In this document: piece by piece, positions 1-64,000 of the stretch
Position numbering within the stretch: position 1 is the first letter of the stretch
How the letters are laid out: each line of letters starts with the position of its first letter
Assembly (NCBI GenBank): GCA_031763025.1
Contig: JASSKH010000028.1
Coordinates: forward strand, 2,294,001 to 2,358,000
DNA: 64,000 nt
DNA from: Macrocystis pyrifera
Lineage: Eukaryota; Sar; Phaeophyceae; Laminariales; Laminariaceae
Reading direction: 5' to 3'
The notes under the pieces: model-generated
What the model was told of the DNA's origin: nothing
Databases searched by the model: none
What the model saw: only the letters and a program-made list of their open reading frames with translations
Position numbers and translations under genes: made by a program

Positions 1-111
1 GGGCGTGAAGGACCCGCGAGAGCCGAGGCGCTCGTCGGGGCGGCCACCGACGTGGTTGAAGGCGTGGACGTGGCTCATGCAAGGCTTGGTGGTGGTGGTG
101 GGTCCGGCCAT
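1..111 (-). CDS. 5' end of a paralogue of the 29 kb repeat-protein gene (partial)
   Basis: Reading the minus strand from an ATG at 111-109 gives 37 codons that run off the window edge. The segment AFNHVGGRPDERLGSRGSFTP matches residues 38-58 (AFNDVGGRPEERLGAHGSFQP) of the protein at 29001-29864 at most positions, and the first residues (MAGPTTTTK against MALTATTPIK) are also alike. The DNA is similar too, so this is a gene duplicate and not a chance frame. The frame stays open upstream of the ATG for at least 18 codons; this ATG was chosen because it aligns with the start of the complete paralogue. Between the motif and the start it is shorter than the paralogue. Function is unknown; the rest of the gene lies to the left of the window. 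Confidence 0.75.
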   Translation of the reverse strand, partial: MAGPTTTTKPCMSHVHAFNHVGGRPDERLGSRGSFTP

Positions 112-2100
112 GTCGATGCTCCTGGCGGGAATCTTGATCACGAACGGCACAGTAAGCAGGAGAGAGTGGGAGATCCGTTGGTTGCAGTGCGTCTCCTATT
201 TAGATAACGAGAATGTGCAGGGGGGGGGAAAGGGAGGGAAAACGCAAAAAAAAGAGGATAAGAGGAAGGCTCCAGAGTGGAGGAGCCGTTTCAGCGATGT
301 GCCCACGCATTCCACGAAGAACACAATATCTCTTATTATGGGTGGGTGGGTGGGTGGGTGGGTGGGTGGGAGTGGGTGTGGATAGGTTGCCGTATTACGT
401 TACGCGACCTGTTCTAGTCCGCTCGTGCTGCAGCGTACCACTACGTAAAATACCGCCTGATATCTTATACCTTATAGATACCAGGCCAGAATACCGAAAC
501 CTTTCAGCCGCCGACGTCCTGCTGTAAGTCAACTGAAGTCAGACTACTGCTGCTGTACTAACCTGTTGTAAACTGAAGGCTTTTTCAGCCAATCGCCCGC
601 AAAATAGTCTGTGTTGCAACTATTAACACATTTTGCGTAGTAGCTTTGAATTATGACACAGCAGGCGCAATCTCTGCACAGCAAAATACATACATCGATC
701 TGCCTGCGCCACAAGAACATGTTTTATCATCAGCATATCAAGGTGGGGCCATGTGTGGCGTGCGGTTCTTTTGAGCATAGGCAGCGAGCAAAGGATGGGC
801 GTATGCTACAGGTGTACAACAAGTTGACAACAAGTTGACTGTTCGTTTCCAGAGATCCCCCGGAAAAATCTAGATAAAGTAAGAGCATGAAACGCATCAT
901 ACCGGTACACGTCCTAAACGGTCGATCGAGCGATTCTCAGGCTTGGGAGCACGCTTGGGCCGGTGCAGCAACGACGGCAACAAAGCAACAGGCGCACGAC
1001 AAGAACTACTACTGTATGTAGCAGTCTCTTGTACTAACTGTCTGCCACAGCAGAAAACCTCACTGCGGCAGCATGCTGCGCTGGGGCGGTGCTAAAAGCT
1101 ACCTGTGTATACGATGCCCTGGTCCACGATAGATGACAATTACACGCGGAGGAATACCCATGATAGACATCATGATGAGCTCACCTTCTTAATCCCAAAG
1201 TGCTTCTGTTTGTTGTTCTCGAGACTCGTGCTGGTCGCTGGTGGTGGGTGGCGACTGGTTGCTGCTGCTGGAGAAAGTGAGCGTCTCGGGACGGAGGTAG
1301 ATGTGCACTGCTGCTGCTGGTGGTGAAGTCGTTGTTGTGTGGTGGTGGGTGGGGTGCGGTGTGGGGTTGTGCAGTAATCGGCTTTCGGTGAGAAGCGGTA
1401 TGGTTGATCTCACATGATGGGTGCAACTGTAACAGTTGAAGTCGGCAGGAGGAGGCGGCGGGAATTAAAATTCAGATACTCAAAGCTTTTCCTCGCACGC
1501 GACCCTTCGAAATCTTCATACATGAAGCCAGTTGAATTTTTTCGAAATGTGCGAAATTGCACGCCACGAACGAAAATACAAAAATACAAGAACAAAGAAA
1601 TAAAGCGAAAGGCATACATATCATACTGATGCCTGTTGTTTGTGCTGTTCGGTTTGTGTAGTAAATTCTATACAAGAGCGCTTGTACGCAGAACGCGAAA
1701 TATAGCTAGGAACTTGATAACAGGTACCCCTGGGCAAGTAAGTGAAGTAATATTAATGGTAGGTGAGAGACTTAATTAACTGGGATATGATTATTAGTGT
1801 TGGAAAAAAAACGGGAGAAACTAAAAAAAAAAAACTACCAGGTACAACACAATGTCAACATGTTCCTCTTCTTTCAAGGTTGCAGAAGGATGCCGACACG
1901 ACTCGTGTGGTACGCACAAAAAAATACCAGGTAGATGTCAATAGATATGGCTCTTTGTTCCTGAAGAAATTCTACAGCTATTATAGCTGTTCTATCAACG
2001 AGCACCAGATTAAAATACTCAACCGCATAAATCTACTTCGTTCGTTGCTTCTCTTTCCTTCTGGTGTATTTTGGTTGCTGGCGTATGTATGTGTTGTGTC
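112..2100. other. Intergenic spacer without recognisable genes
   Basis: No frame here looks coding. It holds a (GGGT)n microsatellite at about 339-371, a low-complexity GT/GCT-rich stretch at 1230-1380, A-rich runs, and two exact copies of the palindrome TACCWGGTA (1836 and 1925). Confidence 0.6.
339..371. repeat. (GGGT)n microsatellite
   Basis: About eight GGGT units in tandem. G-rich on the plus strand, so quadruplex formation is possible. Confidence 0.9.
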
Positions 2101-2146
2101 GGCCGCACCTAGTGCTGTAGTAGTGCGAAGGCATGTGGTATTGCGT

Positions 2147-2300
2147 AGGGTATTAATGCATTTCGGTGTGTTGTCTCTGTGTCGTATAGTCTGTGACCAC
2201 AGAGCTCGTATCTTTCTAGGGTGAAGAATCAGCACGGACACTGGGCTTGCTGGATGTCGACGAGTAGTAGAAGAACGGTTTGTTAATGTGAAGAACACAC
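2147..2300 (+). mobile_element. LINE-1 family, 3' tail fragment (copy D)
   Basis: Diverged 3' terminal piece of the LINE-1 untranslated tail also found at 15.4-15.57 kb and 23.1-23.24 kb. Shared blocks include GTGACCACAGA, GAAGAATC-GCACGGACACTGG, TGCTGGATGTCGACG, and GAACGGTTT followed by AATGTGAAGAA. It ends in a CA-rich run in place of the (CAA)n tail of the other copies. Confidence 0.7.
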
Positions 2301-3440
2301 ACACACTGCCCACATACTCTACTGCTAGCAGCTGTCTGTACATCTGTACACATCTGTACATTCAAACAAAACAAACAAACGCAATATATATATATTGTTA
2401 TATGTTGTGTTGTTAACAATGACTGTGCTGACCACACTGACTGACTGATGATATGTGCATATACAACAACACCATTGGCTGCTTGTGCTGCTGCATGCAG
2501 TGCCTGTAGCGTAGTTTGTGTGCGTGTGCCGGATGTGATGTGCCGATCGCACACAAACAAACAAAAAACACGCACAGCAGAGAGCAGTATACAAACGAGT
2601 GCACACAAAACACAGTGTCACACACACAATTACAAACACAGAGACAGCAAGAAGCAGTATTATTATAATAGTAAGTAGTACCTGTAGTACATATTAGTAA
2701 TATATTTATTGCTATGTACACACAGAAGTTGGTCGCAAAAAGTAGCTATACACATCATCATCAGTTGTTACTGGTAGTAGTATATAGTGCGAGTATATAG
2801 TACAAAAAAAAAACGAAACGAACAACGAACAATAGCTAGCTGTGTAATTACATAATTCTACGTAAAGCACAGAAGTACGCAGTAAGTACTTGGTATCAGT
2901 AGTACATATTAATTATTACGCATCACTATAGATTTTCTCAATCTTGGTTCCTAAAAAATCGTGATGCGGCGGCTGCTGCTGCTTGCTGCGGCGTGTGGCT
3001 GTGTGTGTTGGTGGCATGTATCAGAATAAGATCCGGTCGGGCGAATGTAAAGTAACTACCAGGTACTATAAATATACTATTATTATTTATTGCTGCTATA
3101 CGTACCTACCTACCTACTATAATAACACCTGCTACTACGTGGCGTACTGCTTGTAGAATTGCATCCACCCGATACAATGTGCTTACTTACTACGATATAA
3201 ACAAACGCGCTGACTGAAAAGTGCTACAGTAGTGACACGTGGACCTTCGGCTCGAGGCACATACAGAGTAGGTATAGGTGTGAACGGACGAATATAAATG
3301 AAAGTGGTGACGTTTGCTGCTGATGTTCTCCGACGGCGACACGCACGAGACTACTTACTAAATATAAACTGCTAGGTGTTTTACTTAATACAGCTACCAG
3401 CCAGTAGTATAAATATATCGCGCACGTTGCGCCAACCACA
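2301..3440. other. AT-rich spacer
   Basis: CA/GT-rich and AT-rich sequence without coding character. The overlapping minus-strand frames (Cys/Val/Leu-rich) are products of the CA repeats. One TACCAGGTA site lies at 3057. Confidence 0.6.
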
Positions 3441-3442
3441 TA

Positions 3443-3547
3443 TTACGGGGGTTCATAGTTAATAGGACCTATGGTATACATAAAAACCTGTATATTTACC
3501 TATTTTTATTAACAATATTGGGTCCTATTTACTATAGTCTTCCGCAA
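3443..3547 (-). repeat. MITE-A copy 1
   Basis: Palindromic miniature inverted-repeat element. Family description: about 105 bp; terminal inverted repeats of about 30 bp starting TTACGGGGG-ACCATAGTWAATAGGACC; AT-rich middle (ATTGTTAGTAAAAATAGG on one arm, GTTTTTATGTATACC on the other); flanked by TA on both sides. Strand is set by the ATTGTTAGTAAAAATAGG arm. The flanking TA pair is at 3441 and 3548. TA targets fit Tc1/mariner-type mobilisation (inference). Confidence 0.9.
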
Positions 3548-3694
3548 TACCATACATACATACATACATGCATACGTACATACAGTCACAGTGTGGGAGT
3601 CACAACTAACTGAAGACATTTTTTTGGAGGGGTACGCATTTTATGCGCACGCGCGTACTATTATAGCTCTCGTCGTGTGTGTTGGGGAGGGGGG

Positions 3695-4075
3695 GGGGTA
3701 CTCATCATCACATGCATGGCCGTAGTCGTACGACCGTAGACCCTCGAATCCCTACAATGCCGGCACGGAGCACGTCGGGTTTTCACCGACCAGGCAGGCA
3801 TTGCTTGCACCAAGGACGAAGCGCAGTGAGGTGTTGGGCGAGTCGCATGAAGGGTAAAAGTTACACCCTACTAAGAACCGCTTTTGAGGCGGATTTTCTT
3901 GCTTATTATTATGGATGACAGCGTCAATGAATTGATTTAATTTTTGGTGTGGCCACTTCCAGAGATAGCAATGGGTTTACCATGTAACTGCCTCGTGGAT
4001 GCCTCACCATATACACACCACGTGATACGACCATCCCCCCTGTGCGGAGGGAAGGTTCTCCCCCCACAAAAACGA
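3695..4075 (-). mobile_element. Repeat family H (copy 1), about 380 bp
   Basis: Repeat also present at 40341, 45048, 59335, 28640 and 63594. Read on the minus strand it starts near a GTGCGGAG/CTCCGCAC block, passes a conserved GGTTTACCATGTAACTG-like stretch and ends GGCCATGCATGTGATGATGAGTA followed by a C run. The end GAGTA-C(n) resembles the end of the LINE-2 tails, so it may be a short element that shares LINE-2's 3' end. No clear box A/box B was found. Confidence 0.65.
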
Positions 4076-5235
4076 TCTAATTCGACCTCCAGTCGTGGTA
4101 ACCGCCAGAAAAAACAAAACGAAGCAAAAAAAAACGGTACCCGGGTTGTCTAGCTCACGCAGGGAGAGGCGTGTTTTACAGCGTCGTCGCCGACCGACGC
4201 CAAACCAACCTATAGTATAATAGGGGGGACGGGGAGGAGAAGATGCAATGTGGTGTCCGAATTACGCAATGTAGTAATAATCACCGTCGAATCTCTCAGG
4301 CAACGGACGAGCTATACCTCGAAAGGGCTCTGGACCCGGGGCTGTCCCTCGAGGCAGTAGAAGGGCAGACAACGGGGCGTAGTGGACGTACGAGAAAATC
4401 CTCGAGCTACCGGGAGCGGCGGAGGCACAGTCGTTTTTTTTCCCAGGAGGGGTGCCCGGATTGTCGCCTGACTCCCAAACCTTATCAGCAGGCCCAAACA
4501 CGCCTGTATATGTGAGCGGGAGGGTTAGGGCTGCCGTCGAATAGAAGCGAGGAGAATGTCGGCCTCCATTGGGAGCAGGCTGGGGACCTTGCCGGAGGTT
4601 CTAGCAACCCTCACAGGGCCGTTAGGAGACAAAGTGAGGAGGGAGCTCCCGGAATCGAGCAGCATTGCTCAGCTAGGAGGCAGCTTGCGGGAGGTGCGAG
4701 ACATATGGAGGGTGACGAAATAAGCGATGGCGGGCATCGTCCCCGAGTCTTGGCTGGAATGGGGTCTGGGTGCAGAGGGGGACCTGACCCCAACGCCCCC
4801 AGAAGCCGACATGCTGGCTGCGCACGACGCCGTAACCACTAATTCGCGCAAAGCTCAACAAAAGTTGGACAAGCTGGTGAATCAAGGTCGGCACGCTGCC
4901 CGCACTGCTTCGTTGGAGGAGCTACCGGAGAAGGCGCGCCCCCCCGGACCGGGCGACCCGCTGGGTGGGCCGATACCAAGGCCTTCGCCAAGGCTCGCTA
5001 TAGGAGTCTTCAGGGGGCTGGAGTCACGGCATGCCTTCGGGCGAGGCCAACGGACTCACTCCGTGTCATACTCGCATCAGAGTTCGCGGACATGGGAAGG
5101 CGCTTCATGGGGATCGAAGAGCACGTGGACACGAGGTGCCCCTGCTGCGATGCAGGTAACGTGGACACCCGCCACGCACGTATCTGTCCCAGAGCGGGGG
5201 CGTAGGTAGACCAGCACAAACCGCTTGTCCATGCG

Positions 5236-5540
5236 ATGTCCAGTACGTTGAAGCGGCTAGGAATCCGACACCAAGTGCAGAGCGGCGAACCGTTCACCAC
5301 AGACCGAAATCTGCGGATGGACATTGTTGTCAGGAGAGGAGGTCTCCGAGACGCTTCCAACATGGAGTATAGGGAGAAGTCCATTCTGCTGGACGTCACC
5401 TATGCTGACCCACAAGCGCAGATACACCTGCAGGGAGGCAGTGCTGTGATAACGATGGATCAGCTGCCTCTACTTCCGAGGCGCGCAAGTGCCAACACTA
5501 TGCTCGTCCGGGACATGTGTCCTTTGACGAACGGAGTCAT
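5236..5540 (+). pseudogene. LINE-3 C-terminal domain, first part
   Basis: Open frame carrying SSTLKRLGIRHQVQSGEP, RNLRMDIVVRRGGLRDASN and EKSILLDVTYADPQ. It resembles the C-terminal module of a non-LTR retroelement protein. The reading frame for the next block shifts to HVSFDERSH at 5515-5540 and is then cut by the insertion that starts at 5540. Beyond that point the translated sequence comes from the inserted elements. Confidence 0.55.
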
Positions 5541-5581
5541 GTTAAGATATTGTCTGGACAATGCTGCAAGACCCAAGGCCT

Positions 5582-5977
5582 GGCTGGTGGCGCGCGTCGC
5601 CCCGTATATCCGGTCCGTTCCAGGGGGGGAGAGTGTTATGAGGCTTAGATTGGGTAGGCGATTGGTTAACCTTTTGCCTTTAGCCCAACGGACTAAGACC
5701 TATAACAAATGGCGTCGACGGCAGAACATGGCTCGTTGGTCGTGAGTTCGAATCTCACGTCCATCATGAAATCGCTTTTTAAAGAAAAGTGAACTTCCTC
5801 ATGTCAAGAACCTGAAAAAAATACTTCTGGATCCCCAGAAATTGGAACCGCGTGTTGGTGTCACGCGTCGACCCGTATATCCGGTCCGTTCCAGGGGGGA
5901 GAGTATTATGAGGCTTAGATTGAGTAGGCGATCGGTTAACCTTTTACATTTAGCCCAACGGACTAAGACCTATAACA
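5582..5977 (+). mobile_element. TRIM copy 1 (terminal-repeat retrotransposon in miniature, fossil)
   Basis: Two direct repeats of about 125 bp (about 5582-5707 and 5853-5977), each ending TAACA and the second starting TGTTGG, enclose about 145 bp. Directly after the left repeat is TGGCGTCGACGGCAG, a near match to the family primer site TGGCGTCGTCGGCAGGAC. That site is the reverse complement of a tRNA 3' end (GTCCTGCCGACGACGCCA, tRNA-Ser-like). The interior also has a tRNA T-arm-like block GTGAGTTCGAATCTCAC. There is no coding capacity, as expected for a TRIM. Confidence 0.75.
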
Positions 5978-6570
5978 ACGACGGCGAGTCGTTCCGTCGT
6001 TGGCAAGAACGCATGATCAGACACCGCCGCGAGAACAATTCACGACCGAACAAATACAACCAGAAGAAACACAGGCGTCGCCCCGGCCCCTCGCGTGGGC
6101 AACATCACGGTCAGGGTCAGCAACACAGACAAGGTGATGGCTACAACACACACGCGGCACGAGGACACCAGCAGTCTCACCCCGGCCATCAAGGTGGTTC
6201 GACCGCCGCTGCCTCTTTCGCCCCGGCTCCCGTCTCGGGGGTTCGCTACGGCGCCTCGCATACCGTCCTCCGTGTTATTTTTTTTTTTGTTCCCGTACGC
6301 ACTTTTCGCTTTTCCGTGCATCTTCCTCGCCCCCCCCCGTGCGGGCGGTTTGGCGATGGCTTTCATCGACGATTTCTTCCTGCCCCTTAAGGCTAGATCT
6401 TCCCTTTATTTTTTTTTACGTACTTTGCCGGCTTCGTTGCCTCGCCGTTCAGAGGTGTGGGAGTGGGTTTTGAGGAGCCGCATCTTCGACTCATGTTCTA
6501 GTTCGTGGAATCGGGGTTTCCACGAATTTCCCATAATTCTGCATATACGGCTCATCAGAGTGGGCTAGTG

Positions 6571-6846
6571 TTAAGATATTGTCTTGTATGAGATTGAATG
6601 CCCGGTAACTACCTGGGTTCAGTCACTGGGATCGTATTTGTAGTACTTGGAAGGCGTATCTTAGATGGAAAACCAGGGGTTTTCCAGAGGAGTACGAGCT
6701 TGGTCTCAGTCTCCGCGTGCACGAAAGGAATAAAACTGCTCTTCTTCTATAGCTAAGCAAACAACACATGTGAGTGCAATGTTTACCGACTTAAAAGGCA
6801 GACCTGTCCAGGGATACAAAGTGTCCCCCAACCCTTGATCTTAACA
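6571..6846 (+). repeat. Right terminal repeat of the 5540-6846 element
   Basis: 276 bp from TGTTAAGATATTGTC to TTGATCTTAACA. Its first 15 bases equal the left end of the element at 5540. It is preceded by a purine-rich CAGAGTGGGCTAG. Confidence 0.65.
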
Positions 6847-7156
6847 GTCACAAACTAGCCACTTTAGCGGTGGAAAGCTTTGGGCGTCTCGGGGTAGAGG
6901 GCAGCAAATTCATCGACCAGCTGGCAGCTAGTGTCGTGGGGCGGAGGGATGGTAAGTCGATGGAAGGAAAGGAGAGGTGAAGGAACGCCTGCTTCAAATC
7001 GTCTCGGTGACTACACAGGTCGCCATTTCGAGGAGGGTGTCGCGCTTCAAACTCAATCTTTTAGGGACCGCCAGGAAGCGAGAAGGAACAGGGGGTAGGG
7101 GGGGGGGTGACAGACCTACACCGATGGCGTGGGGAGGGAGCTTGGAGGCGGCTTAG

Positions 7157-7820
7157 GACATAAATAGAATGTAAAGGGCACATCTTGAGACGGAGGAGGG
7201 AGCAAGGACAACAGTGGAGTATTGCAGATAAAGCATAGCGGGAAGTATACATAAAAGGTAGCTAGACCTTGTGCATACATACGTACGTTTCCTTTGTTTC
7301 CGTGGTTGTCTTCTTTCAGGAATGTTTTGAGTGATCAACGTTGAAACTCATGCTGCACATTGTCGGATGGCAAGCACATTATATTAAAAAGTGATAATGT
7401 AGTATTAATAGCAAATAGAGTTGTACGGCACGGACGCGACATGATTCTCTGCCCGTACATACTTCTGGGACTTCACTCACTCACTCACTCACTAAGCTAG
7501 CCGTAGACGACTGATAACATTGGTGTGGTCGCTTTACGGCACCTACCTGGTACTTGGTAGTATTTATCTCGGTGTTCCAAAGGAGAAGGATGCAGAAACC
7601 CGAACCCTCTCTTTTCTTCTGGCTGCCTGCTTCCCTGGTTTGTATGACGAACTTTGCTTAGGCGCTCATCAGGTGGACAGCATCGGATCGACAATCCCCG
7701 CATTTATTTTTCCGACGCATGAGTCCGTCTTGTTATGGTTGGCTTCTTCTTCTTGCCTACTGACGTATTCACTTTTTTTTGGTATGCCTCAAACCAGCTC
7801 CGGTCATCGACGATTTTGAG
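7157..7820. other. Spacer
   Basis: No supported gene. Contains a (CTCA)n run at about 7473-7494 and a TACCTGGTA site at 7544. Confidence 0.6.
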
Positions 7821-7825
7821 TTTGT

Positions 7826-7972
7826 GTTAAGGTCTTAGTCCAATCCATTGTGATTTCACGCGCAGGTTCGAGTCCTGCCGACGACGCCATTTGTGAAGGT
7901 CTTAGTCCGTTGGGCTAAAGGTAAAAGGTTAACCAATCGCCTACCCAATCTAAGCCTCATAACATTTGCGTC
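7826..7972 (-). mobile_element. TRIM copy 2, partial (fossil)
   Basis: Minus-strand copy. A terminal-repeat segment (7896-7972, with GGTTAACC and the ACTAAGACCTT end) is followed on the minus strand by TGGCGTCGTCGGCAGGAC and a longer complement of a tRNA-Ser-like T arm and variable region. On the plus strand this reads like the 3' half of a tRNA gene (GCAGGTTCGAGTCCTGC-CGACGACG-CCA), but the setting shows a primer-site region. The broken state is typical of the family here. Confidence 0.65.
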
Positions 7973-8278
7973 TACAGAAAAAGTGAGCAGTGGCCGTCAC
8001 TGTGATCGTCACAGATTTACCGTCAATTCCAGTAACCATATCAAGTGCGCCGGCGAGGGAGTGTTATAAACTCTTATTATTTCTGTACACACACACACCC
8101 GTCGATATTGTCCATCACCACACACACCCAGTCAATGTCCATGCTGACTGTTTTTATATCCTAGACTATAGAAGGCGTTATTATTTATAATAAATATTAC
8201 GAAATTATGGTATTGTTCCATTTGCCAGCTCTTACTCCAATTATACTCTATTCACATACACAAAGTAAAGGGATACTA

Positions 8279-8383
8279 TTACGGAAGAACATAGTAAATA
8301 GGACCTACGGTGCTGACGAAAATCTACTTATTTCCCTATTTTTACTAACAATATTTGGTCCTATTTACTATGGTTCCCCGTAA
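8279..8383 (-). repeat. MITE-A copy 2
   Basis: TA-flanked (8277 and 8384) palindromic element; left end diverged (TTACGGAAG), right end GGTTCCCCGTAA. Confidence 0.85.
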
Positions 8384-8550
8384 TAACTACAACAGAACAG
8401 ACAGCAGAATTTAATAACTTGAAACATGGGAAGTGCTATTAAAATACTACGTAATACGTATCACAATCATTAAATTATTTTTGTTCAAGCTGAATCCCAA
8501 GGCGGCTGCGTATTTTCCAGTACGAGAATTCCCCTCCTCTTCCTCCTCCT

Positions 8551-8888
8551 GTTGTTGTTGTTTTCTTCACATTAAACCGTTCTTTCTACCCGTCGACATC
8601 CAGCACAACCAGTGTCTGTGCCGATTCTTCAATCCTAGAGAGATACGAGTTCTGTGGTCACAAAGCTACGCCACAGAGATATTACGTTGCCACGTATGCA
8701 ACGCAATAAATACCATGTCATCATACTGCGTACGACAGGCACGACATACACATTCCATGACCTAGAGAAACGAAACGAAACAAAGACAAAAAAAAACAAA
8801 AACAATGAAGACAATTCGAAAGAGAAAAAGAAACAAGAAAAAAAAAATATATATATATATAAAGAAACAAACCGTCGTGCCCCCCCCA
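8551..8888 (-). mobile_element. LINE-1 family, 3' tail fragment (copy C)
   Basis: Inverted copy of the LINE-1 3' untranslated region. On the minus strand it runs from the conserved TGGGG-GGCACGACGG block through the T-rich region, TCATGGAATGTGTATGTCGTGCCTG and GAACGGTTTAATGTGAAGAAAAC to a (CAA)n tail at 8551-8562. It lacks the TACCAGGTA insertion that copies A and B carry in the TA-rich part. It abuts the 5' end of LINE-1 copy B head-on. Confidence 0.8.
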
Positions 8889-8913
8889 CAGGCGTAATAC
8901 GTCTGACATGGTT

Positions 8914-9465
8914 TATTAAAGATAGCTACGTTGTTACGCAACAGCAGCGTTGGCAGTAGTCAGTTGCTACACAACAACAATAACAATAGTCAGTAGCCTA
9001 TCGGTTCGCTGTCGGGACATAGCTAGTCATCTGTTGATATAGTTCGTAGAGTACAACAGTACACTGAGCTGTCATACGAGTAGCAGTTTGTTCAGAATGC
9101 GGGATTACTTGTTACGGTTCAGTACGCGGTGGAACTGTAGAACCCCGAACAACAGGCTGAGTTCTCCCGAGTTTTGCTTGTTTTAGTTTTGAGGTTACAC
9201 TGCATTTCGAGGGTCCGGGGTCCCTCTGCAGTATTTTTGTTTTGAGTTATAGATCGAGATGCGACACACGTGCACAACGCACACTCGCCCACTCTCCTTC
9301 TCTCCCCACCTGTCTCCTCTGCGAGACCGCAACAATCAATGACAAGGCCTTGGAGTGCCATCTCTTTCATCGTCAGCTCTTTCGAGCTCGAAGCTCATGC
9401 TTTACCAGTCGGTTAACATCGATTGAAGTGCTTGCCTCTGCCACATGCAAGGATAATGCTCAATA
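8914..9465 (+). repeat. Left LTR of the copia-type element
   Basis: 552 bp, from TATTAAAGATAGC to AATGCTCAATA; nearly identical to 11683-12235. Confidence 0.9.
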
Positions 9466-9482
9466 GGTTATGAGCCCCGACG
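9466..9482 (+). other. Primer-binding site, half initiator tRNA-Met type
   Basis: GGTTATGAGCCCCGACG sits directly after the left LTR and is complementary to the initiator tRNA-Met anticodon stem-loop rather than to a tRNA 3' end. This matches the known priming mode of Drosophila copia. Confidence 0.75.
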
Positions 9483-9687
9483 TTCAAGCACAACAGCAGA
9501 GCTGCGGGCCGCGAGGTACGCCAAGTACAAGGCTGCGCTTCAGGACCCCGAGCTGCTGCTTCCGCTACGAGCTTCACGAGAGAGCTGCCAGGGCCATCCT
9601 CTACCTGGAGTTACTACGAGCTGCAACAACTAGCACTGCTGCTGCGAGCGACTACAACATCCTACGAGTACAACGTCGCTGACTGCT

Positions 9688-10209
9688 GTGAGAATGGATA
9701 ACATGACGGGCAACAGCGCGAACAACAGTCTGATCAACGCTGTGCGAGGAATCAGGTCATACACTGGAGAGAAGCCTGAAGATTTCGCTGACTGGCACAG
9801 GAAGGCTGGCTTCATCATCAGCATGCAACGACCTGACATTTTTGCCGTTATGGAAGGTCAAGCGAGGCCCGCGGAAGACACCGACCAGGCTGAAGATACA
9901 GCACTACTGTTAACTCCAGGGTTGCTGTACACTGCTGGAGGGACCCTACAGCAACGGCAAGCTGCATTCGACCGAGCTAACATGGACCTCTATGCCATCC
10001 TGCACTTAGTCACCGATAAGGCTGCGGCTCTCCTCGTGGCTATCCATGCCTTCGACGAGCGTGGGACTAGAGGCGATGGGCAGAAAGCCATCAAAGAGCT
10101 TGAGCAAAAGTACCTGCGCGTGACGAACGAGACGATCCGAGCCTTGCAGGCAAAACTTGCAGCAACGACCATAGAGCCTGACGAAGATCCGGACAACTAC
10201 GCACAGTGA
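9688..10209 (+). CDS. Gag-like ORF of the copia-type element (fossil)
   Basis: A 173-codon frame beginning MRMDNMTGNSANNSLINAVR. The SYTGEKPEDFADWHRKAGF block, the alternating hydrophobic helices and the position just after the primer site fit a Ty1/copia gag N-terminal region. No protease, integrase or reverse transcriptase could be recognised downstream. Treated as a fossil. Confidence 0.65.
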   Translation: MRMDNMTGNSANNSLINAVRGIRSYTGEKPEDFADWHRKAGFIISMQRPDIFAVMEGQARPAEDTDQAEDTALLLTPGLLYTAGGTLQQRQAAFDRANMDLYAILHLVTDKAAALLVAIHAFDERGTRGDGQKAIKELEQKYLRVTNETIRALQAKLAATTIEPDEDPDNYAQ

Positions 10210-11682
10210 CACCGAATGCTTTGCGCAAGGAGCTGAACGCCCACAGAAGAGCAGCACGCACACAGCGGCTGTACTGCGCGTGGACACCGACGAGCAGCCT
10301 ACGATCAACTTCGACGACGATTTTGACAAGGGCTTTCAGTTTTAGCTCTTGAAATTTCGCCACCGGAACATCATCCGGGGTCTTTGAGCAAAATTATTAT
10401 CTACGCTGGAGCATCACATCAACACGGGGTCGTCGAAATGACGGTTTACGAGATCCTGTAAAAAGCGCTTGAGATTGTCGGAAAGATACCTTCCGGAATC
10501 GTCACAGCAACTGTTCGCTGAGACTGTCAGAGCTATGGAGTCGTCAACAACAGAAACGTGGGGTTAGCTGAAGAGGTATCTTTCAGGACCGGGCCACCGC
10601 ATCAACTACTACAACTATTGGGATTACCGGGGAGAACGTCTGCTGGATCGCCATGTACATCACCATCTTCTGCAACGCCAGGAGGGACATCTGCGTCACC
10701 CCGAGGTCGCATACATCGTCATCAACTTAACGGCAAGATTTTTTTGTTTCGTAGTACGTAGCACGACACGCTTTCTTTGTACGGGGGGGCGGCAGAAGCG
10801 TGTTAAGCTGCTAGGCTATTTGTGAAAGGTTTCTATATGTTGTGAGTAGCACGACGTATCTTTTCTGTATGGGGCGGACAGAAGCATATAACGTCGGCCG
10901 CTGCTACCACTACTTACTGTAGCTGTTTCTATTTTTTAGTACCGTATGTGTCTGTCTGGTAAATGTATAGTGAGACCCGCACGGTTTCCAAGGTTTTGTG
11001 TGTGATATTTTTCGGTTTGCATGCTATTCCATGGGTCAAACCCGTCACATCAGTAGTATGCCTTTACGTTGCCAGGTTATGCGTTGTAGTTTTTTGCGTC
11101 AGCTGTAGAAGGATTGATCACCCGTCGAAAGCGAAGCAGGAGCAGTTGAAGTTGTTTCGACGTTGCAAAGGAGCAACGAAACTTTGTTGCGACATAGCAA
11201 TGGATTCCACTTCGTTAATATGCAGACAAGTAGTTCAGACAAACACTGACCAAGTAACCAGAGTCAGATAGTTTTGGGGAGATATATTGAAAGGTTAATT
11301 TATTCTTGATCGAATACATGATCGGGATATAGTTCACGTCTGATGACTCTAGTATAGTATACCGGTAAACTCGCATTTAACATGCAAGAGCACGTATTTA
11401 CAGGTACAATACGTATAGTAAAGCAGCAGAATATGTTTTGTTTTGTTTGCTTGGCTTCATGTCTTTCCTTTAGACACATATCATATTATATTACTAGTAG
11501 ATACCTAATTGGTTCCTGCCAGCAGCATTTCCCCCGCAACAATTAAATTTATTGTTGTGTGCATTTTGGAATTATGGCATGTAACGCAGAGAAGTAACAT
11601 AATTGGACGATTCGAGTTGATAGTTGAACAGGTTGATAGTTGAACAGCAACTTGGCTTTATGTCCCATCCATCGAGAGGTCG
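10210..11682 (+). other. Interior of the copia-type element, no recognisable domains
   Basis: Remaining internal sequence between the gag-like frame and the right LTR. It has AT-rich stretches and no convincing coding region. A near-duplicate pair of STOP-rich blocks (GCACGACACGCTTTC... and GCACGACGTATC...) is visible at 10760-10890. Confidence 0.6.
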
Positions 11683-12235
11683 TATTAAAGATAGCTACGT
11701 TGTTACGCAACAGCAGCGTTGGCAGTAGTCAGTTGCTACACAACAACAATAACAATAGTCAGTAGCCTATCGGTTCGCTGTCGGGACATAGCTAGTCATC
11801 TGTTGATATAGTTCGTAGAGTACAACAGTACACTGAGCTGTCATACGAGTAGCAGTTTGTTCAGAATGCGGGATTACTTGTTACGGTTCAGTACGCGGTG
11901 GAACTGTAGAACCCCGAACAACAGGCTGAGTTCTCCCGAGTTTTGCTTGTTTTTAGTTTTGAGGTTACACTGCATTTCGAGGGTCCGGGGTCCCTCTGCA
12001 GTATTTTTGTTTTGAGTTATAGATCGAGATGCGACACACGTGCACAACGCACACTCGCCCACTCTCTTTCTCTCCCCACCTGTCTCCTCTGCGAGACTGC
12101 AATAATCAACGACAAGGCCTTGGAGTGCCATCTCTTTCATCATCAGCTCTTTCGAGCTCGAAGCTCATGCTTTACCAGTCGGTTAACATCGATTGAAGTG
12201 CTTGCCTCTGCCACATGCAAGGAAAATGCTCAATA
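11683..12235 (+). repeat. Right LTR of the copia-type element
   Basis: 553 bp, nearly identical to 8914-9465; followed by the duplicated TGGTT. Confidence 0.9.
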
Positions 12236-12337
12236 TGGTTGAGTTTTTCACTGCGGCTATTATTGATGCGATCGAAAAAGAGGTACTACCCCCCCACGTC
12301 GACACCGCAGACATGGATGGTGTGAGTCTGCCGAAAC

Positions 12338-14275
12338 TTGGCTGCGTTCATATTAGCATGGACAGCGAGGGAGGATGCACGGCAATTCTTGCGTGCCCAC
12401 CCCCGGGATAGAACCGCGTGGAAGACACTGAGATCTGCGTGTGCGAACCTGCAGAAGGTGATTGCCGCAGGACTGCATGCGTACTTCGAAGCGTACCTCG
12501 CTGAAACCGAACGACTCCTAGCGAACAACGACCAGAGAGGCTTTTACAAGCACCTTAAGAGTACGGTAGGATTGGAAGGGACTAAAGCGAGAAGCGAACA
12601 GTTCATTAGGGACGAGGATGGCACGCTGTTGCGGGATAAGGTGCGAATTCGTGAACGGTGGGGGGGGGTTTACCACAAACGTTTGAACACGAAATCGCTT
12701 AAACTCGATTCCACGATCATCGACCTCTTGCCACCACGACCGCTTAAACTGTCGCTCGGAGATGAACCATCCATGGACGAGATGACGGAAGCACTTAAGG
12801 GGATGTCAAATTCAAATTGGAAAGCTGTCGGGCCAGATGGTCTCCCGGCATAACTCCTGAAAATCGACCACCCCGCATTCGCCCAGTGCTTTCACAACAT
12901 CCTTGTCAATGTTTGGGTAACAGGAGAAGTCCCCCAGCAATGGAAAGATGCGATCATCAAGGTCCTTCACAAAAAGAAGGACCGAACTGATTGCAATAAC
13001 TACAGAGGCATTTCGCTTGTTGCCCACGCAGGCAAAGTCTTGTTGAAAATCGTCGCGTCCCGCCTCAGCAACTACTGCGAGACCGAGGAATTACTCCCGG
13101 AGGAACAGTGCGTCTTCCGCCCCGCACGATCAACGACTGATATATTGTTCGTCGTGCGCCGGTTGCAAGAGCTTGGAAGACAGAGGAAAACCCCCCTGTG
13201 CTTGTGCTTCATCGATCTGCAGAAAACGTACGACTCTGTCGACCGAGAGCTGTTACGGGAAGCACTCACACGTTTTGGCGTACCAACCAAGATGCTGAGA
13301 ATTATCCGTAATTTCCACGATGGCATGCGGGCTCGCGTGCGTACGGATGACGGCGAGCACTCTGAATGGTCCGATGTCACGCAGGGGCTGCGGCAAGGCT
13401 GTGTGCTGTCACCGTTACTGTTCTACGTATTCTTCGCTGCTGGGTTGCACGTCGTACTAGTACGCTTTAGCCATGACGAAGCCATCGTAAGGGATTTGGT
13501 CCAACTCAGTGATGCTGGAGTAGTCGGAACAGAGGAGTAGGAGTCGTTGGCGTGCGTGCGAAGGGCTGTATGGGGCATGTTGTACGCCGATGACGCAGGG
13601 ATTGTCTCAAAGTCGGCTGAAGGGCTCGCGACAATGACGACAGTCATTGTGACTGTATTCGAAGCAGCAGACCTTACGGTGTCGGAAAAGAAGACAGAGA
13701 CTATGCCTCTACAAACGCCAGACCAGAAAACCCTCGCACCACCGCTCGTTATCGAAGCAACAGGCCAGAGGTATAAGCAGACGGCCCAGTTCTTATACCT
13801 AGGCGGCATTATCAACCAAAACGCTGACCTCTCGCTCGAAATCGACCGACGGATCCGTCTCATGCGAGCATGCCTCAAACAGTTCGGCCCGGAGCTGTAT
13901 GATAGGACGACCGCCCCCCTTAGCCTGAAAGTCCGAATGCTGAAGGCCGAGGTGATTGAGACCCTGCTGTACGGGCGTGTGACGTGGACCCTCAGAGCGG
14001 AACACTTTGCCAAGCTTCGAACGGCTCACCGCCAAGTCCTGTTGCGAGTCATTGGCTTCCAGCGCCGACTTCGTACTGACCATGCCACCCTCTCGTACGC
14101 GAAGGCCCTCAAGATGACACCTTGCGAGAGCATCGAAACGACCATCCGCAAACGGCGTCTCTTCTTCGCGGGGGGGGTGGCACGGCAAAGCAAGGATCGA
14201 TTACGCAGTCGGGTAATGTTCGGGACGCTTGCTGGTGGGGAGAACCCGAGACCTGGCGGACAGGTCAAGACTTGA
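12338..14275 (+). pseudogene. LINE-1 copy B reverse transcriptase region
   Basis: Broken coding region in pieces 12338-12853, 13040-13540 and 13547-14275. It shares with copy A a TAA in the conserved GPDGLPA-LLK block (here 12851) and a TGA after GGQVKT (here 14273). Private damage includes a TAG near 13538 and an altered [11 protein letters not shown] motif. Motifs seen: [27 protein letters not shown]. Its former role was target-primed reverse transcription of the LINE RNA. Confidence 0.85.
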
Positions 14276-14279
14276 CATA

Positions 14280-15540
14280 GATGCATAGTCGAAGACCTTA
14301 TGGAGTTCCGAGCCACCGAAGGGTCAACGGAACTTGCTCCCTTGGTGTTTGGAGTTGAGACCGCGCTGTGGCCCACTGCTGCAAAAAAGGCGGGGAAGTG
14401 GTACCGGGGGATCCTGGAAGCAGCCGAACGGTTCATGGTGAGGTGGCACGAGGCTGAGGCTGAGCTGAGTAGGCAGCGCCGCGCATCCGCCGTGGGTGGT
14501 GTCCAAGGGAAAGGGGGGGTGGGGCGGAAACAAGAGGAGTAGCAGAAAACCCGACCAAGGGAATGCGGAGAGGGGGGGGGGAGGGAGAGGAGCAGTAGAA
14601 GGGAAACTGCAGTGGACGAAAGTAGGAAGGAGATGGCAGACAGGGTAGCAAGGTACCGGGCAGACTAAGAAGTAGAACATGCCTATACTACTCGTACCAC
14701 CAACTGGTGCAGCTGGTTCGAACGTGGTCTTCCTTCGTCTTCCTTTTGTTTTTGTTTATTTTTGTTTCATTGTATTTTCTTCTTTTGCGCTGACCCTATG
14801 TGATTTTCATTTTATTTTCTTTCTCTTGCTTTCTCCGATTGATAAGCCTTAATGAAGGAGTCGTGAGGCGTGGGTGGATGACGAGCCTGCTTTGCTTGTT
14901 TCGTATTGTCTGCTTTGCTTGTTTCGTATTGTCTGACGCCGAGGGGCCGGGCATAGTTGACGAACGCTGGACGATGGTGGCAGACAGGGTAGCAAGGTAC
15001 CAGGCGGGCCAGCAGGGAGACCCTGGCTGTGCTACTCGTACCATAAACTGCTGCCGCTACCTGGAGGATGCCTTGTGCTTTGTTTGGTTTGCCTGTTATA
15101 TTCCCTTGGTTCTTAGTCTTACTCTGTTGACGACGACTAGTGGTGTTTTTCTTCTTTTTTTCCTTTTTTTTTTTTGCAATTCGTTCTTTTCAAGTGTCTG
15201 CCAGATCCCCTTCGGGGGGGGCACGATGGTTTGTTTTATATATACCAGGTATATTTTTTTTTTCTTGTTTCTTTTTCTCTTTCGAATTGTCTTCGTTGTT
15301 TTTATTTGTTTTTTTTTCTCTTTGTTTCGCTTCGTTTCTCTAGGTCATAAAATGTGTATATCGTGCCTGTCGTACGCAGTATGATGACATGGCAACACAT
15401 TGCATACGTGGCAACGTAGTATCTCTGTGGCGTAGCTTTGTAACCACAGAACTTGTATCTCTCTCGGATTGAAGAATCGGCACGGACACTGATTGTGCTG
15501 GATGTCGACGGGTAGAAAGAACGGCTTAATGTGAAGAAAA
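14280..15540 (+). other. LINE-1 copy B distal coding remnant and 3' untranslated region
   Basis: After the shared TGA the frame continues (CIVEDLMEFRATEGSTE..., to about 14540) and then becomes a long non-coding tail with T-rich blocks, equal to that of copy A at 22000-23237. Confidence 0.75.
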
Positions 15541-15566
15541 CAACAACAACAACAACAACAACAACA

Positions 15567-15950
15567 TGTTCTGCAATGTGCAGCATGAGCTTCACCGTTG
15601 ATCGATCAAAACAATCCCTGAAAGAAGAAATCCTTATTGTTGTTTAACCTGGTATATCGCGAAAAGACTGATCCTCAACCATCGTAGCTGTCGAGCAAGT
15701 GGTCATTAGTATTGATATTAATAACAGTGTGCTTCGACCATATGTTAGTGTCGAATAGGCACCATACTAACGACCTGGTAGGAGGAATGCGACCAATGAC
15801 CTGGGGATGGAACGCTGATGAGGAATAGGATATACTATTCGTACCGGTACCTAAAATGAAATGATGTGGGGAGTGGAAATTGGGAAACGGCTGGCAGAGA
15901 AGTGTATGAGGGATACTGCTGATTTACGTATGTATATAACATGCGTCCCC
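15567..15950. other. Spacer
   Basis: AT-rich sequence between the LINE-1 tail and a SINE. Nothing recognisable. Confidence 0.5.
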
Positions 15951-15951
15951 G

Positions 15952-16283
15952 GTGGCTTGGTAGGTGGTCCGCGAGCCTATCAAGATCAATTTCGTGAGTT
16001 CGAGTCTCACCGAGTGCATGCTCATAGGGACTTTTTCTTGCATAAAATTGATTATTAGCGGAAAGCGCGAAAGCGTGAGTTAGCTGTACATTCGATGAAA
16101 ATCGACGAGCAGTGGGAATGCTGAACCCTATGCGCGATAAAAAATAAAGGCACGTACCGTGGGGGAGAAGGGACGACACCTGTGACCACGGCTTGTCCAG
16201 AAGATCGTCGAGGGTAAAACCTCCTACGAGTGGGCTGGAAAGTAAAAGTGATGATAAAAAAAAAAATAATAATAATAATAATA
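15952..16283 (+). mobile_element. SINE S1 copy a (tRNA-headed)
   Basis: Starts with a box A-like TGGCTTGGTAGGTGG (15953) and box B GAGTTCGAGTCTC inside a T-arm-like GTGAG-TTCGAGT-CTCAC (15995-16011). The body is about 260 bp and the tail is A-rich with (AAT)n at 16256-16283. The same body occurs at 52204-52525 and 61721-62036. RNA polymerase III promoter boxes plus an A-rich tail define a SINE. Confidence 0.85.
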
Positions 16284-16378
16284 TGCATACATGTTTCATC
16301 TTCATCTCATCTGCAGCGTTGTCTTATTAATAGCTACTATTAATATTATAATAGTTGATGTTTTTTCTTTAGCTCGCT

Positions 16379-16838
16379 TTTTTTTTCAAGTGCCTGCCAC
16401 ATCCCCTGCGGGGAGGCACGACAGTTTTTCTCTTTTTAGTTCACTTTTTCTCTTTCGATTTGTTTTCTATATGTTCTTTGTTTTTCTTTAGTTTTCTCTC
16501 TTTCACAGAATGTGTATGTCGTGCCTGTCATATCCAGTGTGCGTGTTCTTCATATTAAACCGTTCTTTCTACGCGTCGACATCCAGCACAACCAGTGTCC
16601 ATGCCGATGGTTCAATCCTAGAGAGATACAAGTTCTGTGGTCACAAAGCTACGCCACAGAGATACTATTAGTACTATGTTGCCACGTATGCAGTGCGTTG
16701 CCATGTCATCATACTGCGTACGACAGGCACGACATACACATTCCATGACCTACCGAAACGAAACAAAGAGAAAAACAACAAAAGCAAAGAAGACAATTAT
16801 TCGAAAGAGAAAAAGAAAGGGCAAATGCCAAAATCAGG
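16379..16838. mobile_element. LINE-1 tail pair in inverted arrangement (copy E)
   Basis: 16379-16535 is a plus-strand LINE-1 3' UTR segment (TTTCAAGTGCCTGCC... to ATGTGTATGTCGTGCCTGTC). 16541-16838 is a minus-strand segment of the same region (complement of GAACGGTTTAAT through GTCGTGCCTG and the T-rich block). The two halves overlap in content, forming an imperfect hairpin with about 5 bp between. This is the shape left by twin priming or by inverted double insertion. Confidence 0.75.
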
Positions 16839-17540
16839 TATACCTGATCCGTTTGAGCCAAAATCAGGTACATCCTAAAACCAAGTAAAAAACGTGCGCC
16901 ACGAGCGGTGTGATGTCCATTGACAATCCGGTAAAAAAAGAAGGCGCCTAAAGCATTAAGCGTGCCGCATGGCCTCCAAAATCTGAATTGTTTTGTTTCC
17001 TTCAGGGTCTATCATAGGTACCACGGGCTCCACTTGGACCTGCAGAGAGTCACTATTAATATGCTTCGTTTGTTTACCCACGGCGGGAGCGCCGAGCGTA
17101 TTTACTCTGGCGCCCCCCCCCCGTTGACAGCTTTAAAGCTTCCGGACCGTCCTCGCGGAACCGCCTTCTTTATCTTGCCGTACCAAACCTGAGACTACCT
17201 CGACGCGGGGTGGTGCAGACGAAACGCCGAGTGTCCATGGTGCTGTAAAGACTGCTGTGAACATAGAAAACAACAGAGTACACACAACAACTAACTGAAG
17301 CACATCGCACACCCCAAAGGAGAAAAAGTTAAATCAGCGTACGCATGTATGCATTGTATATACCAGGTACGTACTTTTACGTACGACGTACGAGTACAGA
17401 GTTTATACGTCAATACAGAAGAATTCAACCGAGGGAGGGCAAACGCATACGGAGAGAAAACACAGCAGTGTACGTATGGCCTCTCTGATTGGTTCAAAGT
17501 TTGCCAAAATCAGTTGAAAGCTAGACAGAGTAGAAAAAAA
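16839..17540. other. Spacer with short hairpin motifs
   Basis: Contains GCCAAAATCAGGTATACCTGAT-like pieces at 16829-16875 related to the tandem hairpins at 17541, a poly(C) run at 17116, and a TACCAGGTA site at 17361. No gene seen. Confidence 0.5.
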
Positions 17541-17853
17541 CAGGTGTACCTTGGCCTTTTCGTGCCAAAATCAGTTACAATGTCAGCTTGGCCAATAGCA
17601 GTGCTCCTGGTGCGTGTTTATACTTGATTTCAGTATGTAACTGTTTTTGGCACGAAAGTGGCCAGGTATACCTGATTTTGGCAAAAACCCTAGAAAAAAT
17701 CAGGTGTACCTTGACCTTTTCGTGCCAAAATCAGTTACAATGTCAGCTTGGCCAATAGCAGAGGGTTCCTGGTGCGTGTTTTATACTTGATTTCAGTATG
17801 TAACTGTTTTTGGCACGAAGGTGGCCAGGTATACCTGATTTTGGCAAAAACCC
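17541..17853. repeat. Two tandem units of a 160-bp hairpin element
   Basis: Period 160 bp (17541 and 17701). Each unit has inverted arms: CAGGTGTACCTTGGCC-TTTTCGTGCCAAAATCAGTTACA on the left and TGTAACTGTTTTTGGCACGAAAGTGGCC-AGGTATACCTG on the right. The loop contains TCAGCTTGGCCAATAGCAG. Likely a MITE or snapback element duplicated in tandem. Confidence 0.8.
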
Positions 17854-17988
17854 TAAAAAAAAGAGATGACGATTTTGGAGCTCGTCGTATATGTCAGACA
17901 ACTATTGCAGAAGTACTACTCGTATAAGGGAGAGGCGGAGAGTTTCGAAACTGCATTCATTCGGCAACAAAAATAGACAATCCTACTA

Positions 17989-18095
17989 TTACGGGGGACC
18001 ATAGTAAATAGGACCAAATGTTATTAATAAAAAAAAAGGTGAATATATAGATTTTTACGTATACGATAGGTCCGATAAACTATGGTCCCCCGTAA
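17989..18095 (+). repeat. MITE-A copy 3
   Basis: Complete, both ends intact (TTACGGGGGACC...GGTCCCCCGTAA), TA on both sides. Confidence 0.92.
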
Positions 18096-18295
18096 TAGAG
18101 ACTGAGACAGGTAATGTAAGCTCCGTTTGATGTTCTTGTTAGATGATTATACTGCAAACAGGTCTTGATACACCACCAGTCAGAGTGGTACTAGATAGCA
18201 TTATAACACTCGTTGTACGTACGAGTATAAGACGCCATAAAACACTTCCCATCGGACGAACGATTTTTAATAAGTTGAGTGGTTTTCTCGACGCC

Positions 18296-18399
18296 GCAGG
18301 GGGACCATGGTAAGCAGGACCTGCGGTACACCCAAAAACCTATATGTTTCCCTATTTTTACTAACAATACTTGGTCCTGTTTACTATGGCCCCCCGTAA
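18296..18399 (-). repeat. MITE-A copy 4
   Basis: Left terminus diverged (GCAGGGGGACC), right end CCCCCGTAA followed by TA. Confidence 0.85.
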
Positions 18400-18561
18400 T
18401 AGTAGTATACGCCGAGCGACGGACTTATATATATTATATACTGCCTCTTTGTCTTCGGCCTGCCCCGTCCTTGGGGTGGGCCGAGGAAGTCCGCAAGGAT
18501 CTGCAACGGTCTAGCGACAGTCACACGAACATCGAGCTTCTGGCTGAGTAGAGAGGGTACC

Positions 18562-19827
18562 TTGCGCGGTCCGGCTGGTGGCCTGGTCGCTTTAAGGACC
18601 GCGTGGGGTGGTGGTGATGTTTTTTTCTTCTTAACCCCGACGCCAAGGAGTTCATCCCTCTGGCGGGACGGGTACATCACCACAGCAGAGAGCGCTACAC
18701 GGGCAGTCGGGGGAGTGGAGAGGCTGGCCACAGCGTGGGTATGCATGCACGACAGGAAGGATGGGAATGTCGGCGTTGGCTGGGACGGCTGCACCCAGCC
18801 AACGGGACGGCTGCACCCAGCCAACGGAAACCAAGGCGCGTACCGGGCTACGAAACGGAGAGCCACTTTCGCCATAGAGAAGAAAAAGAAACAAAAGAAG
18901 AAAAAAAGGAGGCGGGGACGAGCCTCACGTCGGCTGGCAAAGAAATCAGCACGCGAGGTTCGTAAGAGACAGAAGGAGGCACTGGTCGCGGTAGCGACCT
19001 ACAATGTGCGCACCCTGGCTGTAAAGGGGAAGAACGGGCACGGACACGACGAGAGTGTACTGGCGAAGGGACGGCAACTCGGCTGTGACTTCATTGGCCT
19101 GCAGGAAACCCGGAGGACCGGTAGCACGACGTTTCGTGCGGCAGGGTATCGCGTTTTCTGTTCAGGTCAGGAAACAACAGCTGCTAGGCAAGGGCTGTAC
19201 GGAGTAGGTCTAGCTGTGAAGGAATCGTTGTGCAGTAAGGCTGTGTGCACTCATCAGTTCATTGACGAGCGGCTTATGTCTATGCGCTTTGAGCTGGCTA
19301 GAAAATACGAGGCAGTTAATTTCGTCGTCGCGTATGCTCCAACTGATTGTACCAAAGACGTTGGACTGAAACGTAGCTTCTGGCAGAAGCTGGAGGACTT
19401 GGTGGAAAAGATCCCGACGAAAGAGTGTCTGTTTGTACTGATGGATGCCAACGCGCGAACTGGACAGAGGATGGAAGGGTGTGGTGATGATGAAAATAGA
19501 GTGCTTGGAGCATATGGGCGTGATGTTCGTAATGATAATGGCAGACGACTCCTGTCGTTCGCCACCAATTGCAAGTTAGCTCTCACCAACACGTTTTTCA
19601 GCACGCGCAAGGGTGGGATTTCGCATACACACAACGGCACCAGCCCGAGTGACCGTAAGCGGATCGACTACATCCTGACCCGTCAAGCCCATCGACCTAG
19701 AGTACAAGATGTTAAAGTCGTCCCACAGCCTCCTGCCCCAGCTAAGGCTGACTCAGACCACAACATCTTGTATGTCAAAGTCCGACTCAGTGGTCACTTT
19801 GCGTCCAACAGACAAATACCTACGTAG
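18562..19827 (+). pseudogene. LINE-1 copy A: AP-type endonuclease region
   Basis: 421 codons. The basic N-terminal stretch (KKKKQKKKKRRRGRASRR, residues about 107-124) is followed by an exonuclease/endonuclease/phosphatase fold: ATYNVRTL (N), GLQETRR (QE), VAYAPTD, LMDANARTG (D-x-N), RKRIDYILT and SDHNILYV (SDH). All catalytic-type motifs are present. The frame ends in TAG at 19825. The next conserved segment (RREFDRQLFMSDGKCRERVV) lies in another frame, so at least one frameshift near 19805 and another near 20060 separate it from the reverse transcriptase. Former role: nicking target DNA to prime reverse transcription. Confidence 0.85.
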
Positions 19828-20058
19828 ACCGACAAAACGCCGAGAGTTCGACAGGCAGCTTTTTATGTCCGATGGAAAGTGTCGTGAACGAGTAGTCGCG
19901 AGGGTCATCTCCACTCTCAACCAGCCTAACCAGCCCCGTAATACGTCTGGCATGGTTGAGTTTTTCACTGCGGCTATTATTGATGGGGTCGAAAAAGAGG
20001 TATCACCCCCCCTCCACGTCGCCACCGCAGACATGGATGGTGTGAGTCTGCCGAAACC

Positions 20059-21993
20059 GTGACCGCATTCATATTAGCATGGACAGCGAGGGAGGATGCA
20101 CGGCAATTCTTGCGTGCCCACCCCCAGAATAGAACCGCGTGGAAGACACTGAGATCTGCGTGTGCGAACCTGCAGAAGGTGATTGCCGCAGGACTGCAGG
20201 CGTACTTCGAAGCGTACCTCGCTGAAACCGAACGACTACTAGCGAACAACGACCAGAGAGGCTTTTACAAGCACCTTAAGAGTACGGTAGGATTGGAAGG
20301 GACTAAAGCGAGAAGCGAACAGTTCATTAGGGACGAGGATGGCACGCTGTTGCGGGATAAGGTGCGAATTCGTGAACGGTGGGGGAGGTTTTACCACAAA
20401 CTTTTGAACACGAAATCGCTTAAACTCGATTCCACGATCATCGACCTCTTGCCACCACGACCGCTTAAACTGTCGCTCGGAGATGAACCATCCATGGACG
20501 AGATGACGGAAGCACTTAAGGGGATGTCAAACTGGAAAGCTGTCGGGCCAGATGGTCTCCCGGCATAACTCCTGAAAATCGACCACCCCGCATTCGCCCA
20601 GTGCTTTCACAACATCCTTGTCAATGTTTGGGTAACAGGAGAAGTCCCCCAGCAATGGAAAGATGCGATCATCAAGGTCCTTCACAAAAAGAAGGACCGA
20701 ACTGATTGCAACAACTACAGAGGGATTTCGCTTGTTGCCCACGCAGGCAAACTCTTGTTGAAAATCGTCGCGTCGCGCCTCAGCAACTACTGCGAGACCG
20801 AGGAATTACTCCCGGAGGAACAGTGCGGCTTCCGCCCCGCACGATCAACGATTGATATGTTGTTCGTCGTGCGCCGGTTGCAAGAGCTTGGAAGACAGAG
20901 GAAAATCCCCCTGTACTTGTGCTTCATCGATCTGCAGAAAGCGTACGACTCTGTCGACCGAGAGCTGTTATGGGAAGCACTCACACGTTTTGGCGTACCA
21001 ACCAAGATGCTGAGAATTATCCGTAATTTCCACGATGGCATGCGGGCTCGCGTGCGTACGGATGACGGCGAGCACCCGGAATGGTTTGATGTCACGCAGG
21101 GGCTGCGGCAAGGCTGTGTGCTGTCACCGTTACTGTTCAACGTATTTTTCGCTGCTGCGTTGCACGTCGTACTAGTACGCTTTAGCCATGACGAAGCCAT
21201 CGTAAGGGATTTGGTCCAACTTAGTGATGCTGGAGTAGTCGGGACGAAGGAGCAGGAGCCGTTGGCGTACGTGCGAAGGGCTGTATGGGGCATGTTGTAC
21301 GCCGATGACGCAGGGATTGTCTCGAAGTCGGCTGAAGGGTTCGCGAAAATGATGACAGTCATCGTGACTGTCTTCGAAGCAGCAGGCCTTACGGTGTCGG
21401 AAAAGAAGACAGAGACTATGCTTCTACAAACGCCAGACCAGAAAACCCTCGCACCACCGTTCGTTATCGAAGCAGCAGGCCAGAGGTATAAGCAGACGGC
21501 CCAGTTCTTATACCTAGGCGGCGTTATCCACGAAAATGCTGACTTCTCGCTCGAAATCGACCGACGGATCCGTCTCATGCGAGCATGCCTCAAACGGTTC
21601 GGCCCGGAGCTGTATGATAGGACGACCGCCCCCCTTAGCCTGAAAGTCCGAATGCTGAAGGCCGAGGTGATTGAGACCCTGCTCTACAGGTGTGTGACGT
21701 GGACCCTCAGAGCGGAACACTTTGCCGCCAAGCTTCGAACGGCTCACCACCAAGTCCTGTTGCGAGCCATTGGCTTCCAACGCCGACTTCGTACTGACCA
21801 TGCCACCCTCTCGTACGCGAAGGCCCTTAAGATGACACGTTGCGAGAGCATCGAAACGACCATCCGCAAACGGCGTCTCTTCTTCGCGGGGGGGGTGGCA
21901 CGGCAAAGCAAGGATCGATTACCCAGCCGGGTGATGTTCGGGACGATTGCTGGTGGGGAGAACCCGAGACCTGGCGGACAGGTTAAGACTTGA
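20059..21993 (+). pseudogene. LINE-1 copy A: reverse transcriptase region
   Basis: One frame interrupted by TAA at 20566 within GPDGLPA-LLK and ended by TGA at 21991. Motifs: [51 protein letters not shown] (about 21097-21150), [16 protein letters not shown] (about 21292-21340) and [10 protein letters not shown]. The YADD catalytic site is intact. Downstream of the TGA the frame goes on (HRCVVEDLREFRATEGSTE), suggesting that it once read through a Trp codon. Confidence 0.88.
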
Positions 21994-23237
21994 CATAGAT
22001 GCGTAGTCGAAGACCTTAGGGAGTTCCGCGCCACCGAAGGGTCAACGGAACTTGCTCCCTTGGTGTTTGGAGTTGAGACCGCACTGTGGCCCACTGCTGC
22101 AAAAAAGGCGGGGAAGTGGTACCGGGGGATCCTGGAAGCAGCCGAACGGTTCATGGTGAGGTGGCACGAGGCTGAGGCTGAGGCTGAGCTGAGCAGGCAG
22201 CGCCGCGCATCCGCCGTGGGTGGTGTCCAAGGGAATGGGGGGAGGAGGGGCAACAAGAGGAGTAGCAGAAAACCCGACCAAGGGAATGCGGAGAGGGGGG
22301 GGAAGAGGAGTAGCAGGGAAAAACTGCAGTGGACGAAAGTAGGAAGGAGATGGCAGATATGGTAGCCAGGTACCGGGCAGACTAAGAAGTAGAACATGCC
22401 TATACTACTCGTACCACCAACTGGTGCAGCTGGTTCGAACGTGGTCTTCCTTCGTCTTCCTGTTGTTTTTGTTTATTTTTATTCATTTTATTGTCTTCTT
22501 TGCGGTGACCCTGTGTGATTTCATTTCTCTTCCTTTCTCCGATTGATAAGCCTTATTGAAGGAGTCGTGGGGCGTGGGTGGATGACGAGCCTGCTCTGCT
22601 TGTTTCGTACTGTCTGACGCCGAGGGGCCGGGCATAGTTGACGAACGCTGGACGATGGTGGCAGACAGGGTAGCAAGGTACCAGGCGGGTCAGCAGGGAG
22701 ACCCTGGCTGTGCTACTCGTACCATAAACTGCTGCCGCTACCTGGAGCATGTCTTGTGCTTTGTTTGGTTTGACTGTTATTTTTACCTTGGTTCTTAGTC
22801 TTACTCTGTTGACGACTAGTGGTGTTTTCTTCTTTTTCTTTTTTTTTCCAGCTCGTTCTTTTCAAGTGTCTGCCACGTCCCCTACGTGGGGGTACGATGG
22901 TTTGCTGCTATACTGAAGTATATACATATACCAGGTATATTTTAGTTTCTTTTTTTGTTTCTTTTCTCTTTCGAATTGTCTTTGTTTTTGTTTTTGTTTT
23001 TTCTCTTTGTTTCGTTTTTGTTTCTCTAGGTCATGGAATGTGTATGTCGTGCCTGTCGTACGCAGTATGATGACATGGCATTGCATTACATACGTGGCAA
23101 CGTAGTATCTCTGTGGCGTAGCTTTGTGACCACAGAACTTGTATCTCTCTAGGTTTGAAGAATCGGCATGGACACTGGTTGTGCTGGATGTCGACACGTA
23201 GAAAGAACGGTTTAATGTGAAGAAAACAACAACAACA
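21994..23237 (+). other. LINE-1 copy A distal coding remnant and 3' untranslated region
   Basis: Coding similarity to copy B continues to about 22370. The tail then follows with TAGTCTTACTCTGTTGACGA, the T-rich block, a TACCAGGTA site at 22929 and the conserved terminal segment. Confidence 0.8.
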
Positions 23238-23449
23238 TATATATATATATATTTTTTTTCAAGGCCAAAAAATTTCGTTGTGTGTGCCCCCCATGTTTTT
23301 TTTTGGGGAAAACATACGTACCGCTCTGCTGGACGAAAATATAAGGAACTTTATACATCAATATGAATACCAAACGTTCATTATTTTTACAGACACCCGG
23401 ATTGGTAGGAGAGAGACCGCGGTTTCACGCCTTGATTGAGTGACCAGTG
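23238..23449. other. Spacer with (AT)n
   Basis: An (AT)n run and poly(T) directly after the LINE tail, then nondescript sequence. Confidence 0.5.
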
Positions 23450-23900
23450 TCGTAGTTGTTGAGAGGCTTATAGATTGGGCAGGCGATTGGTTAACCTTCT
23501 ACCTTTAGCCCAAAACGGACTGAGACCTTAGCAAATGGCGTCATCGGCAGGACATGGGTCGTTGGTCGTGAGTTCGAATCTCACGTCCACCATGAAATCG
23601 CTTTTTAACCCTTTTAGTACCGCAGTCCCGTTTTGGGGACAAATAACTTGGAAATAGACTGGTTTGTCCCCAAATCGGGACTGCAGTTCTAAAAGGGTTA
23701 AAGAAAAGTGAATTTCCTCGTGTCAAGAATCTGAAAAAATGCTTCTGGCGGATCCCCAGAAATTGGAACCGCGTGTTGTGGTATCACGCGCCGACCCGTG
23801 TATCCGGCCCGTCCCAGGGGGGGAGAGTGTTATGAGGCTTAGATTGGGTAGGCGATTGGTTAACCTTTTACCTTTAGCCCAACGGACTAAGACCTTAACA
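23450..23900 (+). mobile_element. TRIM copy 3 with a MITE-B insertion (fossil)
   Basis: Diverged left terminal repeat (to about 23533), primer site TGGCGTCATCGGCAGGAC at 23536-23553, T-arm-like GTGAGTTCGAATCTCAC at about 23568, and right terminal repeat 23774-23900 (TGTTGTGGTATCACG...GACCTTAACA). MITE-B copy 1 sits inside the interior. Confidence 0.75.
23609..23697. repeat. MITE-B copy 1
   Basis: Family description: about 90 bp, nearly palindromic, ends CCCTTTTAGTACCGCAGTCCCG...CGGGACTGCAGTTCTAAAAGGG with GGGGACAAA/TTTGTCCCC arms, flanked by TTAA. Here TTAA is at 23605-23608 and 23698-23701. TRIM copy 1 has the same surrounding sequence without the element and with a single TTAA (GCTTTTTAAAGAAAAG, about 5775), which proves a TTAA target duplication. 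TTAA targets fit piggyBac-type mobilisation (inference). Confidence 0.92.
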
Positions 23901-24034
23901 CCACCCCCTTCACTAAAACCAGCATATTAAGGTCAGAAGAGGCCTAGGCGCAACTCTGAAGACCGGTCTCCGCTCACAATTAATAAAAAAAAAAAATCTT
24001 CGGAAAAACGTATTTAATGGACAAAGTTTCACAC

Positions 24035-24183
24035 CTCGCAGACAGATCATCGACTCCCACTTTTTACGATCTTGACCTTTCGAGTTAGGTCAGATATTAT
24101 TAGATAGATCCCTGATCTGTATTATCTAGCTCATGTTATTACCGGGTGGGAGTCGTATAATCTGCACGATCTGTGAATCCCGG
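24035..24183. repeat. MITE-C copy 1 (GATCATCGA...GATCTG type)
   Basis: About 150 bp related to 41905-42062: GATCATCGACTCCCAC at the left, TAGCTCATGTTATTACCGGG in the middle and GTCGTATAATCTGCACGATCTG at the right. The two copies share order and spacing. Confidence 0.6.
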
Positions 24184-24198
24184 GTTGGATCTTTACTA

Positions 24199-24303
24199 TT
24201 ACGGGGGACCATAGTAAAAAGGACCAACTATTGTTAGTAAAAATACGAAAATATGTAGGTTTTTATGTATACCATAGGTCCTATTAACTATGGAGCCCCG
24301 TAA
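24199..24303 (+). repeat. MITE-A copy 5
   Basis: Complete; TA-flanked; right end GAGCCCCGTAA. Confidence 0.92.
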
Positions 24304-24374
24304 TATTTATGTACAGATAGATAGATCAAGCACAAACCTTTCACAACGGCAGGTGAGGAACTGTAGATGATCTA

Positions 24375-24479
24375 CTACGAAGAACCATAGTAAATAGGAC
24401 CTACGGTATACACAAAAACCTATATGTTTCCCTATTTTTCCTGACAATATTTGGTCCTATTTAATATGGTCCCCCCTAA
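24375..24479 (-). repeat. MITE-A copy 6
   Basis: Ends slightly diverged (CTACGAAG...CCCCCCTAA), TA-flanked. Confidence 0.88.
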
Positions 24480-24615
24480 TAGATCATGATCTACAGCTGT
24501 CCCGGGGGTTGGTCGGGGGGGCAACAAATAAACATCCATCAACCCGCCAATAGCTCAGGGGGCGGAGAAACGCTCTCACGTACGTACACTAGTGGGCGCC
24601 TGCAGATAAGAAGCA

Positions 24616-25291
24616 TTATTGTTACGTATAAGGCTTAGATTGGGGTAGACGATCGGTTAACCTTTTCGTCGGTTGTACGTGGGTCGTTGGTCGTGAGTTC
24701 GAATCTCACGTCCACAAATCGAAGTGAATTTTCCTCGTGTCAAGAATCTGAAACATACTTCTGGATCCCAAAAGAAATGGAACCGCGTGTTGGTGGCACG
24801 TGGACTTGGATATATATGTATGGAGGACAGGGTGCGTCAATACCATCAATCTCCGATCACAAATGGCAACCATGAAGATACGTTAAACCAAGATCCGGTC
24901 TATGAGATCCGCCACATCACTGATGAACCTTCATAATGGTTGACGTTTCGGGCCATGAAGTCCGAACGTGCCAGGGAGAAAACGGTCCTTCGGAGAAGGA
25001 CCCGCACTCTCACATTTCCTATAAGTTCTCTCCTTGCGAGACGCGAGGGAGGCTTGTGGAGGCACCTCCTTGCCACATCATCACGAAAGAAAACGTGCAC
25101 GTCAAGGCCTCGGCCAACCCCGTCCAAGACGAACACAAGGCCGACACCTCCAATGGAGGCACCCTCCTTATTACAGTAGTGTATATATATATATCCGGTC
25201 CGTTCCAGGGGGGGAGAGTGTTACCAGGCTTAGATTGGGTAGGCGATCGGTTAACTCTTTACCTTTAGCCCAGCGGACTAAGGCCTTAACA
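24616..25291 (+). mobile_element. TRIM copy 4, interrupted (fossil)
   Basis: Left repeat remnant with AGGCTTAGATTGGGGTAG, tRNA T-arm-like block at about 24690-24712, and right repeat starting TGTTGGTGG at 24788 and resuming at about 25190 to end CCTTAACA at 25291. The intervening 24806-25186 is unrelated sequence inserted in the right repeat. Broken. Confidence 0.65.
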
Positions 25292-25386
25292 TTATGTTGG
25301 AGAAAAATCGGCTCTATTCGGCACGAACAATAAGAAAATTGGATTAAGAAACACAGAGAGCTCAACAGTGGGACCAAGTCTAAATC

Positions 25387-25745
25387 CTTGTGTCAAGCAG
25401 GGGGGAAGGGGGAACCTCTCTACCGCCCCTTGATGTCCCTTGTATCAAGGGGGGGGGGGGGGCTCTATACCGTCCCCTGATTTCCCCTGTATCGAGCAGG
25501 GGAGGAGACGGCTCTCTACCGTCCCCTGACTTCCCTTGTATCAAACTGGGGTGGGTGGTTCTCTACCGTCCGCTGATTCCCCTTGTATCAAGCAGCGGAG
25601 GGGACGGATCTCTACCGTCCCCTGGATCTCTACCGTCCCCTGATTTTCCTTGTATCGAACAGGGAGGGGGGCGGCCCTCTACCGTCCCCTGATTTCCCTT
25701 GCATCAAGCAGCGGGGGGGGTGGCTCTCTACCGTCCGCTGATTTT
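25387..25745. repeat. Minisatellite, about 50-bp unit
   Basis: Seven or so diverged units of CTCTACCGTCCCCTGATTTCCC-TTGTATCAAGCAGGGGAGGGG. The Pro/Ser/Gly-rich open frame across it is a repeat artefact. Confidence 0.85.
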
Positions 25746-28636
25746 AGTTTTATATAGGTATTGTTCTGGCGTAGAGGGAGGGGACGGAGTCAGGTACGCC
25801 CCCTGTCGGGAAGGCCGAAGTTGAATAATTTTGACGATGTGTCAAAAAAAAAATCGGGCGCCCTCGACTATACTGTATATACCTGGTACATGACATATGT
25901 TATGATACAAAGTTGGCCGCTGGTGTGGTGCCCAGGATTTCGCAAGTGCGCTGTTGTCGGGGAAGGATTGTACGACGACGGCTGATGTTTTGTTTCTTCC
26001 GTCACTGCGATATCAATTTCGCATATTTTTTTTTCTCATTTTGTTTTCCCATCCCAGGTATTATCTTCGCCGTTCTTTTCTCTCTGCCCCTCCCAGATAT
26101 CAACACTAGTCGTAACTCAGATCCGCAGTTACATACCTGGTAGTATGCTTCCGCCCCCGCCCCGTCCTCGCTTCGGTAAGCGCCTTGGTCAGGGGGCTAA
26201 GCGAACGATGAGTCAATACAGCAGTTATTGTCACATGGTTAACCCCCTTCGCACTACTACTGCAGTCCCGACCTGGAGACAAAACCACTACTAGTTCCAA
26301 GTGGTTCGTCCCCAAATGAGAGTGCAGCACTAAAAGGCTCAACTCTCCATCCAAAGAGTCCCGTGTGTCCCACAAAAAAGCGAAGGAGTCCTAGGAACTG
26401 GGAACATCACAGCAGAGGGTTTCGTACACGGAGAAACAATACCACGAAATATTTGTGCACCAGGTATGGGCGAACAGTCAATCACGTAATTTACGGACGA
26501 CAAAACATAACATCAGCGATCACTGACATGCATGCATCCATCCACTCATTGTGGAACGCGGAACGTAACAAGGACGTTGTAATAGTGAGCCGTGTATGTG
26601 TCGTGGAAGACGGCCCTGAGACCGAAAACACGAAGGGGTAGAACAATAACGACATGCAGCCATGAAGGGAGAACAGAGAGAGAGAACGGGGAACAACAAA
26701 CATAAAAATGTGAAAGAAAGTAACGATGGCGAGGAACGTACGTACTGCTGTATGCGAACATTTATACTGTACACACGTAGGAAGAGAAAAAACAGTTAAG
26801 GGGAGAGGCAGGAAAAGAGGCAGCGAAGATTCGCCAGCAGATAGAGAGATAAATATACACAATAAACAACGAAAACGCATACCTGGTATTAGAATGAGAG
26901 CAACTACAAAATAAAATCCCAACTCATGAGCATCAATCGCGAAGGAATGAAAACCTGGTTTCGCGTCGCACCGAAAATAGTGCCGCTAACCCCAGCCACA
27001 ATTCACTTCGAAGCGAGCCAAGTCTATCGAGCGCACATTGCGAACAATTAACAATGCTGGAAAGAAAGAAGCGCGCAAGACATGAGACAGCTTAGCTAAG
27101 CAGCAGCAGAGCAACAAAAAGCTCACACCACCAACACTGGCTGGCACCCTGCGCGCGTTCGTCAGGCACGATTTTTTTTTTGATTTAATTGATTTTCCTG
27201 GTCTATCACAGCACGTCGTGCCCGAAACTCCCACCCCTCAAAATATGAGAGACGATCGAGAGCTTCTTCACATTGCCTACCACAAAAAAAAACACACAGC
27301 ACGTCATATAAAAACACGTGAGAAACGACGGATGATTGATAGTTAGTTCCATGTCCTTCCCGACGACAGGGGGGGCTAGCTACCCCCTCCGCCGCACAGT
27401 GTACCCAAACGTGCTTGTGTACTGTATATATCGAGTATATATCGATGCAATACGACGGGCACAGCAAGCACCTCAGTCAAGCCAGCCGTCCCAAGCTACT
27501 ACACTACTGTAGAACAACAAAAAACAAACGGGCAAAAAAACCCGCCACGACCTTCAAACGAATAATATGTATATCCCTCACTCCATTTTTCATCATCGTT
27601 TTTTTTACTATCCGAGCACATCATGATGGGGATGGCCCGAATGGGACACATCGAGCCACACCCGTACAGCAACAAAAGACCACCCGGGCCCACTGACACA
27701 ACAACGAACAAATAAAAAAGGTGAGCCGACATACATATAAGCTCTTCTCTAATATTCTCCTAAAATCGATACAAAAATCGAGCACGCGAAAGCACAGCAT
27801 CCACAGCGATGCCCCCCCATGTTCTTTTTTCTCCACTGCGCCAAATTCCCAAGCTCAAAATTCGAAAACAAGAGAGAATTAACGAAAAAGCGGCAACAGC
27901 GACGCAACATCAGACAGCAAGCAATATTTGCGAGCGCTTGCCGTTTTGTTTTTGCTATTGTACGCAATATTCGCACGCAGCCGTGCTGCTGACTGCTGGG
28001 TAGTCCAGTCGGACTCTTGAAAAAAAAAAAAAAAAAAAAAAACATGATGAGAGCACTCCCGTACGACAGGTGTCCTATTTATACTCTAGCTACTGTAGGG
28101 GCCGAGAGAAAAGACATTCCCCGTATCAACGAGCACGAGCGAGACGCTAAAACAAAATACCGTAAATAGGAAACACCAGACCGGCGACAGCGAGCAACAC
28201 GATGATAAACGAGTCACAGCTACTGCTGTCGCGTCGCGGTACCTAACTCTACACGAAACAGCACAGCAGCATTTCATGAGTGACCAGCGATAAAGGTGGG
28301 TGAGGTACACTCGTGTCAACGCTGCTGAACGATCCACCACAAAACACACACATGTATTTTTCAGCGAGCACTAGCAGCTGAACACCCTACCCACACACCA
28401 AACAACCCAGCCTGCGAGCGGGCGGGCTGGGCAAAAACAAGGCCCGTATACATATCCAATACGCCATCCTACTCTAAATCCCCTCCTCTAGCTCTACATT
28501 GGTGATGACACACAAGAGACACGCCCACTCGCTCCTGCCCGCTCCGCTCCCATAGAGCGCGGGTACGAGATTCGCTTCGCGCGCGTGTAGAAGAAGTCAG
28601 TTCGGTTCGCCACAAAAGCTCATCATTGCATGGTAT
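25746..28636. other. Intergenic spacer
   Basis: No gene could be supported on either strand. Contains TACCTGGTA sites at 25880, 26134 and 26880, MITE-B copy 2, a 22-base poly(A) run at 28020, and A-rich low-complexity segments. Confidence 0.55.
26243..26342. repeat. MITE-B copy 2 (diverged)
   Basis: TTAA at the left (26239), CTGCAGTCCCGACCTGGAGACAAA and TCGTCCCCAAATGAGAGTGCAG arms, degenerate right end. Confidence 0.75.
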
Positions 28637-28639
28637 ACG

Positions 28640-28692
28640 GTCATTCACTACGGCCATGCATGTCGTACATCCCCCCCCCCCCCCCCCCCCCC
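28640..28692 (+). mobile_element. Repeat family H, 3' end (copy 5) with C22 tail
   Basis: ACGGTCATTCACTACGGCCATGCATG followed by GTACAT and 22 C residues. It matches the 3' end of family H at 45380-45428. Confidence 0.6.
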
Positions 28693-29000
28693 GCCAGACA
28701 CCGCCAATCACGCACCACAAACGTAACTCGCCGGTACTGGTACTATTCAGTAAAAAAGCGGAGTGGAAACAGACGCTCCCAACAACTCTTCCCCCAACGA
28801 CTCCCTAAAAAACACCAAAAATTAGAGAGATGTCGAGAAAATGATTCAGAGTCACAGAGTCGAACAGTATATTCGATTCATAAAAGCGGCGTGGACGCTC
28901 CATCAGCAACCCCCGAAAACCCCGCAACAACTCTGAAGATAAGAGAGAAAAGTCGAGTCAACTCAGCCGAACCGACCGTTTTCAGGTTTCACTTTTGCGT
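28693..29000. other. 3' flank of the repeat-protein gene
   Basis: About 300 bp downstream of the minus-strand gene. Rich in AAAA and CGAGTC motifs; no polyadenylation signal I can assign. Confidence 0.4.
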
Positions 29001-29864
29001 TCAGTAGATCGGCATGCCGCCCGACAGGATGGACACGCCGGCGACGAAGTGGCTGGGCCCGCAGCGGCGGTACCGGTTCTCCTTCTGCCCGGCCTCCTGC
29101 CAGAGCGCCAGCTCCTGAGCCGAGGGCATGTGCAGCGGCCCCCCCGACATCTCCACCACGCCGTGCTCGAAGGACCCCAGCCTCCCGTGCCTCTCGTCCT
29201 CCCGGCCGCCCGTAACGTTCACCTCGCCCTCGCCCGAGAGGTCGGGCTTGAGGGTCGACGACTGGAAGATCACGGTTCCGGGGTCGCGCAGCTGCTGGAG
29301 CGGGACGTCGCGAGGCTTGCCTCCGAGCCAGCGGCGAGACCCCGGGGTGAACCGCCCTCCGTCCCCGAGGCGCTCCGTGGGGCGCACGTGGTTGGTGCGG
29401 GCGGCGGAGGACATGTCGGGCTTGTGGACGGACGAGATGAAGAGCACCTTCCCGTGGTCCAGCTCGGCCTCGAGGGGCACGTCGCGGGGCGTCCCCCCGA
29501 GGAAGCGCCTGGCTCCCGGGGTGAACCGGCCGTGGCAGCCCAGGCGCTCGGAGGGGCGGATGGCGTTCGTGCGGGCCTCGGCCGAAAAGTCGGGCTTGTG
29601 GACGGACGAGACGAAGAGCACCTTGCCGCGGTTGATCTCGGTCTTCAGGGGGACGTCGCGGGCCTGGCCCCCGGACATAATGCGCATGCCTGGCTGGAAG
29701 GAGCCGTGGGCGCCGAGCCTCTCCTCCGGGCGGCCGCCGACGTCGTTGAAGGCGGGGAGGTAGGACAGGTCGGGGCTGCTGCAGCGGCGGTGGGCAGGCT
29801 TGGAAGCGGAAGCGTCTCCGGAGAGGGGGGTGGTCTTGATTGGAGTAGTAGCGGTGAGGGCCAT
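29001..29864 (-). CDS. Protein of about 58-residue repeats, unknown function (287 aa)
   Basis: Single-exon frame, ATG at 29864, TGA at 29001-29003. Residues 1-37 form a Ser/Thr/Ala-rich leader without a signal peptide. Four repeats follow, at about 43-102, 103-161, 162-219 and 220-287. The pattern is RPxERLGxxGxFxPGxRxxxGGxxRDVPL, then a charged stretch, GxVxFxSSxxKPDxS and N. The last repeat is diverged and the protein ends SGGMPIY. No transmembrane segment and no catalytic motif that I recognise. Composition is strongly GC-rich at third positions, unlike the flanks, which supports real coding. The 5' part of a paralogue lies at 1-111 in the same orientation, about 29 kb away with only transposons between, so this is probably an expanded tandem pair. 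The repeat is reminiscent of short structural proteins of flagella or microtubules, but that is a guess. Confidence 0.85.
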   Translation of the reverse strand: MALTATTPIKTTPLSGDASASKPAHRRCSSPDLSYLPAFNDVGGRPEERLGAHGSFQPGMRIMSGGQARDVPLKTEINRGKVLFVSSVHKPDFSAEARTNAIRPSERLGCHGRFTPGARRFLGGTPRDVPLEAELDHGKVLFISSVHKPDMSSAARTNHVRPTERLGDGGRFTPGSRRWLGGKPRDVPLQQLRDPGTVIFQSSTLKPDLSGEGEVNVTGGREDERHGRLGSFEHGVVEMSGGPLHMPSAQELALWQEAGQKENRYRRCGPSHFVAGVSILSGGMPIY

Positions 29865-32505
29865 GCTATGTAGTTCGGGTAGCTGCTGGGATCCTGTCGG
29901 GGATGGGAAGTGTCACGGTCAAGGGGGGGCGGGGGTGATGGAAACACGCAGCAGGTGAGGTGGGGTGGGCGGAGGGGAGAGACAGGGGATTAGGTTGGGG
30001 TTTGTCAGTTCAGTGCACAACACGAGGGGACTTGAGGGAACGATTTGGGCGGATGGCAAATACTGGGACACGAGCATGTAGCCCATGTACGTATCATATC
30101 GATCATATCGTACGAGTATCAAATATAATTTCACTGTTTAATGATAGTTTTGACTACAGCGTCGGTCGTTTATGCTCGTTTGAACGAGAAAAAAATATGT
30201 GGAATAATCCCGAGGTTTGCGGTATCGAGGTCATGGCAGTAGGAAAACACGCAGAACAAGGTGTGTGGCAGGGACGAGAAGAGGGGACATTGGAGAAGTA
30301 AAGTCACTTCGGTATCCCACGTCGGGCGACGGATGGACAAACGACGGCAAGGAAGGCGGGGGGACTGGCTTTTTTGTTACTGCGTGGTGGGATGGAGCAT
30401 CTTCTGTAACACCTGCTGCTGCTGTCTGCTGTGTCTACTGCTGTGTATACATAGGAATCAAGATGTACCTCCTCGACCAACCGACGATCTAATAGTGTGG
30501 AGCAAAGAGATGGATCGATCGACAGCAACAGCAGCAGCAGCTCCACGGCGAGCGAGCCATAACACTAGAACCCACACACGCGCGAGCTATCTCGAGCTTC
30601 GGCCATGACTGCTACCCTGCAGTACTATCAACATGCAGTTTCCTACCATGTGGCCATGATACAGCAGACAGCAGACAGCAGACAGCAGCAGCTGTAGTGT
30701 AGTGGTATCTGCCTACCCTGTATATACCTGGTGTATCTCAACCGGCCGATTCGCCGATCTGCGCTGCGATGCCCCTCGACCCTGGGACAGCATGGGGTCA
30801 CAGAAAGTTCACGTTCTACTGCGGGCGCGCGAGAAAACACTGCCATATGCTACGCAGAGGGCTTGCCTAAGAGACCAAGAGGTCCTCGCGCAGGCACGCG
30901 CAGGCACGCGCAGGCAGCTGCCTCCTTTTCTCGCAACACTAGCTCGTGGTAGTCGCGGAGAAACACACACACACGCCCCAGGTCACAGGGCCACAGCACC
31001 TATTTCTCTCACCTTTTTTTTTCTCTGTTTCGTTCAGCTCTTCTTCTTGTCGATGGGGAGAAGTCTCTCGTGATGCGCGCTGGTACGTCGAGGTCGTTAG
31101 GCGTGGAAGTCACAGGAGGCTTGACGGCGGTAATGTGTTGTGGTTGTGAGAGAGAGTGCGAGAGAGCGAGTGAGAGCAGAGGGTGGTGCTCGTGGTTGGT
31201 GGAGCTATGTTTTCCAGAGAGCAAGATGGCCAAATTCTTTGTGGGCGGTTTTGGTGCAATGATTGAAGTGTAAATTGCTCCGCATATTTGTGCCGAATAC
31301 TTAAAACAAGTGAAAAAACTCACACGAAATTGCAAATTCACGAAATTGCAACATATTCCACAGTTACGATATGATTCTTCAAGGGATCTGAGATTTTGCG
31401 GGAGCACGAAAATACAACAATCATCAACACATTGATTGCGGTTGCACCTCGGGGCCTTGCCTGCTCAAAGAACACTTACTTGACTTATTTTCCTCCGTTC
31501 TCTGTACTCGCACGTATACCCAACGTGTACGCATAGAGGGATAGGCTGTGTGTTGTGCGTGGTTGCTTCACGAACCACCCGGCATGTTATGTATCATGCG
31601 TGAATGTATGACGGGCAACCTCCTATTTTCTATAGAGCCGACCCTGCAGAGAGGCATACATAGCTATAACAATACAGCGCGCCAATATGAACGGCTAAAA
31701 GAAGCGGAAAAAAATGCATGATCCATCATCATGATGTCGCGAGGAGAAATCTTGACGCGTTCGGCTGAACTGCAACATTGCGGTTGGATAAAAATTAAAC
31801 GAAATTACAGACACTGCACGGACCTGATGCTCTCGCTCGATCAGTCATGAGGGTGTCATCGGTGGTCCTCCGAAGCTCTCACACTATATGTTAATAACCA
31901 AGGTACTCAACTACAAGCAAGCGTGGTACCTGGTACGTGTATACATACAGTAAACAAACGTCAAATCAACCCATCAAGGGCATAGATATATAGAATGCTC
32001 CCGCTTCATCCTACCTGGTCAATATTTTACGTACGGGAGGTTGTTGTCCTATTATACCAGGCGGTACTCATTGTACTGAAGCAAGCAGCAGCAGCAGCAG
32101 CTGCTAGCAGATATTTATCTACTGCCTCCGGAGGATCCGGATGGTCGGTCGGTGTTGTGTTGTTGCTGTTTGTAGAACAATGTCGTCATGTTGATGCGTC
32201 ATCCCCTTTTTTGTGCGGCGGAGGGTATGGTATATATACCACTCATCATTCATACGAGTATACATATATTATTCACACTCACTCGTACTCTCGTCGTACG
32301 TACTTCATTCACACTCTGACAGCTGTCTGTATACCAAGCGGTACAGTAGTATAGGTATTTTGTCCCGGCCTGCGAGTCACATTCCAGGCGTCTGCTGCTT
32401 GCTGATGTTACTATTAAATACTTCTATACTCTACTGCTGCTTGCTGCTGTTTGCATGCATGCATGCGGTATTATTAATAATTATTGTTCATGTGTTCCTG
32501 TGTTA
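29865..32505. other. Upstream flank and spacer
   Basis: Would contain the promoter of the repeat-protein gene (minus strand). No TATA box or clear motif found. Elsewhere GCT-rich runs (30411-30440, 32083-32105), CAGACAG runs at 30661-30690, GGCACGCGCA repeats near 30890 and one TACCTGGTA site at 31927. No gene supported. Confidence 0.5.
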
Positions 32506-32508
32506 TTA

Positions 32509-34129
32509 GGGCCGCTCCTAACGAACCGAAAAAAAATCACGATTCGTGACTTTTTGGCATGCCCAAAGATCACGATCCGTGACATTTCAAAGGCCGTTTC
32601 CTATGCGGTTCGATTTTTGAGCTTCAGATTTTGACCCGATGGCGTTTTCAGATACGAGCTTGACAAATCGAAAGAAATATCAGATTTATTGTGCTTGTAG
32701 AGATTCGAGCAAACGCCGAGACCAACTGCTGGTTTTGTGATTTGGCGCCGCGAAGAGACGCGCTGGGTGCGCTGCCCTGCGCGTAGGACCCAAGTGTCCG
32801 AACCCACGCTGACTGCCTCTAGTCTGGTGGCGAAGAGATGTGGCGAGTGCGCTAGAGTCAACCTGTCTTGGTATTTTGTGTGTTTGATTTTGTGACTTGA
32901 CTGCTACTGCTTGCTGCTGCTGTACAGCTCTGAGCTGCGGTGTAGTCTACGAGTACATATCCACGGAGAGGCGCGTGCCGAGTGCTCTTCTCTTGGTCTC
33001 TAGGCCCGAGCCCGCGCCACCCGGCTCTAGTCTGGCCACGGAGGGACGCGCCGTCCGCGCGTCGGGCGCGAAGCAACGTTGCTATACAGCTGTATCACCA
33101 TCCAACTCATCGATCGTTCCGCTGCTGTTTGCTGTCGTGGATAATATCTTGAATTTAGAGAGCATGCCATTTTTCGATTTGAAAATCTGATGACCCAGGT
33201 CGTCGGACCCAAAATCCGACGACTTGGGTCATCGGATTCTCAAATCGAAAAATTTCCGGTCGGATTTTGCATAATCGGATTGCATAAGTAGGGTCATTCG
33301 ATTTTGAGATCGAAAAATACAAATCTGAAGCTCGAAATCGAACCTCATAGGAAACGGCCTAACGAAAAAAGCCGAAAAAACGTCGCGTTTCGTGATATTT
33401 TCAAATAGTTAATTTTCTGATATTTCAAACCCAACGTTTTTTGGGGGTGTGGAGCAAACTCTCGAGAGTGGGGCACGGCCAGGCCGGGCTGGGCCGTCCG
33501 CACCTGGCCCAGCCCGTGACATATTCGAATCGCGGGCCGAAGCCCGACCCAGCCTACGAGATTCCAACTTCACCGGCCGTCGGCCAAGCTCGTTTCGCGA
33601 GATTTCATCTCGCAGGCCGTCTGCTCGGCCTGGCCTGTGACATCCCCCCAGGTCATTTTCGCGTTTGTCTTCCAGCAGTGGCTCCTCCTTGTGGAAATTT
33701 CGAGGCCACAACCTCCTCGTTAGCCCACGCCCAGCGACGTCTTTGGGTAGCCGCCCGTTGTTTACAAGCGGCGTACGAAGCAGAGTCTACCATGCCCCCA
33801 TTGCCGACCATCGGATACCGTTGGTGCGCGTGGGTTGCGTAGTGCCTTGATCAGGCGTATTTTGAGACACGACAAATGTCACGAATCGTGATTTTGTTTT
33901 TTTTAGGGAAAAGCTAAAAAAAATTGCGTCATGAATCGTGTTTTTTTTTTGTCGTGATTGAATCACGACAAAAAAATCACGATTCACGACAAAAATCTCA
34001 CGAATCGTGATTTTTTTGTTCGTTAGGAGTGGCCCTTAGAACTGAAATGTCACGGATCTCTCGTGATCTTTTGGCATGCCCAAAAGTCACGAATCGTGAT
34101 TTTTTTTTTCGGTTCGTTAGGAGTGGCCC
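32509..34129. mobile_element. Harbinger-like non-autonomous element HB1 (1.62 kb)
   Basis: Terminal inverted repeats of about 80 bp: left GGGCCGCTCCTAACGAACCG-AAAAAAAATCACGATTCGTGA, right the complement with GGAGTGGCCC. Flanked by a 3-bp duplication TTA (32506-32508 and 34130-34132). GGGCC ends with a TTA/TWA target fit PIF/Harbinger and Tourist-type elements. Further TCACGATTCGTGA inverted blocks and a second copy of the right terminus (34019-34039) lie inside. No transposase is visible. Confidence 0.75.
32592..33359. mobile_element. Second terminal-inverted-repeat element HB2 nested in HB1
   Basis: 768 bp with inverted ends GGCCGTTTCCTATGCGGTTCG and its complement (CGAACCTCATAGGAAACGGCC), extending about 45 bp. 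It lies wholly inside HB1. The target duplication is unclear. It contains an internal palindrome around 33187-33235 (TGACCCAGGTCGTCGGA and its complement). Confidence 0.7.
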
Positions 34130-34132
34130 TTA

Positions 34133-34985
34133 ATAATAATAGTTGCCCCGGTAAAAAATCCTGCAGACCCGGCGTACGTACGTATGTTGTGTATGTTGTA
34201 TCGTGAAGTAAGTCCTGCTTGCTGTTTGTTGTTGTCGTATGAAGCAGTGAAGTGCATGTATGGCATTGTATGTGGTAGGTATGCATGTCATGTACGTATG
34301 TGTTCACTGAAACACCACCAGCAGACGTTGGTTGGTGCATGTTGTTGGTCGTTTTTTTTTTTGTGCGGCGGGGGGCGTACGACCCATCATTCATATTATA
34401 CAAAATATCATACCACTACGATTCGCAAGTGTTGTATGTACTCGTCGTGCTGCTGCTGCTGCTGTCTGTATACATATACCTGGTATATATATTTTTATTT
34501 TGTTCCGGCCCACGCGTCAACATATATATATATATATTCCCGGCGACCACTGCTACTAGAGAGTACTACTACCTACTACCAGGACTCAGTACTGCTTGCT
34601 GCTGCTGCGTGCATGCATGCGATACCCCCCCGCGAAAATCCTGCCGACCCGCCCCACGTACGTATATGTGTGTACGATATCTAATCTATGTATTCACACT
34701 GAAACACCATATATAGACCGGTCGTTGGTATGTTGGTGGTCCGTTTTCTTGTTTTCTTCCGCGATCGCTTGGAATTTATTGCGAAACAAAAAAAGACGAC
34801 AGGAGGACACAATATTTACTACAACTACTACTTTTAATAGACTATTAATAGTAAGTAAGTGTAGGTTTTTATAATTTCTGCTGAAATTACATTAATGACA
34901 ACAGAGTTTTGGCGAGGCCAGTGATTCTGCCCATCCACAAACAAACGCAGGAAAAAATGTTCGCTACCACCGCACTGCATGCGTT
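34133..34985. other. Spacer
   Basis: AT-rich sequence with a GCT run (34450-34465) and a TACCTGGTA site at 34477. No gene supported. Confidence 0.5.
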
Positions 34986-34989
34986 TTGC

Positions 34990-35130
34990 CCTCAACTCCA
35001 ATAGTACAACACCCCGTAAGGGTGCATGCGTTATACTCTAAGCTCCAATAGTACAATAACCCGTAAGGGAACATACGATACTCTAAACTTCAATAGTACA
35101 ACACCCCGTAAGGGTGCATGTGTCATTCTC
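34990..35130. repeat. Tandem repeat, about 47-bp unit
   Basis: Three to four units of TCCAATAGTACAACACCCC-GTAAGGGTGCATGCG-type sequence; each contains the hairpin CCCCGTAAGGG. Confidence 0.8.
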
Positions 35131-35149
35131 AGCTTCAATAGTACAACCT

Positions 35150-35335
35150 ACTAACCTGCATATCAGATTCTACAGGTATTATATCAGTCTGCGTGTCTAC
35201 AGATATACTAACCTGCGTGTCAACAGATATCAAATGGTAAACAGGGTACGACCCGACTGGAACAATAATAGCCTGCGTATCTACAGATATCAAATGGTAA
35301 ACGGGGTACGACCCGACTGGAACAATAATATTTAA
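35150..35335. repeat. Tandem repeat, about 58-bp unit
   Basis: Two full units of TCTACAGATATCAAATGG-TAAACGGGGTACGACCCG-ACTGGAACAATAATA plus partial ones. Confidence 0.8.
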
Positions 35336-35626
35336 CGGCCCCTACTGATGGTTGGTCCATTGACTACCCACCAAGGTACTCTATCACACGTGTGTGTGTA
35401 CGTACGTACGTTTATATTCTTGACAAACATGAAGGTGAACTTACGTACAATAATACCTGGTACTACTACTGTAACATGGTACAGCTGCAGAAGTTATTAC
35501 TTTACGTACGAGCATTATAATATTAATAATAGTATACACGTATAATATGTACGTACTACCAATACTACTACTTTGTTGTGTATCCTTCGAATTGTCATAT
35601 TATTATTCTCTCCGACGTCGGGGGGG

Positions 35627-36030
35627 GGGGTCTCCTGGCGTGGTACGAGAGCCGCGGCACCGGCAGCTGACTCTCATTGCCTTATCGTACTGCCAGTACC
35701 CGGGAGCTCCCCCCCCCCAGCCGACTGGCCGGGGCTCTAACAAACGCAGTCTCGGACGACCGAGACCCCCAATGGTAGAAAACCATTGACATACCCCACT
35801 CTCCTGGTGAGAGCCCCGAATCGCTACCAGTTAATCGCAGATAATAATACAAGTATAATACGGTGTGGCCAAGACCCTTTGGCCGCTCCGTTCCACCCAC
35901 CTTCGAAAGAAGGGGCGGGTGGGCGGGAGAAACCACAATAGTAGACCTAGCCTCTAGGCCTATCAATCGGCAGCGAGCAGTGCCGTGCTCTGCTTGTGCA
36001 CCTATCACGAGAAGCTAGGCGGGGGCGCGG
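35627..36030 (+). ncRNA. Candidate structured RNA (hairpin-rich, family unknown)
   Basis: A dense series of complementary arms. ACTGG/CCAGT (35725-35729 with 35826-35830) and GGGGCTCT/AGAGCCCC (35731-35738 with 35810-35817) enclose the hairpins GTCTCGG-ACGA-CCGAGAC (35749-35766) and AATGGT-AGAAA-ACCATT (35771-35787). Downstream are GGCCAA-GACCCT-TTGGCC and CCACCC...CTTC-GAAA-GAAG...GGGTGG (about 35894-35924). The stretch is more GC-rich than its surroundings and has no open frame. It matches no RNA family I know. It could equally be part of an unrecognised transposon. The strand is assumed. Confidence 0.35.
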
Positions 36031-36522
36031 GACGAGTGTGGCCGTTCTTCTCTTCTCTCTGCCTCTGGGTAGCTTCAGCTATTAGTTTCCGTCGGTAGAG
36101 CCCATGACTATAAATAATTAATTCCGTCGGTTGTGAACAAAACAGGCATCTTCTCTTGTGAACGTAGAGATACTACTACTTACTACTACTGGAGTGTTAT
36201 GTAGTGTGAAACACACACTGACGGTCAGACCGGTACTTGTACGAGTATAATGGACATCACGCAAGTCCATGACGGCAAACGGTAAGGTTCCTTATCACCC
36301 GTGTGATAATAATCCTCATCACCCGATTGATAAGTCAAGATAATGATGAGCCAACACATCCCCTCGGACGAATTTCGCAGCTGTGTGATGCCTTTCTCGA
36401 CAACACGGGGAGGAGAGTGTGCACACCGAGCGACTCGTCTATGATGGAAAGATTATCGATGAGATTTTTCCAGAAATATAATAGGCCACCACTAATTTGT
36501 TCTCTTGTGTGTGCTCCCTTAT

Positions 36523-36614
36523 CCCTTTTGGAGCTGCATAGACCCGCTTCGGGGACAAATCACCCAAATTCCAAGTACATTGTCCCCAAAACGGGATTGC
36601 AGTCCTAGAAATGG
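36523..36614. repeat. MITE-B copy 3 (diverged)
   Basis: CCCTTTTGGAGCTGCATAGACCC left arm, TTGTCCCCAAAACGGGATTGCAG right arm. Confidence 0.75.
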
Positions 36615-37039
36615 TTTGCATATTATCCAGGTATATAATCAGCTCTAAAATTCAATCCAGGGGGTGTGTTATCTTCTCACCCCCCTGTGATACGGCGGCA
36701 GTTGTTGTATCGGCGGTCAGTTGTACAGTAGTAGAACAAATTGTTTTCCCACAGGACTACTGGTGAAGCGCACAGCAGTACCGGGCCTCAAAACCCGCAA
36801 AAAGTTCTGGCATATATCTTACTTCGTTGTTGTTCGTGTCTGGTAATTATCTTAATAGAAACAAGAATTAGTCCGCCCCTACACGATGTACGTACGAACA
36901 GCATGCGGAAAAAAACTGGATGCCATCACCAGGCTACGACCTCCAACTACTACTTGCTGCCATACGACGGTTCAGCACCGCGCGTGTAGGGAGCATTCTC
37001 GCGCCCATCACTCCGCACGCCACGAGCACGATACATCTC

Positions 37040-37145
37040 GAGTAGACCCCTACGTATTGGGAAGAATAGACCCCTATTCGGACGAATAGACCCATATTCG
37101 GACGAATAAACCCCCTATTCAGACGAATAAATCCCTATTCGGACG
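37040..37145. repeat. Tandem repeat of 20-bp palindromic unit
   Basis: About five units of ATAGACCCCTATTCGGACGA; ATTCGGACGAAT is close to a perfect palindrome. Confidence 0.85.
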
Positions 37146-37497
37146 CCGGGGTCCCAAAAGTTACCATAGCCACAATGCCTGCATTTTCCTGTACGTACCA
37201 CAGGGCTGTACCGCTCTACCGGAAGAACCCGCAGGAAATGACGAAAACGCACAAAACGGTTGAAACGCACAAAACACTCCTGTAACGACGATAAGAAATG
37301 GCCAAAGTGCAACGGAACCAAAAGTGCAATAGCCACCCGGTCCCGTCAACCCAGAGGAGCGAGAAACAGCCTAATATCCCCCGCACCAAGTCCTGAAATA
37401 TACCAAGCACGAAGAACCAGAACAGAAGGCTGGATCCTGCCATACCACGCGGGGGTTTTGACATCGTGGGGGGCTTTTCCTTCCCCGCCCTATTTAC

Positions 37498-37650
37498 TCA
37501 GACCTTCAACCCCTGCCAGAAGGAATCAGAGGACAGGGGGGATGCTGCAACGGTCTTGAAGAAGCGAACGTTGATATCCATCGACTCCAACATCTGTGAC
37601 AGCTTGCGCGCGCTGTTCGGCACAGGGTGCTCTTCGAAAAACGTCTTCAC
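37498..37650 (-). CDS. Aminopeptidase exon 15 (C-terminal)
   Basis: 50 codons and [23 protein letters not shown] ... [14 protein letters not shown]. Matches the VKAFFESHP region near the C-terminus of the human enzyme. Confidence 0.94.
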   Translation of the reverse strand: MKTFFEEHPVPNSARKLSQMLESMDINVRFFKTVAASPLSSDSFWQGLKV

Positions 37651-40600
37651 CTGCGAGGGTTGACCATGGAGACGGAGCATGCAAAGGGTGGGGGGGGGGG
37701 CAGCACATGATGAGTGCTTACGAATTTCGGCCACTTTCGACAAAATGATTGATAGTCCATACCAACTCCTGACGCATGCCTTCTGAGGCTCTATAAGGGT
37801 GCACCTACTCTAGACGCCTGCCTTCTGAGGCTCTCTAGGGGTACACCTACTGTAGACGCCTGCCTGCTTTCTGAGGCTCTATAGGGGTGCACCTACTTCA
37901 GACGCCTGCCTGCCTTTTGAGGCTCACACGCGAGGAGCTCTCTCATGTCCTAACCCAACAAAAGCGGACTTTAAAATAAATAAAATTGGGCCCTAAACTA
38001 ACCCTCTTGGGGCTTCAGAGGGCAAAGATTGACGGTAAAATGTGACGATTATGGCAACGGCTACTGCGTGATTGGCGGATGATACAATGGTTGGTGTCCG
38101 AGTTACAATGGTAGGTGGCTGACAACCATTTATGTCGGTCGCTATCTTGGGGGTCTCAAACGGGGTTATAACCCGACGAGCAAGTAAAATCCCATCCATG
38201 GCGTACGAGGTCTATTCCCGAAAATATTGTGAAAAAAAAAAAAAAAAAACGATTTTGGGCAGTTCTTAAAGTTTATCAATGTCCATCAATCAGGAATGTT
38301 TTTCGGCAAAAAAAAAAACACCCGTTTCGTACACCGCCTCGCTTCATCACATCGTCATTCCGAGAAAACTCCGACGCGGTCGGGGCTAAGGCTAAGGCTT
38401 AGGTTATACCCGGTAGGCTTTAAAGTCGCGTATCCTTCAACCGTTCTTTGTTGAAGCTGGTCAAGGTCTATATACCCTCGAGGGATGGGGGGGGGGGGGG
38501 TTCTAAGGGAGCGCTTGTCCGACGCAGATTACAACAGAGGTAGCTCTTTTTGTCCAAAAAAGCTGACTGACGGTGACCGGGGAAAAACTCAATATCACCG
38601 GAAGAATACATCAACCGATATCACCGGAATACAATTAGTGTTTTACACCATTCTTCGATAAGTCCTACTGTAGCTCATCCGGTTGCGCTTTCAGTGTTCT
38701 CGGAGTCGGGTTTAGGGTGGTGCAGCTCTATCGTAGGACGCATGTCGGGCGGCGAGGGACATTCCAGAGACGAAAAGATAGCAGGGGGTCGAACGGAATT
38801 CACGCCTAGAAGGCGCGCCGGCAAGGGAGACATCGTAGACAAAAAAATAACGGAACGCCAGGCGACACTGCGCCCCCCCCCCCGCCCCACCGCTCTCCCC
38901 CCCCCCCTCCCCACAGAACCGACGCCCTAAAAACCGCGGTACCCAGAAAAAACACGATGCCATGCTGATCAGCACCCAAAGAAGAGCGCCAGTTTCAAAA
39001 GAGCAAGGCAGAGATGCTTCTCCATCGACCCTGCTCAATCAGTGTTTACCACAACTTCCAGCTCCCGATCGGGACGCCAAGTTGTGTATTATATAGTAAT
39101 AGTATATACACTCAATACATATCGTATATAATAGTATAGATGCATCGGTGGAGGCCAAAAACACAGCTTGTTTTAATAGAGCCACCGCGTTCCGCACCAG
39201 GACGACCTGAGAAAAAAAATAGCTGGTATAAAACATCCTATTTCTCGTGTTTGTGACGCGGATTGACAGCAGCATAACTGCACGTTTCGTTTCGGGGACA
39301 AACTTACACTATTAACAGGTGGAATTAGAGTGAACTCATTTTTGCAGTAGTACTAGGTTTCAACCTATGACCTTCGTACCACTCTGATAGGAAGCGTAAG
39401 GACCATTTGAGCATAAATATTATACCCAACGGTCCTCACATTTCCGTTGGGTCGACAGTGGACAGCAGTGGTGTCTTCGTGGTCTTTTTACATAAGAGCA
39501 GGCACATCAGGGGCGACATAGACGACAAAGAGACAAAACGACACAAAACTCCTAAAACAATGAACAACAGACCAGTGGGAGGGAATTTCTGTACGAAACA
39601 AAGCGCACATTCTTCATATTTTTAAACCTGGTTTTACTGTAGTACAACTCCCCCCCCCCCCCCAATCTCTGGGTCTCGAAAACAAAAACGTGGGATGTCG
39701 ATTTTTTAATTTTTTTCGTGCATATATGCTCTCGGGCACATGAACCAATCAAAATCGTGCCCTCCCAAAACCACTGGCGAGCGAGCGCCCGCTTTTATAC
39801 CTCCTCCATCTTGTCCTCCGAGGTGAAACCGCCGCAGCAGAACAAGATCACCGCGTCCATCAAAGAAGGGGAGGCCTTCGCTAGCATGGCCTTGATCCTC
39901 TCGAAGTTGTCCTTGAAGAACTCCCACGTCAGGTCTTGCCCCAGCTTACCCGAGGAGGAGACGCTACAGCAGTAGCACGGTGGTTCGTAGCGGAAAAAAA
40001 AAAAGGTTTCCAAACGACGGGGGCACGAGGGATGGGGTAGCGGGTAGTGGGGAGCGGGGGGAAGTAGCGGAGAGGGGAAACGGGAAGGGGAGGGGGGAAG
40101 GTCATACAGAAGGGAGGCGGGGGGGGGGAGAAGAGGGGGGAGGGTAGCGGCGAGGGGAGAAGGAAGAGGGGTGAAGGTAAACTTTCAGATTTTTCAGGCG
40201 CATCTTCAGCAGCCTCGGGGACAAGCAAGCGCCAAGCGCCTATGTATGGCTTCGCGGAGGCACGGGAAGACGAGCCGGAGATAAGTTTTTTCCATGGCGG
40301 TCTTGGCTTCGAGGAAAAGTACCGTAAACGCGCAAACCATAACACCTCCTGAAAGTGGCCACACCGGAAAAAAAACAACAACTCACTGAAACTATGTTCA
40401 ATATGGAAGTCCGCCTCACAAGCGGTTCTTACTAGGATGCAGCTCACCCTTCATGAGACTCGCCGAACACCTCAAGTTACGCTTCGCGCTTGGTGCAAGC
40501 AATGTCTGCATGGTGTATGGTCGGTGAAAGCCAGACGTGCTCCGTCCCGGCATTGTAGGGATGCAAGGGTCTATGGTCATACGGCTACGGTCATGGACGA

Positions 40601-42864
40601 TAGCGAGTACACCCTCCCACATGCGGCGAAACAGGAAGAGGACAAGACGACCATTTTTTTCCATGTACTATATGGAAGCAACGTAATGAGCGCCAAACTG
40701 TTGGAGGTGTCTCCATCAGGAGTAGGAACGGTGCCCCGTCTCGAAAGGGAAGCGTCATCAATGGTCAAATGACTAAGGCAAGCAACAAATGAGTACCCCC
40801 CCCCCCCACACACACACACACACTGAAACTGCGTTTTCGTGTAGGGGACCTGGACCTGCCAGAAAGAAGAAAGAGGTATACCAGTAGCCGGGAGGAGGAA
40901 GAAGTAGATGCACAGATGTGCCCGTGTGGCAAAGCAATAGAGAGTATTCCGGGGGTCTATAGTTAGTAGGACCTATGGTATACATAAAAACCTATATATT
41001 TACCTATTTTTAGTAACAAAATTTGGTCCCGTTAACTATGGACCCCCATAATAGAACTCACATATTACGGGGGTCCACAGTTAATAGGACCTATGGTATA
41101 CATAAAAAACTATATATTTTACCTATTTTTTCTAACAAAATTTGGTCCCGTTAACTATGGACCCCCGTAATAGTAGGAGAATGTGAAATATACAAGGAGG
41201 AACGGGATGTGTTACAAGAGGAGATGAGGGAAATAGACGAATCTGACAGAGGAGTTTGATGCACTGAATAGCAGCGAGAAAACGATCGCTATCCTAGGAG
41301 ATAGATGGTGGCCACAGGCGGCTAGACAGGAAGGGGATAAGATCAGCAATATTTTTCTATGCAAAATATGGAAACAACGTAGTGAGCGCCAAATTGTTGG
41401 AGGTGTCTATTAGGAGTAGGAGCGGTGCTCCGTCTCGAAAGGAATGCGTGGTCAATGGTCAAATGACCAAGGCAGGCAACAAATGAGTACGCCCCTCCCC
41501 CCCGCCCCCACCTCCCCAGCCACCCCCCCCTACCTCCCTTCCCCGGCACAATTTACGAACGCCTCCCACTTCTTCTCATCCTCCTCCTCCTAGACTCGCC
41601 TGTTGAGCGGGTAGAAGAAGTCTTGCAGCTTCACCGAGGAGACGGCCCACTCCAAGACTTGCTTCTTCATCGCCTCCGTCGGGCAGGACCCGATCGACGA
41701 GTAGATCATCTTGCGTTCGGCCTGATCGTCGCACTGCTCCAGCAGCCCCATCAGCTGCAACCATCAACAAAACAGGAAAGGAAAAAAAAAAAAAACGAGG
41801 AGCCGAGAGAGGGGGGGAGAGAAGGAAGGGAGGGAGGGGGGGGGGGGCAGCAGAAGATAAGCATGCCACAGCAGGGCTGTTTAAACGTTTGCCCATCAGA
41901 CAGATGGATGATCTAGATCATCGATTCCCACTTCATATGATCTACAGATGATCTACAGATATTTCAGGGCAGATAGATCATCTATTCCTGGATCTGTATC
42001 ATCTGAATGATCTGTATGATCTACAGCTCATGTCGCCGGAGGGGAACCGTATAATTCTGCATGATCTACTTTACTGATAGCTTGTTTCCTCGGTTAAGAT
42101 TGCACTATGCTTATCCCGCACACCACATCAAAACGACTGCCTTGAGATCTACCTACATGACTTACAGATCATGATCTCTCCCGAGTCGTGAAATGGTTGA
42201 TCACGATATCCTACAACATTCTGAGAAAACTCCCTGGGGCGGTGACGTGTGCTGCGGTATATAGGGGAAGAGCACCTACGTTTATGTACGAGTACTGACT
42301 TTTTCTCTGCATAGTGCTACGGTAAAACCTGAATTTTCAAGAATTTTTTCCGAGGCTCCTGACATGAGAAGCTCTATACTGCTAGTAAGTCACCCAGCAA
42401 CCGATTTTTGATAAATATTTTCAAGCTAAGCCCCGACACATAATCAGTTGGGGCTTGCAAATGATAAAACGCAACACAGAGCTCCTCGAGTAGAGGAGTC
42501 CCCTCAGGGGAAAAAAATGCAACCCCAAAATTAGCACGGCTCTGCGATCTCAACAATTTTCGTCGAAGTTGGGTACTGTATTGTTGGATATCGTATCGAA
42601 AGTGTCTATTTCGTGTGCCCGAGCTCGAAAAATGAATAATCAACACTATTTCCAGTACGAATTACAGAAGTTGGAAATTTTAATTATTTAATTGTGTGTT
42701 TTGATGAGATTGCATCCCCGAATCGGAACATGATTTTTTTTAATTAGAGTGAATATTGCACACTTCCCGCTTCCCTCTCCCCTCCCTAGTAAAGTATCGT
42801 GTCGAACGTGGTTTGCCCTCCATCCCCTAGCATCCCCGTGTTTACTTACAGCCAATCAGCAGCT

Positions 42865-42909
<45 letters not shown>

Positions 42910-45900
42910 GACGAGGCAAAACAAAAAAATCTCCACAAAAATAAAAAAACAGCACACGAGGCTATATGTAACACAAGACAAAACACTGCACGAGATAAGG
43001 CACAGCGGCCAGCACCTGGTCGAAATGGCGCTGCCCGCCGGTCTTAAGGACAATGTTGTACACGGGTATGGCGTACTCGCTCGGGAGAGCCTTGCCCTCC
43101 CTTGGGTTGTCCATGTGCGCCTGGAAGCGCGCCTGCGCCTGCTCCTGCACCTCCGGCGAGTCCGCGGAGAACCTGACCAAGCGCGCAGAGTCGGTTGGTC
43201 GGTCAGTCACAAAACGATGAAAAAAAAAATAACGCACGCCGACCGTAGGAGTTTCGCTATAGACACGTTAGTCGGCAGGGGTCACAGCTACTGACTGATC
43301 GGTATATAGTTGCCGTGAGCCGACTGGCCTGATTTTATTCGGCAAGTCAGCTGGTTAGAAAGCCAGTTGATGGTCAGTCGACTTGCGAGAGCCAAAATTA
43401 GCCGTCTCCCAGGGCGAGAGGGTCCCTCCCTCCCTCCCGCCCAAGAAAGAAAGACAAAAAAACCAGGAAAGCTCGCAGTCAGCAATCCCTCCTACCAGTA
43501 TGGAAACCCAATAAAAACGGATAGTGGGCACCTCCGGGAAACGACTGACTATTCTATCCCTCCGACTGACAAGTACCTGGTAGTTGATGACCTAATCGTT
43601 GTATTTAGGGCTGCAGCCAGTCCCGTTCGGGGGACCAACTATTACGGGGGGCCATGGTAAACAGGACCTACGGTTCACACCAAAACCTACCTGGTATATA
43701 TTTACCTATTTTACTAACAATATTGGGTCCCATTTACTATGGTCCTCCCCAGTCGGGACTGCGGTCCTGAAAGGGTTCACTCGTGGCGACTCACAGGCTC
43801 TATCGGTATTTTAATTTCGTCAAAATAAATATTACGGGAGACCACCGTAAATAGGACAAAATATTGTTAGTAAAAATAGGTAAATGTGCAGGTTTTTGTG
43901 TGTACCGTAGGTCTTATTTAATATGGATCCCCGTAAAACCAGGTACATGTCAGGTACCTGGTAGGATCTCCGGTTTCATCCAGCCCCTACACCCTACATA
44001 TACTTCAAGCGTATAAGAGTTTCCAGTTTCACCGAGCTAAAACGTGAGGCATGCCCTCTCTCCCTGTACATATTACATGAAAAAAAAAAAAAAATGCGGG
44101 ATCGACAAATTACTCAAAACTCACCTTGTGCAAGCTTTTGGTGCAATCATTCGATTATCGCTCGTTGTACTACTCAAATTCCAAGTAGTTTGTCCCCACA
44201 CAGTACCGCAGCCCTGACAATCAATCATAACAGGGTCTAGGAGCCCGGTCAGTCAAAGTGGCCTATTTCGGCCAAACAGTAGTGCTATACCCCTATCCCA
44301 GCACGCCTCAGCAATGATAGGAAAAGGGCTATAGCCTTTTACTATTACGGGGGGTATAGTAATCAGGACCCATCACATACACAAAAACCTATACCAGGTA
44401 TATTCCAGTATTTTTACCAAGCATACTACAAATGCGCCTATTACGGAGGACCATAGTAAATACGACCAAATATTGTCAGTAAAAGTACGGGGGTAGCACT
44501 GCTGTTCGGCCGAAATATGCCACTGGGACTGACCGGGCCCCTTAGCCCAATATTGTGGGGGAACATGGTAATCAGGACCAAATATGCTTAGTAAAAATAG
44601 GTAAATATATAGTTTTTTGTGTTTACCGTAGGTCCTGTTTACTATGGACTCCCGTAATAGCCTTAAAATACTACCGGGGGGTATAGTAATCGGGACCCAT
44701 CACATACGCAGAAACCTTTGCCTGGTACATCCCAGTATTTTTACTGAGCATAGTTGGTCGTGATTACTGCCATGTTCCCCGGCAACGTTAACCGCTTTAG
44801 TACCGCAGTCCCGATTTGGGGACAAACCAGTCTCATTCCAAGTGATTTGTCCCCAAAACGGGACTGCGGTACTAAAGGAGTTAACAACGCTAGCCTTACA
44901 TATTACCATCTAGAAAATCTACCGCAGCACGAGGAGTAGATCCTAACCTGCCGGTGCGACATGGTGCGCAGGGCCTGTACACACACCAGTACAGATCCAA
45001 CCCAGTAAATATGTCCTACAGTAGCTCATGAAAACAGGAAATGCGCCCCCCCCCCCCCCCTGGAAGAACCCTTTTACTCCGCACAAGGGGGAAGATCGTA
45101 TCACGTAGTGTGTATATGGTGACGCACGCACGAGGCAGTTACATCGTGAACCCATTGCTGTCTCTGGATTTGGCCACACCAGAAATTAAATCAGGTCATT
45201 GACGCTGTCATCCATATGCAAGACAATCCCCCCCCTCAGAAGCGGTTCTTCGCAGGATGCAGCTCACCCTTCATGCGACTCGCCCAACACCTCACGGCGC
45301 TTTGCGCTTGGTGCACGCAATGTCTGCCTGGTCGGTGAAAACCCGACGCGCTCCGTCCCGGCATTGTAGGGATGCGAGGGTCTACGGTCACACGACTACG
45401 GCCACGCATGATAATGGGTACACCCCCCCGCGGGGCAGAAACGTTGCCTAGATCATACTATTACGGGGGGGCATAGTAAATAGGACCAAATATTGTTGGT
45501 AAAAATAGGTAATATATATAGGTTCTTATGTATACCATAGGTCCTATTAACTATGGACCCCCGTAATAGTGCAGATCAGGAAATATATCTGTATGTGCCT
45601 TGATACATCTATACCATGTACGCGATGAAGTGGGAATCGATAAGATGTCCGAGGTGTGCGATGAAAAATATACCTGGTACTGTACTATCCGTTTTCGGCG
45701 GCAGCAATGAAGTAGCAACTCGCTTCGCCAAACATCAAAAACATCAAGAATGCTGCTTTATACTGCCGCCGATATACATCACTAAAAACATTGAAAAAAA
45801 CATCAAAAATGCAGGATTGGGTTAAGTTAAGTCTTGCCGACTCACGCAGCGAGGAGCTCGATGACCGTCGCCCTCAGTAGCTTGCCCGAGTGCCCGTCGG

Positions 45901-48900
45901 CGTCCTTCGGCTCCCAGCCCACCTTGCTCGCGATCGGCGCAAGGAGACCAGCGGCCAGCTTCGAGAAGTGCGTGTGCATCGTCTCGTCTGCTTTCAGAAT
46001 CTGCCAAAAAAAAAAAAAAAAAAAAAAAGAAGACAGACAGACAGACAGACGAACAAACAAAAATAAGCGACGACAAAAGCGAACAACCAAAAACAGTCAA
46101 AACGACCAAAACAACCAACGCAACAACAATAAAAGCGTTACCAAACAAAAACGAATGAAAAACAACTCCAGTAGCAAACAAAAAACAAACAACAATAGGA
46201 CCGAAATCATAAGACCATCAAAACAAACTAACGTCGAGCGGCGGGTTCATGGAAGTACCTCGTTTCCAAAACCTCCGTTTTCATTCTCTGTGTGTGCCCG
46301 CCTCCAGGCGTGTTTAGGAGAAAATCAGTTCTGAAATTCGTCCCAGGGGGTGTGTTATCTTATCACCCCGGGTGATACGACGGTAATTACCGGTAACTAC
46401 GATACCAGCTACCACCCTGCCCGGCAATATAACCCACGTTTGGTGAGTTAACTTGCGTGTGATACGGTAAATACGGGCAACTATGGTACCAGCTACCACT
46501 CTCGCCGGTAATATAATCCACGTTTAGACTATTGTGTGTATACCAAACGATCTCTATATTCCTGGCCATGCAAGCACGAATTGCTCCAGTTTTATTTACC
46601 CCCTCTGGGCGGTATACATTCAAAAAACTATAACTAACAATACCCGGTGCATTTACACTTGGAATAAAACATTACTATGGTGGGTCGTGTCCTCTACCGT
46701 ATCTTTTTTCGAGTCCCTATAAAATGTGTACCCTATCGAGTATCCTGATTTCGTACCTTATCGAGTGTCCCGACAGTGTGTACCTTATTGAGTTTCCTGC
46801 ACTCGTACGTATCGTGTGTACCTTATCGAGAGCGAGGAGCACAGAGTCGACCGCCTTCCACACGGTGCTGTTGTCCTCTTCTTTGTAGGCGGGCAGAAGC
46901 TGGACCAGCTGGTCGGCGCCCATTCGACCGGCCTTCACTAAGGCGTACGCGTCAGACACGATGCTGGCGCGGTCCTTCATTCAGCAACCAAAGACAAAAA
47001 AAAAGACAAAAAAAAAAAAGAAAAAAGTTGCGTACCAAGCTTGCGTCCGCGGCGCGGACAAAAAAATGGTTCCATTCGTTATTGAGGCAAACGTGTTCAG
47101 ATAGGGTACTCGTAGAATAGATGAAGACACGATGCTACAATAGCGCGGTACTTCAGCAGCAACAACCAGAACAAACAAGAGCACCGCCTTCGTACCGACC
47201 GCCACCCATGTCCCTACCGCTACCTCCGTATCGACGACCACCTTCACGCCGACCGCCACCTTCGTACCGACCGCCGAGCTTGCGATACTGCAGTGGTCGA
47301 TACCGGTCTAAGGATATTTGGGGTTTATATGGTGTGACGATATTGTGTAACGAGGCATCATTGTTCTGAATCGCGTGTCCCCGGATGCAGTCTCAAGCGA
47401 GCGCTGGTCCGCCTTGAGGCAGTTTTGTCATGTAATGATACTCAAGTAGATAAATACGACACCGCAGTAGTACCGCCGCGTCACAAACATGTCACATTCG
47501 TACCGACCGCCACCCTCATACCGACCGACTACCTTCGTACCGACCGTCATCTTCATACCGACCGATCACCTTCGTATCGACCACCACTTGAGTGCGGACC
47601 ACCACCTTCATACCGACCACTACCTTCGTGCCGATCGCGACCTTCGTACCGACCGACCACTATGTTCATACCGATCACCACATTTGTACCAACCGACTGC
47701 CACCGACCTCAGGCGCCAGCGTCCTGTCGCGCACGCCGGCCTCCAGGCGCTTCATCATCTCGGGCGTGTATAGGACTCTCATCAGCGTGTGCTGCCCGGC
47801 ATTGATCTTGACCCAGTCGTCCTTATTCTTCAACTCCACCTGTTAAAAGAAACACAAATCAAGCGGTTCCACGAGGGTCAGGGCATGGCCGAAACATGTA
47901 GTGGTTATATCATCACCAAGAAGAAGAGAAAAAAAATTACGGGGGGGGTGAAAGAACGAAAGAGAAATGACAAGAGAAAAAAAACGGGAAAAAAGGAGGC
48001 GAAAAAAACATGGGAAAAGAAGGAACAAAACAGATGTGCAGAGAAAAAAAAACAAGACGGAAACGAAAAAGGCAAGAAAAAAAAAAACGAAAACAAACTA
48101 AAGTAATAAGACAAACGAGAACAAAGGGGGGGGGGGGGGGGGTTATATTAACAGCAAAAGAAAGCTGAAAAATGGAAGCGATCTGTCAGTCTTCCCGCAA
48201 TGTCCCAAACCGCCACCGCAAAGAGCTATTAATAATCGCACAACGAGCCCAAAATCACGCCCAATGGCACAAACGCTCCACCAAGTGGAATAAAATGAAC
48301 GAGACACTGCTGTAAAGAAAACGCCTCCATACCTTCTGCAACTTCCGGAAAAAAAAACACGCCGAAACCAAAGTAAAACAAAAAATATTTTAACAAAAAA
48401 ACACACCGAGCCGTGATTGGGGGCAGACGCTGCAATACGTACGTACACGTTTCGTTTCCTTGGCGATAGCCACATACCACCCTGACGGAGAAAGCAATCA
48501 CCATTGGATCCTGATGTGAAAATCAAACAGGGATAACACTCCCCATCACAGCGGTACGCAAAAAAGACGGCGAGACCCCGCCACCACCACTATCCCCGCC
48601 CCTGAAAACGCCTCCCGAAAAAAAATGAACTCCCTGCGCCTCGCCTTCAGTGTGTGCGTCTCCCCTGACATCATCTCCAGCTGAGTTTCCGTAGGATTGG
48701 AGGCGGTAGTGTATAGCAGGGGCAGGTTCCACAACTGCTTCTCCTCCCCCTGTGCTTCGGACCCATCTGCTAGGAACCTACCAGGTATCAAAAAGCATGG
48801 TTCGGTTTTGAGGTATAGTTGGAAGGCGTTTTTTTACGTTTCGCACAATCACGTGATCGTTTGCTGTATTACAAACTACCTGGTACGGTATATCAGCATG

Positions 48901-51900
48901 TGTTATTGCACGAGTCTTTTCGGTTGTTCGAGAAGAAGCCGTGACAAAAGAGTCATGCTTTCGGTTGCAGGCAAGGGGGACACAGAGAGGGGGGGGGGGG
49001 GGGGAGGATAAGAGAGACGAACCACACCGAAAAGAAACATGAGAAAAAAAAAGTCGCACGCTCTCTTAAGAAACAATAAAATAAAAAGGGGTGAAGAAAG
49101 AACAAGTACTTCACTGGAGGGTAGAAGGAGTAAGGAATAAACGAATGCACCATCGGAGCGCTAACGAGAGGGACATAGCGCCTCACCAGGACTGCTTGAA
49201 CTCCAGCGTGCACGAGGTTCCCTCCCACGTTTCCTTGGTCACCGTCGCCAGGGGGTGCCCCATTTGCTCCGTCCACGACCGCATCATCTGAACAAAAAAA
49301 AAAACATCCGCCCATTCGTCGTTCGTCAGCCCTCACATGCCATTTATCATCCCTCATGTGTCATTTATCATCCATCATGCATCGTTCATCAGCAGCACCA
49401 CCACTTTCACCACCACTACCATCAAAATCACGACCACCATCACCATCACCATTACCATCAACATTACTACTACGATCACGATCACCATCATCATCACAAC
49501 ATCGGTCACATGGCGGAGACGGAGACGGAGACGGAGACGGTAGCGTGAGGGAAGACAAACCCTACCTGGTGGGCAAAACAACGCCAAATCATCGCATGTT
49601 GGTTTGCCGCCTACTGTAGTCTTATTGACTTCTGAAAACTAAAAACTGTATCATCAGCTGTGAGATCGAGGACTTCGACGAAGCTCCATATTCGCAAGGT
49701 AATATAAATACTGCTGTACTTCACAAGTTAAAAAAAAAAAAACGCGAGGATCCCCCCGTAGGAGGGTCAACCGGACAAAAAACGGACACCCATCCACACT
49801 CGAATCTCCACCTTTTGGCGCATGTCCTTCCTTGCCGGATAAAGTTATCCGAATTTTCGTCCAAGTAGGAGTGTGTCCCAAAAACAGAAGTGTGCTGTGC
49901 TGCAGGTGCAAACGTAACTCTGCACACCTCGGACACATAGATCATCTACAGATAGATTATCTACAGATAGATTATCTACAGACAGATCATCTACAGATGT
50001 ATCATCTATAGATATATCATCTACAGATAGATCATCTACAGATAGATCATCTACAGATAGATAGTCTACAGGTCATGTACAGATAGATCATGTACAGATA
50101 GATCATCTGCAGATAGATGATATAGTTCCTCGCCTGCCGATATGAGAGGTTGTGCATCTGTAGTGTATAGATATAATAGTACAGATACAACCCAAGGAAA
50201 CATGCGCGACCGTAGATCATGCAGAGTATACCGCTCCCACACAGCAACATGAGCTAGATCATACAGATCATACAGATCGTACATATTGTACAGATCATAC
50301 AGATCATATAGATCATACAGATCATACAGATGATATTCCTGTCCTGAAGGATCTAGATCACCAAATAATCGGTAGATGATCTGTTAGGTGACCTGTCCGA
50401 GGTGTGAATTCAAAGGACATAACAAAATAGAGCTATAATACGTACGCACATGAAACACACCACGAGTGAAAAAAACGCAAGGACCCGAGAGCAGGCACCG
50501 ACAAAAAACGAAACTCCACCTTGGCGATGTCCTTGCCGGACACTTGCGACCAAGCGTCCCACAGGTCGTACGTCTCGGTGTTTCCGTACTTGTGTTTCTT
50601 CATGTACTCCTGCACCCGCGAGAGAAGAGAAACACAAAAGGCGCGAGAGAAGAGAAACACACAAGGCGCGAGAGAAGAGAAACACAAAAGGTGAATAACG
50701 AAAACAAAAATGCCTGGTACGCACCAGCATCATGTTACACTATGCAAACGTAACTCAAGAAAACACTGGGGACGCGAAACCATGCGAAACATAACGAAGA
50801 AAAAAATATATGCGTGTGTGTGTGTTTTTTAATTACAAATGAGATAACAACGAGGAACGATAATCCTCTTTAGAATAGAAACCGCAACCCCAATTCTTTG
50901 GGGATAACGTAATTCAAGTAAGCATGGAAAACAATTGCAAGTAGTGAAATGGCTGGGTTTCAAGGATGTGTTCGGTACGGTATTTTTTTTCTGTACTGTA
51001 CCCTCATACCCGGGCATATTCTCTGAGGGTATATACCTGGGTATTCACTGCGAGGGTAGATACCCGGGTATTTACTGTGAGGGTACACACCCGCGGGTAT
51101 TTACTCTGAGGGTACATACCCGGGTATTTACTGTGGGGGTACATACCCGGGTAATTACTCTCAACACCACTGGAGCGTATGGATTCAATATTAATACTGC
51201 GTAAAAGTAGCGGTCCCTGTACAGTGCCCGTATGATATGCGCCAGGTAACAATACCGGCACTATATAAAGCGTCAACCGGCACTAATTACTCCGCACCGC
51301 ACACTGTGTACCGCGCTGGTGAATCCCATCTAGGCCGAGCGATTCCACAGGCACTACATATAGCGGGTAACCGGCACTATAACATTCAACCGGCACTATT
51401 AACACTCAACCGGCACTATATATAGAGGGACCACTACCACTTACTACTGTATAAAAAAGTCCTTGCACTTGGGGGACAGAGGGGCATAAAGCAAGCCGCC
51501 CACATCTCGGAGGCAGAAATTCACAGACGTATCATGAAAAAATCCTTCGTAGCACGCGCGATCGAGTACCACTCTGCCCGGAAATATGATCCACATTTCG
51601 GACTCTGATGTCAGCATCAAACGTACACTATATTTCCGGCCGGAATGGTACTTGAGCTTCGACGACGTTCTCGTTGAGGTAGCTGTCTTCCATTTTATTC
51701 ACATGTTGACTTTTTCGGTATACAACAGCACGCAGTCACCGCCTCCTGTTTCAGCAATCAGAACCCAACACGGTGCGTAATCATATCGGGAGATGCATGG
51801 GTGTAAGGTCCATCGTGCATTCTTATCACTACTGTACTGTACTATACCAGGGTAAAGGTCTGCCTTACTACAGCAGTACCTTCAGACCCTTCTTGAATAT

Positions 51901-54900
51901 CTTCACAACGTCATACCGCGCTTCCTACTTCGTGAACAAAAAATCAACAACATCGTCATTCGATTCGCCGTGATTTTGTTTTTCTTACGGTTTGCCATTG
52001 CTTACTCCTCGTCGTCAATCTGTTGTGGTTGATTCACCGCGATTCCACGATCCGCGGGATTAATCCCCAAGGAAAGCCCTGGAAAAATATATCGGGAGAT
52101 GCACTGGTTTAAGGTCCGTCGTGGGTTCTTTACAATTGTACCAAGGTATAGGGTCTGCCTCACTATGAATAGCGTTGTTTACTCTGCTCACTGCATACCA
52201 ATGTTTTTTTTTTTTTTTTTTTCACTTTTACTTTCCAGCCCACTCGTAGGAGGTTTTACCCTCGACGATCTTCTGGACAAGCCGTGGTCACAGGTGTCGT
52301 CCCTTCTCTCCCCCGGTACGTGCCTTTATTTTTTATCGCGCATAGGGTTCAGCATTCCCACTGCTCGTCGATTTTCATCGAATGTACAGCTAACTCACGC
52401 TCTCGCGCTTTCCGCTAATCAATTTTATGCAAGAAAAAGTCCCTATGAGCATGCACTCGGTGAGACTCGAACTCACGAAATTAGTGAAACGCTACCCAAC
52501 GTTTTCCCACTGCGCCAGGAGGAGATCGAGAGTGGGGAACGAGGTTGTGCTGGATGTCGACGGGTAGAAAGAACGGTTTCATGTGAAAACACACACAGGC
52601 AGTACCTGCAGACCCTTCTTGAACATGTCCATTCCGAGGACGGCGTTGAGCATCTTCACAACGCACGCCCCCTTGCAGTAGCTGATGGCGTCGAACACTT
52701 GCTCCACCTCTTCCGCGTGGGCGATGGGCACCTGCGGAAAGGCAGAAAGAAGATCAGGGGCTGTGAGTCAGGCTGCCTATTCACACGAGCATTAAGTCGC
52801 CGACAGCTACTAAATACAGTAGTGCTTACTTCTGTTTCTCTTCTTTTTCCCGTTTGTCATCTTCGGCCTTCTTTTCAATTTTCCCTCCTACTAGCAGTCG
52901 TAGCCCACACACATACGAAGTATTGAAAGTTTCTACTACCGTATTACGGAGGACCATAGTAACTAGGACCGTGCCTTTTAGGAACGGAATACGATTTGCG
53001 AGTGCGGCTCTCACCGTGGTGTTTTTTTTAAAAAAATAATTTGCGCAATGTACAACAACAACGCAATCAACTCACTGGAGCGCATATCGTTGCAGGTTGG
53101 TAGGCGCAACTCGGCGCATATCGGCGAGATTCGAGTGAAACCTGGAGAAACCCGGCCCCCACCCATGGTACGCACAAAAACCTGCATATATCCCTACTGT
53201 TAGTAACAATATTTGTTCCTATTTACGATGTTTTTACTTTTTCATTTTTTCCCCCGTAATAATGTTGTTGGCTCGTAGGTGTATGTCGCCGGCGACTACG
53301 ACGGATAAAATACGTACTATTACGGAGGGCCATAGTTAATAGGACCTACGGTACACACAAAAACCTATATGTTTACCTATTTTTACTAACAATATTTGGT
53401 CCTGTTTACTATGCCCCCCCCCGTAACGACAGTTTCTACTGTACCTGGAAGTTGGCTACGTGTGAGTCGCCGACGGCTAAAAAATACGTGTTCATAGATT
53501 CTACTATTACGGACGACCATAGTTAATAGGACCTGCGGTACACACAATAACCTACATATTCGCCTATTTTTACTAACAATATTTGGTCCTATTTACTATG
53601 GTCCCCCGTAATACCGTCGTTGCCTAGTCGCCACCGACTACTCGTATAAATGTTGCACTACGTATAAATGTTGAGTTTCTAGTTGGTTACGTAGTGCTTG
53701 CTACGGTGTGTAGGGGCAGGGCGCCCGACATTTCTTACGTCGACCATACAGAAAGAAATGTGATTTTTGGTCACCAACCATTCGAATCCGCTGTTTTTGG
53801 TAAGTCATGCACTCTACCGACGTATGGGCTCTCTACCGACGAGAGGGTTTTATCCTGGTAGAACGCGAGGAGGACGGGAAAAAAAAGGGGGTCACTCTCT
53901 AGTACCTCGTGCTTGATGTGCATAGCTGCGTGCAGAGCAGAGAGAGGCACACGAGCAGACGGCACGACACCGCTCGCTGCCGATTGGTAGGTCTAGACCA
54001 GGTATACTGTTGAGCTATAAATATTGAGAGTTTCTAATTTGTTACCATGGTACGTAGTACCAGGTACGTTTTACGGAATGTAAGGGTGTCCCTCAGATCC
54101 AAATTTTCTGAGGTTCCTCAAGTGAGCTCTATACCCTAAGTACGGTATAATACGTATAGAAAGCTAAGGGCCGTGTTACTATCGGAGAGCTTTTTTCCCA
54201 TAATTTAATTTTCAAATTTTTTGGGGGGGTTTTTCGCGCAAATCTTCCAGGTTTTCCTGGTTATTTTTTCCACGAAAATAAAATATGTGAAATTTAGCTT
54301 TCCTGATATTTTGCGCTCAGTAATTTTTCTCGAATCCTGACAGAACGCCTCCGTATCGTGTTGCGGACAAATTTCCGACTTTTCCAAGTTTGGAAATTCT
54401 GGGAAAAAACTCTCCGATTCTAACGGCCCCCTATATACTCCTAAACCCTTCCCCTGTCCCCGCCCTCTCTGTCTCCCTCCATAATGACGCCCGTCTTCAG
54501 AATCCGTAAAAAAAACGCCTCCATCTCTGCCCAGACCTATATGCAAATCGTAGTCCTTGGCATCCTATTAAAACGTGTGGGGATGACGGTCTACATTAGC
54601 TTTGGCCCGTCAAGGCCTCTTTTGGCTTAAATGTACTACGTGTAGTTTCAGCTTCGGGAGTTCCATATATTGATGGCTATTCGTCAAAAGGGGGCAAGAA
54701 GAGTGCCGTTAACCATCGCATCATATTTAGATCATCGATCACACCGTACGTATTGTTGTTTGACACCACACTGTTGCTGAATACAATGACCTTTTGTATT
54801 GAATAATAATATACAAACGGTCCACATAGAACTACTTACTTAGATCTCGATCTCTGAGCGTGCTCGCTTGGTACATCCCTGGCCTCTCAGAGCTCCCACT

Positions 54901-57900
54901 TGGAAATCGCCTCCTTTTATTACTTGCCGGACCCTTCCAGCGGGTCTTCGTTTTCTCCATTTCTCGTCGTACTTTCAGTCCTTCTTTCCCTTTTTCTTCT
55001 TTCGTTTCGTGCGCGTGCGTGTACTCCGAGCACGGTTGCGCGGGCGAACCCGGCACCGTCGCGGGTGTCAGCGGATGCTGGCGTGTAGAGGGGGAGTTGC
55101 AAGGAGCGCTGTCGCCGCTTTCGTGCCTCGGCGTCGCGTGTGCCTCGAGACACGAGGGATGCATCAATAGGCTCTGTCTGGCCTCCATTTGTGATGTTTG
55201 ATAGAGTACGTACGAGTATTTAAGGGTCGTTCGGGATTGTAAGATAACATTCAAGCGGTGCTTATTTTTGCGACCGGGCTGAAAGTCACAAGATGGAGGT
55301 ACCCCGAATGAGCACCAACATTGTCGAGCTTGCGTCGAGGTCCACGGTGAGCACCGGGCTTCACGCGAGGCGGGCGACGGGGTTCACTGTGGAAGAGAGG
55401 GAGGCAAGCTTTACCCGGACTGAATCGTGGCGAGATGGTCGCGAGAGCGGCGGGCGGCGTACGAGGCTGAGAGAGAAGTTCTGGTGTTTGATTTTTTCTT
55501 TTTTTCATTTATTCATTTTTTTTTTCATGACTAATGTAAGGTGTTCCAATCAGGCAGGAAATTATTATACGAAAGGGGACGGGGATTTTTTTCTTTCCGA
55601 TATTTTCGGTTTCATTTTCATTGTATTTGCTGTGCTACTGTGTACCGTGCTGTGCTTTATCTTGCGTACATACGACGAGTACACAGACACAGAGCATATC
55701 GAAAGAAGAAAATAAGTACCCTACCTGGGGTATGTACGTATGTACGACATATGAGCGAGCGTAGCGGAAAACCGCCCGCGACGCGAAGCATATATGGCGT
55801 CCGAGCTGTTTTCTCCTGAAGCATGGCGGCGGGACTCTTGGCATTATCAAGGCGCCAGTTTGCAACAAGCAATATTCAATCATGGACCTCTGTCCGCTTC
55901 GCATAATTTTTTTATGTACTTTTCCTTCCTGAGCGAGCGTAGCGGGCGGCGTAGGCCGCCAGCGGAGCGAAGCGCCTTGTATTCCGTACCAGGTATGGGG
56001 CGTGCGACGGCGGTACGTACGTACAAGTACGCCATTTCTTTTTCAGAGGCCCCTCACTATTGCTAAGTCACCCAAAAAAACTGATTTTTAGAGGTAAATA
56101 CACGTACTACCGATGAACCAAGCACACAACGAAAATCTTCCCAACACAACAAAGAAATTCCGACGATTTTGGGTCGAGGAGCCCCGTCATTCGGAACGAA
56201 AAATTCCGACGATTTTGGGTCAAGGAGCCCCGTCGTTCGGAACGAAATTCCGACGATTTTGGGTTGAGGAGCCCCGTCATTCGGAACTAAAGTCCGACTA
56301 TTTTGGGTTTTGAGGAGCCCCGTTATTCGGAACGAAATTCCGACGATTTTTGGGTTGACGAGGGAGACCCGTCACTCAGAAAATATTTTCACCCAAAAAG
56401 TGCTACGAGCACACCTATCGTACGTGTTATTAATAGCATGCTCGTTCCCGCATCGTACAGCTCCATGCAGCAGTATTAATAGTCAAGTTGGACACATCCC
56501 TGTACAGCAGTAGTGGTGTGCCAGTACCCTTTTAGTACAGCACTGCTGCAGCCCCGTTTAGGGGACCAACCACATGGATTTTGCCTGGTTTATATCAATA
56601 TTAACCCTTTTCGCACTGCAGTCTCGTTTCGGGGACAAAAACTACTTAAGAGAATTTGACGGGTTCGTCCTCAAAACGGGACCGTGGTTCTAAAAGGGTT
56701 AACTAAGACCACCCCGTCACAAACAAGCCCAAAAACGTGGTATTGTCCATCTTTATATCTCCATAATACGGTCTTAGACCATCTACTACTGAAAAAAAAG
56801 TCCCACGCTAATTCATTTTTTTTTTCTCGTGACAAACCGGTTTACCTGGTATTATCTCTACTGCTGATGGTCTTAAAGTCATACCCCGGGAGCCCGGCCT
56901 GCTGTTTCGTGCGGCCGATGCCGAATTCGTCACATTATTTGCGACATTTTTTTTCCTCTCGAGTCTCAAAGGGGACTATTAATGGTACGGGGGGCCATAG
57001 TTAATAGGACCTACGGTACACACAAAAACCTACATATTTCGCTATTTTTACCAACAACATTCGGTCCTATTTACTGTGGTCCCCCGTAATAGTGTGTCCC
57101 GGGACTACAGCTACGTACGTCCCTTGAGCAAAGCGTAAAACGACGGCAGCGCATGATGATGATGATGGTGATGATGATGACAGCATCGGCTTTGTCAGGT
57201 GCGTCAACCCCTCGCCCGGCTCTTTTACAGTTCACAGGCAACCAATAGCCCGTGTGGTCACAGGATACATTCCAGCAACACACGAGCGCCGTCAGGCTCG
57301 GGGAACGCGAACGGCTGCAGTGGGATACTTACCCACTTCAAGAACATCCCGCTCAAGACATTTCGGGAGATAATAACACCGGGTGAATAGGCTTGTCCCG
57401 AAAACAAATCTGCTTGGCATTAGCTTGGGATAAACTGTTGCAATAGTAAAAGGTGAGACCATGAGTGGAGTGAACACCACGCACATACATGGCGTCGTCA
57501 CGGGGGGGGGGTTAGTTTATGTAGCCTTCTAGGGCAAACTGCAGTCCCGTTTTGAGGGACAAACTATTCAAATACAAAGTCATTTGTCCCCAACACGGCA
57601 CTGCAGTGCTAAGGTACCTCCACGAGATTCAGAATTATACCTAGCTTCATTTTTGAGGGCTTAGGCCCGGGTGGGACAGCAGGGTGCCGAGCGGCTAAGC
57701 AACGGCATGCATGTACCTGGATAGGGTGAGATGAGCGCAGCGAGTCCAGCCTGAGGGCCGACTGCTGGTCAGACACGACGAAACTGCTCCCACATGCCCC
57801 ACATGGGGAACAGGTCGTGGGCAGCGTAGGTTTGCATCCAGGAAGCGAAGCCCTCGTTCAGCCACAGGTCGTCCCACCTATTAGTCAACACATCGTCCCG

Positions 57901-60435
57901 CGACCAAAAAAAAAAAAAAAAAGTAAACAATCAGATAGAACTTAACCCCAATTTGTTAGCCTAAAATATTAGAACAATGAGAAAGTAGAGAAAATAATTG
58001 TAAGAGAAGTGAAAAAAGACGTAAAAAACAAATGGTTGAAGAATACAAAATCAGCAAATTTACAAAATTGCCCCGTGCTGAAAAATAAATAAATTAAAAC
58101 CAAGAAAAAAAAAAAAAAAAAAAAAAGCAGTGAAGAATTTTGGCGACGGGTGTGCGCGCGGGGACGAGAAGTGGGAAAATGGAAATGGATAAGATGCGAT
58201 TGGCCGACTCTCAATTCTTTCGTTTCGTTTCGCAACCGTCTTGCGCCGAAAAAAGCACAGCAAACAAAAAACCTGTGTGCACCACACTCACATGAAAGGC
58301 GCAAACAGCGAGCCCACGCAAGTATACACCAAGAGCAAAAACGCGCATGCACCACAGATACTAACATCAAACACACAAGAACAAACACAAGAAAAAAACT
58401 GTACTGTAGCGAACTGCTGTTTCAGTGCACGAGATGGTACTGGCCGAAATCATTTGGAAATCGAGACTGCAAGTATTATCCTCTCGTCGACTCTGGCAGC
58501 ATCCAGGAGAGTCACCGGGCAGTAGTCAATCGCGGGGGAAATAATGAAAAACGCGCGAACGGGTTATCACGCAGCTCGCAAAGTTGGGTATCGACCGATC
58601 GGTTGGACTCACAGCTGACGTACTTTTTTTTTAGTTTTTTTATAAAAAAAGAATACGTGTCAACTCTCTCTCCTCCTTGTTTCCAATACCCTTCCCGTCC
58701 CGCCGCTGGACGCGTTCACCACCAAAACAGCACTGCTGTACGATAGGAGTGCTCTACTTGTTCTCTTCGCTCACCACTGCATGGTGACAAGATTGCCGAA
58801 CCACTGGTGCGCCAGCTCGTGCGTGATCACCGAGCACACGCGCTGCCGCTGCTGGCTCGATGCTTGGGCCTGTGGGCAAGGCAACGCAAGGCAAGGCATT
58901 AGCACAAGGGTTATAGAGGGTAGTGATGAGGGTTGGGGGAGGGGGGCGGGCGTACTCATTTGTTGCTTGCCTTAGTCATTTGACCATTGACCACGCATCC
59001 CTTTCGAGACGGAGCACCGTTCCTACTCCTAATAGAAGACACCTCCAACAATTGGGCATTCATTTTACGTTGTTTCCATAAATTACATAGAAACTTTTTG
59101 CTATTCTTATCCCCTTCCTGTTTGGCCTCCTGTGGCCACCATCTATCTCCCAGGATAGCGATCGTTTTCTCGCTGCTATTCATTATATCAAACTCCTCCA
59201 TGTCACATTCGTCTATTTCCCTCATCTCTTTCAACACATCCCGTTCCTCCTTGTATATTTCACATTCTCCTACTATGTGAGTTCTACTCTCTATAATGAT
59301 GAGGGTTGGGGGGGGGGGGGGGGGGGGGGGGGGTACTCAATATCATGCATGGCCGTAGTCATAAGACCATAGACCCTCGCGTCCCTACAATGCCGGGACG
59401 GGGCACGTCGGGTTTTCACCGACCGGGCAGAGGCGGGGGGGGGGGGGGGGGGCGTACTAATTTGTTGCTTGCCTTAGTCATTTGACCAACGACCACGCAT
59501 CCCTTTCGAGACGGAGCACCAGGCAGAGAGGGGGGGTAGAGGGCGAAAGTTGAGGAGGACATGGACGAGGGCGAGCGAAGAGAAACGACGACCCCGAACC
59601 AGACCACAATGCCCAGGAGGCGAAGAAAGAGAAACCCCTTCACCCCTCTATGTCCCCACATCCGCTTCCGATACAAACTCCTTTTTTCTTGGGCGGTACC
59701 TCTACTGGGTGAAGCAGCGACAGGTCAATCAGTACTCTTAGCTCGAAGCCGGCGACAGGCCAATCACTGCCTCAACTTGAAGCAGCGACAGGCCAAATAG
59801 TACCAACTTGAAGCAGCGACAGGCCAGTCAGTATCTCAACTTAAAACAGCGACAGGCCAATCAGTACCTCAACTTGAAGCATCGACAGGCCAACCAGTAC
59901 CTCAACCTGAAGCAGTTTTAGGCCAATCAGTGCCTCAACTTGAATCAGCGACAGGCCAAATAGTACGGTACTTCAACTTGAAGCAGCGACAGGTCAATCA
60001 GTATCTCAACTTGAAGCGTCTACATGCCGATGAATGCCTTAGCTTCAAACGGCGACAGGCTAATCCGTACCTCAACATGAAGCAGCGACAACTTGGAACC
60101 AGCGACATGCCCATCAGTGCCTCAACTTCAAGCAGCGACAGGCCAACCAGTGCTTCAACTCGAAACAGCGACAGGCCAACCAGTAACTCAACTTGAACAG
60201 CGACAGGTCAATCACCATACGATGCACCCATGTTCGCATGTGCACCCCATGTAGTCATCCCATGACCACACCTCGTCGATGAGAAGATCCACCTCCCTAT
60301 ACGTCACGAGCCCCCAGTTCTCCATCGCTCCCATAGCGAACTCGGGGATTGCCACCTGTTCTCCCCCCGCACACGAGCCCATGATAGAAACACGGCGGCA
60401 GTAGTATATATAGTTCGAATAACGGCAGCGGGGAG

Positions 60436-60467
<32 letters not shown>

Positions 60468-61697
60468 GCTGGTGCGAGGATAACGCCACAGCATCGCTAC
60501 AAGCTCCCACTGAAAGTGTATTTCTCCTCGCGGGGTGTCACGCCTTCATCCTGTGAAAACCCTCGTGATCTGCCATTTGCCCCCGCCGGGTCTGTCTCGA
60601 CTTCTATGGTGACGTTTTACGTCTCTGTTTTACCCCCTCCTCACTAGTACTTTCACCACGTTTTACGGAACCAAACAGCTGACAATTAGAGAAGGATGAG
60701 AGTGGGATGGCAATAGCAGTAGCAAAAAAGGCAAGCGTCACTACCGTATCATACGTGTGATGAGATATAACACCCCCCCCCCGTATCACACCAGGGTGAT
60801 AAGATAACACCCCCCCCCGTACCACACCAGGGTGATAAGATAACACCCCCCCCCCCGTATCACACCAGGGTGATAATATAACACCCCCCCCCGTATCACA
60901 CGTGTGATAAGATAACACCCCCCGTATCACACGTGTGACAAGATAACACCCCCCCGTATCACACCAGGGTGACAAGATAACACCCCTCCGTATCACACTA
61001 GTGTGATAACATAACACCCCCCCTGTATCACACGTGTGATAACATAACACCCCCCCGTATCACACGTGTGACAAGATAACACCCTTCCGTATCACACTAG
61101 TGTGATAACATAACACCCCCCCGTATCACACTAGTGTGATAAGATAACACCCCCCCGTATCACACTACGGTGACAAGATAACACACCCCCGTATCACACG
61201 TGTGAAAAAATAACACCCCCCCGTATCACACGTGTGATAAAGTAACACCCCTCCGTATCACACTAGTGTGATAAAATAACACCCCCCCGTATCACACTAC
61301 GGTGACAAGATAACACCCCCCCCCCCACCCGTATCACACTACGGTGATAAAACAACACATCCCCTCGGACGTACTTCCAAGCTGATTTTCTCGACAACGG
61401 GGAGAGAGTGAAGAACGCCGAGCAAGGTGTCTATGGAAAAATATCTCGACGAGGTCTTCCCCACTTTTCGTTGGGGTGCGCCCTTAACCCTTTTAGGACG
61501 GTACGCGTAGTCCCGTTTTCGGGACAAACCACTCTAATTCCAAGTAATCTGTCCCCAAAACGGGACTGCAGTCTTAAAGCGTTTTGGAGAAAACCGGCTC
61601 TGAAATTCGTCCTAGTGGTGTATCTTATCTTGGGTGGGTGCTATTAAAGGGGGAATACAGTAACCAGGACCAAATATGCGCAGTAGAAATACTGGAG

Positions 61698-61728
<31 letters not shown>

Positions 61729-64000
61729 TTTCATCATCACTTTTACTTTCCAGCCCACTCGTAGGAGGTTTTACCCTCGACGATCTTCTGGACAAGCCGT
61801 GGTCACAGGTGTCGTCCCTTCTCTCCCCCGGTACGTGCCTTTATTTTTTATCGCGCATAGGGTTCAGCATTCCCACTGCTCGTCGATTTTCATCGAATGT
61901 ACAGCTAACTCACGCTTTCGCGCTTTCCGCTAATAATCAATTTTGTGCAAGAAAAAGTCCCTATGAGCATGCACTCGGTGAGACTCGAACTCACGAAATT
62001 GATCTTGATAGGCTCGCGGACCACCTACCAAGCCAGGTTTTTGTGTATACAGTAAGTCCTGATCACTGTTGTGGTCCCTCGCAATAACACCCTGGACGGA
62101 AATATAAGGATCGTTCGTATATTGAAATTCACTCCAAAGGTTATCTATAATTCGGTTCAGAGTGGTGTCATACGGTATATTCCTGTCTCTCTTGTGTCGT
62201 TCTCCGCAGGGTGACCGATCAATTCGTAATATAGTCAAGGCACCACTTCTCTGCCTATTGTGCCTATCTTTGCCTTCCCAGGCATGCTACTACTACGGTG
62301 GTCCATAGTAAACAGGACCAAACATTGTCAGTAAAAAAGGTAAATATATAGGTTTTTATGTATACCATAGGTCCTATTAACTATGGACTCCCGTAATATC
62401 AAATATCAAATATTACCTATTAATAGTAAGATAGGGGGATTCTAGCCCTTTTTGTCCACATTATTTAGGGCCGACGGTGGGGGCCTGAAACGACAAGTTT
62501 ACCGATTATACCGAATTAAACAATGGTCTCGACTATTTAAGCTGAATTGTTTCATCTACGCCGAAAGTCGATTCTGTGCTACATACAAGTCGATTCTGTG
62601 CTATATATACGAGTAACCTAAGGCTCTTAACTTTCAACTGAGATCGCTGCAGAAGAATTTTCCATAACTTCACACTAAGAGTACTGTTGTAGTAAAAACA
62701 ATAACTAGAGTGAACTACAGTGAGTACTTTCGCAAAAGAAGGACACGACACATCGCTGGAGAGTAACTCACGCTTTCCAACATTTTTCGATAGATTTTCA
62801 CTACACAGAACAGTGTTGTAAGAAGTGGACTCTCACTCCATCGTATGCTGAAATACTGTTACAAGAAGTGGATTCTCACTTCATCGTATGCTGACATATT
62901 ATTGCAAGAAGTGGACTCTCACTCCTCACGTTAAAATCTTCCAACACAATAAAAAAAAGAAAGAAAACAAAAACTCACGGCTTCAAGAAGAGCCAGAGAC
63001 ACGCCAACGTTGTAGAAGATGCTATACTATAATCAAGCGAGGAGCCCCGGAAAAATCCTGGAAAATTCCAGGTGCACTCCTATCGTAGCATGCATCATAC
63101 ACACCAGTATATATAATAATTTATCTTCCCCATTCATTATCTTCGCCCTTCCTTTCTTTCTCCATCCTCCCTAGTCGTAACTCAGATTCGGGGTCACATA
63201 AGCAGGCTCTCCCGCCCCCTTCCCAGCGCCGATTGTGGCTTTGCATTTTTATCGCGAGGAGAACTGAGCCTTTCCCTCCCTTGTAGTATGCATCAATCAG
63301 GCCAGACAATTCTTGCCGTACGTGCAGTAGTATTATTGGTCTTTTCTTGCTTACGAGGTACCTGGTATGTATTTTGCTTCATCCTAAAATATGTTGCAGT
63401 TGTCCCTCTCCGTTATCTCACGTACGTCCGCCTCTCCCTCGGAGTAACGAAAAAAAAAAAAAAACACACACACACACACACACTATCTGTCTCTCGCTTG
63501 TCAGTCTCTTCCCCCCCCTCCCACCGCAGAGAAGCAGATAAAGACCGCTGTTTACGTCTCTCTCCCTTGTCAATATCAGCCCCATTCTTGGTCGTATAAC
63601 CCGACGTGCTCCGTCTCTGGCTTTGTAGAGATTCGAGGGTATATTAACATACGAATACGGCCATGCATAACAACCCCCCCCCCCCCCCCCCCCCCCCCCC
63701 CGCCCCCCCCCCCACATATCGGTGCGCTCTGCTTCAAAAGGGACGCGTGGTCGAGAGTCAACATAAGCAACAAATAAGTACCCGCCCCCCCCCCCCCCTC
63801 CTCTCCTTATCCCCATTCCCTCGTGTCCTCACCATGTCAAGCTTGGGCAGGGGGTACCTCTCCTGGAAGAAGTCATCGTACAAGTCAAGAGTCTTCTCGG
63901 CCACCTCAAGCGCGAAGGTCCCCAGGTGGCTCTTTCCCGGCGGCGTGTACACTCGCACCGCAACTCTCCCTCTTTGGTGGAGCCTTGCACGTAATCGAAC
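37498..64000 (-). CDS. M1 zinc aminopeptidase, puromycin-sensitive type (5'-partial, 15 exons visible)
   Basis: Cleaves N-terminal residues from peptides; family members are cytosolic or nuclear. Exons, 5' to 3': 64000-63833, 60355-60272, 58869-58775, 57877-57717, 52731-52606, 50609-50520, 49287-49187, 48777-48645, 47839-47708, 46974-46822, 46000-45846, 43172-43016, 41754-41600, 39963-39801, 37650-37498. The exonic sequence amounts to about 673 codons, matching the human enzyme from its VRVYTP segment to the end, so roughly 250 N-terminal codons lie beyond the window. Motifs: substrate-binding GAMENWG (exon 2), [16 protein letters not shown] (exon 3) and the third zinc ligand in WLNEGFA (exon 4), then the ERAP1-like C-terminal helical domain. 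All junctions agree in phase. Two apparent indels (exons 1 and 4) and two GC donors are odd; see the exon entries. Confidence 0.95.
37775..37925. repeat. Tandem repeat, about 50-bp unit, intron 14
   Basis: About three to four units of ACGCCTGCCTTCTGAGGCT-CTATAGGGGTGCACCTACT. Confidence 0.85.
37926..39800. other. Rest of intron 14
   Basis: Poly(G)/(C) runs (38488-38501, 38874-38910, 39650-39664), A-rich runs, no recognisable transposon. Minus- and plus-strand frames here are short and uncharacteristic. Confidence 0.5.
39801..39963 (-). CDS. Aminopeptidase exon 14
   Basis: [20 protein letters not shown] ... [17 protein letters not shown]; phase 2 to 0; donor GTATAA. Confidence 0.94.
40341..40612 (+). 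mobile_element. Repeat family H (copy 3)
   Basis: From GTGGCCACACC through AAGCGGTTCTTACTAGGATG, CAGCTCACCCTTCATGAGAC, TCCGTCCCGGCATTGTAGGG and ACGGCTACGGTCATGG to GAGTACACC. Confidence 0.75.
40618..40810 (+). mobile_element. LINE-2 tail (copy a) with C-rich end
   Basis: Last codons of a LINE-2 protein (GCGCCAAACTGTTGGAGGTG..., GGTCAAATGACTAAGGCAAG, CAACAAATGAGTA) followed by 14 C and a CA run. Confidence 0.7.
40947..41051 (-). repeat. MITE-A copy 7
   Basis: TA-flanked; ends TTCCGGGGG and CCCCCATAA. Confidence 0.9.
41065..41170 (-). repeat. MITE-A copy 8
   Basis: TA-flanked; complete; only 13 bp from copy 7 and very similar to it. Confidence 0.92.
41175..41500 (+). mobile_element. LINE-2 tail (copy b) with C-rich end
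   Basis: Encodes [20 protein letters not shown] and, after a break, the [16 protein letters not shown] region of a non-LTR retroelement C-terminus; ends CAACAAATGAGTAC then C-rich sequence. The stop TGA at 41259 and a frame break are visible. Confidence 0.75.
41600..41754 (-). CDS. Aminopeptidase exon 13, followed by a GC donor
   Basis: [20 protein letters not shown] ... [14 protein letters not shown]; phase 0 to 2. Donor CAACAG|GCGAGT: the frame would stop at TAG four codons on if unspliced. Using the next GT would throw the following exon out of frame. Confidence 0.92.
41905..42062. repeat. MITE-C copy 2
   Basis: GATCATCGATTCCCAC...TAATTCTGCATGATC, related to 24035-24183; contains GATCTACAGATGATCTACAG repeats like the satellite at 49.9 kb. 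Confidence 0.6.
42063..43015. other. Rest of intron 12, with a C40 homopolymer
   Basis: No transposon recognised. 42868-42907 is 40 consecutive C, ending 108 bp from exon 12. The Pro-rich open frames over it are artefacts. Confidence 0.6.
43016..43172 (-). CDS. Aminopeptidase exon 12
   Basis: [20 protein letters not shown] ... [14 protein letters not shown]; phase 2 to 0; donor GTGCTG. Confidence 0.94.
43173..43600. other. Intron 11, proximal part
   Basis: Nothing recognised apart from GACTGGC/CAGTCGA repeats (43320-43385) and a TACCTGGTA site at 43574. Confidence 0.5.
43603..43777. repeat. MITE-B copy 4, split by MITE-A copy 9
   Basis: Left half TTTAGGGCTGCAGCCAGTCC to GGGGACCAA, right half CAGTCGGGACTGCGGTCCTG then AAAGGGTT; the MITE-A element sits in the middle. 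Confidence 0.75.
43642..43750 (-). repeat. MITE-A copy 9, inside MITE-B copy 4
   Basis: TTACGGGGGGCC left end; right terminus diverged. Carries an extra CCTGGTA after a TA (43688-43696) relative to other copies. Confidence 0.85.
43832..43936 (+). repeat. MITE-A copy 10
   Basis: TTACGGGAGACC...GGATCCCCGTAA. Confidence 0.88.
44171..44217. repeat. MITE-B copy 5 (half)
   Basis: TTCCAAGTAGTTTGTCCCC-ACACAGTACCGCAG arm only. Confidence 0.6.
44345..44430 (-). repeat. MITE-A copy 11 (variant subfamily)
   Basis: TTACGGGGGGTATAGTAATC start, GGACCCATCACATAC middle, degenerate right end. Contains TACCAGGTA at 44392. Confidence 0.7.
44441..44486 (+). repeat. MITE-A copy 12 (half)
   Basis: TTACGGAGGACCATAGTAAA to TCAGTAAAAGTA; right half absent. 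Confidence 0.7.
44553..44657 (+). repeat. MITE-A copy 13
   Basis: TTGTGGGGGAACATGG...GGACTCCCGTAA, TA-flanked. Confidence 0.85.
44671..44785 (-). repeat. MITE-A copy 14 (variant subfamily)
   Basis: CTACCGGGGGGTATAGTAATC...CCATGTTCCCCGGCAA. Same subfamily as copy 11; has TGCCTGGTAC at the position where copy 11 has TACCAGGTA. Confidence 0.75.
44792..44882. repeat. MITE-B copy 6 (well preserved)
   Basis: TTAA at 44788 and 44883; both arms intact (TTTAGTACCGCAGTCCCG / CGGGACTGCGGTACTAAA). Confidence 0.92.
45048..45428 (+). mobile_element. Repeat family H (copy 2, full length)
   Basis: Begins after a C run with GGAAGAACCCTTTTACTCCG, contains the GTTACATCGTGAACCC and AAGCGGTTCTTCGCAGGATG blocks and ends CGCATGATAATGGGTACACC followed by C. 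Confidence 0.75.
45461..45566 (+). repeat. MITE-A copy 15
   Basis: Complete, TA-flanked, strong arms. Confidence 0.92.
45846..46000 (-). CDS. Aminopeptidase exon 11
   Basis: [20 protein letters not shown] ... [12 protein letters not shown]; phase 0 to 2; consensus donor GTGAGT. A poly(T) tract (minus strand) precedes the acceptor. Confidence 0.94.
46001..46821. other. Intron 10
   Basis: A (ACAG)n/A-rich stretch at 46006-46060, a GGTGTGTTATCTTATCACCC palindrome-type block at 46348-46378 related to the 60.8 kb satellite, and the donor-like repeats at 46727-46830. Confidence 0.6.
46727..46830 (-). repeat. Four copies of the exon 10 donor sequence
   Basis: On the minus strand CTCGATAAG-GTAC-ACAC (46819-46830, the used donor) recurs as CTCAATAAGGTAC (46781), CTCGATAAGGTAC (46755) and CTCGATAGGGTAC (46729), spaced about 26-38 bp. 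Confidence 0.8.
46822..46974 (-). CDS. Aminopeptidase exon 10
   Basis: 51 codons: [20 protein letters not shown] ... [14 protein letters not shown]; phase 0/0. Acceptor GAATGAAG is weak. The donor region CTCGATAAG|GTAC is repeated three more times just downstream in the intron. Confidence 0.9.
47185..47285. repeat. Minisatellite, about 18-bp CCGACCGCCACCTTCGTA unit (part 1)
   Basis: Four to five diverged units of the ACCGACCGCCACCTTCGT type in intron 9. Confidence 0.8.
47495..47705. repeat. Same minisatellite (part 2)
   Basis: About ten diverged units running right up to the exon 9 donor; the Thr/Pro/Arg-rich open frames here come from the repeat. Confidence 0.8.
47708..47839 (-). CDS. Aminopeptidase exon 9
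   Basis: 44 codons: [20 protein letters not shown] ... [11 protein letters not shown]; phase 0/0; donor GTCGGT. Confidence 0.93.
47840..48644. other. Intron 8 (GC donor)
   Basis: A-rich on the plus strand (47920-48120), G17 at 48126. No transposon recognised. Confidence 0.55.
48645..48777 (-). CDS. Aminopeptidase exon 8, followed by a GC donor
   Basis: [20 protein letters not shown] ... [13 protein letters not shown]; phase 2 to 0. The donor is AAG|GCGAGG. The next GT downstream would bring the following exon out of frame with an early stop, so a GC-AG intron is the best reading. Confidence 0.9.
48778..49186. other. Intron 7
   Basis: Contains TACCAGGTA at 48779, overlapping the exon 8 acceptor, TACCTGGTA at 48877, and a G16 run at about 48990-49006. 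Confidence 0.6.
49187..49287 (-). CDS. Aminopeptidase exon 7
   Basis: [20 protein letters not shown] then [13 protein letters not shown]; phase 0 to 2; donor GTGAGG. Confidence 0.95.
49360..49545. repeat. CAT/CAC microsatellite and GGAGAC repeat
   Basis: CATCAC/CACCAC triplets at 49385-49500, then five GGAGAC units at 49515-49540. Confidence 0.9.
49933..50110. repeat. Satellite AGATCATCTACAGAT, about 16-18-bp unit
   Basis: About ten units of ACAGATAGATCATCTAC; related words occur in MITE-C. Confidence 0.9.
50256..50334. repeat. Tandem GATCATACA units
   Basis: Seven to eight units of CAGATCATA-type sequence. Confidence 0.85.
50520..50609 (-). CDS. Aminopeptidase exon 6
   Basis: 30 codons: [20 protein letters not shown] then [10 protein letters not shown]; phase 0/0. 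A three-unit tandem repeat (50617-50692) supplies the pyrimidine-rich tract of its acceptor. Confidence 0.95.
50617..50692. repeat. Three tandem 24-bp units at the exon 6 acceptor
   Basis: GCGCGAGAGAAGAGAAACAC units; on the minus strand each is a pyrimidine tract (GTGTTTCTCTTCTCTCGCG). Confidence 0.9.
51000..51170. repeat. Tandem repeat, about 30-bp unit with TACCCGGGTA palindrome
   Basis: About six units of GAGGGTACATACCCGGGTAT followed by TTACTGT. Confidence 0.88.
51245..51430. repeat. Clustered CCGGCACTATA words
   Basis: At least five copies of AACCGGCACTAT at irregular spacing. Confidence 0.7.
51784..51910. pseudogene. Partial duplicate of the exon 5 region
   Basis: 51784-51868 resembles 52089-52165 (ATCGGGAGATGCA-GG-TAAGGTC), and 51875-51908 resembles the donor side of exon 5 (CAGTACC-TCAGACCCTTCTTGAA ... 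TCTTCACAACG) with a central part missing. A tandem duplication that has decayed. Confidence 0.65.
52204..52525 (-). mobile_element. SINE S1 copy b, with a tRNA-Met-like head
   Basis: Minus strand: head TCCTCCTGGCGCAGTGGG (box A TGGCGCAGTGG) ... TAGCGTTTCACTAATTTCG-TGAGTTCGAGTCTCAC (box B), then the S1 body, ending in poly(A) (plus-strand T19 at 52204-52222). The head differs from that of copies a and c up to the shared AATTTCGTGAG. Confidence 0.85.
52543..52598 (+). mobile_element. LINE-1 tail fragment (copy F)
   Basis: GGTTGTGCTGGATGTCGACG, GGTAGAAAGAACGGTTTCAT and GTGAAAACACACACAG. Ends about seven bases before the exon 5 donor. Confidence 0.8.
52606..52731 (-). CDS. Aminopeptidase exon 5
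   Basis: 42 codons: [20 protein letters not shown], then [20 protein letters not shown] and LQ; phase 0/0. Seven bases past its donor (GTACTG) a LINE-1 tail fragment begins. Confidence 0.95.
52944..52972. repeat. MITE-A copy 16 (end only)
   Basis: TTACGGAGGACCATAGTAAC then TAGGACC. Confidence 0.65.
53164..53259 (-). repeat. MITE-A copy 17 (left end missing)
   Basis: CATGGTACGCACAAAAACC to CCCCCGTAA, with a T-rich insertion before the right end. Confidence 0.7.
53320..53426 (-). repeat. MITE-A copy 18
   Basis: TTACGGAGGGCCATAGTTAA ... CCCCCCGTAA. Confidence 0.9.
53507..53611 (-). repeat. MITE-A copy 19
   Basis: Complete; TA-flanked; right end GGTCCCCCGTAA. Confidence 0.92.
53620..56100. 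other. Middle of intron 4
   Basis: No conserved gene. A 140-codon frame at 55293-55715 (plus) has two hydrophobic stretches but no family resemblance. GAGCGAGCGTAGCGG...GCGAAGCG words occur at 55752 and 55931. TACCAGGTA at 54058 and 55987. Confidence 0.5.
56135..56390. repeat. Tandem repeat, about 43-bp unit
   Basis: Five units of AATTCCGACGATTTTGGGT followed by GAGGAGCCCCGTCATTCGGAACG. Confidence 0.9.
56527..56570. repeat. MITE-B copy 7 (half)
   Basis: CCCTTTTAGTACAGCACTGC ... GGGGACCAA. Confidence 0.65.
56605..56698. repeat. MITE-B copy 8
   Basis: TTAA at 56601 and 56699; CCCTTTTCGCACTGCAGTCTCG ... CTAAAAGGG. Confidence 0.9.
56985..57089 (-). repeat. MITE-A copy 20
   Basis: GTACGGGGGGCC left end, right end GGTCCCCCGTAA plus TA. 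Confidence 0.88.
57525..57613. repeat. MITE-B copy 9 (diverged ends)
   Basis: CTGCAGTCCCGTTTTGAGGGACAAA and TTTGTCCCCAACACGGCACTGCAG arms. Confidence 0.8.
57717..57877 (-). CDS. Aminopeptidase exon 4 (third zinc ligand), with an apparent 1-base insertion
   Basis: [20 protein letters not shown] carries the zinc-ligand Glu. After MWEQ the sequence is CAGTTTCGTCGTG where CAGTTCGTCGTG would keep the frame ([20 protein letters not shown]). One T too many in a TTT run (plus-strand AAA at 57781-57783) sends the frame to a stop three codons later. Without it the exon is 160 nt and all phases agree. Confidence 0.92.
57878..58774. other. Intron 3
   Basis: Poly(A) runs at 57906 and 58108; no transposon recognised. 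Confidence 0.5.
58775..58869 (-). CDS. Aminopeptidase exon 3 (HEXXH zinc motif)
   Basis: [20 protein letters not shown] then [12 protein letters not shown]. The HELAH pair of zinc ligands and the catalytic Glu are intact. Phase 0 to 2; donor GTGAGC. Confidence 0.95.
58948..59290 (-). mobile_element. LINE-2 tail (copy c)
   Basis: Minus strand frame [40 protein letters not shown], ... [10 protein letters not shown]-terminal end of a non-LTR retroelement protein with a stop, then GAGTACG and a C-rich tail. Confidence 0.78.
59308..59428 (-). mobile_element. Repeat family H, 3' end (copy 4) with C27 tail
   Basis: On the minus strand: GTCGGTGAAAACCCGACGTG ... ACGGCCATGCATGATATTGAGTA followed by 27 C (plus-strand G27 at 59308-59334). 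Confidence 0.75.
59435..59522 (-). mobile_element. LINE-2 tail (copy d) with C18 tail
   Basis: GGTGCTCCGTCTCGAAAGGG ... AAGCAACAAATTAGTACG then about 18 C on the minus strand. Confidence 0.75.
59700..60215. repeat. Minisatellite, about 33-bp unit, intron 2
   Basis: About fifteen units of AGCAGCGACAGGCCAATCAG-TACCTCAACTTGA, ending some 55 bp before the exon 2 donor. Confidence 0.92.
60272..60355 (-). CDS. Aminopeptidase exon 2 (GAMEN motif)
   Basis: 28 codons: [20 protein letters not shown] then [13 protein letters not shown] binds the substrate N-terminus. Acceptor AACAG, donor GTGTGG, phase 0/0. Confidence 0.95.
60439..60468. repeat. G30 homopolymer
   Basis: Thirty consecutive G about 85 bp upstream (in gene sense) of exon 2. 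Confidence 0.9.
60765..61350. repeat. Satellite with palindromic core, about 32-bp unit
   Basis: About eighteen units of AACACCCCCCCGTATCACAC-GTGTGATAAGAT. Cores vary: CACACGTGTG, CACACTAGTGTG, CACACCAGGGTG, CACACTACGGTG. Confidence 0.92.
61488..61583. repeat. MITE-B copy 10
   Basis: TTAA at 61484; CCCTTTTAGGACGG ... AACGGGACTGCAGTCTTAAAG. Confidence 0.8.
61644..62084 (+). repeat. MITE-A copy 21, split by SINE S1 copy c
   Basis: Left half AAAGGGGGAATACAGTAACC ... AGTAGAAATACTGG; right half TTTTTGTGTATACAGTAAGTCC to CCTCGCAA; TA on both outer sides. Confidence 0.78.
61721..62036 (-). mobile_element. SINE S1 copy c, inside MITE-A copy 21
   Basis: Minus strand: CTGGCTTGGTAGGTGGTCC (box A) ... 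GTGAGTTCGAGTCTCAC (box B), S1 body, then poly(A) and an (AT)n run. Body nearly identical to copies a and b. Confidence 0.87.
62293..62396 (+). repeat. MITE-A copy 22
   Basis: CTACGGTGGTCCATAGTAAA ... GGACTCCCGTAA, TA-flanked. Confidence 0.9.
62397..63590. other. Distal part of intron 1
   Basis: Three diverged tandem units of GAAGTGGACTCTCACTCCATCG at 62818-62925, TACCTGGTA at 63359, (CA)n at 63463. No gene supported. Confidence 0.5.
63594..63701 (+). mobile_element. Repeat family H, 3' end (copy 6) with C28 tail
   Basis: TATAACCCGACGTGCTCCGT ... GAATACGGCCATGCATAACAA followed by 28 C. Confidence 0.7.
63724..63800 (+). mobile_element. LINE-2 tail (copy e) with C-rich end
   Basis: GCTTCAAAAGGGACGCGTGG, GTCAACATAAGCAACAAATA, AGTACCCG then a C run that ends 33 bp from the exon 1 donor. 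Confidence 0.6.
63833..64000 (-). CDS. Aminopeptidase exon 1 of the window, with an apparent 2-base insertion
   Basis: From the window edge [11 protein letters not shown] reads in one frame and [20 protein letters not shown] in another. The human enzyme has FDFVETRSKDGVCVRVYTPVGK without a gap, so both halves are real. The sequence has GAGAG where GAG is expected (plus-strand CTCT at 63964-63967). Ends LPKLDM, donor GTGAGG, phase 0. Sequencing error, allelic damage and true loss cannot be told apart here. Confidence 0.9.

Follow-up and report, generated by a model that had tools for sequence, protein, structure and literature searches.

Why does one nine-base palindrome, TACCWGGTA, recur throughout a stretch of the Macrocystis pyrifera genome, and what put it there? 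The window, that is, the whole stretch of DNA analysed here (64,000 nucleotides, C209:2294001-2358000), had been credited by the initial annotation with 24 copies against a chance level of about 0.5. Both figures hold: each of the 24 named positions carries an exact TACCWGGTA, the window contains no further copies, and chance predicts 0.40 copies on average in dinucleotide-preserving shuffles or 0.46 under an order-1 Markov model. The largest count in 100 such shuffles was 2, and none reached 24. Compared with other 9-bp W-centred palindromes, TACCWGGTA is the most enriched in the window; the runner-up, TAGGWCCTA (10 copies), was ruled out as a second footprint, being an invariant part of a near-palindromic repeat that we call MITE-A. 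The copies, all exact matches to the word and all candidate footprints, are as follows.

1836..1844, candidate footprint TACCAGGTA
1925..1933, candidate footprint TACCAGGTA
3057..3065, candidate footprint TACCAGGTA
7544..7552, candidate footprint TACCTGGTA
15243..15251, candidate footprint TACCAGGTA in a LINE tail; relatives without the word at window ~8887 and L007:5409
17361..17369, candidate footprint TACCAGGTA
22929..22937, candidate footprint TACCAGGTA in a LINE tail; position homologous to 15243 (descent)
25880..25888, candidate footprint TACCTGGTA
26134..26142, candidate footprint TACCTGGTA
26880..26888, candidate footprint TACCTGGTA
31927..31935, candidate footprint TACCTGGTA
34477..34485, candidate footprint TACCTGGTA
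35454..35462, candidate footprint TACCTGGTA
43574..43582, candidate footprint TACCTGGTA
43688..43696, candidate footprint TACCTGGTA within a MITE-A copy; at this TA, L094, L097 and L098 carry MITE-B (see below), whereas other MITE-A copies have no insert
43955..43963, candidate footprint TACCTGGTA
44392..44400, candidate footprint TACCAGGTA within a MITE-A copy
45671..45679, candidate footprint TACCTGGTA
48779..48787, candidate footprint TACCAGGTA
48877..48885, candidate footprint TACCTGGTA
54058..54066, candidate footprint TACCAGGTA
55987..55995, candidate footprint TACCAGGTA
56843..56851, candidate footprint TACCTGGTA
63359..63367, candidate footprint TACCTGGTA

The word is far from expectation genome-wide as well. 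Counted over 537,376,219 bases in 223 contigs (PMC10498591 describes the published M. pyrifera assembly as 537 Mb in 223 contigs, with 50.4% GC), TACCWGGTA occurs 121,279 times as opposed to 2,421 times for the reversed word, whole-genome counts being lower bounds for repeats. The string TATACCWGGTATA was found 7,131 times, against 5 for its reversed control, and part of these matches are LINE tails. For closer inspection we used a 324-kb sample of contig C209, made up of the window, the next 60 kb and a further 20 blocks, each of 10 kb. This sample holds 87 words and 17,451 TA dinucleotides, or one word per ~200 TAs, and extrapolation to the genome gives about one scar per 240 TAs; the sampled loci come mostly from the single scaffold C209. 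A 331-kb set additionally includes L021-L026 (7,450 bases with 12 words, picked for holding the word). Some 21-36 kb past the window end, the extension of C209 also contains exact inverted matches ~11-15 kb apart (extension coordinates 84950-86650 and 97852-99555), which suggests a large inverted duplication.

Near matches, reported earlier as common, are indeed enriched, but only mildly, with one-substitution variants summing to 82 against 49 expected in 264 kb. Of the S-centred form TACCSGGTA, 264 kb contain 4 copies where 2.5 are expected, and the 331-kb set contains 9 where 3.2 are expected, an excess that could be explained by decay of W copies. TACCGGTA stands about threefold over expectation (12 against 3.9 in 264 kb; 15 against 5.0 in 331 kb) and is perhaps a minor product.

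What the word represents is best seen inside MITE-A. Two words of the window lie in copies of this repeat:

43636..43752, + strand, MITE-A copy with the word at 43688 (alignment)
44339..44425, + strand, MITE-A copy with the word at 44392 (alignment)

As proposed from the first inspection, both are 7-base inserts relative to other MITE-A copies, and the unit is TA-CCWGG-TA: at a TA that sister copies have once, the insert reads CCWGG plus a second TA. Nine of 115 MITE-A alignment rows carry 7-base inserts; eight of these inserts spell the word's seven letters and come from six different copies (MITE-A being near-palindromic and rows being counted on both strands, each copy may be counted up to twice). 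Words inside MITE-A make up 8 of the 87 in the 324-kb sample, roughly in proportion to the repeat's share of TA dinucleotides (1,358 of 17,451). Five different MITE-A TAs bear the insert, and two of these show both states of W.

The initial annotation had predicted a TA-targeting element with ends CCW...WGG, and such an element exists. When TA-CC ends preceded by dissimilar sequence were clustered, one family emerged, MITE-B, the remainder being words, low-complexity sequence and internal pieces of repeats. MITE-B is a 79-bp near-palindrome whose consensus starts with CCACTCTGTCCGGAAATATAAGGACCGTTT and finishes with the inverse; its terminal inverted repeats (TIRs) and flanks read TA-CCACTCTG...CAGAGTGG-TA. 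One copy folds on itself far better than its shuffles do (z -4.9). The window holds the following copies:

23321..23405, MITE-B copy delimited at 85 bp and flanked by TA at either end
39379..39448, diverged MITE-B copy with TA-CCACTCTG at its left end
46496..46568, diverged MITE-B copy with TA-CCACTCTC at its left end
51569..51648, MITE-B copy of 80 bp flanked by TA at either end, CCACTCTGCC...GCCGGAATGG
54766..54823, MITE-B fragment, diverged
55210..55276, MITE-B fragment, diverged
62088..62165, diverged MITE-B copy adjoining a partial MITE-A

The exact end TACCACTCTG occurs 6,354 times genome-wide, against 772 for the reversed control. Among 40 loci picked by this exact end (L033-L072), so that end conservation and the left TA are due to selection, 19 hold an element of 74-83 bp with a far end that agrees with CAGAGTGGTA at no fewer than 7 of 10 positions; the six listed inverted pairs of TACCACTCTG reduce to two loci, five of them being copies of one. 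Near-consensus ends (at most 3 mismatches to a 32-base terminal pattern) number 3,106, with none in the reversed control, and among the matches listed (100 of the 3,106) several subfamilies are repeated identically on many scaffolds. We fetched 20 such loci (L079-L098; 19 distinct, L086 and L091 being duplicates), chosen by a near-consensus end and hence again selected for that end and its left TA: 15 have TA on both sides, and in the other five the far side reads CA, TC or TG. A profile search recovered 17 copies in the 331-kb set, from which a genome total of ~27,000 is extrapolated. These sampled copies are mostly old, at a mean of 30% from a single-family consensus, and of the 34 ends examined in the random sample 13 adjoin a TA. 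Young copies occur as well: in one subfamily, six copies show 0-2 differences from the subfamily consensus over 79 positions, and in another, ten copies show 1-8 over the same length. In L037 (word on the right, from 181) and L093, MITE-B directly adjoins TACCWGGTA, as if inserted beside an earlier scar.

Other candidate sources were set aside. Inverted-pair scans and continuation lists gave no recognisable family with CCWGG ends. A MITE-like tandem (17531-17862) has TATACCTGG in its arms, but was rejected because the inverted repeat extends outside that point. The ends CCAGTAGCCCAACGG (6 ends) share their upstream sequence in three of four inspected cases, the fourth being unlike, and so belong to a longer repeat. 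A search of the genome for the transposase domain PF13358 gave no match, and neither did one for PF01359, in which the control was likewise silent.

The connection between element and word is drawn most closely at one TA of MITE-A, in the context AAAACC-TA-TATATTTACC (TATATT side), where we read all three states, empty, filled by MITE-B and marked by CCWGG, in paralogous copies rather than alleles. This TA is occupied by a 79-bp MITE-B in L097 and L098, where both flanking TAs are intact, and by a MITE-B with one flanking TA mutated in L094; in all three, MITE-A is matched on both sides of the insertion. The footprint state is found at window 43688 (CCTGG) and at C209 extension coordinate 102882 (CCAGG), and the empty state as a single TA in the window copies at 40940 and 53307, the copy at 3435 reading TG. 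Filled and empty pairs, which would speak against excision if they lacked a TA duplication, thus show one. The Tc1/mariner trait of excision that leaves TA, a short end remnant and TA is accordingly seen here between paralogous repeat copies.

Elsewhere the series is less complete. At a second MITE-A TA, CCA-TA-GTAAA, the footprint is present in L009:4280 and the site is empty at window 17991, 24201 and 44443; the MITE-B of L089 at this site has MITE-A on the left only, so there is no clean triple. A MITE-B at extension coordinate 123111 was rejected as a clean filled case, since it lies inside MITE-A but with extra bases. At a third MITE-A site, GGACC-TA-YGG, no MITE-B-like continuation follows TACC among 100 of 561 matches listed, and a junction search there for a filled copy returned four weak matches, none convincing. 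Joined flanks of the sampled MITE-B copies likewise produced no convincing empty site, with two weak spanning matches.

Target choice points in the same direction. Y at +1 and T at +3 are common to the word's flanks and those of MITE-B, with log-odds correlated at r 0.71, whereas MITE-A flanks, with G at +1, show no correlation with word flanks (r -0.01); these correlations include L021-L026. Scored under the footprint-flank matrix, a test that excludes those loci, MITE-B flanks average 0.61 versus -1.07 for random TAs (AUC 0.75; none of 20,000 resamples reaches this value), and MITE-A flanks do not differ from random TAs (AUC 0.50). With only the nine MITE-B flanks from unselected, random-sample copies, the same scoring gives p 0.02. 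TA-targeting elements of this kind generally prefer TATAT-like sites, and the flank match therefore backs the identification of MITE-B but does not prove it.

Taken together, we consider it highly probable that TACCWGGTA is the excision footprint of MITE-B, a small non-autonomous cut-and-paste element that inserts at TA with TA duplication. The proposed route starts with a Tc1/mariner-type transposase, which would cut 3 bases inside each MITE-B end, so that each flank would retain TA and a 3′ overhang CCA. End joining would then pair only the last A of both overhangs, creating an A:A mismatch; a polymerase would fill in GG on both strands before the break is sealed, and mismatch resolution or replication would yield TACCAGGTA or TACCTGGTA. 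The excised MITE-B would reinsert elsewhere, so that scars can come to exceed the elements still in place; they outnumber near-consensus MITE-B ends about forty-fold (121,279 against 3,106). A staggered cut 2-3 bases inside the ends is what the footprint spectrum suggests. Of the Sleeping Beauty-like logic first proposed, the mismatch origin of the central A/T is retained, and the 5-base self-complementary overhang now appears less likely than a one-base A:A overlap of 3-base overhangs; similarly, the TA-targeting element with CCW...WGG ends stands, with its ends corrected from CCWGG to CCA. The product that CCA ends would leave without overlap, TACCATGGTA, occurs 2,743 times genome-wide against 911 for its reversed control, and TACCTAGGTA 162 times against 246, a comparison that favours CCA over CCWGG ends, confounded as it is by possible CTAG avoidance and by repeats.

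A second word may follow a related rule. TATTAATA occurs 71 times against 1.8 expected in the 324-kb sample, L021-L026 excluded (in the window at 7403, 16325, 34843, 56428 and others), within C..G flanks like those of MITE-A target sites. Its flanks, with L021-L026 included, correlate with MITE-A (r 0.78) and not with MITE-B (r -0.37), the reverse of TACCWGGTA, and it is probably MITE-A's own excision footprint (TIR TTACGGGG). With a MITE-A end of TTA, the overhangs would overlap by two complementary bases, giving TTAA. TATTWAATA is present 7 times against 1.4 expected in the 331-kb set, and one 6-base insert lies within a MITE-A copy at L013:4537. A further repeat, with TIR CCCTTTTAGTACCGCAGTCCCG preceded by TTAA (window 23606-23700, 44789-44880 and 61506-61579; all 15 of its ends have a T ahead of the TA), resembles a piggyBac-type MITE.

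To what extent could the word have been copied rather than made anew? Descent within repeat families (LINE tails, MITE-A, local duplications) accounts for a share of the 121,279 words, which are not all independent. The initial annotation was right that LINE tails occur with the word (15243 and 22929) and without it (~8887 and L007:5409), but the words at 15243, 22929 and L018:7295 occupy one homologous position and probably go back to a single event, so the tails do not count as independent cases. (LINE-like frames encoding an Exo_endo_phos endonuclease and an RVT_1 reverse transcriptase lie at 18406-19824 and 20569-21990, with a related stretch at 12334-15551.) On the small contig C1, word pairs ~400 bases apart (21279/21684, 37259/37671 and 61537/61937) sit in dispersed near-identical units; these are local duplications, and small-contig counts are inflated by such units. 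At the MITE-A site GGACC-TA-YGG, 96 words match at no more than one mismatch (54 exactly, 42 with one), and among the 54 exact matches W is linked to the next variable base (A-T 31, A-C 6, T-T 7, T-C 10; hand count), which argues that a few events, probably accounting for many of the 96, were multiplied along with MITE-A. Even there, the 42 one-mismatch rows hold 7 mutations at 8 word positions against 35 at 13 flank positions (hand count), about a third as often, indicating an insert younger than the repeat around it; we estimate the word at this site to be ~1.6% mutated per position. That descent, rather than many excisions, produced most of the words is nevertheless very improbable. It explains the LINE tails and part of the MITE-A copies and not the bulk of the sample, in which, of 3,741 word pairs (324 kb, L021-L026 excluded), 57 have any flank similarity and 23 were flagged as sharing a position, many merely because both words lie in MITE-A; on our reading ~9 are truly homologous, which corresponds to an effective number of at least ~400 independent events in a sample that is blind to low-copy families. 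Within MITE-A, five different TAs were hit, two of them showing W as both A and T, and this also weighs against descent.

A different source is somewhat easier to entertain, albeit still unlikely: an element that itself ends in CCWGG and leaves 5-base self-complementary overhangs, mismatched W:W at the centre, with MITE-B as a mere relative. It would yield the identical word, its target preference could be common to related elements, and some recurrent TACCWGG continuations are untraceable upstream. However, just three inverted TA-CCWGG pairs occur in 264 kb, each using at least one footprint word; among 91 non-TA continuations, the recurrent ones inspected share their upstream sequence and are pieces of longer repeats; such a source does not predict the enrichment of TACCATGGTA; and it is MITE-B itself that occupies a footprint site. 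Least plausible is the idea that selection maintains the word as a functional site, be it regulatory or bound by a protein. Perfect palindromy and a narrow core would suit this idea, but not an exact 7-base insertion at TA that sister copies lack, a density in MITE-A that tracks TA content, or one-off variants consistent with neutral decay at an estimated ~5% per site.

Excision of MITE-B thus remains our preferred explanation, and the element resembles known systems in several respects. With Tc1/mariner elements it shares TIRs and a TA target that is duplicated: TA flanks both ends at 15 of the 20 near-consensus loci, which had been selected for TA on one side, and sister copies have a single TA. 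Like Stowaway elements it is short, palindromic and TA-flanked. The full Stowaway TIR is CTCCCTCC, unlike the CCACTCTG of MITE-B. For the grass elements, mobilised by Tc1/mariner transposases, PMC1925063 shows the letters CTCC, one footprint starting TACTCC, and describes their loss as leaving TA, 1-4 end bases and TA; these end fragments of 1-4 bp contrast with the one dominant, symmetric CCWGG of MITE-B. According to PMC2874221, Tc1/mariner excision is repaired by end joining that leaves a footprint between duplicated TAs, and that of Sleeping Beauty is TAG(T/A)CTA. The TA target, the end joining and the central A/T ambiguity are common to TACCWGGTA, yet Sleeping Beauty leaves 3 bases between the TAs (written TACWGTA in the initial annotation) and the kelp word 5, whereas Tc1/mariner footprints are put at 2-4 bp in PMC7913693. 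A 3-base pattern of the Sleeping Beauty type, CTACWGTAG, is also present (20 against 2.0 expected in 331 kb; window 3224, 27504, 28090, 37847, 38665, 45016 and 49611); no source family for it emerged from the clustering of ends.

Among brown algae, Ectocarpus has abundant, mostly non-autonomous Mariner-Tc1 elements (11,912 copies), such as the 217-bp TcMar-N1_Ec32 (PMC12477816), compared with 79 bp for MITE-B. The word 'footprint' is absent from the main text of that paper, and our literature search returned no account joining brown algae, transposons and excision footprints. Of the listed papers that contain one of the exact words, the titles point to other subjects. The published descriptions of footprints, as far as the sources cited here extend, concern individual loci or donor plasmids. 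A dominant symmetric 5-bp footprint is unusual, yet of a known kind; the family is new, and striking mainly for its abundance.

A wider interpretation, which we offer tentatively, is that giant kelp may mend nearly all breaks left by this transposon in one way, by letting 3-base overhangs overlap at a single mismatched base, in the manner of Pol X-like end joining. Loss of ends and homologous repair would be so rare that ~1 in 200 TAs of the sample bears the identical scar; the scars would then be a genome-wide, datable record of excision. The findings also point to 7-base CCWGGTA and 6-base TTAATA inserts as a systematic source of mutation in kelp, one that matters for variant calling and population genetics. 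A uniform footprint of ~121,000 copies tied to its element allows insertion preference, excision history, age and a brown-algal end-joining rule to be studied by sequence alone. If the excision of MITE-B is indeed its origin, these scars are a readable fossil record of past jumps in the kelp genome.
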